64,000 nucleotides of DNA from Asterochloris sp. CNOR1 (Eukaryota > Chlorophyta > Trebouxiophyceae > Trebouxiales > Trebouxiaceae): the NCBI GenBank assembly GCA_963969365.1, contig OZ017756.1, forward strand, positions 1,798,001-1,862,000, in the 5' to 3' direction. The translations under genes and the position numbers were made by a program. The number at the start of each line of letters is the position of its first letter. Position 1 is the stretch's first letter. Below, one piece after another: positions 1 through 64,000 of the stretch. A model generated the notes under the pieces. It was not told the origin of the DNA. It saw nothing but the letters and a program-made list of their open reading frames with translations, and searched no databases.

Positions 1-329
1 CATAGCAAAAGACCTGTGAGCACTGCAGGCTGTCCTTGAAGGGGCTAGCACCGTCTGGCTACACAGCCAGTTTGCACCCACCATGTACTGTTGCGCTTGG
101 AGCGCGCATACATGCGCTGCCTCCGCATGTTGCGGCAGCTGCGTACAGCTTAAGCAGACTTCAGCCAATCAAGGCTGGCTGATCACCTTATCTGCTGATT
201 TCTGTTGTTTGATGCAGAAGCTGATTGATGCATACACTGATGCTCAGCAATGGCATTCAAGACCTAAGCAGACTGTTGTCAAGTTTGACCAAACTCATTT
301 GACCACCCCTGCCTGAAACCCGCTGGATC
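1..329. other. Upstream region, no gene assigned
   Basis: The stretch before the methyltransferase start has one short plus-strand ORF (83-316) that I do not recognise and that has no join to the downstream exon. It probably holds the promoter and 5' UTR of the next gene. No motif was recognised. Confidence 0.3.
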
Positions 330-3300
330 ATGACACAATCTGACCCAACTTCAAGGATGCAGCAAGGTATCTCTCAGTACCTTCATACCGGTCAGCCAGC
401 TACATGTGGCCGGAGGCCAGCAGCAAAGCATGCGCCTGCTGCCAAGCGCCTCAAGCTCTGGCGAGCGCCTCCAGTGTGCCAGTGGCACACCTCCGTCCCT
501 TCAGCAGTGAACCAGCAGTCATCAGGCATAACACTATATACAGATGACCTGCAGCAGCCTCAGGCCCCTTGCCCCACAGCACATGCGGCTGCCTTTGCTG
601 GAGTGGCAGTCAGCCCAAAGGTCCTGGCTGTGTTGGCTGGCCTAGCCATTCTCGTGCTCATCATCAAAAAGGTTCTGGACACCCCTTCTCGTACATACAA
701 CGAGAATGTGGGAGATGAATATGATTGCTGGACGCAAGAGGGGATTTTGGAGTACTACTGGGGAGAGCACATCCACCTAGGTTACTACACAGGTGAGCCA
801 CATGTGCACAGAGCAGAGGTTGCATGGCCTGCACCTGTCTCCATCTGAGGGCGGGCACAGCAATGCTGCCTGCCGGTCAGATGGCACCTCGACAGCTGTG
901 CTGCAGCCCTGGCAGCTGACAGGGTGCTCAAACCTGGCAGGGTGTTGGCCAGAATTGCAGGGCCTGGGCAGCTGATCCTATTGACGCAAAAGCTGAGTCA
1001 GTCTCAGTCCTGCTGCAGTTCCGCCCTGTCGGCTGTGAAGTGTCCTGCTTACTCCCCAAGGGGTCGGCCCTGCATGAGCCTACTGCATGTGATGAGAAGC
1101 TGTGGCGCCGATCTTCCTGACTTCTCAAGCCATTGTCGGCTCATAGTACCCAGTCCCTGCACGGATCCTGTCCCTGCTGCGGTTAAGGACAGGCAGATAG
1201 TCGTGGTCGCCATATTGCACATTGATCAGTTACTCTTCTTGCTGCAGATGAGGAGAGGCAGCGGGGCTACAAGAAGAAGAACTTCAAGGGAGCCAAGCTG
1301 GACTTCACCAACGAAATGCTCAAATGGTCTGGCGCCCAGCAGCCAGAGAGCATTCTTGATGTGGGCTGCGGCTTTGGGGGCACCAGCAGGCATCTGGCCG
1401 CCACATTCCCGCAGGCGAAGGTGCAAGGTAGGCACTGCTGAGTACATCTCGCAAGTTGCACGCTGGCTGCCCCTTGTGCTTGCTCAGCATCAGTAGCAGC
1501 GGCAGGTGAATCGCTTGCGTGCATCAGTGCACATACATCTGCATGGACAGCACATGCTTTGCATGGGGCCAACATGTGGTCACAGCGCTGTCTGAGGAGT
1601 GCACGGCAGCTACAACACTGAGCAACAGTGTTTTTTAGCAGGCACAGTGGGCACCTGCGCTGGCACTGCGACTGCCATGTGCGGCCAGGGTCCTGCTGCA
1701 AGGAGTGTGCTGCGCCAAGCTACCACATGGTGGGCACCTGCAGTGGCACTGCGGCTGCAGTGTTCAGCCAGGGTGATGCTCTGATGCACCTGGCAACCAC
1801 AGCCTGCATTGCAGCCGATACGCCCAAGCCTGGTCTGCGGTGGGCTCTGTCTGTGGCTCATAGGTTGCTGCAGGTAACATTGTGCTGCGCCAGGCATGAA
1901 AGATTGAGGCTGCAGGCATCATGCTGTGCAAGGTGCAGGTGCGTCACTTCACCCAGCTGGTCCATAAGTGCAATGCGGGTGATGCTGCCAGAGCTGCAGC
2001 TGCGCCAGCTGCAGGCGTCACACGTCTGCAAGAGCAGTACAGGGAGGTAGCTCCTGGCAGCCAGCAGATGTCATCGCAGCAAACTGTGGGGGCATCCCTG
2101 CAGGCACCATGCTGTCTGGGGAGCTTGACGGCACCCAGCCACCGTGCTGCTCTGGACTGTCGTGGCCTGCTGGCCCCCCGCCAGGAAAAGTAGCCAGCCT
2201 CAAGATGGTCATCGACAGCACATGGACTGTCGCTGCAGGCATCACGCTGAGCAAGGAGCAGGTGCGCAGGGGCAGCCAGCTGGCCCAGGAGCGCGGCCTG
2301 GGCAACTGCAGCTTCCAGGTCATGAACGCCCTGACCATGGACTTCCCTGACGATTCGTTTGACCTGGTGTGGGCCTGCGAGTCGGGGGAGCACATGCCCG
2401 ACAAGGGGAAGTACATTGAGGAGATGGTCCGAGTGCTGAAGCCAGGTGGGTGCATGCTGGCTCCCTGCTGTGCAGCCGATGCGGGTGGAGCTGCAGCTCA
2501 GATTGCTGCGGCCATGTCCAGGCCGCAAGTCTGACGACCAGCTGGGGTGTCGGCAGGGGATGAGACGGCTTATGCTCTCATCCTCAAGAGTTGGGGAGTC
2601 AGGCCAGGTGCCTGTTGCCCGTTGCTTGTAGAGAGCTGTGCGTCCCTGCACTTTGCCCCCTGTTGCAAAGACTGCAAGCTGCATGCAGTGCTGTCTGCTG
2701 GATCCAGTCAGGCATGAGCTGGAACAGGTGGCGCCCTCGGTATTGCCTTCTGGTGTCAAGTGGTCACAACAGCCCTCAGCTGAACAAGGCACATTGTACT
2801 GCACAGGTGGCACCCTGGTGATTGCATGCTGGTGCCAGCGTGAGGAGACCCCAGAGCGCCCTCTGACAAAGGAGGACAAGGAAAGACTGCAGTTCTTGTA
2901 TGACGAGTGGGCGCACCCCTTCTTCATCTCAATTGAGGAGTTTGGCAGGCTCATGGAGGTGAGACTGCTACAGCTGGCTCCCCGAGGTGTGGGTAGAGCT
3001 CAGTGTTGCTGCGCATGCACGGCTTGCACCAGCCAGGACAGTCTGGCATACAAGGGCGCTAATCACAGCGTCCAGCGTCTGCCTGTGCTCAAGCCCGCAG
3101 CTGAGCAGCAAGCCAGAGCCTGAGCACCCCGCTGCACTGGCAACAAAGGCCTGCTGCCCATGGCACTTGAGCCACCGTCCACACCATGCACAAGCAGAAA
3201 TTTTCTGTATCCCAGGCACAGATCATGAAGCACAACACTCAAGCGTTGGCAACACTAGCCAGCTTCTTGAAGTTCTCCTGGCTAGCATCACTGTCCCACA

Positions 3301-3720
3301 CCCTTCCAGCCCAGCACACCCAGGCACTGCATCAGCTTATGTCCAGCTCTATTCTGCTCCCTGCAGGGCACGGGCAAGCTCAAAGATGTGGACCTGGCTG
3401 ACTGGACTGCCGCCACACTGCCCAGCTGGCGCCACTCCAACTGGGTGGGGGTGTGGGATCCCTGGCCTGTGGTCTTTGCCGGGCCCAAGATCTGGTATCG
3501 AACTGTGAGAGAGATTGTGACCCTCGAGCGCATGCACAGGGCCTTTGCCTCAGGCCTGATGCAGTATGGTATGATGCGTGCCATCAAGAAGCCTAGCAGC
3601 GAAGGCAGCAGCAGAGCGGCTGTGGGTTCCTCCACAGGGGGATCTGCAAACACTAGTGCTGGTGGTGTTGCTGCCGGCAGCCCAATTAGCAGGAAGCAGA
3701 CCGTGGGACTGTCACCTTGA
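330..3720 (+). CDS. Cyanobacteria-type MPBQ/MSBQ methyltransferase-like protein, membrane anchored
   Basis: Five exons keep phase: 330-792, 1248-1427, 2239-2445, 2807-2958, 3367-3720 (451 aa). Residues 1-90 look like a transit or extension segment, 96-112 form one hydrophobic helix, and the catalytic part follows. Visible are the entry motif EYYWGEHIHLGYY, SAM motif I with core DVGCGFGG near residues 190-199, the motif FDLVWACESGEHMPDK, the KPGG turn at the exon 3/4 join, and a C-terminal part with LADWTAATLPSW and a glycine-serine-rich tail. Order and motifs match the cyanobacterial MPBQ/MSBQ methyltransferase family (Synechocystis sll0418 type), which methylates the ring of tocopherol and plastoquinone precursors at plastid membranes. 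A related gamma-tocopherol methyltransferase role cannot be excluded. ATG 330 was chosen because it opens the frame carrying the TM and the family entry motif. Only 172 bp separate its stop from the next start. Confidence 0.85.
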
Positions 3721-3892
3721 AGTGTTCAGTCTTGACTTGGAACACTCAACTAATTCCTTTGAGCCTGGTCTCCATCGAATCGACTTTCTGAACTAGCACA
3801 CAAGTTCTGTGGAATTTTGGTTGACATTTTGAGTCCCAATCCCGAGTGCCCTATTCTTCCGATACTGCACTGCTGGCTCAGGATCAGCCGCC

Positions 3893-6800
3893 ATGCAGAC
3901 ACTGAACAGCCTGTTGAGGCAGCTGCCTAAAACTTCAGGGCCTTCCATGAGCACGACATTTCTGTGGCGGCCATGCCTGGTTCAGGCAGCTGCCAGGACT
4001 CAGAACCTTGCCGCCTATGACATTTACTCCCTGAGGGTAATGGAGCAGTGGTGTTTAACAAATGAATAAGCATGCAACAACAGCTGCATGTCATGCTGCA
4101 GGTGGTGGACCTGAAGGACCAGCTGAAACAGAGAGGCCTAAAGACATCAGGACTCAAGCAGGAGCTGCAAACACGACTGATGGATTCCATGCAACATGAT
4201 GCTGAGGCGGCTCATGCCATGCCTGGAGGAACTGGCAGCAATGGGACTGCCTTCTCAGCCAACGGCCTTCACCAGGCAGCTGGCAATGGCAATGCAGCAG
4301 GGCTGCACACATCTACCCAGCACTCAGCAACTGCAACTCAGGCACAGACACCGCCAGCGGTGAAAAAGCCCAAGCTCAGCAAAGGCAAGACCACCACCAA
4401 AAAGGTAGGTCCATTGCCCTGCACCGCGGAGCTGCTGCCTGCTGCATGTCATGAAGCTAAACAGCAGGCAGTGCAACGAAACCAATGAGCCTGCCCTGTT
4501 CTCATGCTAGATGTTCCAATCTATATGCCTCAGCCTGAGCTACTGTTTCGGCGCTGCAGTCGGCCAAGAAGACCGCAGGTGCAAGCGCTGCAGAGGCGGG
4601 TCCCAGCGGCTCCTCAGCAGTTGCCGCCTCCAGCCCAGCAGAACCTGTCAAGGGCAGGCCGCAGAGGCCGCCTCCACTGGAGATGTGGAGTACTCGTGAG
4701 GAGATGACTCAGGAACGCAGCCTCAAGTTCGACAGCAATGGGTCGGGCATGCAGATGGCGTTCCTGGGGACGGGACATGGATCCATGCTGGCACCAAGGT
4801 GGACCACTTGCTGTTGGTGTGGGTTACAGTGTCAGACTGTCTGTCTAGCCAGCATGCAGGCTCAAGCACTAAAGGTGCTGGCATTTGGGGCACCACCAAA
4901 GTAAGGGGTCAGCTGTTGAAAGGCATCACGCTGTACACGAGCACAATGCTTGCCGATGTGGGTGAGGGATGCAGATGGCGTTCCGGCAGACAGATCTGCT
5001 GGCAAGGGGGTGGACAATCGCTGCTCACTGCAGGCGTCCCTGCTCACTGCAGCCGCCCTGCTCAGCTTGCAGCAGGAATCCCTTCTGGTGCAAGAGTCTG
5101 GGCCTCTGTTGAGCAGGGCAATGAACTGCAGGGCCATGGCCCCGGTACAGCAGGCATGCTTGTGCGCTGGCCACCAGCAAGGCAATGTCCAGCAATCCTG
5201 GCCCATCAAGCTGACAGTCTAGGCTTGCCCACCTGCCCAAGCTGAGTCATGCAATGCTTTTGTTGGCCCAGTGCCACGTGTTGCCCTGCTTTTGCACTCA
5301 CACACCCCTTGTGCTGCAGATCGATGAACTGCATGGCCCTGCGCCTGCCCAAGCAGACCTGGCTGTTTGAGGCTGGGGAGGATTCTCAGCGTCAGCTGGT
5401 GCAGCAGCCCATCCTGAACCAGGGGCGCGTGTGTCGCATCTTCATCACCAGCTGCGATGCCCACAACCTGTTTGGCCTGCCAGGTCGGCCTTACCTGCTG
5501 GCGCTCCACCCAGCCTGGTCTCAAGCAGTGATGTATGTCTGGGACTGCACCAATTAGTGTGCGCTGCTGAGTGGGGCTTGTCTGTTGGCACCCAGCCTGG
5601 GCTTGTTGGCTGGTGTACTACCCAGCCTGGCCCCACCAACCCTCGGCTTGTCTGCTGACTGTACCACTTCGAGCTCATGCTGCCTGCCAGTCAGGATGTT
5701 TTGTCATGCCTATGTCACCGTGTCCAGTTGCTTGGCAGTCGCGTGACACTGGCTGGCATGGCAGCTCTGCTGCCTTTGTCAACCTTAGACGAGGCATGTC
5801 GCCCCAAGCACTGTGAAACGCCAACAACGAAGCCATTCAAGTTTCAGAGCAGCATCAGCCCCTCTTGTGTGCTTGTGCAGGTTTGGTGTGCACCATCAGC
5901 TGGTCACGGGACCGGGGTCTGATTGATGCAGACTTCCCTATCCACATCTATGGCCCTGAGGGGGTTGCTGACTACATCAGGTAACAATGATGTCTGCAGG
6001 GCACTTCTGGCAAGCTGTCATGTGCTCAGGTGGCCGTGTCCCAACCCAGCAGGCAGCAGGCCTGCCTTAGCATGCTGCACACCGCCACAGACTAGCTTCA
6101 GGAAGTTGCCATGCACCTTGCCACCCGGCTCAGCTCCTATATGCCTGAAGGGCCTGCTTGGTTCCTTCTTGGCACATCTGGCAATCCCTGATGGCAGGGC
6201 TCCTGGCAGGGAATTGCCTGGAGTCCTGCCATCAGGATTGGCCAGAGATGTTCCCGTGGTTGCAGGTTTCGGTGGTCATATAGTTGCCTGCCTGCAGGAT
6301 ACTGCTACTGCTGCCAGGAGCCCACAGCAACAACCCTATTCTAGGCCAGTGCACATGCCCTGCTTGCCTGAAGGACTGGGCTGAGACTACGAGGCACCCG
6401 AAATGTGAAGCACTCCTGAAGTGGCCGTTGTTCAACTTCTGTGGCTGCCGCCTGCTTGTAGGCAGATGCTGTAGCTGTCAGGAATAGCTGCATGACACCC
6501 TCTTCTCAGCGTCTGTTTGTAGTGCCTGTGACTCACCCATCTTGCTCCGTGCAGGACCATGCTGCAGCTGTCAGACACTTACTGCGAGGTCCCCTTCATA
6601 GTGCACGAGTTCACGACACAGGCCTGCAGCCCTGAGCCCGAGTGCATCCTGCCGCGAGCGCGCTTGTATCGCGTGAGGTTGGCCCCAGACCAGCTGAACC
6701 CTGAGGGTCATTACGACGCAGACCTGTCCAGGGTGAGGCAGACAGTGCATGCTGTGCATGCTGCCTCAGCGCCTGTGCAACACCCAAGCACTGAACTGGA

Positions 6801-9800
6801 TATAATCCCGAGGGCTCATCATGAGGATGACGTCTTCGAGCTGGGCACGCCGGGCAGTGACTGCCTTGCAGCGCCTGACTTGGTAAACCCTAAGGGTCCT
6901 GTCTACAAGCGGAGCAGTGGTGGGGACAGCACCCCCTGTCAGCCCCACTGCGCCTCCTGATGCTGGCAACGGCCTTGATGCTGCACTCCTCTAGCTGCCT
7001 TGTTACGTCTGGAGGTCTTCACTGCATCAGTCTAGGGTCTGCCTGCAACCTGCGCTGTCGGCGCAGGGCAGAGGAGGATATGGCATGCATGCAGAGTGCA
7101 AGGGGCCCCATGCCCAAATGAGCTCCGAGTGAGACAGGTTTCTGCATAGGGTCCTGCAGTGAGGCTGATGTGCAGCTGAGCTGGCTGACAACGGCTGAGG
7201 CACCCCATCGCATGTGAATCAAGCAAACATCTCTGGCTTGTGATGATGCAAACAATTGTCCGTACCATCCGACCCTTTTGTGGGGTATGATGAGGAACAT
7301 TGTGGAATCTTGTTAGTCTGAAGCCACACATGAGCATGCAGCCTGCATCAAGCGGCCACTACTGTGCATGCTGGCCACCAGTGTGCATCACGCTGGCATC
7401 CGTCTGCATGCTTTGCAGGGCACTTCCATGCCTGTAATGCTGCTCAAGCCACCTGATATGTGTGCAGCATTGCTGCCCCACCACCCTGCAGGTGCTTTGA
7501 AGCAGTCAGTGTGCATGCAAGCCTGAAGCACTTCGCCTGAATGCTGCTACAGACATCAACAGGGCTGCTGGCCGTGCCTGCATCAACCTGTCTGTATGTG
7601 GGCCTCAAGCACTTCACCTGCCGCCATGTACCTTTTGGATCTGCCCTCAGACACTTGATGAAGATCTGTGACCTGGTGCTTGTCAATGCATGGGTTTCTG
7701 CACTGTTTATGATGAAAAGGCTTCACAGGTTTGTGCTTCATGGTCATTCATTGCGCAGGTGTGCCGCAGCAGTCCTTGCCTGTGTCACTGCAGGCATTTT
7801 TGGACAGGTACCAGCAGAGGTCACGAGCCAGCAGGCGCACAGCAGACATGCGAGCCTCAGTCTTCCCCATTCCTCTGCCCAAGCCTGGTGAGAGAGCCTT
7901 AGCGAGCTGGGCTGTGATGCATCACCACACTCAGTGGCAGCACACAGCACAGTGAGGCATCTGTTTCAGTCACTCCCTTTCACCGGCAGTGACAGCATGC
8001 AGCTCCCCGCCACGTCTGGCGGGCCCACAACCCTGCCTCAAGGGGTGGTCAGTGTGCAGCCCTCTGAATCCATGTGTCCACTCACTGTCCCAGGCCAGTC
8101 AGCCTGGCTTCTCATGTCACAGGAAGCACTGACCAACAGCCACCCATGAGGTGCACGCTCCTGGAGCCGCTGAAGCCACCATGAACATGCTGAAGGCTGC
8201 GCAGGCTCACAGCCTGACCAGAACAGTGTCAAACATGCACTCACTCATGCTGCAACATGCAGGTGACCCGTCCTTGTCTGCTCAGGACCTGCCGCCAGGC
8301 TCACTGTCATGGACGCTGAGCTGTGATGACGAGTATATAGTCACAGCCTTTCAGCAGCCAGCTCACCGTCCCTGTTGGGGATACCGAGTGCGGGAAGCGG
8401 ACAGGTGGGTCCCTCGTGTTGGCTGCTTTGCAGTTGCACTTGAGTCTTTCTCCGCCTCAAAAGCGGTGTTGTCCCAGCATGCAGAGTCTGGAACTTGCAG
8501 CTATGCCGCCACCGCAGGAGCAGTCAAGCAATCACCCCTGCCCTTAGGCCGGTGTCTGGGCAGCCATCTGTTCATGAGGCATGGCGCATGAAAGCGGCGG
8601 TCTGCGTCCACCTGCAACTGGAGTAGTGTCAGTTTGAATGCTGCCGCTCATGTTGAGCATGCATTCTGCAGGACTGGGAAGCTGGACCCTGAGAAAGCGA
8701 GAGCATTAGGTGTCATGCCTGGCAAGGGTTTTGGGACCTTGAAGGCTGGCATGCCTGTCAATAATAAGGGTGAGCGCTGCCCAAGCAGCAAGGCATCCTG
8801 CAGTTTTGCAGTGACTAACTGCTGCAATACATGATTCAATCTGCTGGCAAGGAGCGCTGACCGTTTTCAACATCAGCCGCGGCGGCAGCTGCCTGCAGCC
8901 TCCTCGACGCTGAGTACATCACTGCCCCTGCATGAATGCCAAGCCACAGTCAGCCTGCATGCTGTTCCCCAGGCATGTGGTCCCTGCGCTACATGCTCAC
9001 TCCGTGCACAACGCTGAAGACATCTCATCGCCTGGCCGCAATCGGGGCAATTGGGGCAACCAGTTGCACTTGGCAAGGACCTGTGCTGCAGCTGGAGAGA
9101 TTGATGCACCCTGGGAGAGACTGCTGAGCCCTGAGACAGCTGCTGACCTTCACTCAAAGCATGTACATTCCCCTGCAGACCCCTGACAACATGGTGTTTG
9201 TCTGCAGTTTGAAGACACAACTCACCCTGAATAGCTGCTGATGAGCCCAGCAGTAACAGCATGCCTACTTCCTGTGCTTGCTGATGAGCCCAGCAGTAAC
9301 AGCATGCCTACTTCCTGTGCTGCGATTGTAGGGCTGCACAGCTGGGATAGCAGACGGACTGCCCGGCTGCCTCAAGGCCAGGCAGGCCCATGCGGCACGG
9401 TGCATGACTGCAGCTGGGGAGACCATCCAACCCTTGGCAGCTGCTTGCCTGCAGCCCCCCGCAAGGCGTGCTCAATTACTGCGCCGCAGCTACAGGGACA
9501 GTTCAACTTCAAGCATGCACAATCTTTGCAACTTGCTCACAGCTGGGTGCCTGCCCGCAGCTGGGGAGACCATCCACCCCTGGCAGGTGCTGGACGGCGT
9601 AGTTCGCGGCCGCACTGTGGTGGTCCTGGGGACTGCAAATGAGCCCATGCCTGAGCAGAGCATGGCAGAGCTCAGTCCCCATATCCGAGAGGCTGATGTT
9701 CTGGTGACCAGCCCAGCCATGCAGGTGAGTAGCTTGCTCTTGGCCCTGCTGCTTTTGTGTCGTGCTGCAACTTGACCTGTCATGGGAAACAGCAGTCTGG

Positions 9801-10246
9801 CAGGCAGGTTTCGGGCCCTGCCTCATGCAGCACAGTGAGATGGCGTGCGTCACAGCATCCGTGGCGCCCCTGGGAGCGCATGAGATGCTGCATCTGCATG
9901 CACATCTGTGGCTCTTGTGTTCCAGCACTTCACCTGCCCTTCAATAGGGTGCATGTTTGTTCGGGCTGCAGGTCTCACATGCAGAGGCCAAGGGACTTGC
10001 ACCTCGCTATGTGGTGGTGACAGGCATGTCAGCAGCAGAGAATGTGCGAGACGTGACACAGTAAGTTGCTAGAGTGCTTGCTTCACATCTGCTGGCTCAC
10101 GGCTGTGCACCCTTGCTTATCCATCAAATGTGTGCCTGGGGTTTATCTGCAGGCAAGCACAGTCAGTCTGGGAAGGAGCTTCAGTCCATGTGCCTGATGA
10201 CTTGGAGATGTTTCATCTTGAGCGAAATGTTGCCAGCAGCTTTTGA
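3893..10246 (+). CDS. SAP domain-tRNase Z-like fusion, probable pseudoenzyme
   Basis: Twelve exons keep phase: 3893-4036, 4102-4404, 4560-4798, 5320-5483, 5881-5980, 6555-6732, 7794-7887, 8263-8404, 8672-8769, 9561-9724, 9972-10060, 10153-10246 (602 aa). Residues 1-48 resemble an organelle transit peptide. Residues 49-80 are a SAP nucleic-acid-binding motif (VVDLKDQLKQRGLKTSGLK). A K/A/S/P-rich linker follows, then a metallo-beta-lactamase/tRNase Z fold: FLGTGHGS, CMALRLPKQTWLFEAGED, IFITSCDAHNLFGLPG, LVCTIS, IYGPEGVADYI, SDTYCEVPFIVHEF, GKLDPEKARALGV. The zinc motif of active RNase Z (THxHxDH) reads TSCDAHN, the later GDT reads GTAN, and the HEAT-like motif reads TSPAM. tRNA 3' cleavage is therefore unlikely; a binding or scaffold role in an organelle is inferred. 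The 3' end lies in the large duplication and has a broken copy at 20.7-21.4 kb. Confidence 0.78.
9237..9322. repeat. 43-bp tandem duplication in an intron
   Basis: A unit starting GCTGATGAGCCCAGCAG at 9237 is repeated at 9280 with no visible mismatch over most of its length. It lies in the intron between the ninth and tenth exons of the SAP/RNase Z-like gene, at the left edge of the large duplication. Confidence 0.85.
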
Positions 10247-10309
10247 ACAGTTCACAGCCCTACAGTGGCTGGACACATGCAGCAAGTGTCAATAATCAGC
10301 CGACAACCA

Positions 10310-11952
10310 GTTCTTTAGGGAGGCATGTCGGCAGTCCCACATGGGACATGCTCATTTTTGGCAGCTGGAAGACATTTGCTGGCAAGTCCCTCAGCAAGCA
10401 GGAGGTCATCACTCAGCTCTTGCACGTCTGAGACGAAGCCAGACCAATGATTAATAATGCCTGGCCCAAAACGGTTGATGTACTTTTCATATTGCTCCCT
10501 CGATTGTTCTCAGCACGGCAGCCGCCCACTCTTTTGGCTTTCCCTTCCTGACTGACTGCGCTGTCTGTCTCTGACCCCTCACCTGTGCATGCCATTGTCT
10601 CCAAAAGTTGCTTTGCTGTCAATCCGGTTTACGATGTGGCCTCCCACAGCGATTGGCACCTGCACGCTTGAGGCACATCTCTCATTAGCAGGAAAGTGTT
10701 CATGGTAGACGAGCATTGACTTGACAGCACTGCACCCAGTCAGGCCCCTTTGCGGTGGAAGCTGCATGCAGTCAACAAATCACATGTGCGGTCTACCTGT
10801 AGCAATGCATCTGGTGTTGTGAAGTATCTCTGCTCCCGCAGACTTGCCTCTGTCCAGAACTCAATGCCCAGGTCAGCGAGCTTGCTGTTCAGCACTGCCT
10901 CATACTGGGTGCCTGCATCATAGAACCATCGGGCTTTGCATGCCTTGCCGGAGCGGCCTGCTGTGGAGGCATACAGATGCACTCTGTCACACCCAACTCC
11001 CTTCTGCTGTACAAGCACCAGTGTGGCCAGACTGTGCAGGGGATGGCATTGTTTAGCCTGGCTGGGAAGCAAGCAAGAGTAGGCAGCACCTTGCCTGCGG
11101 GAGCTTTGCAGGCAGGTGTCAGTCAAGCACCACAACCCCACCTTTCTGCTTTCTTGGTGCGTTGCATCGAGGACTGTACATGCACAGTCCACGCAGGTCT
11201 GAATGTCGCCAGTCAGGCGCTCCAGGAGCTGTTGGGCAGGGAGCTCCTCTGCAGGGAGGCTGGGGCAGGAAGGGTTTGGTGCGGGTCCTTCAGCAGCTGC
11301 GTGATCACCTGCTGATCACGGGCACTCTGTGCTGTCTGCATTTTGCTCATGCAGCCATGAGCAGCTGCTCTGGCCAACAGCACCCGTAGCACAGCAGGCA
11401 CCGCACAGCTGAAGCCGTTGTTGAGCGGCTTGTGGTGCAAGGGCCGGAATCGGGCAATCAACATGGCAAGCTTGTTGCTGTACAGCGTCCGTGCAATGTG
11501 CAGCCCCCACTGCTTGCCTTTGGTAAGGACTGCAGCTGCAGCGGCAGGCATTTTAGCAGCTCCCTCATGAAGATGCAGGGCTGCATGCTGGCAGAGGTCG
11601 CCAGCTCCAAGATGTCAGCTCCAGCCTGGTACCTGCGCTGCAAGATGCTGTGAACGTTCGGTGGCCAGGCTGCTGCGCGCCAAGCCTCACCTGGCAGTCA
11701 GCAATGCAATGTTTGCCCGTAGCGCTGGCATGCTGTGCTTCACTTGGGCCATGGCCTCTTGCAGGTATATGCTGAGGATGGTGTCATCTGAAGCCCTGCA
11801 GGCAGCAGTGCTAGGTCCCAAGGCATCCTGCGTGAGCAGCAAGCACATGTATGCGCCCACTTGAAGCTTTTGGCCAATGCTGGCCGCCATGGCCATGCAT
11901 TGCAGGGGATTCTCAAAGCATCAGCAAGGTCCGCATAGCTTTGCCGGTCCAT
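10310..11952 (-). pseudogene. CDIN1-like nuclease, decayed duplicate
   Basis: This copy matches the intact minus-strand CDIN1-like gene at 23158-21510. Its first three exons (start at 11952) lie in the nearly identical block and are open. The exon equivalent to 22575-22331 lacks one base after the LLKDPHQT segment (11255-11270 region), which shifts frame into an early stop. In the last exon a further shift follows the DDLLL segment. The tryptophan before the catalytic DSK in the other copy is arginine here (RIDSK). The TPDALLQ and DSK motifs themselves are still readable. It is probably non-functional beyond its first exons, but a short transcript sharing the 5' half of the intact gene is possible. 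Confidence 0.75.
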
Positions 11953-12879
11953 TGCTTCAGCAGTCTGGCACAGCTCAGATCAGCATAGCGAAAGAAGGAA
12001 AGATCTGCTGCCAAAAGATATCTCCCGAAATGCGCAGATGATCTGCAGCCCCAACAACCCAATGTCCGTGTCTTGATCTGCCCTCTCAGCAGCCCAGCTT
12101 GCGCCTACCTTGATCACCCTATACTGCCCCTCTGGCAGCTGTCTGTTGATGTGTTCAGGACAGCATTGTGTGCAATGCACATTGGACTCAGGAGTTTGTC
12201 CTGGATGTTGCCGTAAACAAGGTGCCTCAGATGCATTGGCAGCCTACACAGGGACATGCCAAAGCGAAGGATGTGAGGAGCTTGGAATGTGCAACAGAAC
12301 CTGTTGTGCTGTCACCTGATATGGCTGCATTTGGATCTGGTACAGATGGATGCACGCAGCAGCGTCCCTGGCTGGGCCAATGGCTCCTGAGGCGCTAACT
12401 GTAGTTGAGATCTTCATGCAGGACGCCACTTGCTTGCCCTTCAGGCTATGGCCCTGTGGGCAACTACCCTGCATGTTGCGCTGAGGCCCTTTTCGACATG
12501 TGACAAATTGGTAGGACACATGCATGCCATCCCTAGCAGCGTGCACACAATCGAAGCTGTCTGCACCTGGCGGCAAAAAGAAATGCTATCTGTCATGTGA
12601 GTGATGTGAAAGCCATGCCGCCACAGCTTCGCATTGGGCAGGTGGTGGTAACATTGGGCGCCCAGACATGCCAAGGTGTCTGTAGACTTCTGCCCTGGGT
12701 GGGCAGTATGGCGTATACGTACACCTGGAGACCAGGGACTCTTCAGGTGCTGATAGCTGCTTGAGTTGCAATCTTCAGCGGAGCACCGCTTGGCACTTAC
12801 ATGACTTCTTCCTGTCTACAAAGACACGAAGTAATGATGAAGTTTAGCCCCAAGCTGAACCTTCGCACGCAGCGGCACT
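11953..12879. other. Spacer between CDIN1 copy and VPS16 stub
   Basis: No gene is recognised. Most of it (to 12683) is nearly identical to 23159-23889 in the right copy, although apparently non-coding. It would contain the promoter of the CDIN1-like copy and the 3' flank of VPS16. Short ORFs here have no family signature and are identical in both copies only because the DNA is. Confidence 0.5.
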
Positions 12880-13470
12880 CTAGCGCGTGGCTGCTAAAGT
12901 AATTCTGTCCTTGAGCTGCGTCACAGCTGCTGAAAAAGGGCTCCCGACACCCACCATGCCCTGAATTCGTGTCAGCATGGCAGAGTCCTGGACCTGCAGG
13001 CACATAGCAGCAGTGGCAGGAGGAGGGGAAGGGCAGCTTTCTGCAAAGGGCCTGCTGCCCTCAGCATGAGAACTTTTGTGTTGCCTGCTCATCTGGCATG
13101 CACAGTGTGTCTTCACGCAGGCTTCAGCGGGCTGGCAACAAGGGCTTGTGTGATGCAGACAGCTGAGCATTTGGGCAACGCATCCATGCTTTGGAACTAC
13201 AACAGTTTGTGTCAGGCTTCACACCTGCGCAGCTGCCTCTGCAGCCTCCTGCAGCAGGCCAATGGCTGCGTACTCTTCAGCCTTTCGTGAAGCATCAGCC
13301 TGCTGATTAGCCTGCAACAGCAGCCGTTCACCCATTTGGGTTGCAACAAGCCAACCGCACACACCAGGCGACGAAGTCATCATCCTTGTGCCGCAAACAA
13401 AGGGTTCAGGCAAGAGCAAAAAGCTGGTAGCAGGCCTTGTGCACTCCAGAGGCTGGTGTCATTGTAACGG
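12880..13470 (-). pseudogene. VPS16 3'-end fragment (duplicate)
   Basis: The last two VPS16 exons are recognisable. The terminal exon is 12880-12993 and ends in the same LKDRIT-x-AATR motif and stop as the real gene. The penultimate exon, about 13225-13311, has lost 4 bp relative to 24425-24515, so LPDASRKAEEYA cannot be read in phase with the upstream splice. The next exon upstream (24664-24797 in the real gene) is absent because homology ends near 13470. It is a truncated by-product of the segmental duplication. Confidence 0.8.
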
Positions 13471-14179
13471 GCCTTGCCCTTGGCCAGGCAACAGTTGTTC
13501 TGCCAGCTACCACCAAATTTGCAGCTCCCAGGTACATCTGCATGGCCAGAGACTGGGGTGAGAACAGCCCTGGGTGAGTATGAGCAATGCCCCTGAGACA
13601 CTTGAAGAGACCTATCACCTGAGCTCAGGTGACCTCGAGGTCACCACTAGCGAGTATTCAGTGTTCTGGTCCCGACTGGCCAGATTCGACAGGGCTGAGT
13701 TTCCACCAAAGACTGGTCCACTAATCTTCATCTGCTCCCTGATCTCTTGTTGCTTGTTGTAGCTCATACACCTCACTGAGAGGCGTCGACGCCCGCTGGC
13801 ATCATATCTGTATATAGCATTGAAGACGCCAATGTCAGTAATGACTTGTATGCATCAACCTGCAGCCGCGGAGACTGTGAGTCAGTTCACATGCAGTTGC
13901 TAGTGTTGGACTCTGGCACCAGGAGCTGACCAGTGACACTCACCACCATTGAATGCACTGACAGTGCACACCATCCCATGATGCATATGTGATACCAGTG
14001 ATCGTAACCTTCCTCCCATCATGGAGGTCATTAATTTGTTGTGGTACCCAGCGTACGTTGGGCCTGTCCCAATTGCAAGCCTTCCGGGCTGTCCTATCGT
14101 GAGGGTTATTTGGTTATTTAAAATCCAGTGACGCCAGCTGCCAACAACAAGATGGCAAATCTACAATGCAGCAGCAGCT
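13471..14179. other. Unassigned DNA between duplication edge and hairpins
   Basis: No gene recognised on either strand. ORFs are short and lack family motifs. AT content rises toward 14100, next to the inverted repeats. Confidence 0.4.
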
Positions 14180-14210
14180 TATGTGGCTAAGGATCATCCT
14201 TAGCCACATA
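14180..14210. repeat. Perfect 15-bp inverted repeat, 1-nt centre
   Basis: Arms 14180-14194 and 14196-14210 are exact reverse complements around a single C at 14195. It lies 2 bp from a longer perfect hairpin. Confidence 0.95.
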
Positions 14211-14212
14211 TG

Positions 14213-14287
14213 CATAAGGTATGTGGTCCTTGTGTGTTGCTCTCTGATCCGATCAGAGAGCAACACACAAGGACCACATACCTTATG
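14213..14287. repeat. Perfect 37-bp inverted repeat, 1-nt centre
   Basis: Arms 14213-14249 and 14251-14287 are exact reverse complements around one C at 14250. With almost no loop, this is a cruciform-type structure rather than a normal microRNA precursor. It may be part of a mobile element end or the result of template-switch replication. Confidence 0.95.
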
Positions 14288-14454
14288 ACAACGATTGCCA
14301 TGGCCTTCATGTGAAGGGTGCACCTCAGGACATCTGTAACAGTGACTTCTAGACAAGCTATAGGCCGGCCAAAAGGGGGCACTTAGCACTTGTACAAGGG
14401 CCTCTTGCCAGAAGGACACAAAATTGCATCAGCAGCCAGACCCCACCGCACTCA

Positions 14455-14850
14455 CGGGCCCTTTGCCCCCACATCTCACACCTGACTGGGGGCCCCCCGG
14501 GGGGATCCCCGGAGGTGAGATGTACGCTATAGCTGGCTAGCATACTATCATAGTATGGCCCCTGTGCGAGTAAGTGCCTGCTTACCTGAAGTGTGCATGG
14601 AGTTAGTGACATCAGGGCAACAGGGCCTCTGGCAGGTTTGCAAGCAGGGGCAGGATGCTAGGGGTTTTTCCTCTTCCCGGGAAGGGGCCTGGGCACCAGC
14701 AGTCTCTTCTCCATCTCTCACCTTCACAACTCACACGCTCCTTGGCAGGCGAGGGTCCAGTTGCCTGCAAGAGACTGCCTAGACAGTCCAGGACCCGGTT
14801 CGTGACATCGAGTCTGACATAAGGGACCCCCGCGGCCTGACTCCGAGGTT
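14455..14850. repeat. LTR-like direct repeat, left copy
   Basis: This stretch is homologous in the same orientation to 15885-16240. Shared features are GGCCCTTTGCC, a GTGCATGGAGT segment, CTCACCTTCACAA, a GCTCCTTGG segment, and a GACATAAGGGACC end. Identity is partial (clear substitutions and indels). A GC-rich near-palindrome at 14469-14523 is present only in this copy. The two copies enclose the bZIP-like ORF. Confidence 0.7.
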
Positions 14851-15088
14851 AGCGGAGTTCTAGGAGCCTGATGAGCCATGAGAATCGTTGAAACCTGTCT
14901 CGACGCCAGCTCCCGGCGTACGGCCCGCTGTCACTCACTCTCGGCGTGGTCTCTGGCATCATAACGCCTATATAAGGTAAATTTACTGCTTGGTCAGGAC
15001 TCCAGTACAAAGTGCACAACATCGTCAGTCTTGAGGCAACATTTGAGACGCCAGCCTTGAGGACAACCTGAGGATGAGTTTTGCAAAC

Positions 15089-15571
15089 TCAATGCTCAGC
15101 TAAATCTTGGTTGTCTGGCTCCAACATGTCCAGTTCAGTCATCCAATGGCTGCGAGGTACCTGAAGAAGGCACTGAGACCCATCCAACTGCGGATTGGTG
15201 TAAGTTAGCAGCTGCAGCGGCCACAGGAGTCGTGCTACTTGCTCTTGCAGATGCATGTTCTGCTGCTCATGTAGTGCTACTAGCCCGTGCAATTGCATCT
15301 TCTGATGTTCAAGTAGCGCCACTTGCTCTTGCAGCCCCCTGATCTGCTGCTGAAGTATCGCTGCTTGCTCTCGCAATTGCCCCTCTTGCTGCTGGAGTTG
15401 CGCCACTCGCTCTTGCAGTTGCATCCTCTCATGTCCAGCCACCCTAGCCCGCTCAAGGGCCTCCTCCAGAGCTGCACGTATCCTATCTCGGTGGCGTTGA
15501 GCTGCAAGCCTATTTTGGTGTCGCCTCATGTCAGATTGCCTGCAAACACAGGAGTTATCGACTGCAAACAA
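15089..15571 (-). CDS. bZIP-like basic coiled-coil protein
   Basis: A single open frame of 160 aa. After a short N-terminus comes a basic region NRLAAQRHRDR that fits the bZIP N-x7-R signature, then a long coiled coil in which a 14-residue pattern (L-x-EQVA-x-L-x-x-Q) repeats about five times, rich in Q, L and E. The internal Met at 15529 (MRRHQ) may be the real start, because TTTGCAG just upstream on the minus strand looks like a splice acceptor. It lies between LTR-like direct repeats, so it may belong to a mobile or captured unit. DNA binding is inferred from the basic region only. The C-terminal 35 residues are not recognised. Confidence 0.55.
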   Translation of the reverse strand: MFAVDNSCVCRQSDMRRHQNRLAAQRHRDRIRAALEEALERARVAGHERMQLQERVAQLQQQEGQLREQAAILQQQIRGLQEQVALLEHQKMQLHGLVALHEQQNMHLQEQVARLLWPLQLLTYTNPQLDGSQCLLQVPRSHWMTELDMLEPDNQDLAEH

Positions 15572-15884
15572 CTCAATTGAGTTTGCAAACTCTTGCTAGC
15601 AAGCGTTGCATGAGTACCACCCATACTGGCAGGGTGTACGCGCACATTCATACCTTGATGCTCCCCTGTTTTGCATGGCCTCTCAGGTGCTCCAGGGGAT
15701 AAGCAGTGGCTTTGAGAAACTCTCTACCACAAGATCTATGATGTGCCACTATCTGCAGCATAGGAAGAATGCATCAAGCTGGTGGGTGAGTCCGTCTCAA
15801 AAGAGAGACGGTGCTGGGTTTGATTGCTTGTAGACAAAGAAGGTTTGAGAGCAGGTATTTCTCTCATGCAGGCGCAGCAGCAAA

Positions 15885-16240
15885 TGGACAGGCCCTTTGC
15901 CACCTCATCTCGCACCTGGCTGGGGTGGGGGTGGGCGAGGATATGTATGCCGGCAAACTATTGCCCTGTGCACATGAGTGCCTGCTTCCTGGAGTGTGCA
16001 TGGAGTCGAATGAGATCAGGGCCAGCAGAGGCAGGTTTGCAGGCAGGCGGCAAGAGGACAGGTGTCTATCCTCTTCCCTGGGCACCAGCTCTCTCTTCTC
16101 CATAACTCACCTTCACAAATCACATGCTCCTTGGAAGGGGAGGGGTCCAGTCGTCCGCGAGAAACTGCTCGGCAAGGCGGAGACCCGGCTGTGACAGACG
16201 GGTGACATAAGGGACCTCGCCGCCTCCTGACTGACAACTT
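15885..16240. repeat. LTR-like direct repeat, right copy
   Basis: Second copy of the repeat at 14455-14850, about 1.4 kb downstream in the same orientation. No clear target-site duplication was found by eye. Confidence 0.7.
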
Positions 16241-16329
16241 CATCCTAAGTTTAACTCACAAAGCCCACAAACACAATTCGCGTGCAGGCCACCAATCGAC
16301 AGCACGCACCCGGTGGGTTCCACGTGGTG

Positions 16330-16500
16330 ATTACGCACGGCGATAGCTTGCCCCGCATCAGCGGTGATGATTCAAGCTGGTAGCTTGCATGTGCTGATGC
16401 TTCTTCGACAACCTTGCTATGCACTCAGCCAAACAAAATTGTTGACGCAGCCCCACAAGCCACCAGGATCAACTACTGTGTTGCAGGTCTTGCCAAGATG
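16330..16500. repeat. Direct repeat flanking the Hint gene, left copy
   Basis: Homologous to about 18870-19012: both carry GCTGATGCTTCT, GCAGCCCCACAAGCCACCAG and CAACTACTGTGTTGCAGGT. The copies bracket the Hint-domain gene, about 2.5 kb apart. Confidence 0.75.
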
Positions 16501-16691
16501 TCCCAGCTCCCTGCCTGCACTTGCAGCCTCACCAAGACCAATCTGCCGGGCACGTCTCCCGCAAGCTTCACAACAAGGGGCACCCAGTGTTGATCCCTTG
16601 CACGTCGGCATTCCCTGTGATGTCAACCAGTGGATGCTCTGCTGCAGTCTCTGTTGGCCTGACAGAGAAGCCCCTTCACCACACCTCTTGA

Positions 16692-17728
16692 ATGAGTGTC
16701 ATGACGCATGGCGTTCTGACGATGCTGGTGAACATGGCTGGCACGAATGCGGCCTGCACTCCAACGGGTGTCAGCCGTGTGTTTCAGCTAGATGGTGAAA
16801 GTGATCCATGTTGTCCGGGTCATGTGTGCTCAGGGTCTTCACCGAGTGCGACCGGCATGTGTATTGCCACCAAGAATGGTAAGTGATGCTTTTGCAACAG
16901 CACCCCTCGATTACTTGAAGCAGCATTGCATCCGCGAGCATTGAGCCCCTCCCACTGCCGTTCAGGAGGATGCTTCCCAGGTGATGCACAGGTCATTGTT
17001 CGTGGCAGAGGCAGCATATCCATCAGCCAATTGCACCTTGGCAATCAGGTGCTCAGTGTATGGCGCAGGACTTTCACGTACAATGAGGTAGGATGGTTGG
17101 GCATGTTGCAGTCTTCCCATGCACCCTGTGCGTCTGAGCTGTGTCACTGGCGCATTGATGCTCACCGGCTCATGTACCTGTCTCAGTGCTTTGCAGGTAT
17201 TCTTATCTGGACGTTATGATGCAATAGCTACATATCCCATTGTGTCTGTGACTATTGCACAGGGATACTTCAGCAGATCGCTCAAGGTGACTGACACCCA
17301 CTTTCTGCCTGCTGATGGGGTCATGGCATATGCCAGAGATGCTGCGATCAGTGCTTCGCTGACCTTCATGGGCGAGGACGACCCCCTCCACACTGGAACC
17401 ATCGTGGCAAAGGACATCGTTTTAGGTATTGATTCACCTGCAGGGCAGTGAATTTGTTGTGAACGGTGTCGGTGCTACCCGTACGGCAAGTGCCTCCGCG
17501 CTTTCAGATTGCGTGCTTGATGCGGTGAAGCCACGGGCCTTCCTCTATGATCTGCCTGGTGTCTACCAGATCATGCTGAAGCTGCTGGGCTATTGTGAAG
17601 CCAACTTGGCCCCAGCCCGGCTGAGCTTAAAATTTGGTAAGATCCTGTTTTTGCTCAGCGTAAGGCTTGCAGCACTGGCTCAAAACATGTTGGACGACGC
17701 AGGTCATCCTCAAGCCATGGCATATTGA
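16692..17728 (+). CDS. Hint (hedgehog/intein) domain protein with small Cys-rich domain
   Basis: Four exons in phase: 16692-16878, 16966-17087, 17197-17418, 17444-17728 (271 aa). Exon 1 has a moderately hydrophobic start and a six-cysteine segment (ACTPTG, DPCCPGHVC, TGMC) like a small secreted knot. Exon 2 opens with GGCFPGDAQV, the N-terminal cysteine nucleophile block of Hint domains, followed by SQLHLGNQVLSV. Exon 3 carries KVTDTHFLPADG, corresponding to the Hint T-x-x-H block. By family knowledge such domains cleave the chain just before the cysteine; a secreted or surface role is inferred. The donor at 17419 (GTTTTA) is weak and was chosen for phase. More exons upstream, near 16364-16500, are possible. 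The gene sits between direct repeats inside the accessory insert. Confidence 0.7.
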
Positions 17729-20449
17729 TTGGGGTACACCTACTCAGTGGGCTGTCAGCAAGAGCTTACTTTATTTCAAGGCACTGATTGCTGATCAACA
17801 ACCTCACCCTGTAGCATGATCTTGCACATGCCACGCTCCAAAGAAGAGACACAAGCTTAGTACAAGTCTGTCAGCGATGTTCGGGCCTTGACGAAGGCGG
17901 GGTGCTCTCAGGTTCTGCAAGTGAGCCGCGCACACCCCTCCTTGGGAGGACCCAGGCATACATCGACCCGCCAAACTGATCTCTTGACAAGAACTTTTCA
18001 TTGTGCTCGGGCCTTTGATCCGTGCAACTTGAATGGGCTCAAACATGAGTATTACAGTGTCTGATTTCTTCGATTCACGTTGTCTTCGGGATGTCAGCCG
18101 CCTGATTGCTTCACAGTTCAGCTAGTTACCGCAATCATTGCAGCTGGGGATCATTGCAATTAAGAGTCAAAGGCAAGGGGGCGGGGAGGGGAAGGGGGGG
18201 ACTCCAGACCAGCTGGTCTGTCTGTGGACAGCTTTTTGCTGAGCTCGAGCTGCCTCTGTTGGCCTGGGGTTGACCCCAACGTTGCAAATGTTCCAGTGAG
18301 CTGCAGCAATGGAGTGCAAGTGAGTCAATTGAAGAATGTGAATGCTGATATGCAGCTGGCAGATTGCAGTGCGAGAGGTTGTCCCATCCAGACTATGGCA
18401 AGGAAGCACAGGGCCAAGCAGGATGACAGCTCAGTTGGGTCTTGGCACAATACATGTAGGAAGCTGATCAGCTTAATGAGGTCGCAGACGTCCACAAGAA
18501 GGGGCTGCATTGCCAAAAGGGGGCTGGGCTACCAACTCAGCAGAGGACAGCAACAGATCTGTCTGTGCACGCTGACAGCATCTTGCTTACCTGCCTCTGC
18601 TGAGGAGCGCTGTTCTAGCCTGATGTGCCATGCTCGAGTCTCGCAGACGCCAAGTAACCTTTGCCAGTCATCTCAGTTGTCCTCTGTATTTGATTGTGTG
18701 GGCTGCCTGGTGAACATCTGTTGTGGACTAGGCGCCTGATGGAGGGGTCCTGCTGTCAGCTCTGAAAGGATGATATCCACTATCACATGGCGGCGTCCCA
18801 TGTGGCACTGATCGTACTTCTTCTTCATAACCTAACATCAATCATCCAAAACGGCCGCGGCTCACCCACCCACAAACGCAATGTCCGCGGTGCATCTGCT
18901 GATGCTTCTCTGACGACCTCATAGTGCACTCAGAAGACCGTCCCTCTGAAGCAGCCCCACAAGCCACCAGAGTCAACTACTGTGTTGCAGGTCCTGCCAA
19001 CTCCAGGCATGCCTAATCAGCCAGGTGCAGTTCCGTGATGGTGTGCTCTCTAGCCTCTCGGCGGTCTATGGCATGCTGCACCCCCCTTACTCTACTGAAG
19101 TACAGCCTGCTGCACAGATGCAAAAGCTCTACTTTTGCAGGATCTTGATTGCCACCAGGCGTGTTGCTGTATTGGAGGCTGTTGGTAAGGGCTAAGGCAA
19201 CACCTGGGCTGGGTTAAAGTGGCAAAACCCCATGCTTGCCTGCTCACTTTCTCTGTGACAACCAGTGTTGCATTTGCTTAGTGCAAGCCATACCCAGCAA
19301 TACCATACTCAGCAGCACCACTGAGGCACCGTAAGCTGAGGTGCTGAAGCAATAGGCTACCTGGCAAGTGGTTTTCTCAGCTGAAACCACTTGCTAGATG
19401 GCGCTTAACAGATGTTTGTTTGGCTGACACATCTTGAGCTGAAGAGCTGTTGCTCCATTGCATTTGGTTTGTGCCATGACACTTTGCCTGACTCTCACTG
19501 CAGCTTGATCAACAAAGGTATCAGAATTAATTGACTAATGAAGCACTGCTCTGATGTCAAACACTGTGGCTTTCTTGACTGCAGTTTATTTGCGCTGCCC
19601 TACCCACAGCCAACATCTAGGGGCCCAAACCTCTCCCACTTGTGCTCAAGGTATGGACAACACAGTAAGTCTTGGCAGTTTGGACTGTCATTATTCAGAA
19701 ATTGCTTGGCTAGAAAATTTGCCGCTGATGCCGGTCAAGAATTTCATCTGAGCGCGTTGCACGTCATGTGTTGAGAAGAGCCATGGCTTTCAGGTCAAAG
19801 AATCCTCTCGATTCCTTTGTGAAAGGATGATACCGGCCTCGCTTCTACTTCTTGCTGTAGCTGCTGCAGGTGCAATGGTCTCTGTGAATTTGCAGCAATG
19901 CTTCTGTCTTCCTATGCTCTCCTTGCAACAAGTCAGCTTATGCCCCTCTGCACTGAGGGTGTCCTGACATGCTTTGCAGCTGCTGCTAGCAGCTGCAAAG
20001 TAGCGCTACTCCAATCAAAACCAGTCTGCAGTGTGCACTGGGCAACACTTCAGGGCGGTACTTCTGTTTAAAGTTGCCAGGTACCATCATGCACTGCATT
20101 TGACCTGTCATTCCTTTGTCATCAGCTGCATATGAGTGGGCTTAACTTTTTTCAATTTTTTTCTGCAGTTGATTATCTGGCCGTGCACATGTGTGCCCGT
20201 CTGAAAGCCCCAGGGGAGGGCCCTGCGCTTGCCCAACACCTGCTGATGTGGCATCTGGAGTGGCAATGTGTATGCCTGCTTTAGCCCCAGAAGTACCATT
20301 GCAGCAGTAGCAATCAAAGTGTTGGACATGTCCAAGGCATGGGGCCTAACTCAGCGGGGGCTTGAGAGGCAAGCTTGCCTCTCCCTCTGCACCTAATTGG
20401 CTGGCAATCAACTTTATGCTGCATGGTCTTTGTCACCCAACGACAGCTG
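17729..20449. other. 2.7-kb region without a recognised gene
   Basis: Holds a direct repeat of the Hint 5' flank (about 18870-19012), a G-rich run near 18180-18205 and an open frame at 18224-18739 with no recognised motif. From 19.1 kb the sequence becomes more AT-rich with no coding-like frame. It is likely decayed or intergenic DNA between the accessory genes and the right duplication unit. Confidence 0.4.
18870..19012. repeat. Direct repeat flanking the Hint gene, right copy
   Basis: Second copy of the repeat at 16330-16500, same orientation, moderately diverged. Confidence 0.75.
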
Positions 20450-20702
20450 CTGCTGCTTTTTGTGCTGCAGATGTAGAGCTGCACAGCTGAATCATAACTA
20501 ACTAGCAGACGGACTGCCTGGCCGCCCTAAGACCAGGCAGGCTCATGGGAATCTCTCACGACATACACCTGCCCTCAGCTGGGGAGACCGTCCACCCTTA
20601 GCAGCTGCTTGTCTGCAGCCCTTCGCCGCAGCAAGAGGGACTGTCCAACTTCAAGCATGCTCAGTCTCTGCAACTTGCTCACGACTTGGTGCCTGCCTGC
20701 AG

Positions 20703-21410
20703 CTTGGGAGACCATCGATGGTGGATATCGATGGTGGATATCCACCCCTGGCAGGTGCTGGACGGCGTAGTTCGTGGCCGCACTGTGGTGGTCCTGGGGA
20801 GTGCAATGGAGCCCATGCCTAAGCACAGCATGGCAAAGCTCAGTCCCATATCCGCAAGGGTGTTTGATCTGGTGACCAGCCCAGCCTTGCGGGTGAGTAA
20901 GCTTGCTCTAGGCCCTGCTGCTTTTGTGTCACGCTGCAATCTGACCTGTCATGAACAATAACTGGCAGCCGTTTTCTGGGCATGCCTCACGCAGCACAGT
21001 GAGATTTGTGTACCTCACAATGCCCTAAGCGCTGGGAGCGTGTGAGATGCTGCATGTGCATGCGCATCTGTGGCTCTTGTGTTCCAATCACATCACCTGC
21101 CCTTCAATAGGGTGCATATTTGTTCGGGCTGCAGGTCCCACATGCAGAGGCCAAGGGACTTCCACCTCGCTATGTGCTGGTGACAGGCATGTCAGCAGCA
21201 GAGAATGTGCGGGACGTGACACAATTAAGGTGCTAGAGTGCTTGGTTCACATCTGCTGGCTGGCGGCTGCGCAGCCTTGCGTATCCACCAAATGTGTGCC
21301 TGGGGTCCATCTGCAGGCAAGCATAGTCAGCCTGGGGAGGAGCATCAGTTCATGTGCCTGATGACTTGGAGATGTTCCATCTTGAGCGAAATGAAATCTT
21401 GCCAGCAGCT
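20703..21410 (+). pseudogene. SAP/RNase Z-like 3'-end fragment (duplicate)
   Basis: Copies of the last three exons of the gene at 3893-10246. The first (20703-20892) keeps HPWQVLDGVVRGRTVVVLG, but a tandem duplication of GATGGTGGATATC sits near its start and a missing base after AKLSP shifts the frame. The second (about 21137-21225) keeps SAAENVRDV; its donor is altered. The last has a short insertion. No upstream exons are present, so it is a dead fragment. Confidence 0.8.
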
Positions 21411-21509
21411 TTTGAACCTGCGGGCCGTTCACAGCCCTTCAAAGGCGAATTCAGTGGCTGGACACATGTAGCAGGTGTCAATATTCAGCCGACAACCAAT
21501 TTTAAGAAC

Positions 21510-23158
21510 TCAAGCTTGAGGGAGGCATGTCGGCAGTCCCACATGGGACATGCTCAATTTTGGCAGCTGGAAGACATTTGTTGGCAAGTTCTCACAAAGC
21601 AAGAGGTCATCACTCAGCTCTTGCAGGTCTGAGATATAGCCAAACCAATAAATTATCATGCCTGGCCCAAAACGGTTGATGTACTTTTCATATTGCTCCC
21701 TCAGTTGTTCTCTGCATGGCAGCCACCCATTCCTTTGGCTTTCCCTTCCTGACTAACTGCGCTGTCTGTCTCTGACCCCTCACCTGTGCATGCAGTCGTC
21801 TCCAAAAGTTGCTTTGCTGTCAATCCAGTTTACGATGTGGCCTCCCACAGCGACTGGCACCTGCACGCTTGGGGCAAATCTCTCATTAGCAGGAAAGTGT
21901 TCATGGTAGACGAGCATTGACTTGACAGCACTGCACCCAGTTTGCGGTGGAAGCTGCATGCAATCAACAAATCACATGTGCCGTCTACCTGTAGCAGTGC
22001 ATCTGGCGTTTTGAAGTAGCCCTGCTCCCGCAGGTTTGCCTCCGTCCAGAACTCAATGCCCAGGTCAGCCAGCTTGCTGTTCAGCACTGCCTCATACTGG
22101 GTGCCTGCATTGGAGGACCATCGGGCTCTGCATGCCTTGCCGCGGCGGCCTGCTGTGGAAGCATACAGATGCACTCTGTCACGCCTAACTTACTGCAGTG
22201 CAGACATCAGCGAGGCATTGCTGTGCGGGAGATGGAATTGCTTGGCCTGGCCAGGAAGCAAGCAAGAGTAGGCCATAGCTGGCCTGCAAGATCTTTGCAG
22301 GCAGGTATAAGTCAAGCACCATGGCCCCACCTTTCTGCTTTCTCAGTGCGTTGCACCGAGGGCTGTACACGCAGTCACAGTCCACACAGGTCTGGATGTC
22401 GCCAGCCAGGCGCTCCAGGAGGGACTGCTGGGCGGGCAGCTCCTCTGCAGGGAGGCTGGGGCAGGCAAGGATTTGGTGCGGGTCCCTCAGCAGCTGCGTG
22501 ATCACCTGCTGGTCACAGGAGGCAGCCTCACTCTGTGCTGTCTGCATTTTGCTCATGCAGCCATGAGCAGCTGCTCTGGCCAACAGCACCCGTAGCACAG
22601 CAGGCACCGCACAGCTGAAGCCGTTGTTGAGCGGCTTGTGGTGCAAGGGCCGGAATCGGGCAATCAACATGGCAAGCTTGTTGCTGTACAGCGTCCGTGC
22701 AATGTGCAGCCCCCACTGCTTGCCTTTGGTAAGGACTGCAGCTGCAGCGGCAGGCATTTTAGCAGCTCCCTCATGAAGATGCAGGGCTGCATGCTGGCAG
22801 AGGTCGCCAGCTCCAAGATGTCAGCTCCAGCCTGGTACCTGCGCTGCAAGATGCTGTGAACGTTCGGTGGCCAGGCTGCTGCGCGCCAAGCCTCACCTGG
22901 CAGTCAGCAATGCAATGTTTGCCCGTAGCGCTGGCATGCTGTGCTTCACTTGGGCCATGGCCTCTTGCAGGTATATGCTGAGGATGGTGTCATCTGAAGC
23001 CCTGCAGGCAGCAGTGCTAGGTCCCAAGGCATCCTGCGTGAGCAGCAAGCACATGTATGCGCCCACTTGAAGCTTTTGGCCAATGCTGGCCGCCATGGCC
23101 ATGCATTGCAGGGGATTCTCAAAGCATCAGCAAGGTCCGCATAGCTTTGCCGGTCCAT
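21510..23158 (-). CDS. CDIN1: CDIN1-like (C15orf41/TPD family) nuclease, intact copy
   Basis: Seven exons in phase: 23158-23067, 23001-22897, 22853-22737, 22575-22331, 22104-21989, 21860-21784, 21711-21510 (317 aa). The N-terminal helical part ([38 protein letters not shown]) and the C-terminal PD-(D/E)XK nuclease part match CDAN1-interacting nuclease 1. Key residues are D221 in TPDALLQ, D239 and K241 in [10 protein letters not shown], then [15 protein letters not shown] near the end. Human CDIN1 binds codanin-1 and is linked to erythroid disease; in algae its role is unknown, probably a nuclear DNA or chromatin function. The third intron's donor (GTCCTT) is weak. VPS16 ends 922 bp upstream on the same strand. 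Confidence 0.82.
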
Positions 23159-24079
23159 TGCTTCAGCAGTCTGGCACAGCTCAGATCAGCATAGCGAAAG
23201 AAGGAAAGATCTGCTGCCAAAAGATATCTCCCGAAATGCGCAGATGATCTGCAGCCCCAACAACCCAATGTCCGTGTCTTGATCTGCCCTCTCAGCAGCC
23301 CAGCTTGCGCCTACCTTGATCACCCTATACTGCCCCTCTGGCAGCTGTCTGTTGATGTGTTCAGGACAGCATTGTGTGCAATGCACATTGGACTCAGGAG
23401 TTTGTCCTGGATGTTGCCGTAAACAAGGTGCCTCAGATGCATTGGCAGCCTACACAGGGACATGCCAAAGCGAAGGATTTGAGGAGCTTGGAATGTGCAA
23501 CAGAACCTGTTGTGCTGTCACCTGATATGGCTGCATTTGGATCTGGTACAGATGGATGCACGCAGCAGCGTCCCTGGCTGGGCCAATGGCTCCTGAGGCG
23601 CTAACTGTAGTTGAGATCTTCATGCAGGACGCCACTTGCTTGCCCTTCAGGCTATGGCCCTGTGGGCAACTACCCTGCATGTTGCGCTGAGGCCCTTTTC
23701 GACATGTGACAAATTGGTAGGACACATGCATGCCATCCCTAGCAGCGTGCACACAATCGAAGCTGTCTGCACCTGGCGGCAAAAAGAAATGCTATCTGTC
23801 ATGTGAGTGATGTGAAAGCCATGCCGCCACAGCTTCGCATTGGGCAGGTGGTGGTAACATTGGGCGCCCAGACATGCCAAGGTGTCTGTTGACTTCTGCC
23901 CTGGGTGGGCAGTATGGCGTGCACCTGGAGACCAGGGACTCTTCAGGTGCTGATAGCTGCTTGAGTTGCAATCTCCAGTGGAGCACCGCTTGGCACTTAC
24001 ATAACTTCTTCCTGTCTACAAAGACAAGCAGTACTGATGAAGTTTAGCCCCAAGCTGAAGCTATGCATGCAGCGGCACT
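23159..24079. other. Spacer between VPS16 and CDIN1
   Basis: No gene recognised. It should contain the VPS16 3' UTR and the CDIN1 promoter. To 23889 it is nearly identical to the left duplication unit. Confidence 0.5.
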
Positions 24080-27000
24080 CTAGCGCGTGGCTGCTGAAGT
24101 TATTCTGTCCTTGAGCTGCGTCACAGCTGCTGAAAGAGGGCTCCCGACACCCACCATGCCCTGGATTCGTGTCAGCATGGCAGAGTCCTGGACCTGCAGG
24201 CACACAGCAGCAGTGGCAGGAGGAGGGGGAGGGCAGCTTTCTGCCAAGGGCCTGCTGCCCTCAGCATGAGAACTTTTGTGTTGCCTGCTCATCTGGCATG
24301 CACAGTGTGTCTTCACGCAGGCTTCAGCGGGCTGGCAACAAGGGCTTGTGTGATGCAGACAGCTGAGCATTTGGGCAACGCATCCATGCTTTGGAACTAC
24401 AACAGGTTGTGTCAGGCTTCGCACCTGCGCAGCTGCCTCTGCAGCCTCCTGCAGCAGGCCAATGGCTGCATACTCCTCAGCCTTCCGTGAAGCATCAGGC
24501 AGCCTGCTGATTAGCCTGCAGCAGCAGCCGTTCATCCATCAAGCCAACCACACACCCCAGGCGACAAGGTCATGTTTTTGTGCCGCAAACAAAGGGTCCA
24601 GACAAGAGCAAACAGGTGGTACAGGGTCCTGGGCATAACAGAGGCTGACAAGGGCAGGCATACCTGGCGAGCACAGGCTTGGGAGCATTGTGAGCTTTGG
24701 CGACTGTGACAAAGGTTTCAAGGGGGATGGGCAGCTTGCGCTCCTGTGAGTAAGCATCCAGTGCCTCCCAGTCCTGGCTGCCAGCCAGGGCGCGAGCCTG
24801 CAGACACATTGCACTCATTAATATTTCAAAGAGTTGCAAAGCTGGGCATTATGTGACAACCGTGTGCGCGCCGGCCAGGGCGCCAGCCTGCACACATGCG
24901 GGGTTGCCCGCCTGTCTGATGACAAGGCAGGCAGGGTCTCAAACACCTGCAGACATTATGAGAAACTTTGTCCCCTGCTTCTGTCAGGCCTGTCCTCACT
25001 GCAGACGGTGCAGGTGAAAGGTGCCAGATTGTGCAGGCCAGCCCTGGCTGCCTGCAAGGCAAGACTTGTTGGCTCACTGCCAAGGGCCACAGATTTGCAA
25101 GGGGAAGCAAAACCCCACCTTGATCCAGGCCCATCGCCGCTCACTCAGCTTGAACTCCTGGCGCACCCGGTTGGCTGCGCGCTGGTTGCCCAGCTTGATG
25201 CACTGCTCCACTGCAGGCCGGCAGCATGGCAGCTAGCTTGATGTGGTGCTCTAGGGTGGGAATGACTTGAGCGGCAACACATTTGCTCAGCTTGGCACTG
25301 CTCCCCTGCAGGCAGACAGGGAGAAAGCAGGGCAGCTCGGCATTGTGTAGTCCTGCACCGCAGTGAGGCAAGACAGGCAGCTCATTTCCCAAGCTTGATG
25401 CAATGCTACACGGCGGCAGGCGGCCAAGTGTGAGGGACAGCTGGCTGCAATGCTCACCTGCAAGCAGGCGACAGCCCACAAGAAGCCAGCTGGTCAGCCT
25501 GTTGCCCCCTGTTGGCATCTGTTGTGAATCCCGCAAACTGTGCACACAGTCAGCCATCCTGGGAGCATTTGCAAAAACAGCTCACCTGTGCACCGCCCAA
25601 AGCCACAGCAAGCAGACGCTCATGTGCCTCACTGACACACAGCCTCTTGCAGTATGCACCAGGCTGCGCCCCAGACTAGCAGGTGCAGATGCACGTAGTC
25701 TCCATCCCCACTGGAACCTCAGCACCAGACCTGCACACAATCATCTCGGGCTCCCACCTGTCTGCACAACGCTGCGTCCCAGGAAGCAGGTGTGCCCCGT
25801 CTCCTGCTCCAAGTCGGCCTGCACCCGTCGCAGCCGCGCAAACTCGCTGCACATGCGCCCCTGGAAGGCGTGCTCCTTGCTCTGCAGCAGAGGGGCGAGA
25901 ACCATTCAGCCCATGGCAGCTGTCACAAGCAGCCAAGGCATCTCGTGTCCAAACCCACAGCACACCTTCCCCCGGACGGCATGCTCCCGGCTCTGCAGCA
26001 GAGGATGGAGGACATTTGAGCCCAGGCGGCCTGTCGTCGGCGTGCACTCGCATCTGCTGCGCAATTGCCTCTGGAGCACATGCTTTCTGCTGGTGGAGAT
26101 GTCGTGTTGAAGCAGCAATGTCAGCGGCAGCTTTGCCCGGTCACTTGTGCCTTAACCCATACCACCAGCATGCAATCTGACGTCACAAATAAAAGTCATG
26201 GGAGCAGCGGCAACAGGCAAGCCTGTGAGTGTATACACAGCGCTCGACAGCAGCGCGTCAAGATGATTCCAACAGAAGCTCCACCACTTTGCCTAGCCAG
26301 ACTTGGATGATATCCTCACCCACAACAATGTGCACAGCACTGTGATTCTCAAAGACCCCACCTGGTTGAACTGGTTGGCAGCGTCTGTGAGGGTCTGCAT
26401 GACCTGCATGCGATCCAGGTCCGCTGCGGAGCTTCCCTGGGCCCCTGGGCGCATGCTGCTGCCCATCTCTGCCAGAGCAGCCACGCTGCGCAGGGCCGTC
26501 TGTAGGTGGGCTTGGCCCATCTTGTCGTAGGCTCGCAGGTCAGCATGCAGCTGGATCACCTCCTCTGGGGCCTGCAGCAGTACACTGGCCCACAGCTTTC
26601 CACAGGGACACATAGCAGGCAAGTCCCACATGTGTCCACCAAGCATACAGAATGGCAGCTGCAGGGAGGCAGGCTCTCTGCGTGGCCACTGTAGCTCAAA
26701 TGACCAATTGCTGGCCTGCGGCCAACAGAAATTATCAGAGCTAGCCTGTGTGTGGGGCTACTGGGCAAGGTGATCCAGGTAGAAAGCACAGCCCAGCTGC
26801 AGGCCCCAGCATGCTGCAGACGGTGGCCTGCGCCTGTTTGCAGGTGTGGCACTGGCGGGCCATTACATCCTGACCCTTGTCAGTTGTGCCTAGCCCACCT
26901 GGCAGCAGGCAACGTCCCCCGTCTTGGACAGGCACCTGGCAACGCTGAGCCGCTGGCAGCATGCATCGGCTCCAATTGCCGCCAGCTGTGCATGGCTATC

Positions 27001-30000
27001 TGCTTATGCTTGTCACAGACCTACCTGCAGCAGATCAGTGTGGTTCACCCACCCAGGCTCACCTGGCGCGCGGAATAAGCCACCCACAAGCGCCGAGCCA
27101 GGGGACGGGTCATGAGCAGGTCCAGGAACTTGGCACGCGGCCATTTGGCCTGGTCCTTGTACATCCTGAAGCCCAGAAAGCTGCTCAGAATTGATGTAGT
27201 TGCTGTGCTTCACGGTGTTTGGTACCTGCCTGGCTATTATACATCCTGCACCACCGGCCTGTTGCATGCGCAGGAGTGAGCACCTGGGCCGCCCAACTGC
27301 AAGGCATGCCCTCCTCACCAGGTCTTTGTACATTCTGCAGGTCCACATCACCAGGCGGGTGCAGCAGGCAGCCCACAACTGCTACAGGATCAGTCAGCAC
27401 AGTCAAGCTGCTGGCAGCATGCATAGGCTTTTGTGGGCTGCTAGCTGCACAGCCTCGTCACAGACCCGTCCTGCAGCTAGCAGCGTGGCCCTCGCCCACC
27501 CAGCCCATCCCAGCGCAGCAACCTGGCATCACACGTAGTGCTCCTTACCCTAAGGACGTCTGCACACCTGGTCAGCAAACCTCTTGAAGCAAAAGTTACT
27601 GGCTGCCTTGTCACCTGAAAAGGACATAGTACACCAGGTCCGTATCCCCGCTGAGCGCAGCCTTGTCCAGTGCACGCTCTGACTCCCCGAGGCTGACCAG
27701 CAGGGGAACCTGCAGCTCAGGATGAATCGCATGAGCGTGCGCTGCGCCGCAATGAGCCATGTCAGCTTTTGCTTGCAACATGACAATGCATGGCAGCTAG
27801 CTGTGCCGTAATGAGCTGTGTCAGCAGCCTGCAGCAACACTGAAATCCCAAAATTGGCAACAGCAGCTGCGCAGACCAGGGGTGCATGCCTGCCCTAATT
27901 GCACAGATGCCCCATGCTGCCGACTCAGGTGCTCATCGCACCTGGTCAGCTGCACAGCTCTCATTTTCCAGGAGCATGGCTGCCAGAGAGCGCCGCCCCA
28001 CGCCCTCAGCGTGCGCAGCCACAAGGCTGTACCTCACTCCTGAATAGCTCTTTAAGCGGGCAGTAATGACGTCGTGCAGCTGTTGATCAGCCATGTCGGC
28101 GGCTGCGCTAATTTTGGAGCACGCCCAGTGGGACAGCACCTGCAGTGGCGCAGCCAGATAGCCTTTGGGTAGGCAGTGTGCCCGTGAACACGGCGGAGCT
28201 GAGGCCAGCTGCTTGTGGAGCAGGCCCAATGGGAAAGCACCTGCACCACAGCCAGTGTGTCAGGGGTGTTGCTGGACAGCGAGGTTGGTAATGGGCTGAT
28301 CTTAGACCAGGCCCAATAGAATAGCAGCTGCAGGGCAGCCTGAGACAGCTGTTGGAGCACATGTTGCCACTGGAGTGCAGAGTTGGTCAGGCGGACGGGC
28401 ACCTGCAGTGGAGAAGCTAGCTGAGCTTTGAGCAGAAGCGGAACAGTAGCAGGAGCATTGAGGGCACCAGACGCCCATGTGGCAGCACCTGCAGGGGCAC
28501 AATCCACCTGCACAAGTGCCTGCACTGCATGGTTCTGCACGATGCCTGCACTGTACTGCAGGAGGCCGACATAGCAGTGTAGTCAGCACTGCACGCCGCC
28601 TGCAGTGCAGCCTGCACTGCATGAGGCCTGCACCACATCACATGGCAGCTGCAGTGCAATGGCGTCAGACACAGCGAAGAGGGCACCTCAAGGCAGGTGG
28701 CCAGCAGCCTTGTAGACTCAGTGGATCCCTGCCAAAGGGAGCTCTGCAGAACATGCAAGCAGCTAATACCTATCTGCCCGTGTCATCCCCATGACATCAA
28801 CACTGCTGTGCCCCTGGCTTGCAAACGGGAGAAGGGCAACACCTGTGAAGGGCAGTCAGCAGGAGCTCAGTGATGGGCAGTGTCAGCATCTATGGATCAG
28901 TCGCCGCAAGATGCTGTGCTTAATCTAGAGCACCTGGCAGGTTTGGCACTCAGCAGCCCTGCACCCACCTCATCCGCTGCCAGGTCCAGCCATCAGCAGG
29001 TCAATGCAATGGTCATCACAGCTGGCCCCCACACCCTGCATCTCCGCAGTGTCTCTGAGTGCTGTGCTTGTCCTCATGCAGCTCTCTGGCCACGCTGGCA
29101 GGAAGCCCTCCTTAATTGCCGTCTGCTGTCTGGTCTCAACTGTCAGCAGGCCACCCTAGAGGACAGCCCTGGGCCCACCACGTCTGCCCCCAGGCCCAGC
29201 ATCTCTGCGATGCGGAGCGCCAGCAGGTGCCGCCGCGCATTGACCAGGCGCGACACCAGCACTGGCATGGTCAGTGCTTCAACCTGAGTGTGTGTCAGAG
29301 GCAGGCCTACGTCGCTGCTGCGCAGGGCGTTCAAGACACGGAGGTTCCTGCAGCAGCAGAGTACTGGTCCCAGGCAATATGTCGCGGGCAGCAGGTGGGC
29401 GCATGACAGCTGCACACGCTAAATTGCAGCATCAGCAGTCTGGTGACAGGTGCAGTGTATGGCACAGCATGCAAGCCATGCATGACAGCTGATGGGCAGT
29501 CTCCTGCAGCACCAAGAGATGGGTCTCACTCATGCAAACATGAGGGGCAGACGCCTGTGCTGAAAATTACATCATGCTCATCATGCCTGACACATCAGCT
29601 GCTGAGGCATGCTGCACAGCTTTTGTGGTGCAGCAGATGGTTAGCGCATGACAGCCTCAGGCTTGGCAGCACTAGCTGCAACTGCACCCAGGTATGCCTG
29701 GAACATCCGCACGCATGCACCAGCACAGCTGCAGGGCTGGTGTGCACACCTGCAGACCTCCAGGATACGTCTGCGGGGACACTTGTCTGCCGCGCAGAAG
29801 GCTCGACCATAGCAAGCTGCCTGCACCGCAGGGCATCAACAGCATGTCATGCCGCCATCAGAAGTGTAATGTCAGATGTGCAATCTCAGGAGTCAGAAAC
29901 TTGCAGCAAGCGTCACCTCGGCGCAGCCCTTGTTGCACCCACTGCAAACAGCAGTATCGACACAGGTCCAGGCAGCAGGCTAACGGTGGCTCTGCCGCAT

Positions 30001-33000
30001 AGCAGGTTGGCAGCAATGTAGCTGTGCAAAGGAATGCCTCCCTCAGCAATGGCAGGATACCTGGGCACACCTTCAGCAGCGCAGCCTGTCTGGGAGCATC
30101 CAGGTCAGCTGCTGCAGCATCCAAGCAGGTGGCCACGGCCTCAGGGAGCCTGCTGGCAATGGCCCGCAGCGCAGCATCAGCCTTGGCCTCCCTCTGTTCA
30201 AAGAGCTGGCGGGCATCAAACAGCATGGCACCTGCAGACAGTGCAGCATGCAGACAGCAGGTCAATGCTGTCTGGAGCCCTTGAAGCATGCACGGAGCAC
30301 ACAATACAGGTTGCACCCCCACCTGCGCACCAGCAGCAGGAGAGCTTGAGCCCTGATCTGCAGTTGTACAGTGCCAAGCATGCACATATCATGAAAGGTA
30401 CTGTGACTGCCCTGCCACCTCATGTTTCCTAGCTACAGCAGCCACCAGCCAGCCAGCCAGAAATGTGCATCCATCATGCAACACCTCGTAGAATCTTGAA
30501 GCCCTGTCTGCTGGACCTTGGCACAATTGGTAATCACTTGGGGCAGTCAATTCAATCTTGAAGACGTCTTGGGCGCACCCAGCATGCGTATCTGCAAGAG
30601 CACTTGGTGCAGATGCTGGCACTTTGACTTCAAACCACAGACTGCTAGAGCCACAACCTGATTTTAAGGCAGTCACCTGGGGCAGTCGACCCGATCCTGA
30701 ACACATCCACCTGCGCATCAGGCACCCTCCTCAACAGCTCATGCTGCTCGTCAGATAGGATGCGCACACTATCACACTCTGTGACCAGCACTGTGCCCTC
30801 CTGTATGGGCAGCTCCAGGGAGTCGCCATAGGGGCCCACCATGAGCAGATTGTCCTGCAGGGTGAGAGCACACATACTGGGCGCAGTGGCAGCCCCAGGG
30901 CTGAGCACGGTGTCAGCTCCATGGGGTGGCTTCAGTGGCACACCATCAGCAGCATGTGGGCTGGACAAAGTGAGGAAGTGGGATGCTGTGTGTGGCCCTG
31001 CTGATCATATTGGAATGCCCCTGGCCTGGTGCAGCACAGAGCGCCTTCCTTGGGTTAGCAACTTTCACAGAGGGGCTGGCTTGAGTCTGTGGTGTGAGAA
31101 ACGCAAGAGGAGCAGAGCGCCTCCCCACTAGTCAGTGCCACTTGCACAACAAGCATATGTGACACCTATCAGGACTTGGTGCAGGTTGTACAACAAGTCA
31201 GCTCACCTGGCCATGCAGCAGGACGCTGTCTGTGCCGCACCAGGCCACCTGCAGCCCCGCTGCCTCAGCTGCAGGGCCCTGGAAGCTGCTCATGCGTTTC
31301 TGGAAGTCTGCCATGCATACCTGCAGGCGCACAGAGGGAGCTGTGAGCAAACGGTGCTGTAGGCAGGCTGTGCAGTCCTGACAAAGCTTGCACCAACGTA
31401 GCATGCTTGCAGGACACTGCAGATCATGACAGCTTGCAAGTGAGTCATGTACTGTGCATGAGTGCCATGGTGCCATCTGAGGTGCAGCCTATACACAATC
31501 AGGAACAGAACTCTCCTGCTGTTTGCAGTATACTCGAGGACTCACCTGGAGGTGCCCATCCTGTTGCAGGGTGGCCACGAATTGGCCATTGGGGGACACA
31601 GCCAGCCCCCTGATGGGCGGGCTCATGGTGGCTACCTGCTGAGCAGCGTCCGCATCCACTGACATCACATTGCTGTCGACAGCCAGCAGCACCTGCAGGC
31701 AGGCACAGGGTGTGGCGCATCCACAATGCATGTGGTGCTGTCAAAAGGAGCTGCACATCAGAGGGCAATGCCAGCAGGTCAGCCCTGCAGGACCTGGCAG
31801 GCACAAAAAGCATCGCCCTGCGGATCAAGCTTAGAGCAGGCAGAGGTCCTGGATTAGCGACAACCCCTTGCCGTTCACTTGTAGCAGTACCAACAGGCAG
31901 ACTGATGGCAGATGTCAAGACAGGGGAATGCACCTGTAGGGCACTATACAGCGTTAGACACAAGACTGCAGCGAGGCAGCTGTCTTGGCAGCTGGCGGCG
32001 GGAGATGCCCTGGCAGACCTCATCTTGACAAGGAGGTCCTGGCAGCCACGAGGTGCAGGACCAGCCAAAAGCTGCACCTGTCCCTGACATACAGCTAAGG
32101 AGACAATGGCGGCTGGTAAAACATAGGGCAGCCTGCTGCAGGGCCCCTGCTGGGACCCTGCCTCCCGCCAGCCCCCCAGCCCTCCAACCCCAGCGTCTGA
32201 GTGGCCCAGCTGCACATCTGGCTCCCAAACAGCCTGACACGCTGCATGCTTTCTCAATGCATCCTGACAGGGAGTGCTGAGGCCTTAGGATGGCAGCGGC
32301 CATGGACTTGGACTTCAGCCATGCAGCACCATGTCCCTTGTGCCCCGAGCAGGCAGGGCACAGACGCACAAGAAGGTATGCACGTCGCTATCTCCCAAAG
32401 CTTGAGGAACATCAGCATTTACATAGAAGAAACACGGCGCCTGCTCACCTCAATGCAGCCCGACAGGGAGTGCCGCGGCTCTAGGATGGCCACAGCCGCA
32501 GGGGCTGCTACCAGCTTGGGGTCTGCCAGCCTGTTGGGCCGTGGTTCCTCCAGCCCTGCCACAGCCCACAGCTGCAGCTTGGTGGTCAGGACTATCAGAC
32601 CGTCGCTGTAGGTTTGGCACATGAGCACACCGTCACGGGTGCACTCTGCCCCCAGGCTGAATTGGCGGGGCAGGCGGTCACCGTGCATGCTGAACAGGTG
32701 CACCTGCAGGGCAGCAGAGAGGTTGCTGTGGGTTGCAACGCCTGTTTGGTAAACACCACAGGCTGCTGTGTTGGCTGCAGAGGTGCACCTGCCGTGAGGT
32801 GGAGTGTGATAGAGAGAGGCAGGCTACATGCTTCTGAGCTGGGACGACAGAGCAGGGGCAAGCGAGTGCCATGCAGGCTGAACAGGTGTACCTGCAGGGC
32901 AGCAGAAGTGCTGCAGTTGTGACTGGCATGGCTGCGTGCAGGTAAGCTGGAGCTTCAGAGCGGGGCCACGCATAGTTTGTGCATGCTGAACAGGGTGCAA

Positions 33001-34119
33001 CTGCAGGCAGGTTATCTGTGGTAGCAAAAAGCCAAATTGGCTGCATGCTACTAAGCTTAGCTGGCAGAAGGGCAAGTGGCTGCTGTGCAGGCTGAAGAGG
33101 TGCACCTGCATGCAGTATAGGGGCTGACTGCATGACTGAGGTGTTCTACCACAGCACCAGCAGAGCTCCATGGAGGGTGCAGGCTCCAGATGCCGGTTGT
33201 CAACATGTACTGCCCACTGACCGCTGCAGGACCCGCCAGGCAATGCAGGTATTCAACGGGCTGGCGGAGTCTGCTCAATCCTGGCAGGTATGCCATCCTA
33301 CGTGTCCTGTCCACGGCATGCATTCCTGGCATGCTATGTGCCCTGACGTCAGCAGTACTGGGACAGCATCGGTGCCCCCAGCTGCAACAGTTCCTGCACT
33401 CTCCCCCGGGCAAGTAAACCCATGCAGTGCAGTCCCCTACCTGACCATCAGGCTGCACCACCATCAGGTCCTCAGAGTCAGTCCAGTCCATGGCAACGAT
33501 GGGTCCCTTGTCCCAGACAAAGGCTGACAGCAGAGTGCCAGCTGCAGTGTAGACTCGCAGGACGGGCTGAGTCATGCCGCCTGAGACTGCCACCATCTGG
33601 CGATCGTCCCTGATCATGGCAATGGGGCCACCAAAGCGGGCAGCTGCCACCCTGTAGGCATATGATAGAGCGTCTGACAGGAGCATTGTGGCTGACCTCT
33701 CCCCCCAAGGTGGCTTCTGAGGCATTGCTCAGCGGCTCAAGGATGTGGCTGCCGCCCTGTAGGCCAGCAGCATCTGACAAACTTTGCCGACTGGCTGAAA
33801 CAATCTCGTCAGGTCTTGCTGCAGCAGGGAGTGCGGCCACAGCTAAGGACGCATGCGGCATGGCCTCAAGCAACACTGCATCAGCAAACGCAGACTTGCA
33901 ATGCCCCAGGCTGCAGCGCACCTCATGTTTTGAAGGTTGATGTCGCCCCAGGCCATGACATGCAGCTGATGGCGCGCATAGAAGCGTTCTCCACATAGCT
34001 CCCATGACCCAACTGCAGGTCAACTCTATAGAACTCAGGCCGCTGCACCCGGACGTCAAAGGGGGGCAGAGGCTCTTCACTGAACATTTACCTGGCGAAA
34101 GCCAACTCCGATCCTCCAT
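24080..34119 (-). CDS. VPS16: VPS16, class C core subunit of HOPS/CORVET
   Basis: Nineteen exons in phase: 34119-34092, 34012-33922, 33651-33441, 32703-32449, 31692-31546, 31320-31207, 30854-30677, 30231-30071, 29820-29750, 29347-29155, 28139-27942, 27709-27615, 27165-27063, 26571-26362, 25881-25758, 25210-25119, 24797-24664, 24515-24425, 24193-24080 (869 aa; human VPS16 is about 840). The N-terminal propeller shows ARFGGPIAMIRDDRQ, FVWDKGPIVAMDWTDSEDL, VAWCGTDSVLLHG; the C-terminal helical solenoid shows LRVLNALRSSDVGLPLTH, VLSHWACSKIS, SGDTDLVYYVL and QDWEALDAYSQERKLPI. VPS16 is a scaffold of the tethering complexes that drive endosome and vacuole fusion. A short exon could be missing between 27062 and 26572. 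Many introns contain repeated copies of exon edges. A truncated duplicate of its 3' end lies at 12.9-13.5 kb. Confidence 0.87.
32690..33115 (-). repeat. Tandem array of VPS16 exon-4 start copies
   Basis: The true fourth exon begins at 32703 with codons for VHLFSMH. Four diverged copies of the same CTGCAG-plus-exon edge lie upstream in the intron, with boundaries near 32788 (VHLCSQH), 32890 (VHLFSLH), 33000 (partial) and 33105 (VHLFSLH), a period of about 85-110 bp. Confidence 0.85.
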
Positions 34120-34479
34120 CAGGTCAGGACATCTGATGCGTGCTATCTCTGACAATTCAGGCTTCGCTGTGGCTCATATTTAGAGTTCTTGCAGAGTTGA
34201 CCTGCATTCGGACACCATTGAGCCAAGGTCTGGTGACCTGCAGCAAGATAAATAAATCCGGTGCTCACCGTGCTTCTTCAATGTTCTAAGCACACCCGGT
34301 CTGGCCCACAGCAATGCATCCAATGATTCTGCAAACGTGTTGAAGATCATGGTGTATACAAATTCATCTTTGCATCAGTATTGAACATCATGGTTGATCA
34401 ACCAACCAAGTCACAGGTAGGAACCCTAACTGCTGATGAACGAACAGATGTGATCAGGGCAGCCGAATAACACCTATTC

Positions 34480-36792
34480 TCAAATCACAGCGACTTTCAC
34501 AATGGTTCCCTGGGATCTCAGAAGGGCGTCGATTGTGGCCAGGTCTCTGGCGCCTTCCTCCACCGACGTCCTGAACACAGCATCCAACACTGGCTGACGA
34601 CCAGACTTGCGGGCCTGCACCTGCAGTGCATCATGAGATTTTTTTCAGAAGAGGTCATGCTCACTGAGGTGCAGGATGTTGCCAGCCCTCACCTGCTCTG
34701 CAAAGGCTGACAGCTCATCTGCCAGCCCTGTGAACGAAAACTGCTTGATCTGAGCCTCAGGGTGCTGCTTGGTCTTGAAGCTCAAGGTGTAGCCAGCACC
34801 TGGAGCACCCCATCCCCCCCGGCTGACCTGCATATGCACAAATGCAAGAAGTCACACCATAGCTACACTCTTAGGGCTTCAACATGCTGTCTGCAATCGC
34901 TCTGTTGCTCGATCCGAGTCACGCCACAGCATGGCCTCACCTCCAGGCTGCCCTCCGTGCCAAATACTGACAAGGAGAAGCGGCTGTTGGGGCTGGCAAA
35001 GGTGATGCTGACGCTAGCTGCGCAGCCGTTGGGGTAGCTCAGGCAGGACACCACAGTATCCGGCGCAGGCAGGCCTGGATCCACAGACCACGAATGGGCA
35101 CAAGCGGTGGCAGCATCCCCCCACCCTGCATGGCACCAGCAGGGTTGGTCGAGCCGTACGAGCTGCAGGCTGCTGAGGCTGAGGCAGGCAGCAGCTGGCA
35201 GTCCCACATGGTTGGCAGAGAGGAATGCTGCCTTGGGGCCAAGACTGCAGAGACAGATATCTGGCTTTGTTGCTGCAAACTCTGCCCTGTGCCCCTGACA
35301 CATTTGCCACATCACTGCGCTGCCAACACAACTTGGCTGCTGCAAGCTGCTGCATTGGACAGGCATGCGGGGCTGACCTGCTGCTCGAGTCAGCAGTCTG
35401 AGGCCTGCAATGTAGTGCACACCAGCGTCTGTGACGAAGCCACCTGGGCAGCCATCAGCATCCCTACACCAGCATTGCTGCACTCAGGCTGATAGAGAGG
35501 TGATCGCCCACTGGAGTCTTTGTCAACCCCGAAAGAGGCAGTGGAGATGACCTGCTTCAGCTTGCACCAGACTGCTGATGATGGCACTATCGATGGCTCA
35601 CCTGCGCCATGCTGATGCGTAATACTTGTTCTGGCTGTTCATTGGCATGCTGGAGTGCAGGTCAATCTGCAGGCAGCAGGAGAAGGTGTGTCGCGCACGT
35701 CAGGGCCTGCAGGGTCAAGATGCACCACTAGCGCTCACACAGCATCGTCAGAGTGTATACAACGCCAAGCTGCTGGCAAAGGAACTTTGTGATCAGCAGC
35801 CACAGCAAGCTGACCTTGATAACAGTGCCCAACTGACTAACGAGGTCAGCTGCCTCCCTGAAGACTGCCTCTGACCTGCTGGACGGAAACTACTTGAGGT
35901 TTGTTTGGTCTTGGACAGCCTTGTGTGCCTGGCCAGAGGCTGACGTAAAGGGCAAGCCCCAATTGCAGGACAGACAAGCCGGCCATGCAGAGCACCCCAG
36001 CTGATTGCGTCTAGCTTCAACAGCATATCAGATTGCTGCCACGCTGCTGCACGCAACTTTGCTGTCCGGCGCCTGTGTGTTTGCTCGAAGCAGGATGGCA
36101 GCCACAGCATTGATGCTGCAGTCAGCCCCTCTGCACTTCCCCTGAGAGCCCCCCTGCTGTTGATCTGAGCAGAATGGGTAGATCAGGGAGACAGATCTTC
36201 AGGATGCTGCACGGGCATGCTGCCCAGCATGCAGCCAGGCTGCTGCACCTGTAGTTCTCAGCCACTGCCCAGAGCGGCCTGTTCCCCGCGTTCCTGTAGG
36301 TATTGAGCGCTGTGGACACCTCGCTAAGGGTAGGTCCCACAGGCTTTTCCTGGAACACATGCTTCCCAGCTTTGAGTGCCTTGGCTGCCACATGTAGAAT
36401 AACTTGCACGGGTAGGACCACCACCACTGCATCAAAGTCTGGTGAGCTGAGCAGCTGGTCAAGCTGGTCCTCTCCATGGTAGGCTTGGGCATGAGGGGAG
36501 AACCTGCAATGTGCAACACACATGCTGCTGGTGAGCAAGCATGAGCTCAGACGCATGCCCAGTACACTCACTCCTGAATAGAAGGCAGCAGTCCTTGAGA
36601 CGCTGCCTCAGACCGGCTCCACACCGCCGTGAGAATTGCCACCTCCTTGCTTTGCCTGCAAGTGTTTCAGTGAGCTGCAAGCTGCTGTATGTGCCAGATC
36701 CGTAAGCCTTCAATCCACCTGAAGATGGGCACCCATGAATCTCTGGCAAATAGGCCAGCACCCAGTAGGGCACACTTCACTGGCTGCTGCAT
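34480..36792 (-). CDS. Gfo/Idh/MocA-family oxidoreductase
   Basis: Nine exons in phase: 36792-36719, 36655-36572, 36503-36249, 35875-35815, 35666-35602, 35463-35378, 35074-34941, 34827-34693, 34620-34480 (344 aa). The N-terminal Rossmann fold has VKCALLGAGLFARDSW, then TAVWSRSEAAS, LLSSPDFDAVVVVLPV and the family signature GKHVFQEKPVGPT. The middle has NKYYASAWRR and GGFVTDAGVHYIAGLRLL, and the end GARDLATIDALL. These NAD(P)-dependent enzymes act on sugars, inositols or related compounds; the substrate is not readable. An in-frame upstream ATG at 36861 is an alternative start. A further short exon between 35378 and 35074 is possible because relatives have about 20 more residues there. It is 355 bp from the divergent STAT-like gene and 360 bp upstream of VPS16. 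Confidence 0.84.
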
Positions 36793-37147
36793 TGGTCTAT
36801 CCTGGACAAGGATCCTCAGATGTGTGTCAAACTTAGTAGCAAAGACAAAGCTGCAACGCACATTGCTCCCGTTAGGGCCTCCTCTCTAGGGTCTTAAGTC
36901 GATGGCCACCACCTCCGCTTGTCACCTCCATGCTATATGCCAATCAACAGCATGCGAGAGAGCAGGGTGACAGGGGCCCCCAACCCCTGTCGACCATAAG
37001 CTGCACATGAGTGAGGGACCGATCGCCAGCTGCACGATGCAGAAACTGAAGGTGTGTTCAGTCTCTGACTTCGTGAGGAAAAGGCACCTGTCCAGCCTCC
37101 TCTTTGATCCGTGCTGAGCCCTGTCTGACAGCGGTCTGCAGCATCAC
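36793..37147. promoter_or_regulatory. Shared intergenic region of divergent genes
   Basis: A 355-bp gap between the start codons of the oxidoreductase (minus) and the SH2 protein (plus). It must hold both 5' UTRs and probably both promoters. No specific element was recognised. Confidence 0.4.
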
Positions 37148-40100
37148 ATGACGGACTCCGGAGACAGCCAAAGCGCTTGCCAGGACGCTACCAATGGGGC
37201 TGCTGAGCTGTTGCAAGCAGGGCGGTCTCGAGGGCCAAAAGATCTCAGCTCTCTGGCCATCCGGGGGTACACAGCCAAGCCTGATAGGCCCAGCTCACAG
37301 GAAAAGGTGGGGCATTCTCACACCATGCTGTGACGTGGCCATCTTTGAGATCCTCTCAGATTGCGCAGGGATCTGACCATGCCCTGTCCAGGCTGCTGCC
37401 CTTCGGCAGGCATGAGCTTGAAGGTGATGCAGCAGACCCCCCTGCATGGGAACTTGCTGAATTGTACCCTTCCAAAATTCCAGGATCTGTATTAATGTGT
37501 GTAGTAGGTTGAAGCTGCTTCCAGTGGCGACACACAACCTTGAAGCTGACGGCAGCCTCTCTCGGCTGAGGCACATGACCAAATGCTGTCAGCGGGCAAG
37601 CATCATGACTGCAGCGCCTGCTGCAACGGCACAGAACCTGAAGCTGGTTCTTTCCCCTTTCTCAGAGGCAGTGTGATGAGGGCAGGGCACTGGACATGGA
37701 GAACCTCAGCCACCGAGGTGTTGCAAGCAGTTCCAGCCCCCAGACAGATTGTTTGGTACCCCTTATGACGGGCTTGGGCTACTGCCAATCCTTTGGGCAT
37801 CCCTTGTCACCTGCTGACGGCTCTGCTCTGTGGGTAGGGAAGCCCAGTCTGTGCTGTGGCAAGCTGCAGCCTTGAGCCTGGGGCCTGCGCCGAAGTGTGG
37901 GGTGGGGGGCGCCATGTCCTCAAATGCGCTGGCCCCTGGAGCTGCAAGGGGTATCCTTACAGTGCCTTGTGGCTGCCTGCAGGTGGAGGAGGATGTTGAG
38001 TCTCTTCAGCGCTGCTTTGTGCGCTATGGCTCGGCAGGGGCAGCCCAGGAGACAGGCACTTGGGTGCGGTTGGGGCAGGCAGACGCTGCAGGCAGCGACG
38101 GGGCAGCCCCCCTGTCCAGCCCCTTCCAGAGCGATGCGGCTGCAGACATCTGGACACAGCAGGCGGTGGGCGGGCGGGCAGGCGAGTGCCCTCTGCTGTG
38201 GTATCCCCACCATCACCCAACTGCAGAACTGCATGGGCTGCAGCACCGAGCTTGCTGGCAAGCGGGCAGGCGCGTGCTGAGCTGTGCTGTGCTGTGCTGT
38301 TGTGCAATGCTGCGAGCCCGGCAGGCAGTGCCCAGCTGCTGTGACGCCACCTCTGCAAGGGAACGCGGCGGGCAGGCACGCATGTGCTGAGCTCCAGCTT
38401 GCAGAGCTGCAGGTGCCCATGCCAGTGCCCAGCTGCCACAAAGCCTTGGATGAGGGCATCTGCTGTGACTGTATGACACATGGACATCATCGCCACCTGC
38501 TGGGTTGCCGCCACCTTGCAGGCGGCAACATTGAATTGGACGCAGCTCTGGGCAATGGCATGGTGCCGTCGTCCAGATGGCAGTCTGCCCAGGTCAATGT
38601 GCCAGTAGTGCAGGCTCACTCCTATCCTCAGACGTCTGTGCCGAGCAGCACCTTCAGGTGTGACTGGGGAGGCTCATGCCTTTCTGGCAGACTCTCAGGG
38701 AGAATTCAGTTCTGCAATCTGCAGTACCTCATGAAGCATGGCACGCCTGCCTGCTGCCACTGCTCACCCAGCAGCTCTCGAGGCGTTGCTTAGTCCTGAG
38801 CGATGCTGCTTGCAGGTCCATCAGCCTGCCGGTGGGCAGCAACAGCCTGCAAATGCCTGGCACCATGCAGAACCCGGCGGTGCTTGCCCAGCTCAGCTGC
38901 GGCGCGCCGGCAGCCGCATTTTCCTTGGACCAGCTGAGCGGCCGCAAGCGCAGCCTAGGGACAGGCAGTGCCAATGGGAAGCGCATCCGCACTGCCAATC
39001 CTCCAGCCAGCCCCCAGCAGCAGCTTCGGCGCCAGTGGGAGCAGGAGGCCATGGTGGATCTGGGGCTGGGGGTCCATCCAGTTGAGCTCATGGGCAGCAG
39101 CACCCTGCGGTCCTCCGGGGCCCTGTCTGTGCAGCCACAGCCGCAGTCGCCCCAAATGGGGGATGCCGGCAGCATGAACTTGCAGGCGCTGTCGGCACCG
39201 CACCTGCTGCTTCAGCAGCAGCAAGCCCTGCTGCCTCAGCAGCAGCAAGCCCTGCTGCCTATGCAGCAGGGAGTTTTGTTGCCCCACCTCAGGGCGCAGC
39301 AGAGGGCAGGGTCTACAGACTCTGAGCAGCCCTCCTGCACCTCTGCTGCTGGACCAGGGGCGGCTCTTGTATCCCGTCCCAGCCAGCAGATGAACCACAC
39401 GACCTCGCCAGAGACTTTTGCATGTGAGGTCCCAGCACCGCTGCTGATGGCCGGGGCGGCTGAGGGCCAGCAGGGCAGCTCCTTGGCAGGGGAGCGCTCT
39501 GCTGGCTCAGGCGACCTCATGCTTGACCTAGAGGGTCATGGTGCTGCGTCCCGTCGTCCTGCCCCAGCAGCAGCAGGCTGTTTGGGGCAGCAGGCAGAGC
39601 AGCAGCATCCCCAGGGGGCATTGCTGGACCCCCTTGGCATCGGGCCTGGCTCGGGCGCCCAGCTCAACTGGGCCAGCACCCGCTGCAACAGTGGCATGGA
39701 CACCAATGAGCATGGCAGCCCAGCCCTGGACTTCACCCAGCAGCTGCAGCAGCAGCAGCGCATGGTGCCCCAGGCAGTGCCCCTGTCTCTGCCCCTGGAT
39801 TCTGATGACGGCATGGCCAGCATCGAGGCGATCAGCATGAGCATCGTCCAGGCACCAACCGCGTTTGGCAAGCCCACCAATGCGCACAAGGTGTTTGCGC
39901 CACCCTTCACGGTGAGGGCCCATGCTTGTAGTTGTGGCTGTGCGGCTTGCCGGCGCATGTGCTGGGCTGCCATCTGTGTTCACTGGGAGCCACTGCTGGG
40001 CAGTGCACGTGGGTCTGTTGCTGCAAGCCTAGCCCAGCTGGTTCATCACAGATAGCACAATGATTTGCGATCAGCCACATTGCTTTCAATGTCTGTTGCT

Positions 40101-43100
40101 GCAAGCCTAGCCCAGCTGGTTTATCACAGATAGCACAATGATTCGCGATCAGCCACATTGCTTTCAATGTCTTTGCGCAGACTGCTGTCTGCTGCTCTGC
40201 CAGAACACAAAGGCCAGGTGCCCCGTTGACTGCACCCCCAGGGCGGCAGCGTTTTTTAGACAGGGCCTGAGCCTTGTTGCACGTTGCTTGGCCGCAGGTG
40301 CGTGTCCAAGTGCATGCCAGGCGGGCCGTCGACTGCACCTTCAGGGTGGCAGCTTGCGCTGTGAGCAAGGACGAGCTGCCTCACATGGCAGACTGGCGGC
40401 CCCTCAGGCAGGCCTCCTCAGACAACCTGTCCGGACATACAGCTGATGGCACAGTGCGGGCCAACACGGAGCAGGCAGCGCCAGCTGCTGCCGGCGGCAT
40501 GCAGTTTGTGGGGCAGTGCGAGTTTGTGTTCACAGGTGGGTGCTGCACTCCCCCAAGATGGGCAAAGCACTTGTGCTTGATGATTGCTGCTGGCATTCCA
40601 GACTGGGGCTCACGGGGAAGCGCCGGCCCATTTCTTGCGGTGCAAGCATGCATTTGGCTGTGCTTGCGGGATGCTTGCTGCTGACAGTGCAGCTCTGCGC
40701 TCCATGGCCAGGACTGGCTTCTTTCCTGCAGTGCGAGCTTCTGTTCAGTTGCGGGGCCTGACCCTGTTGAAGGCATACTGACGGCAGCTGGAAGCACAGC
40801 TCTGCCACCTGGCATCGTGTGTGTCGATACGAAGCCGTGCAGTCACTGCAGTAACAGGCAGAGCTGTGCTGCGTGCAGGGCTGCTCTTCTCTGAGGGCCT
40901 GCTTGCAGAAAGCTGTCTCTGCTGCAGCATGCTGCTGACTGCCTCACAATGTTGTTGTGCAGAGCTATGCTTCAAGTCCTCCACCCGAATGAAGCCCAAC
41001 TGGCTGGTCTTCATGCTCAGGCTGTCAACCGGAGACACAATTTATGTGCAGTACCTGGTCCCGACGCTCATCATGTCCAGGCAGAGTGATCAGCTGCCCA
41101 AGGTAATGTGCTCTATTGGGTGTTGCAATGCACTACAGTCCGCACAATGTGTTTCCCAAGCCCACCACGTCCTGGCGGAGCGACCAGCAGTCCAAGGTCC
41201 ATGCTAGTTTGCATGGAGACTACCCCTGTCTGGTATCTGGTTCGGCATAGTCATGTCCAGGGTGCGCCCACAGTGAATGTCAATGTATAGTACTCACCTG
41301 ATGATGGTTGTAGTGGGTGCACCTGTCTGTCATTGTGAGCTGCAGCAATGGCTTCACCATCATGTACAGGCAGAGTGAGACCAGCTGCCTGAGGTGGATG
41401 CCTATTTGCTAGGCATGCTGTGCATCCTTGTGGCACACCTATGAGGATAACCTATGCATGGCCTGCTGCAGCCCTGCCTCACCACTCCAGCATCACAGGG
41501 CAGACCTTGGTGTGCCTGCCTGTTGCTGCCCTCAGGCCACAGCCTATGCATCTGAGCGGCAGGTGCACACCTTCTGCTGACCAGCAGCTGTGTCACTCTG
41601 CTGGCTGGAGTGACGCAGCCAGCATAACTAAGTATGCTGAAACAACACACCGCTGATCTGCAGCAGTCTGGTTCTGCAGACGTTGACCATTCAAATCACA
41701 TAGCAGGGGCACAGCCGCCCTTGCAATCCAGACGGCCAAGGATTAGCATCTCTGCAGACACTGGCCCGTCAGTATGATAAGCAGGCAGGCATGGCCATCA
41801 AGAAGGCACAGAGCTGCTGCCGATGAAACAAATTCCTTGCCGTGTAGGCAGTGGCCACTCTGAAGGGCGAGGCTGGCGCAGAGAAAGTCTCAGGCAGCGT
41901 GAAGCCCAAGGGGTTGGCAGTCAAGGAAGGGGAGGAGCCTCGCTCCCCGCGGCGCTCCCCACGGCGCTCCCCACCCAAGACCCGCCGCACCAAGTCGGCC
42001 GCCAGTGGGGACCTTGAGAGCAGCGGGGGCCTGATCGGGGTAGGCAACCGCGTGTCCGTCCAGCGGCCCCAGACAGGCGCACTGATCCCTGGCGCAAGCG
42101 TGGCTGCTGCCGCGCTGGACGTGCCGGTGGCCATGCTGAGCCCCTGGCCGGCTGGCCTTCCCCTGCAGGCCGGGTCGGCGCACGGAGGCCAGCCCCTGGG
42201 GTCAGACGCCATGTGGGGCATGGGCCTGCTTGAGCAGGGTAATGGGAACCCCTCTCTGGACCTCCTGCAGCAGGTGGGTGCCCCAAGATGCAGCCTCTGC
42301 ACAAAGAGCCTGACAACCAGTGAAAGGCCTGAATCAGCTGCGAATTGGTGTCCCTGCATAGGCAGCAGGATGTAAGCTGGGTGCTCGCCAGACGGCCTGC
42401 AGCCTGCAGTGGACTGGTGCTGCATTGTTGCGGTTGCATTGCCGAGGACACTGCCAGAAGCCTGTAGCATTAAGTGGACGTGGGTGCACGGCTGCATGGA
42501 CGACAACACCGATGGCGCGCAGCACTGGCTACAAGGGCTGGGTGGCAGCAAAGGTGGTTGTGTCCCTGCTGCATTGCAGCCTTGGTGGGCTGCCAGGGTG
42601 CTTGACACGCCAATGTGTTGCCCAGGATGACATCAAAAGGCCGAACCAAGCAGCAGCTGCATGTGTGCGCTGGCCTGTCAAGGGCCATCCTCATGTGGAA
42701 AGCTGCACCTGCTGACAAACAACGGCGAAGGGTTATGTCTGAGGCAGCCCCTGCACTGCGCTGCATACTACAACAGTCCATCAATCTGCCCAGCACTGCT
42801 CAGCTGGTGCTGGAGAAGGCAGCTGTCACTTCTGCACAGTGTATGTAGCAGAGGCAATGGGGCCATGCCTTACTTAGCACAGCAACCAGGCAGCCCGCAG
42901 TACTGTGACTAAATGACATACCTGCTGCCTTCTGACTGTGTGTCCTGTGCCGGTCTCTTCATGCCCTTTGATGGCTGCAGGTCTGGGCCTCAAACGGTGT
43001 CGGGCAGCACGTTGGCAGGCTGCAGCTGCCTGCTCAGGGCCTGCTCCAAGGTGCGGGCCTGGAACCCCGGCAGCTGCAGCAGCAGCAGGCGCAGCTTGGG

Positions 43101-46100
43101 AACATGGGGATGGGGGCAGCGTCTGGCCCTGCAAGCCCATCCCTCTGGCAGTGGCCAGCAGAGGGGCCTTACACCTTTACCCGATGGCGCACCGTTATTG
43201 AGAGGTGGGCAAAGCAGCAGAAGCACCTGCACAGTTCGGCCACCTACCTCGGGTGCCAGCAGGCCAGCGATGCTCTGCCTCCCTACCAGATGGGCCGCTG
43301 CCATCAACAGGTGGCTGGCCCACACTGTCCTGCTGCTCTCTGGCGGCCAGCAGCCCTGCCATGCTTGTCTAGCCTTGGGCACCCTTCAGGTCTGCTTTGC
43401 GCATGTTGATCAGCGCAGTATGTTGCCCATCCTGCGGACGGGAGCACAGCAGCAGTTGCCTATGCAGATGTTCCTCCCCAGCCAGCAGTCATCCCTGCAT
43501 GGCCCACACCAGAGTCTCAGAGTTCTTCATGGATCATCTGCCACTTCCCAGGTAGGGTGTAGCCGCCGGGCTGCTTTGACTGCAAGGCAGCAATTGTGCC
43601 TGACCTGCCCTGTGCTGCCTGCAAGCTGGGGCACTTGCAGAGCACACAGGCAGCTCAAAATGCAATTTCCATGTCATACATCTACTGCAAGGTGCCAAGG
43701 TCTGTCTGCAGCATCTCCACTTGTCCTTGCTGCATGGAGGTTCCACACCTGCATGTAATGGCACCTGCAGGAGGCGACTGAGGCCCTGGGGCCCCCCAGA
43801 CTTTCTTGCACCCAGACATATGCTGAGCAGGCTGCCCTATGCTGCTGCAGGGTGTTCCACACCTTCCTGCAATTGGGCGTGCTGCTGGCAGCCAATGCCC
43901 TAGGCTGCCTCATGACGTTCCTTGCATTGAGAGGTGTGCTGAAAAGCCTGCCCTGTCCTGCTGCAGGATCTTCCAAAGCAAGGAAGGGCGCCTGCTGAAG
44001 GCACACGATGCCCTAGACTACCCCACAATCCTCCTGGCTTACAGATCTGCGCTGTAGCCCATGGCCCATGCTACTGCAGGGTGTTCCACCCCTACAAGCT
44101 GGGGCGCCTGCTGGAGACGGACGATGTGCGCATGCTGGCCGTGGTTGCCGGCTTTCTGAAGCCGGACGGTCATGAGATTGGGGAGCTGACTTCTGAGGCC
44201 TGGCAGCACTTTGGCGCCTGGTATCTCAGGTGAGGTGGCGATTTCGCAACCTGTGCCCATTTCTCAGGGCCTAACCAGCACATTTCCTTCAGGCCAGGCC
44301 AACAGCTGAAGACAAATTGGGATTGCTTGCGCTTTCAGGCCTGGCAGCACTCTGGCAGCTGGCACCTTAGCCAAAGCAGTGCCAAGGCTGCCTGCCGTGA
44401 AGGAATCTTTGCAGATTGCTGTTGCACTGCTGTCTGTTCCCGATATCAACCGCTGTCCCAAGCACACGCCTGCTGACAGTCTGCCATTTATGCCCCTGCA
44501 GCTACCTGGACATCTTCAAGGCACACCACCACCTCTGGGTCTGCACCTCCCCTGTAGTCATCTGTGGGTTTGGGGTGGACAGACTGAAGGCAGAGGCCAT
44601 GCTGGGGAACCAGCCTCAGGTGATCCAGGAATCCTGCTCTCCGCTGCAGTTGCTGTCAAGCAATGCTGCCCTCAGGACGACTGCGCCGAGCAACTGTGCC
44701 CGTGCTGGCAGCTACCGGTGCGCAGCATGGCCTGTGTGTCCTGACCCTGCTTCTGATAGCATCTCCAGAACTCGGCTCTGGACTAGCACGCTGCCCCTTG
44801 GCAAAGCCGCACTGTCTTTCTTGTGCAGACATGTACTGCACGCTCATGTGCCGGGCAGGCACAATTTCGTCGGCTAGCTCCTATCCTGCAGAGTCATTGG
44901 CCGTATGCAGAAGTAGTTGTGTGTCCAGCCAGTGCACCTGCAGCTAGACTTATGTGCCTGAACGTCAACTCCCACCTTGCTGGGTGCACCGAGAGCGGCC
45001 CTTTGGGAACAGGTCCAGCCGCTTTGCAGTCGAACCAGGTGGCAGCAGGCGCCTGAATGCTGGCTGTGTGCCTGCACAGCGCCTCCCTGGTGCGGCCTAG
45101 TTGAAGAGGTGGCAGAATGTTTGGTCCTTCAACAGTCAACCAAGTGCCTGAATGCTGGCTGTCTACCTGCAGGGCACCTTCCTGGTGCGGCCAAGCCTGT
45201 CGCTGACAGGCTGCCTGGTCATCAGCGCAGTTGTGGGCGGCTCTGTGAAACACATGGCCCTGGACCAGCAGCAGCTCTGCACCAGGTCGCTGGACGTGAG
45301 TCCTGCCTCCATTGAGGCTTTGCACTCTGCAGTATGCTTGTGTCTGGTCTAAAAACAGCATCAGGTTTCTGCACATGTATGCTCTGCACAGAAGAAGCGC
45401 AGTGCAGTCTGAGCCGCCTGCTCTTCTTACCAAGAGGCACTGGCATGGCACAGGGTTGCAGGCTGTGAGTGCCATCTGCTGAAGAAGCTGTGATGTCTAC
45501 AGCACCTGCACTTGTCTTGGAGCAGCTGCTCTGCACCAGCTTGCTTGAGACCTCCTGCCTGCTTAGGAGCCGTCTGCTGCCTGCTTTGCCGACATCTGCA
45601 GGCAAGCATGCAATTCCTCTATGATGGCTCTGCACAGACCAGGCCTTCTAGGAGCTCATTGCGCTCTGCTGCACTGCTGCTGCAGGCGTGGCTGCAAGAC
45701 ATCAGCGAAGCATCGGACCTCTTTGATGTCAAGTCTGGCCAAAGGGTGGCAAAACACCTGGTGAGGGGCTCACTCACAGCAGATGCTGGCCCTCATCTTG
45801 CTCCACATTCCAGACACAGCAATCAATGCTGGCTTGCTGCATTCTGCTGGGCTGCCACACACAGCAGACAACAGCCAGTATGCTGCTCTCCAAGTCACAG
45901 CAAGCTTGCTGCGTTGCAAGTTCTGTCTGGTTACTGCAAGCATGCTTCCCCTATGCACTGTCCCTGCTCTGTCCTGTCAATTTGAGTCCATGAAAGCATA
46001 CTCAGTCAATGAACTTGCTCTTTGACACCAATGCTGCCCTTGCAGGTGTTTGCGCCAGCTGCTGCAGAGTCAATGCAAAGCAGCATGCTGCATGGCCTTT

Positions 46101-46150
46101 CTAGGGATCTGTACAGCAGGTACACAGGGCCTCAGTCCTTAACTTTCTGA
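37148..46150 (+). CDS. Large Q-rich protein with C-terminal STAT-type SH2 domain
   Basis: Fourteen exons in phase: 37148-37306, 37369-37488, 37983-38165, 38593-38657, 38816-39911, 40298-40535, 40963-41102, 41848-42273, 42981-43204, 44080-44229, 44502-44619, 45173-45295, 45686-45760, 46046-46150 (1073 aa). Exon 5 encodes a long Q/S/P/G-rich region with CAG runs (39205-39270) and a basic GKRIR patch. Exons 6-7 form a folded part ending in GDTIYVQYLVPTLIMSRQSD. Exon 8 has an SPRRSPRRSP basic patch, a likely nuclear signal. The last exons give a linker and SH2 domain: VVICGFGVDRLKAEAMLGNQ then GTFLVRPSLSLTGCLVISAV, with the phosphotyrosine-binding arginine in FLVR near residue 979. STAT-type linker-SH2 proteins are known in plants and Dictyostelium; a role as a phosphotyrosine-dependent nuclear regulator is inferred. 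Exon 4 was chosen by phase and is the weakest; the start is uncertain. Confidence 0.7.
40013..40168. repeat. 78-bp tandem duplication in an intron
   Basis: The unit beginning GTCTGTTGCTGCAAGCC at 40013 is repeated from 40091 with about two mismatches. It lies in the intron after the long Q-rich exon of the SH2 gene. Confidence 0.9.
43737..44110 (+). repeat. Tandem array of SH2-gene exon-start copies
   Basis: The true exon edge at 44080 (codons for VFHPYKLGRLLE) is preceded by diverged copies with edges near 43967 (IFQSKEGRLLK), 43851 (VFHTFLQLGVLL) and 43737 (short, GGAGGTTCCACACC). Spacing is about 113-116 bp. Each of the first two has its own CTGCAG acceptor-like site. Confidence 0.85.
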
Positions 46151-46725
46151 TTGTCAAGGTACGCTTTAGAACATCTTAACAGCCTCCAGCCCGGCACAAA
46201 CAGCATGACGGAGAGGGCAGGTCCAGAGCTGAGTACGCAGCTCCACACAGGAAGCCGCAGCAGAGTGACTTCTGCAAAGGCCCACCTACGGTTATTGCGG
46301 CTGTGCCCTCGTACAGGGGCAAGGGAGCAGCACTTCTGGCCAGACTGTGTGTAATGCGTTGCCGGACCTGTGTATGACTAGACACATGCTGATTGTGGGG
46401 CTGGCAGCATGTGAGAACTTCTGACGCTGCGATACGCTTCCACCCTTTCCTGCCGTCAGCACTTCCTTCCCACACAGTGTGCACTTTCCTGGATAATCTG
46501 ATTGTCTGATTCAAGGCAAGGTCCAGGGAGTGTTCCGCCCACAGCATGAGATTTGATTCTTTCCTGTTTACGTTGCAAGACTGTATTGTGCAAGTTTCAA
46601 TGCAGCACTTCATTGTCAAAGTTTGAAGCCACTCAGATGCCCATTGCTATGATGACTCTCACTGTTGACTTCGCTGAATTAGCACTTGCCTGGAAGCCTT
46701 TAAAATGGGTATGAGTAGGAGGGAA
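46151..46725. other. Convergent 3' flank region
   Basis: A gap between the convergent ends of the SH2 gene and the UPF0235 gene. No coding-like frame or known RNA was recognised; it probably holds both 3' UTRs. Confidence 0.4.
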
Positions 46726-49326
46726 TTATCTTTCTCTGCGTGTGGGTGCCTCGTTTCTGACTGCCAGTGCAGCCTGCAACTTCTGGTAAACCTCATCAGG
46801 CTTGAGCTTGGTTACCATCAATAACTTGTGCCGCGTGCTCTCCCCGCGAATGATGGAAAGCTGGGATAAACGTACAGCGAGCAAAGAGCGCATGAACTCT
46901 AGGATAAGCTCATTGGTCTCTGGCGCGGTTACTGCTCCTGTGATCTCTATTCGCACCATGTCTGCGCTGATCTTGATCATGGAGGGGCGGTCAGCCCTGT
47001 CGTCAATCTCCAGAGACACCTGCGCAGACAGTGGCAGCAGCTGAGGAATGGCTGGCAGCAGCAATGCAAGCAATTCGGATGGCCTGTCTCCAGCGGCACC
47101 TGGGGCACTTGTCAGACACCTGCAGGCAGCCGCACTTGCATCTCCACTCCAGTCCCGCCGCTACAAGGTGGATGTTTCAGATAACAAAGACTGCAACAGC
47201 AGCACCTGTACAGCACATGCAGCCAAGTCATGGCCTTGCAGCTTTAGAGCCCCCCAGGCCAGGCATGCAGACAGCAGGCAGATGAGCATCAATGAACATG
47301 ACAAATTGCTTTCTGTAAGACTGTCTGAATGCCTGCTGTGCAGCACATTCCTTCCGCAAAAGGCTTCAATGCAGGGCTGTAAGGTTGATCAAGCCCAAGC
47401 CTATGAGCAGGTAAATGAGCATCCCTGGCACCCGACTCAAGCAGCCAGTGCAGCGTGGCATAGCCAAGGGCTTGGCGCGGCCAGCAGTGTCCATGCCTGG
47501 CAAGACTGCACGCACACCCTGCCGAACACACCAACCTCCGCCTCCCGAGTGGCATTGTGACTGAGGCCATGGTGCACGGCGGGGCTTGGCAGGCTGCAAG
47601 CCTGGCCGTGATTTGCAACATGTCCTGCCGCCCACCTGAGTGGTGTCATGATTGAGTGCCTGAATGCAGGGCGGCACAGGCGATGCCTTGGCGCCTGCGG
47701 GATCCTGGCTGGAGTAGGAGGTCAAGGCGCCGTCCATGATGTACAGGAAGCGTGCCTCAGGCTCATTTCTGCAAGCCCATGGAGGTCTACGTGAGGTGGA
47801 TGTGTCCGCGCGTGCGAGTGCTAGGCTTGCAAAGGGCAGGAAGCACCCATCTGGCTGACTCCCCCGAGTTCCTGAAGGTTACTCCTGCAGTGCGCAAGCA
47901 CTATGGCCCTGCTGTGCAGCTTGCCTGATTGTGGGCGCTGCTGGAGTGTGCATGGAGCATGTCCGAACGCCAGATGCAGCAGGGCCAGTGCTGGAGCTTC
48001 CACCAGCTGAGTACGTCTATTGCTGCAGACCATCATGCTCCCAGACAAACAGAGGGAGGCACGGATGGTCAGACTAGTCATACATCCTGGGGCAGGTCAG
48101 ATCCAGCGGCTGAGCAATGTCAATGCTGTCTCTGCAGCAGGTACCCACCTGTAAGCTACAGGCAGCTTGCCGACGTTGAGGCGGTACTGGCGCTCCAGGT
48201 CGCCGTTGCTGCGCTTCAGCAGCTTGACGCCGCCGTCTGTGGCATACAGCTGCACCTGCAGGGAGAAGGGCTGTGCTGAGGGAAAGCAATTCCAAGCCAG
48301 GGGCTGCCTAAATAGCTGACATGCAGGTCAGGTGCCCTGCTGCACCTGCAGGGGCGCACCCTGGAGGAACAGCAAGCAAGTGCAGGAGTGACGGGCCACT
48401 GCTGAAACGTTCGCTGCACTGCAGGGGTAAAGCCGTGCTGCAGGGGCCCCAGCAGGGTTCAGCGAGGGCGACTGCAGAGCACAAGCCGCTCAAAGGCTTG
48501 TTGCTTCTGTTAAACAGACAGGTTCATCTGCGTCAGCAGGGGGGCCCGCCGAATACGGCAGAGCATTCCAGTGCGAAGTGCTGCCGGAACCTGCTCAAAT
48601 GCTGACTGCTGCTGCAGGGGCCCGACCAGGGCTCAGTGTGAGGAGAGAGTTGAGAGATTTAGCACAAAGCAGAGGCCAACTCAACAATGACAGCAGGGTG
48701 AAGCACCAAAGCTGCACCTGCAGGGGAGCAACCCTGCCTAGGATGACCAGCGCCAACAAATGCGGGAGGCCCAGTGCTTGACCGCGATGACATGCCATGC
48801 TGTCGGGCAGAGTTGAAGCTCCACCGGGCTGCAGGCAAGCCCAGAAGCAAGCAGGAAGCCCAAAAGGCACCTTCCAAGTGACGCCGACCTACCATGTCTC
48901 TGCCTGAAGCAGGCGGGCAGCCCCTTCCGCTGAGCCCGACATGCCTGCCGCCTGCCTAAAGCTGGCCAACAGCCAAAAAGCACATTGGAGACATCGCACA
49001 GTAAGCCTCTCCCCCACATCCCTCTCCTCCTCTCCCCCCCACCTTGTCCTTCTGGGTGTCAATGACACGGGCCCCATCTGTCCTCCGCTTGGGCGCTCTG
49101 TTGAGGTTGCAGCTGGTGGTCAGAGCATGGCGCCCGGAATATTGGCAGTAATAGACATACACCTGGGCTCCGCTCACAGTTGGCGCATCCTCGCTTGAGA
49201 ACCTGCAGAGGCCAACAGGCTGCATGAGGGCCGCAGAGCAACCTGACTTGGGCCCAGCATAGCTGGCCTGTGCCGGTACTGGCAGTAGTGTCCTGCAGCT
49301 CACGTGAGAGTGGCCCTGCGAGGCAT
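46726..49326 (-). CDS. STEEP1-like/DUF167 fusion (UPF0235, At5g63440 type)
   Basis: Five exons in phase: 49326-49304, 49202-49043, 48255-48149, 47768-47636, 47019-46726 (238 aa). The N-terminal half matches the STEEP1-like part of plant UPF0235 protein At5g63440: MPRRATLTFSSEDAP, YVYYCQYSGRHALTT, APKRRTDGARVIDT, GGVKLLKRSNGDLERQYRLN, FLYIMDGAL. The C-terminal exon is a DUF167/YggU fold: DMVRIEITGAVTAPETNELI, RLSQLSIIRGEST, HKLLMVTKL. The plant protein has paired cysteines in the first and middle segments (YYCKHCG and a later CIGC), expected to bind zinc; here they read YYCQYSG and LNVGKL, so the zinc site looks lost. Function of the fusion is not established. The first exon codes for only seven full codons and was fixed by the family start. 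It is divergent to the E-Syt gene with 318 bp between starts. Confidence 0.85.
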
Positions 49327-49644
49327 GCTTGTGTTGAACTCCGCTGGTCTTGAAGAAGGCTGAGCCTTGCTTTGATGCTCTATTCACAGCCTCAGGTGAA
49401 TCTCATCAGGAAGAGACTGCCAGGCGGTGTCTACAGATATCACCTCGCAGCAGAGCAGCATAGGCCCCAGCCTACTGCTCTGAGCAGGATTGCACTGTGA
49501 AAGCAAACTTTGTAAGAACGCAAGTTGAAGTTTGCCGGGCAGTATCCGAGCTTTGACAACTCATGATGCTCTGTTGACAGGTTGCATGTGATTTGCCGCT
49601 AGGCCTGCCAGTCCCGGATCTGAGTGACACCAGGTGCAGGCATC

Positions 49645-52600
49645 ATGTTAGCCTGGCTGATTGGCACCTGGGTTGGTATACTGGCCGGCTGTGTGGTGAG
49701 ACAAAGCAACTGCATGTGACTAATTCCTCATGCGCATGGCATGAGTATGTTTGCTTGCTGCGCTGCTTCCACTACTTCTGTCAGCTGGCGCATGCAGACA
49801 CAACCTTGGTGCTCAGCAATCCTGTTGCAGAAGACACCAGTTCTGCTCCCTCATCAGTATCTGCTGCTGTCACTCTGGCTTTGCAGGCTGGCTCATACCT
49901 ATTGAAGCCTAAGGCAGTCACCAACTATGACGCTCTGGATATCTCAGCCGACATGGACGACAACAAAGAGCCCCCCCTGGGCAAAGACGGCAAGCCACTG
50001 CCTGCCATGGTAGAGGTGCTGTCCATGGCCCCGCCCTGGGCCAAGTACCCTGACTATGAGAAGGTCCGCAGCTGGGGTCATTGCAGGCCATCAAGCTTTG
50101 ATCTTGGCATGGAAAATGAAGGAGGCAGCACTGCTTTAGTGTGGCTCTCAGGAGGTGTCAGTGGGCGTCTGCTGCTGAGCAAGCCACTTGCTGAGCTGCA
50201 TCCCATTGCCAGTAGCCTGCAGCGGTGGCAGTCAGCAGGCAAGAAGCAGTCTGCTGCCGAGCATGGCAGGAAGGGTAAAGGCAGCTGGCGTGCCTGGACC
50301 AATCGCCAGACTGCCCTGTGGCTGAGCCATGCTGTGCATATCCTGCTATGCACACGAAGGGGAAAGACAGCTAGCATTGCCTTGGCCTTCTGCCAGCAGT
50401 GCCTGACATCCCGCAAGCCCCTCTGCGCTGCAGACTCTGTGGCAGAGCAGCGCTGTGATACTCATGCTGTGCAGAAAGGGCTGGCAGGCTGCTGTCAGCG
50501 GCTTGGCCCGCTGCCACACATGCTTGGGACATGATGCAACTACGTCTGTTGCAGACCCTGTGGCTGAATCATGCTGTGACGACGCTGTGGCCCTTCTACA
50601 ACAAGGCAGTGGCCAAGCTGGTGCTGGAGCAGGCCAAGCCCCAAATTGACGAGGCCATCAAGCCGGTGGGTCTGTGCTTGTACATCCCAGATTGCAGGAC
50701 GCTGGTCAGCAGCCAATTGCCTTCTTTAGGGGGATTATCGATGCAGTTGGTCCAGACAGTGTACACAGAAGCTCAACTGCCGTAGCTCAAGTTCCAGATT
50801 GCGCACGCGCTCAGCCGCCACAGCGCAATGTTCAATCGCATGCGTCCTTGCAGCATGCTCTCGCATTTAGCTGGGACAGCTGTCTGCAGGCACGCACCAC
50901 CTCATATGGGGGGACTGCAAAACAAGGCCTGCCTTGTGTTTAGATGACCAATCCCAATGCTGCCGTACGTGCAGCACTCCCTCCATGGCTTGCTCTCAAC
51001 GCTGTCATGGTTGGCTGCCCCGTGCACAGCTCCCCTGCTCAAGCTGTGCTTTGAAGGGTGTCACTCTGCCTGCGCTGACTTGCCATGAGCAGCCCCTAAA
51101 GAAGTCAGGCGCTTCAGGCCACCTTCCATTGGCCCTCACACCAGAGGGGCCCAGCTGCCCGGTGGGATGATGGAACATGGCAAGATCACTGCCCTGCCTG
51201 CAGCACTGTATGAGGCAGGCTCTTCAGGCCGCCCCTCAACGGCCCTCACACCAGATGCCCCCGGCTGCTGTTGTGTCGGAGTGAGCCTAAGACATTGGTA
51301 TCTTGTCTGCAGTACCCCTTCATTGAAGCAGTCACCCTTGACGAGCTGGACCTTGGCACCTTCCCCATGTCTGTGATGGGAGTCAAGGCCTATGACACAT
51401 ATGGGGATGACAAGGTCATCATGGAGGTGCCTGTCAGCTGGGGCAGCAACTGCAAGTAAGCCTGCCCAAGTTGATCATTGCCTGAAAGATGCAGGAACCT
51501 ACCAGGCGGGGCAGCACCTGCAGGGAGGCAAGTACTGGTGTCCAGAACTGCAGAGGCTGGGGGACTTGCAAAGGCTGAAGCGTGGAGTTAGCAACTAATA
51601 TCGAGATGCATTGTATTCTGAAAACCACAGACAGGAAGCCTGTATGTGGCTGTTAAGGACTATGTCTTGTCAGCTGGCTGCAGTAGCCGCAAGTGAGTCT
51701 GCTGAAAGGATCGTTCAATGATGGCCACCAACTGCTATTGAGACACATGCTGGCCGTCAGCCTGGGGCTGTGGTGGTGATAGCCAGGGGTCCTGCTGGTG
51801 GCTGTCGAGCACCTGCAGCTCTTGTCTTGGAAGTCTGTGCCGTCTGGCTGTGCAGCCCCTGCAATTGAGCCTGACAACGTTGTCCCTGGAATGCAGGATT
51901 CGAGCCTCTGCCAGGCTGGCATTCGCAGGGTACGCAGTCGACATCCCCGTGACTGTGAAGGACCTTCAGGTGCGCGCAATGTAATCACATCGAGGGCTGT
52001 CTGGACCGCCTCGTGCTCCAGTGACTTTCACCGCCCTGCCAGCCGTGGCTAAGGTCATAATGCACCCTGTCAAGCATCATGCTTCTGTGCTTTGTGTAGT
52101 GGTGCCACCCTGCACTGGTTACAGTCACTGCGTCTCCCTGCACCTACACCTGAATTGTGCAGCAGAAATGTACTCGATCTCTGGCCCTGGCTCCTGCCCT
52201 GCTGCAGCCGGCAACCTGAAGTGCACTGATTGCATCTTTGCTGCGTCTGCCCAGTCCATCGCCCTGCCCTGCAGGCCAAGGCAGTTGCCCGCGTCTCCAT
52301 CGCCCCTCTGGTAGACACCATTCCCTGCACAGGGGCAGTGGACATCTCTCTGCTGGAGGCCCCTACATTGGACGTGTCACTGTGTCTCATTGGCGGGTTC
52401 GACCTCTTAGCGCTGCCCCTGCTGAGCCAGGCAGCCCAGTTCGCCCTCAAGATGGTGAGGCTGCTGGCGCTCTCATGGTACTGCTGAGCCTTATCCCCCT
52501 AAGACTGGTGCTGCTCGTTGAACAGCCGCAGAAACCCAAGATCCCAGCAGCAAGCCTGTCTCCCTGCCGCACTCGCTTGTGCTGCAGCACAGTGCACCTG

Positions 52601-55600
52601 CATATCGCTGCACCTTTTAGGGATTGCACTGCTGCAAGTGCTTGTTCTCAGATGGTTTGGTGCCTTGGGACTGGCAAAATTTTTGCAATGCTCATGTCAG
52701 CCTGCCCAACTGTCTACTCATGGTGCTTCTCTGCTGCAGGTGCTGAACCCCATGCTGGTGTACCCTGCTCACATGTCCTTCCCCATCATGGACAATTCAG
52801 GCCTGCCCCTCAAGCCAGAGGGCATGCTCTTGGTCAAAGTGTTGCGCGGGGAGAAGCTGAAGGGCAAGGAAGTGGTTGGAAAGATCGACCCCTTCGTGCA
52901 GGTGGGGTTGTTGTGTCACTGCACAGGGCTGGCTGTGGATGAGCTCAGCCCGCTGCAGGCTGCAGACGTGATGCCTCACCTAGAAGGGTAGCAGCTGAGG
53001 CTTGCTGCTGGCAGCAGCCTTGCCTATACAGTGCCAAGCATAGCTTGGCACTGTAGTGCTGGACATCAACTCGTTCTGCAGTCCACTACCCTGACCATGC
53101 TTGTGCATGAAAACCAACTGTATACATCCTGCCCCTCTGTGGACAGTCCAGGCTCATCCTGCCTTTGCCTGCCCCGCTGAATGCTGCTAAAGCTCTGCTG
53201 CCTGGCAAGCAAATGCTTGGAAGCTGCCCCTTGTGCATGCGGATCCAGCTGTGCTCACACTGCCTTTGTGTGCCCTGCAAATGTTGCCCTGATCATGGTG
53301 GTGCCTAGGGAAGGAGTATGAGTTGGGACCCTTTCAGCTGATTCCAGACGGGCTGAGCTCACCCTGGATTGGCCCGCCCCTGCGGCACAGCAGACTCCAC
53401 CATGTCTGCCCCTGCAGATGTTTGTGGAGGATTCCCGCAAAAAGAAGACCTCAACCCAGAAGAATACTACAAGTCCACAGTGGGACGAGGAGCTGGCTTT
53501 TATCATTCAGGACAGCAACAATGACAGCCTCAATGTGGTGGTCAAGGACGACGACATGGGCTTCAACGATAAGGTGGGCTCGGGACACAGCTTTTCAGGT
53601 CATTTAAAGCCTGCTATGCACGGATTCCAACTGGCTGTCAGGGATGACGTGGGCTCTTCGTCCCCGTTGGCGGCGTAACGGCCATGTGCTGGTGCGTGCC
53701 TGGCCTCCAACAAGAAAGCAGAGACCCTGGACAGAGTGGCCTCACAGCCAGACTGCTTTGTGCCATCAGACGTGTGATGTTTGTGTAAAGCGTCTGGGGT
53801 GTGGCAATAAAGTGGGGGCTGAAGTAAGCTGGACGCTGTGCTGGCACCTGTACTGTTGACTGCACACGGTGCCCTGAGTGGGGCACCTGTAACAATCCCC
53901 CTCTATCTGCTTTAAGGCAACGACAGTGTGCTGCCAGACAGCGGAGCTTCACAGCATCAGGGTGGCTGTGTTCATCTGCTCAATGCCCTCAAGTGTAGCC
54001 TCATGTGGGGTGCAGTGCCTGGAGCTTTGAAGCAAAGCAGATTCTCTCTCCAGCACAAAGGACATGTCGCCCACCGCCCCTGGGTGTTGCCTCCTCTGGA
54101 GCAATGCATCAACTCTTGGTTTTGAGGGCTGCCCTGGAGCGCAGCATAGCTGAAAGAGATCTGCTGCCTGCAGACCATTGGCGTGGCATCCATTCCCCTG
54201 GAGGAGGCTGAGTTCATCCAGTTTCCCGGCCGTTCTGTCCCTCTGTCAGTGGATCTTATGAAGCCTGAGGCAGCTGGGGTCATGAAGATGATTGGAGGCG
54301 TGGGCAAGGGTGTGCAGGGCGTCGGCAAAGGTGTGCACCTGGGTTTGCTGGGTCGGGTTCGTCTCAATTTGTGTATGAGATGTGCAGGGAAGGATGAGAA
54401 GCTTGCATGAGTCTTGCGGTCTATCAGTGATGTGTGTGTAAATGCACTTTGTCTGGGAGCAGACTCAGATTGCCAGCGCCAGGGCTAGATCATCTCTGCC
54501 CCGCATGTGGGCGCAGAGACCAAGCTGAGTTCAGCATCAGCCTTTTTACGCACCATGCTTAGTTGCCATGCCCTCGTGCCCTGTACTTGGCCAAAACGGG
54601 CAATGATGTCCACGTCCAGTCAGACGGCTGTCTCGGTGAAGACTTGGGGTTGCCAATGGGGACAAAGTGTCACGTGCTTGCATCATCTCCATCACACACG
54701 CTGCCACTGTGCTGCAGGGGTGGCCAGTGGGACCTTACGTCTTGATGTTGCCATGCACACTGCCCTCTGCTGGAGGGTCGAACAGGAATGCAAGCATGCT
54801 GCCACCCTGCTGCAGGGGTTGCGAAGGGTGGCCAGAAGTCTGCAAAGACCGTGATGCGCACTGCCACCAAGGGCAAGCTGGGGGGCAAGAAGAATGGGGA
54901 GGGCGAGGGGGAGGGGGGAGGCCCAAAAATGCCCAAGGCAAGCCGTACACCTGCTCTGTCCCCTTGTTCAGGTCAGACAGCTTCGATTCCTGGGCTTGTC
55001 TTTTGATGTGGCCGCATGTTCAAGGCCAGACAAGAATGCTGGGCACACACTGTGTGTGGCGGGAGCAGGCCCGAAGCTGGCACACGTCACGCACCACAGG
55101 CTTGACACAACGTATGCATGCCCCTGGTGTTGGATCCCGCCATGATGCATGCCTGAGGGGCCTCAACCAGATTGCATGGCTGCTGTGAGCACAGTGCAAC
55201 TCCGCTTTGGCCTGGAGCCGCCCACAGCTGTAAATTTGCTGATGTCATACTACCTATGAAGGCTGGCATTGCATTTTTAGTCAGTGAGGCTGACCGGGCA
55301 GGCTCTGCCCAACTAAATTGTGCAGCCGAAGCGTTGCTTTCAAGCCTGGGTGGTGCACCCATGACCTCAGCTTTCGGCTTGAGAGAAGGGCAGTTTCAGC
55401 CCAATGCTTGTAATGCTGCTGCAGGCCGACCGTGGGACGGTGCACTTAGAGCTCCGCTTTGTCCCCTTTAAGAAGGCTGGGGACCAGATCACGGGCACAG
55501 ATGACAAAGGGGAGCCAGAGATGAGCCGCACTTTGACAAAGGGGGCTGCCAAGCCCAAGCACAAGGGTGTGCTCACAGTGACTCTGGTCAAGGGGAGTGC

Positions 55601-56879
55601 CCTCGTGGTAAGTTGGCAACTGTATGCGTGGTCTAGGACAGTCCCGTCAGTCGGCAAGCATATGACAGACACCTGCCATGTTGGTGTTCGACCATGAGAG
55701 CACTCAGCTTGACCAGAGCTGTTGTCACTCCAGACTTGACAGGGACCCCTGTACAACAGCAATGTTTTGTGTGCTACTGCATTGCGCATGTTTAGTAGCT
55801 GATTGCATCAGGGGCAGGGCTCCTCTCTGGACATTTGCAGTTCTGAGCCCCCAATCCTAACAAGCCTGGAATGGCTACCGCTTGCTCTAGCAGGCTGCTG
55901 ACACGCGCCTGCCCCACTGCAGCACAGCCAGCTAACTGACTTGAGCCGCCGTTAGGCCATGCGTATGGCTGAAATATAGCCATTGGAACCTGTCAAAGGC
56001 TGTCCTTTTGTGCGTACAGCTGAAAGCTATACACATACATGAAGTGGAGCTGCATGGCCTCGGGTGACATTCGACAACAGGCTTATCCCTGTGTTTGCAG
56101 CTGGAGGAAACTGACGAGCTGGACACCTTTGTGGAGCTGGAGCTGCATGACCCCGAAAAGGCTGACGTCGAGCTACAGCGCTCATCAGTGATCATGAATG
56201 AGGACAATCCGCGATGGGGCGAGAAGTTCGACTTTGTGATGGTCTCCGCTACCAGCGCGCTGGATCTGACTGTCTATGACAAGCAGGGCTTCTTTGACAA
56301 TCTGCTGTCTGTCAAGGCGCTGACAGGTAATCTTAGCATCCAGGCCGGCCAAGGGCTTGCTGACCTTTGTCAGACTGGGCTTTGTTACTCACTGAGAGCC
56401 AAACAAGTGCACAAGCTGCTGCCTGCCTTGTCACTGACAGACTCAAGAACCAAGCGTTGCTTGGCAGGATGCTGATAAGGGTGTGTCTCAGCATCCTGCG
56501 TGTCGGGCGACCTGACAAGTGGTGTTCACAGAGAGCAAGCCGCCATCGCCTCTTTGTTTTGGCAGCTTGCTCTTGCCAGCCCATGAGGAGCTGCGTAGAG
56601 CTGGGGCTGGGCCAACCCTCAGGCAGGCTCTCCCTTGACTCTGACGTGGCTGAGTGCTGCATTGGCTTGAAGCCCAGCGCCCCATCTGGTGATGCATTGT
56701 TGTTCATTGTGCCTGCAGGCAAGCGGCCTGACAAGGTCAAGCTGGGCACTCTGAGGATTGACGTCTCAGATGTGGTTCGCAACAAGAAGCTCTCTGACAC
56801 CTGGCCCCTGCAAGAGACAGAGACAGGCGAGCTGCAGCTTAAGCTGGAGTGGATGGCACTTGAGGTTGACGAAGTCTGA
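49645..56879 (+). CDS. Synaptotagmin/extended-synaptotagmin: TM, SMP and two C2 domains
   Basis: Thirteen exons in phase: 49645-49695, 49887-50063, 50555-50665, 51313-51455, 51897-51969, 52275-52454, 52740-52901, 53418-53573, 54174-54330, 54816-54937, 55425-55607, 56101-56326, 56719-56879 (633 aa). Exon 1 supplies an N-terminal hydrophobic segment (MLAWLIGTWVGILAGCV). Residues about 70-245 are the lipid-transferring SMP domain (PPWAKYPDYEK, LWLNHAVTTLWPFYNKAVAK, LDLGTFPMSVMGVKAYDT, DISLLEAPTLDVSL). C2A (about 270-390) has KIDPFVQ and VVKDDDMGFNDK, keeping candidate calcium-binding aspartates. C2B (about 490-633) has DELDTFVELEL and TVYDKQGFFDN. A GVGKGVQGVGKG and K/G/E-rich linker separates them. 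Family members tether the ER to the plasma membrane or chloroplast and move lipids. The intron at 54938 starts with GC, an apparent GC-AG intron. Confidence 0.9.
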
Positions 56880-58279
56880 ATTAAACCAAATCTGGGCTGA
56901 ATTGTTCAGCATCAACTCTTCAAACAGAACTGTGCCTCTTACAACAGGACTTGTACTGACCCCACATCCCACTGTTGACACGTCGGGACAGTGCAAGTCA
57001 TAGGGCACTCATATGATAGTATGAACATGCTGTCACAAGTTCGAATGAACTTCATGTCCAATGATCACGGCATTAACTCTCAGCATTGCTCTCACAAGGC
57101 TCGATGCATGCCTGGTGCTTGCATCCAACTCAGGATCCTTTTTTAGCTGAGCCGATCTTCAACAGCTGGCTCAGTGTTCGCAGACAAGGACGCTTCTGCA
57201 TAGGCAACTCATGCCTGGCCAGGGTTGGAGGCTGTGACAGGGGCAGCATGGAGCAGAGGGGGTGACAGTTTGAGATGCAGCGCAAGGGATGGCAGACATG
57301 TAAAACAGTGAAAGCAGCTCAGAGGCCTGGATGTAGACTAAGCCCCAAGCAGCACCCCAGTCCAGGGCAAAGACGTTCTCCACAATTGATAGCTATCTCC
57401 ATGCACCTGCATCAGGAGCGCATCGAAGCTGCTGGACGCTATGTAGAACTCACAGCCTCTGGCTCCAATATGCAGTGCTGCAGGTGCAGTGCTCAGATGA
57501 GGTGGCCGTCTTGCAATCCATGCTTTTGCAAAGAGGCCCCTGGTGAGGCGCTGTGAGGTGGTACATCACAGGCAAAATGGCTTTGCTGGCGCTCAACACG
57601 TCAGGCAACTTCAGGGGCCACTGAATTCGTGAGTCCCGCGGCAGGGCAAGCATGAGCTGATCAAGCAATGCTCTCTCATTGCATCAGGAGCCCTCTGCTG
57701 AACTGTCAATTTCACCATATCTGGCTTGGTGCCCGATCGCAGTGATCCGAGACGCTGCTGCGAGGGACGGGCAGCGGCCACAGCTGCAGTCTAGGTCCTG
57801 TACCAAGATCGTCTGACACCTAAGAGCAGCACATTGATGGCCCACATGGGCAGATCGATGCTGATGGGAAGATGCTTGCATGTAATGGCCAGGGCACAAG
57901 GCCTACCACCAGCAGGAGCAGCAGCGCTGCTTGCAGCAGCCGAGTCAGCACATCAGCTGACAGGACCAGATGGGCGTGCTCATCTTCACTGTAGCAGCTT
58001 GCCAATGCCATTCACTTTTGCGGCATGTGCTGATTACGCACCCAGCACCAGTGAGGGCTTTGCTGCTTATCTGACATGGCAGTGTGTTGCCCTCTGCCTG
58101 GTTCCTGACAGAAACGATCTTTATGCAGGTGCCAGGCATCAGCAGCCTCTGGTGCGACTCCAGCATGGCTTCAAAACTTCAGCTGGTGCGCCCAGCTCCA
58201 CAGCTTGTAGTGTAGTTGTTCACCTGTGGCCACCTGGAGCAGCAGCACAAAATTGGCATCGCTAACAAGCCGCCTTACC
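56880..58279. other. 1.4-kb spacer, possible minus-strand exon
   Basis: No gene is identified with confidence. On the minus strand 57668-57540 reads an open, coding-like stretch (LDQLMLALPRDSRIQWPLKL, VMYHLTAPHQ), and 57448-57340 reads FDALLMQVHGDSYQLWRTS before a stop. They may be exons of an unrecognised gene or chance frames. The rest shows nothing. Confidence 0.3.
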
Positions 58280-61200
58280 ATGAGTTGCGCAGGGCTGGGA
58301 GCTCCAAAGGATTATTATGATGTTCTGGGTGTCAGCAAGAGTTCCTCTGACTCTGAGATAAAGAAGGCATACTACAAGCTGGCCAAGCAGTATCACCCAG
58401 ACACAAACAAGGTAAACAGTTTGTCAGGGATGCCTTGAGGAAGATGAAGCCTGCTTCCAGCGCCCTGCTGTGCCGCCGGCCACAGCAGGCCTCACAAGTT
58501 TTGGGCTGCATAGTCACTGCACCGATGTCCCTGCAAGCTGGCCAAGCAGCATCACATGCACACGCAAGGTGAGCAGGTTGCTGGAGCTGCCTGGAGGCAG
58601 TTTCCTGGAGGCAGGCCTCACAGCAGTTGGGCTAATAAATGGAGCAGCCTTGAAGCATGCCTGGGGTGGACTGCCTTGACACAGTGAAGCGTTTTCTGTC
58701 TTGGGGGAGCCCTTGAGGCAAGCTGCTCTCTGGGAGGATGGGGTAGGGGCTGCTCACTGCAGACACATGGTGCCTGTCTCACGGCAAGCCACTCCAGTGG
58801 CAGATTGGGGCAGCCCAAAGTAGGAGCAGCCCAGGGTATTGCCACAACCCAAACAAAATGCTTTGACAAGAAAGTGCTGCCTGCCTCACGGCATGCGCCG
58901 CCAGTGCCAGACAAGGTGTCGGATCTGTCTGTGCAGAGGCAGATGTTCTCTGCCCTGTTCCCCTCAGCTCGTGAATATCATCAGCGCCTGCCGGCCGCAG
59001 GACAATAAAGAGGCGCAGCAGAAGTTCCAGGAGATCAGCACAGCCTATGACACCCTGCGGGACCCTCAGAAGCGCTCCATGTATGACCGGGTGGGGCCTG
59101 AGGGGGTGGAGGAAGGCGGTGGCATGGGAGGCTTTGGGGTGAGCTTTCTTTGTTCAGGGTCAGCCCACTTGAACGTTGCTGTGGCTCACCCAGTTGAGTT
59201 TGTTTGGCGTGCAGTGCCGGGTGCTTGAACATAGCACTCAAGACAGCACAGGGCACAGGGACTGCTGCTGCCGGCAACATCTGCAATGCACCCTGATTTA
59301 CAGCAGTTGCCCTTGCCTTGCAGCTGCTGCAGCAATGCTCATCAGACCAACCCACTCCAAATTAGCTTACGAGTCATCTCAGGTCTCATGTGACTTTCTC
59401 AAAGCTTGTGCCTCCCGCAGTTTGGCGGCGGAGCCCGCCAGGCTACCCCCGAGGAGGCAGAGGAGCTCTTCAGAACCATGTTTGGCGGTGCCTTTGCTGG
59501 CGGCAACATGGGAGGCTTTGACCTGGGGTCCATGTTCGGCGGCGGCGGCGGGCGCCAGGCCTTTCGGCGAGGCCCCGATCTGCAAGTGCGGGTCAGGATC
59601 CCCTTCAGGGAGGCAGTCAAGGGCACACAGCAGGAGCTGAAGCTTCCCATGAGGGATGTGACGGGGCGGCAGACCACCAGAAGCGTGATGGTCAACATCC
59701 CCGCAGGTGCGCATACTGGCGCAGCGCTGAGGTCATGTCCAGAAAACAACAGCAGTGGTGGGGGGTGCAGCAGCTACATCACAAGCTCTAGGGGTATGCC
59801 CATATAAGAGGCGAGGCCTGATGGATTGGGGTGCTGCAGCAGCAGTCAAGGTGCCCAGGCATCGTCCAGATGGGAGGGTAGACTGGATGTGGAGGTTGCA
59901 GCAGCTCACACAATTGCTGCTGCTGCTGGCAGAAGGGCTTTTAAATGTCTGCAAAAGGTCCTCAGAGGACAGGAACGACAGACCACCAGGAATGTGGCTG
60001 CACGCAGTCCATGCAGATGGGCAGGCTGCAGTGCCAAGCTTTGGGCAAGCGCACTCAATTTGTCATCTCAGGGCAAGCCAAGCCTGACATCACCTGTGCT
60101 ACAGGCATGTAGCGGCAGCAGGCGCCGCAACGATGTCCTGCACCACCTAGCTGCCCATCTATCCTCAGCTGGTGTTTGACATCTGCCCCACAATGGGCAG
60201 CAGGGCAACACTGCGGTGCTGCACATGCACCTCAGGACTCCCAATGCTGCTGGCTTTGTGGTAACCCATTGTTGCATGTGGCACAGCAAAGGTGACCCCC
60301 CTTGCAGCAGCAGGGCAACATGGCCCACATGCATCTCAGCATGCAAGGTGGCCTCACTTGCCCCAGGCATTTTGTGTGTGCAGATGCTGCAGGTGCGCAC
60401 TGAGGTTGGCCCCCGCTTCCGCATGGCCTGGGTGCTGCGCATGCACCTCAGAGGTCACACTCATCACACATGCTGCAGGCATCTCGCGGGGGCAGGTCCT
60501 GCAGGTTCACGGCGAGGGAGGCGCCCCGCGGCAGCAGGGCGGTTCGCCTGGTGACCTGGTGGTGGAGGTGGACGTGCAACCTGACCCCACCTTTGAGCGC
60601 GTGGGGGACGACCTGCATGTCAAGCTGGCCGTGGACTTCACAGACCTCGCACTGGGAACCACTGCCAAGTGAGTGGGGGAATGAACATTGCGCCGCTTGT
60701 TGAGTGGGTGCCTGCCTAGCTGCTGCACAGTGCAGCCTTTTGGAGCCTGAAGCATGCCCAGGAGTCAGGGCCGCCCCTGCATTCTACAGACATAACTACC
60801 AGGTGTGGCGCATCATACACAACCAGAAAGCCTTGCTCCACAACCAAAGTGCCATGCTGCTGCACAGTGAAGACTGCTACATATGTGCATGGCAGCATTC
60901 ATGCGAGCTGTATTCAGCTGCTGACTGCTCTGTGGGAATCTGCCTAGCCCTTTTAGGCAGTCAGGGGCCTTTGCCCAGCTGATTGGCTGTCAGTAGGCCT
61001 TGCCTGTCAGTGGACAGGTGGCACCCTGCTGGGTCCTGGTCATAGCATGCTGCAGTTCAATGCTCCTGGCTAAGCGAGCGTACGTTGTCTCCTCCAGGGC
61101 AGGGGGGGCGCCCTGCTGGATCCCAGGCGTGACAGATCCAGCATGCTGCAGCACTCCTGTCTCTGATAAGCCAGCATGCATGACCGCCCCACCGCTCTGG

Positions 61201-61864
61201 GGGAATCAGAGCTTGTCCAAACCGCTTTGCTTCAGTTTTGACATGGGCACACTTTACCCTTGCAGGGTACCCACCATTGATGGGGACAAAGAACTCAGCA
61301 TCAGGCCAGGCACCCAGGCCACTGACCGCCTGCGTATGCGGGGCTACGGCGTGCCCCACCTACAGCAGCCGGGGAGGGGGGACCAATACGTTCATGTAGA
61401 AGTGAGTCAGCCTGCATCTCTGTATGCATGTGCTCACCAACAGTGGTGCAATTGCATGAAGCAGACTGCAAAGCAGAGGGCTCACAAACTATGCAGGTTG
61501 GTCTGGTAGTGTGTTGCATGCTCATGTTGCTGGGTGTGGGACTGACTGCCTACCTGCTTGCACAGCTGTTGTGATTTTCCCAGTGGACCTTGCTTCACAG
61601 ACGCCCTTGCAGGCCACCAGACATCCTGGCTTGTGGGACCATGCTGGCGTCGTATGGCTCTGAGACCTTCACCTACCACAAGCTAGCTACCTGTCTGCAA
61701 TGCATGAGCGCTGTCTGGGCCCAAGCCTTTCATGCTTCCACCTGACTCCATGTGCTGCCTCATTGCAGGTTAAGCTTCCCCGAAGGTTGACCCAGCGGCA
61801 GCGGGAGCTGCTGCAGGAGTTCAAGGAGGAGGTTCAGCGTGGCAAAGCTCAGAAGGCCGCCTAG
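58280..61864 (+). CDS. DnaJ-like co-chaperone without zinc finger, readthrough candidate
   Basis: Six exons in phase: 58280-58411, 59001-59138, 59421-59706, 60479-60668, 61266-61401, 61769-61864 (325 aa to the first stop). The J domain has [26 protein letters not shown] with HPD at residues 39-41, and [24 protein letters not shown]-rich segment follows ([27 protein letters not shown]), then the C-terminal substrate-binding domains ([65 protein letters not shown]). The four CxxCxGxG zinc repeats expected of a bacterial-type DnaJ are absent inside one uninterrupted exon. It should stimulate Hsp70 ATPase. A transit peptide could lie upstream of 58280. After the TAG at 61862 the same frame stays open to 62110. 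Confidence 0.87.
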
Positions 61865-61870
61865 CAATCA
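61862..61870 (+). promoter_or_regulatory. Leaky stop context UAG CAA UCA
   Basis: The DnaJ-like stop codon is followed by CAATCA. This fits the UAG-CAR-YYA readthrough consensus first defined in tobacco mosaic virus and later seen in cellular genes. The downstream frame remains open for 81 codons. Confidence 0.7.
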
Positions 61871-62110
61871 GCGCCAACCAATTCCCATGAAGGCAGTCCG
61901 TGGGCTCAGATGCAAGCTGCAGCGCGCAGGGCTGCTGCTGCGGCCGCTGCAACAGGGCAGCAGCAGGCATCTGCTCAGGCCAGCAACAGTGAAGGCGCTG
62001 CCCCTGAGGGCGGCAGCTTTACAGTGCTTGGCAGGACTCCTTTGCAGTGGGGTTGGTTGGCGGCCGGGTTCATTGGCATGGCCACATTCTTGAGAAGTCT
62101 CCTGTCCTGA
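61865..62110 (+). CDS. C-terminal readthrough extension with transmembrane tail
   Basis: In the same frame as the DnaJ-like gene and directly after its TAG, 81 codons run to TGA at 62108-62110. The translation has an alanine/glutamine-rich linker (QAAARRAAAAAAATGQQQ), an acidic-polar stretch (SNSEGAAPEGG), and a hydrophobic end (WGWLAAGFIGMATFLRSLL) suited to a tail anchor. Composition and the membrane segment argue that it is translated, by readthrough. An alternative is that the TAG is a recent mutation or sequencing error and the protein is simply longer. Confidence 0.6.
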   Translation, partial: QSAPTNSHEGSPWAQMQAAARRAAAAAAATGQQQASAQASNSEGAAPEGGSFTVLGRTPLQWGWLAAGFIGMATFLRSLLS

Positions 62111-62221
62111 GCTGCTGAACCCAACAGCATGTTCGAGCACCTTGTTACTGTTTTTGCTCGCGCTCCTTTCATGACCATTTCATGCAGACATCAACAAGTG
62201 GCTGCCAAAGCATAAATCATA

Positions 62222-62226
62222 TGTAA
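62222..62226 (+). terminator. TGTAA-type polyadenylation signal
   Basis: TGTAA is the common green-algal polyadenylation signal. It lies 112 bases after the readthrough stop, so the mature DnaJ mRNA would include the whole extension. The convergent gene ends at 62310. Confidence 0.5.
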
Positions 62227-62309
62227 AGTAACAACAAAGCAGAAGCACAGGAACATCAGGACGAAGGGATGATGACTCTTCGTCACTGACAAGGTCTGGA
62301 CTGGCGGGC

Positions 62310-63748
62310 TCACTTCCCAGCAAGCTGAGCACGAACTAGTGGGTTCTGCGGACTCTTCTGCCAATTTTTGAAGATCATATCCTGATATTGTGTGAGCTTG
62401 AGGCCTGGCTTGTCCTGCCTGAGGATGGGCAGCTGCTCCTCCTTGTACTTGGCAAAGGCAGCCTTCATCCGCCTGCATAGTGAAATTGCAAGTGTCACAA
62501 TGCTGCTTTTTGAATGGGTGCTTTCTCGACCTGCATCACAACACTGCCCAAATCCATCACGTCCAATGTGCATGTGCAACTCCTCATCCCTCAAGCGCTG
62601 TGGCCTCAGGCCGAGGGGATGGCTGGGTGTCCTCCTTCTCCTGTCGTTGTTGCCACCTGTGCACACAGCTGCAGGCAAGCCCATGCAGCCAAGCTGCTGT
62701 CCCGCTGCTGGAAGATCATCCTGTATGCATGTGATGCTGAACAACTCACTTCTCTGGGTGTTTGTCCTCCTCCTCCTGCACCCCCAGCACTGACAACGCC
62801 TCCTCTACAGTGTGCGCGTCTGCTGCTGCCACGGCCCTATTAGGGTTTTCCACCGCCACTTGTGCCTCGTATGACTCCTCGTCCACCATGCGTTGTTTGT
62901 CCTTGGCTGCCTTGGCCGCCTCAGCAGCCTGCTGCTTCTGGTCTGCCTCTTGCTGCTTCTGGCGCTCAAAGGCTGTCACCTGCACAGCTCAGAGGACCGC
63001 AGTCACAGCTTGCAGACAACATACTTACACAAACTGTGAACAGTGTCAGGGTGTGCTGCGATGTGGGGCACACGCAGCTCAGGGGCTGTGCAAGGAGCCA
63101 GGCCAAGTGGCTGTGTGCTTGAAGGTGTGTACCAGAGGCCAGCATGGTGAGGTGTGATGCCTGGCATATGCCGGTAGGCTGAGGCAAGCCATCTCTGAAA
63201 CACAACAGACAAAGCTCTGGTTTCAGCACTTTGAGTCTGAACAGGCCCTGCTGCCCCTGCTCAAGGTTGCACACTGCTCCATGACAAGAAGGCTCGTGTC
63301 AACTGTCTCGGGCATGCGATCTACAGGCATACGCGGAGGGGGTGTCACCTTTGTAGCAGGGGCTGCTGCCTTCTTGTTTGCTTTTTTAGCAGTTGCTGCC
63401 AGCTCAGCCTCCTCCTGAGCAGCCAGCTTCTTGGCCTCTGCCTTTTTGGCTGCAGCTTGCTCTCGCTCTTTGGCCTGAGCATCCTTCTTAGCCTGGGCCT
63501 TGGACTTGGCGCCCTCACCAGCAGCAGCCCACTCACTGTCCTCGGCAGCCTGAGCTGCGGCTGCACCCAGAAGACTGGCAGGACGTCAAAAGGCAATCAT
63601 ATGCTTGCAGGATGGGAAGGACATGGGATGTCAAGCACGTGGGGATCCACTGCATCTGTAGCAAATCACCTGACTGGGATGCCTTCTTGGCACCCTCTTT
63701 GCGTGCACGACTCTCTACAGCCTTCGGATTTTCCTTTATTTTGCCCAT
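62310..63748 (-). CDS. CCDC124/Lso2-like ribosome-associated protein
   Basis: Four exons in phase: 63748-63670, 63560-63349, 62979-62750, 62472-62310 (227 aa). The N-terminus is basic (MGKIKENPKAVESRARKEGA), followed by a long charged A/K/E/Q coiled coil, then TVEEALSVLG, EDKHPEKRMKAAFAKYKEEQ and LKLTQYQDMIFKNWQKSPQN at the C-terminus. This order is diagnostic of coiled-coil domain-containing protein 124. CCDC124 and yeast Lso2 bind the ribosomal A site and protect or reactivate stored ribosomes after stress; the same role is inferred. ATG 63748 was chosen because it begins the conserved basic start. It is convergent with the DnaJ-like gene, 200 bp from the readthrough stop. Confidence 0.9.
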
Positions 63749-64000
63749 TCCCTGGCCCAGATGAGGCTGAAGAGGGATCAGAGGGTAGCAGGCAATGCAG
63801 AACCTGTGCAGAGGAAGCTTATGACACGGACTGTGGCGTCCTGCAGCTCAGGGCAGATCAGAAACCTGGAATCTGAAGTTCATACACTTTCTGGTGTCCA
63901 CTGTCTGAGGGTACAGCAGCATAGCCTTGGATGTTACAAGCATCTGTATAACAGAGTGTCTCCTGCCCCCATCAGTCTACCCTGATGAAGCTTGGCTGAG
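63749..64000. other. Window end, 5' flank of CCDC124
   Basis: A short flank upstream of the minus-strand CCDC124-like start. Plus-strand frames here are short and unrecognised. Confidence 0.35.

Follow-up and report, generated by a model that had tools for sequence, protein, structure and literature searches.

Diverged copies of exon edges in Asterochloris introns and their probable origin in DNA-repair duplications

In plants, the repair of staggered breaks is accompanied by filler sequence. Small tandem duplications are attributed to staggered double-strand breaks or paired nicks in two reports (PMC8355091; PMC8316200), the available parts of which cite earlier work on repair duplications (Vaughn and Bennetzen, 2014; Messer and Arndt, 2007; Schiml, 2016). 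In the first of these, tandem duplications resulted when overhangs of 50, and others down to 43, were filled in, and natural insertions in humans and plants are cited (PMC8355091). The copies of exon edges described here, from introns of the lichen alga Asterochloris, resemble such products: they are local, in direct orientation and tens of bp long. They differ in that the events are old, often carry long non-homologous spacers and are read as fossils at exon edges, and in that the host is a green alga.

Other systems invite comparison. When introns are gained through tandem genomic duplication or double-strand break repair, duplicated splice-site sequence and repair-type insertions are likewise involved, according to the available text of PMC3443670; in Asterochloris, however, it is introns already present that grow at one end, and repeats at the far end are not above chance. 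Introners and introner-like elements likewise tie repeated sequence to introns, whereas the Asterochloris spacers are unrelated between loci and hold no sequence common to many introns, the copies were recovered by comparing each intron with the exon edge beside it, and none turned up in foreign introns. Exon-like copies in a neighbouring intron are also left by tandem exon duplication with mutually exclusive splicing, but the Asterochloris copies are truncated, non-coding and beside their own edge. For Asterochloris, the genome paper puts introns at 9 per gene; the part of its text available does not mention exon-edge copies (the word 'tandem' has no hits there). The literature searched, mostly at the level of listings and including the available parts of PMC6652019, PMC3443670, PMC8316200 and PMC8355091, describes no fossil record at exon edges. 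The preliminary description knew of no system of this form; the class of mutation is already known.

Exon-edge copies in adjoining introns

The material comprised 314 kb of the genome of Asterochloris glomerata that includes the window, a 64-kb stretch of DNA. Gene models came from our own unsupervised HMM, without RNA support, which counts against the explanation preferred below. Exons shorter than 60 nt were left out of the edge, decay and pair tallies. Edges whose intron or query was too short were also excluded. Controls were dinucleotide-shuffled introns, slices of foreign introns and between-gene comparisons of the first 40 exon bases, the last setting the match threshold for acceptor copies (local score >9.0, the 95th percentile). 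Refinement let copy positions move by up to ±15 nt, a slight bias toward a match; the actual shifts were 0-9 nt.

Copies of exon edges in the adjoining introns (echoes) are real and exceed chance. A diverged self-copy was found at 55 of 1054 exon edges across the 314 kb, against 0 of 5270 trials with shuffled introns, a control named beforehand as a potential refutation, and 0 of 1054 with foreign-intron slices. Repeat pairs at 20-600 bp, counted in 264 kb, are diverged and direct in 109 cases against 3 inverted, the local placement and orientation of break-repair duplications. Near-side windows of 289 introns gave 18 acceptor and 20 donor matches at a score of at least 14 (0.8 and 0.4 expected), and far-side windows of the same introns showed no excess (1 and 0 against 0.4 and 0.4). 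Only 5 of the 55 edges have an echo at least 90% identical. Offsets of 80-120 are the most frequent in the window; in the pair list the peak lies at 80-140.

Most of what was first reported from the window is borne out: 20 of 22 acceptor-side copies score above the control threshold, the exceptions being methyltransferase copies 2104 and 2014 (scores 7 and 8, below 9.0), and both donor-side examples hold. The emphasis on acceptors does not survive, since echoes lie at 29 acceptor and 26 donor edges (p=0.79) and the phenomenon is therefore not acceptor-specific. The proposal that introns grow by duplications spanning the splice site is sound insofar as local duplications lengthened introns (median 414 at copied edges vs 269), but it does not extend to introns generally. 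At least one echo occurs in 54 of 659 introns (~8%, ~1 in 12; 19 of 103 in the window alone), so that 'introns built from copies' is an overstatement. Echo-bearing edges are enriched threefold in the window (20/176 vs 35/878 elsewhere, p=0.0003), which our best explanation does not account for and which counts against it.

The VPS16 gene, on the reverse strand, encodes a protein with a 99% match to Astpho2 protein P0001. Its true acceptor edge at 32703 (32667-32725; exon 32449-32703 in the gene model) is the source of echoes with first exon bases at 32788 (32761-32792; exon score 11; 91% similar to 33078-33109), 32891 (32855-32903; score 21; 78% over 37 exon nt), about 33000 (32979-33007; score 17; 93% over 28 nt) and 33105 (33070-33126; score 20). 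Edge 28139 is echoed at 28208-28240, with a spacer lacking detectable homology (flank p 0.59), and again at 28295-28327 (score 15; inner end approximate); edge 25881 at 25950-26035, where the intron flank also matches; edge 25210 twice within 25283-25424 (scores 16 and 17); and edge 27165 twice, more weakly, within 27217-27338 (scores 10 and 12 against the control 9.0; ends approximate). At these five edges (32703, 28139, 27165, 25881 and 25210) the protein is continuous at the join in four relatives, with no insertion. As originally proposed, it is the outermost copy that codes, and those further inside the intron are non-coding. Newly found on this strand are echoes of acceptor edges 24797 (24870-24896; 89% over 27 nt) and 30854 (30914-30957; by sequence comparison), and donor-side echoes of exon ends 32449 (32237-32301; 82% over 49 exon nt) and 30677 (30529-30568; by sequence comparison).

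Further echoes lie on the forward strand. In the SH2 gene, an array of ~115-bp tandem units precedes exon 44080 (43728-44010; whole-unit homology, 67% in an alignment of 283 bp at offset 115), acceptor edge 45173 is echoed at 45046-45100 with a homologous flank (p 0.023), and a newly found donor-side echo of exon end 44229 occupies 44333-44370 (by sequence comparison). The E-Syt acceptor edge 50555 has two echoes within 50314-50458 (scores 19 and 11), and the methyltransferase edge 2239 has one at 1902-1971 (76% over 70 nt; score 22). The two donor-side examples are the end of DnaJ exon 1 (58372-58443), echoed at 58531-58600 (84% over 38 exon nt), and a SAP/RNase Z exon end (4739-4771), echoed at 4959-4991 (82% over 33 nt). 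Duplications confined to introns also occur, as a 51-nt block repeated at offset 83 (1647-1780; 82%) and as a young, filler-free tandem duplication (40013-40176; 78 bp x 2.1, 96-98%).

Blocks, spacers and contiguous tandem units

Typically, an echo consists of a similar block of ~45 nt, made up of the splice site and mostly 20-55 nt of exon, followed by unrelated spacer. Block-length quartiles are 35, 43 and 52 nt, the tens of bp of break-repair duplications. The echo of SAP/RNase Z acceptor edge 9561 (9399-9452, forward strand) illustrates this arrangement: ~15 intron and ~38 exon nt are followed by a ~93-nt non-homologous spacer, and a 99-base query over the spacer matched, in the genome, only itself and a segmental paralogue. 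This was one of two spacers searched against the genome, and both found only themselves or the segmental paralogue. Comparison of spacers with one another (score >=15) gave 6 direct and 5 inverted matches among 1113 pairs, against 2 after shuffling, and insertion of an element is rejected on account of this mutual unrelatedness. A similar anatomy appears away from exons, where 15 of 20 wholly intronic or intergenic pairs are gapped, the remaining 5 overlapping head to tail. Of 28 flanks examined in 14 of the gapped pairs, 3 reached p<=0.1, the chance level.

The preliminary description had instead proposed tandem duplications of ~100 bp across the splice site, taken here as contiguous units followed by neutral decay. 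Whole-unit homology is indeed present in some arrays (SH2, 43728-44126; locus L009, 6177-6413), the offsets peak where such units would place them, and the clearest young duplications (40013; 9236-9321) are plain, filler-free tandems, which also weighs against the explanation we prefer. Homology over the whole offset is nevertheless confined to a minority. Flanking intron is homologous at 14 of 45 edges (31%; 25 acceptor and 20 donor edges examined) and without detectable homology at the other 31, whereas simulated whole-unit duplication at acceptor edges predicts flank homology in ~80%. The exon part has an observed median of 39 nt and exceeds 60 nt in 10 of 54 cases, against a median of 60-63 and about half above 60 in the neutral simulation; at the 9414 echo of SAP/RNase Z the exon part matches at 87%, yet homology ends past ~15 nt of flank (flank p 0.955). 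The simulation rejects whole-unit duplication with decay as the sole cause, and as a general account we regard it as unlikely.

The limits of the copied exon part might seem to mark a minimum intron tail, an idea we discarded because block lengths of 35-75 yield similar exon parts without extra rules. In acceptor units (offset <=200) the exon part is at most 0.45 of the offset in 28 of 31, the other three lying on predicted exons of <=15 nt, while in donor units it exceeds 0.5 of the offset in 7 of 26. Exon bases -80 to -41 (392 tested) gave 7 matches at >=16 against 4.3 expected and 4 at >=24 against 0.7, a test that is not clean, as at least one match came from a slicing fault at a locus start; the match at L026 8293 (exon part 82) is true.

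Random placement and survival at exon edges

We consider it probable that the echoes are old, random duplications of ~35-75 bp, many with filler, seen in those survivors that kept the outermost splice site in use; scars of DNA-repair duplications are their most likely identity. Short direct duplications of this size would arise randomly in DNA, and the copies would often be parted by tens of bases of unrelated filler, as a staggered break or a pair of opposite nicks is filled and joined. Those wholly inside introns would be neutral. A block straddling an exon edge would bring a second splice site, and survival would require that the outermost site stay in use, a choice that would depend on the context of the exon, the inner exon fragment becoming intron and drifting. 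Because the exon itself hardly changes, edge copies would stay readable longest, recognisable for about twice as long as intron-only duplicates, and exon edges would come to resemble hot spots. The arrays in VPS16 and the SH2 gene may reflect repeated events at one edge or expansion of whole units.

Random placement can match the observed proportions. With blocks of 35-75 and ages of 0.20-0.35, simulation gave an edge to intron-only ratio of 3.2, with exon-part quartiles of 26/40/48 and intron-part quartiles of 2/16/23; observed were 44 edges (offset <=250) against ~15 intron-only pairs (offset <=200), with 31/39/47 and 6/16/46. Six other settings, tried before this age range was selected, had given ratios of 0.6-2.1, so that one setting in seven fits, and the fit requires nearly all events to be old; both points count against it.

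Duplication might instead be directed mechanistically to exon edges, for example by nicks linked to transcription, R-loops or nucleosomes. Edge pairs outnumber intron-only pairs by ~3:1, above six of seven random-placement settings, and 45% of blocks end no more than 12 nt from the splice site, a share that was 20-29% in the first random-placement settings, tried before the best-fit one, and that also weighs against the explanation we prefer. The ratio is, however, also reached by random placement with old ages, and intron-only and intergenic pairs are similar in anatomy. Random placement with preservation anchored in the exon can thus produce the edge preference if most events are old, and splice-site-directed duplication, which is not required, appears quite improbable.

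Duplications of this kind offer introns a way to lengthen that involves neither transposon nor introner. Tentatively, this lineage may have passed an episode of intense break-and-fill mutation that lengthened its introns. The echoes could then serve as a natural experiment in splice-site choice: duplicated sites, in some cases no weaker than the originals, would have been ignored at donor and acceptor alike, and recognition would be set across the exon, not through the strength of a site or transcription order. The 29:26 survival speaks against choice of whichever site is transcribed first, bearing in mind that only surviving events can be observed. The fossil record at exon edges is readable because the exon holds one copy of every pair fixed, and the tolerance rate of splice-site duplications and the symmetry of donor and acceptor survival are testable in any genome.

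Neutral decay and the remaining alternatives

Echoes decay like neutral DNA. Mismatch at codon positions 1, 2 and 3 is 0.19, 0.23 and 0.23, with no excess of third-position change (p 0.26), and reaches 0.39 at CpG sites against 0.20. This CpG-biased decay argues against an error-prone birth of the copies and for time as the source of the divergence. Of the splice dinucleotides, AG survives in 17 of 25 copies and GT in 11 of 20, where identity squared predicts 0.64 and 0.62 (p 0.84 and 0.50). Listed against our best explanation are AG retention of 68% where simulation gave 75-77%, and fourfold sites (0.27 vs 0.21), which indicate little exon drift.

Selection for a role in regulating splicing or as decoy exons, as the force that retained the copies, would suit the scarcity of young copies and a comparison between two intronic copies, in which exon-derived parts outscore spacers (17 pairs; mean 12.5 vs 8.9; controls 6.4 and 7.1). 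Against it stand the even mismatch across codon positions, the decay at CpG sites and the chance-level retention of splice dinucleotides, and we hold it very improbable. Alternative or mutually exclusive exons derived from exon duplication deserve next to no credence: the gene finder placed exons or exon starts at three or more of the copies in the window (28241-28327, 25966-25992, 2104), but the copies span mostly the first or last 20-55 nt, show none of the coding constraint expected of such exons, and are absent from VPS16 in the JGI-derived model and four relatives. Birth of the introns themselves by duplication, through tandem duplication of AGGT or through an insertion that creates target repeats, is just as hard to credit; similar donor and acceptor windows (score >=16) occur in 8 of 568 introns against 1.1 expected, but in 6 of those 8 a predicted exon only 9-30 nt long, or the decoy exon 28241-28327, is concerned, and far-end copies stand at chance level.

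The SAP/RNase Z echo of edge 9561 recurs in the segmental paralogue (20568-20609, forward strand); being present in both paralogues, it probably predates the segmental duplication.

Gene models and the reality of edge copies

The 64-kb window belongs to a 56.4-Mb genome in 21 contigs. Genes were modelled with an unsupervised HMM gene finder built on the window plus 200 kb, which returned 48 genes with 536 introns of median length 274 and an acceptor consensus of CTGCAG|G; 50 kb of sequence added later gave 659 introns in 314 kb, and all counts share the finder's error of fusing adjacent genes and at times taking a copy for an exon. Pfam backs the methyltransferase, GFO/IDH/MocA oxidoreductase, SH2, SMP+C2 (E-Syt) and DnaJ genes of the window. 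VPS16 from the window matches a JGI Astpho2 model in EukProt at 99% identity over the query, and the next hit is Trebouxia at 56%; the source is thus the lichen photobiont Asterochloris glomerata or a very near relative. In the gene called SAP/RNase Z in the preliminary description, a SAP domain was the sole Pfam domain found, so the RNase Z label is that description's own. The SH2-domain protein (37148-46179) is glutamine-rich and carries its SH2 domain at the C-terminus (PF00017, E 7e-8). Such a protein is unusual in a green alga. Outside the gene models, 15226-15437 is a diverged 42/84-bp tandem array whose unit is a multiple of three.

Introns adjoining some exons hold diverged copies of the exon edge (splice site plus exon bases). 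Ungapped 30-base matches far exceed background at offsets of 80-120 in the window, and at offsets of 60-150 they form 30 regions there and 45 in the 200-kb sample, versus none in either at offsets 1000-1090. Sensitive self-comparison of 264 kb found 109 direct and 3 inverted repeat pairs 20-600 bp apart. A systematic scan of 314 kb detected copies at 55 of 1054 edges, versus 0 of 5270 shuffled-intron trials; slices of foreign introns matched at 0 of 1054 edges. Acceptor-side copies named in the preliminary description largely withstood control, with 20 of 22 exceeding it. Overall, 54 of 659 introns carry a copy (19 of 103 in the window), and median intron length is 414 at copied edges versus 269. 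Edge-copy density is ~3x higher in the window (20/176 edges) than in the 250-kb sample (35/878; p=0.0003).

Anatomy of the copied block

Among introns of at least 260 nt, copies occur far more often than chance predicts at 40-140 nt from their own edge, but not at the far intron end. Donor (26) and acceptor (29) edges are copied at similar rates. The exon part of the similar block has a median of 40 nt and exceeds 60 nt at 4 of 55 edges; for exon bases +41 to +80 on the acceptor side, copies are not above chance (0/397 versus 0.6 expected at a score of at least 16). Flanks outside the splice signal are mostly unrelated, with gapped homology at 14 of 45 edges and ungapped identity at 12-17 nt of 0.31 (acceptor) and 0.34 (donor). 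True tandem arrays are a minority (the array beside an SH2-gene exon at 43728-44126; 6177 in the sampled locus L009; the window at 40013); contiguous tandem copies of ~100 bp, as proposed earlier, are not supported as the general form. The clearest block case lies in the SAP/RNase Z gene (+ strand), where an echo at 9414 matches the acceptor edge at 9561 over ~15 intron and ~38 exon bases (exon part 87%) and no further. Pairs that are entirely intronic or intergenic have a gap between blocks in 15 of 20 cases (for example L009 3910, L013 6126 and the window at 58768).

Decay, preservation and a possible origin

Edge copies decay neutrally: mismatches are independent of codon position, CpG sites decay twice as fast, and splice dinucleotides are retained about as chance predicts. 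The copy's splice site equals or outscores the true one at 7 of 25 acceptor edges and 4 of 20 donor edges, so site strength alone is not always enough to tell them apart. Exons have drifted slightly, since mismatch is 0.27 at fourfold sites versus 0.21 at fixed sites (p=0.011). Young copies are scarce, with at least 90% identity at 5 of 55 edges, as if the copy-making process had slowed.

Tandem duplication of a complete unit with neutral decay predicts a median exon part of ~60 and flank homology at ~80% of edges (simulated on acceptors only); both fail. Duplication of blocks with filler, placed randomly over introns and edges containing the splice site, reproduces the observed exon-part length in all seven settings (median 33-43 versus 39). 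With blocks of 35-75 nt and ages of 0.20-0.35, the ratio of edge to intron-only copies is 3.2, versus 44 to ~15 observed; six other settings fall short (0.6-2.1). Because random placement of old blocks reaches the observed ratio, the apparent edge preference would be a preservation effect, provided that most events are old.

We infer that edge copies arise by ordinary break-repair duplication, survivors being those that would still splice at the outermost site. A rule favouring the first-transcribed site would predict much heavier loss of acceptor than of donor duplications. Surviving edges (29 acceptor, 26 donor) lack this bias, which is suggestive, though not proof, of splice-site choice made across the exon. 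Earlier work describes small duplications of this size from staggered breaks (PMC8355091, PMC8316200) and reviews their role in intron gain (PMC3443670). Literature searches returned no account of exon-edge echoes as a genome-wide trait, and the relevant passages of the Asterochloris genome paper (PMC6652019) do not mention the copies.

A segmental paralogue

A segmental duplication (9308-13455 / 20453-24647) holds the 3′ end of the SAP/RNase Z gene and 3′ parts of VPS16. It is ~10% diverged outside a core (~11408-12707 / 22614-23913) at 99-100% identity, which suggests recent conversion of the core. The 9414/9561 echo is also found in the paralogue and so probably predates the duplication; conversion between the two paralogues could alternatively have carried it. 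In the second copy, two 13-nt units form a 26-nt insertion at 20714 that breaks the exon near its edge.
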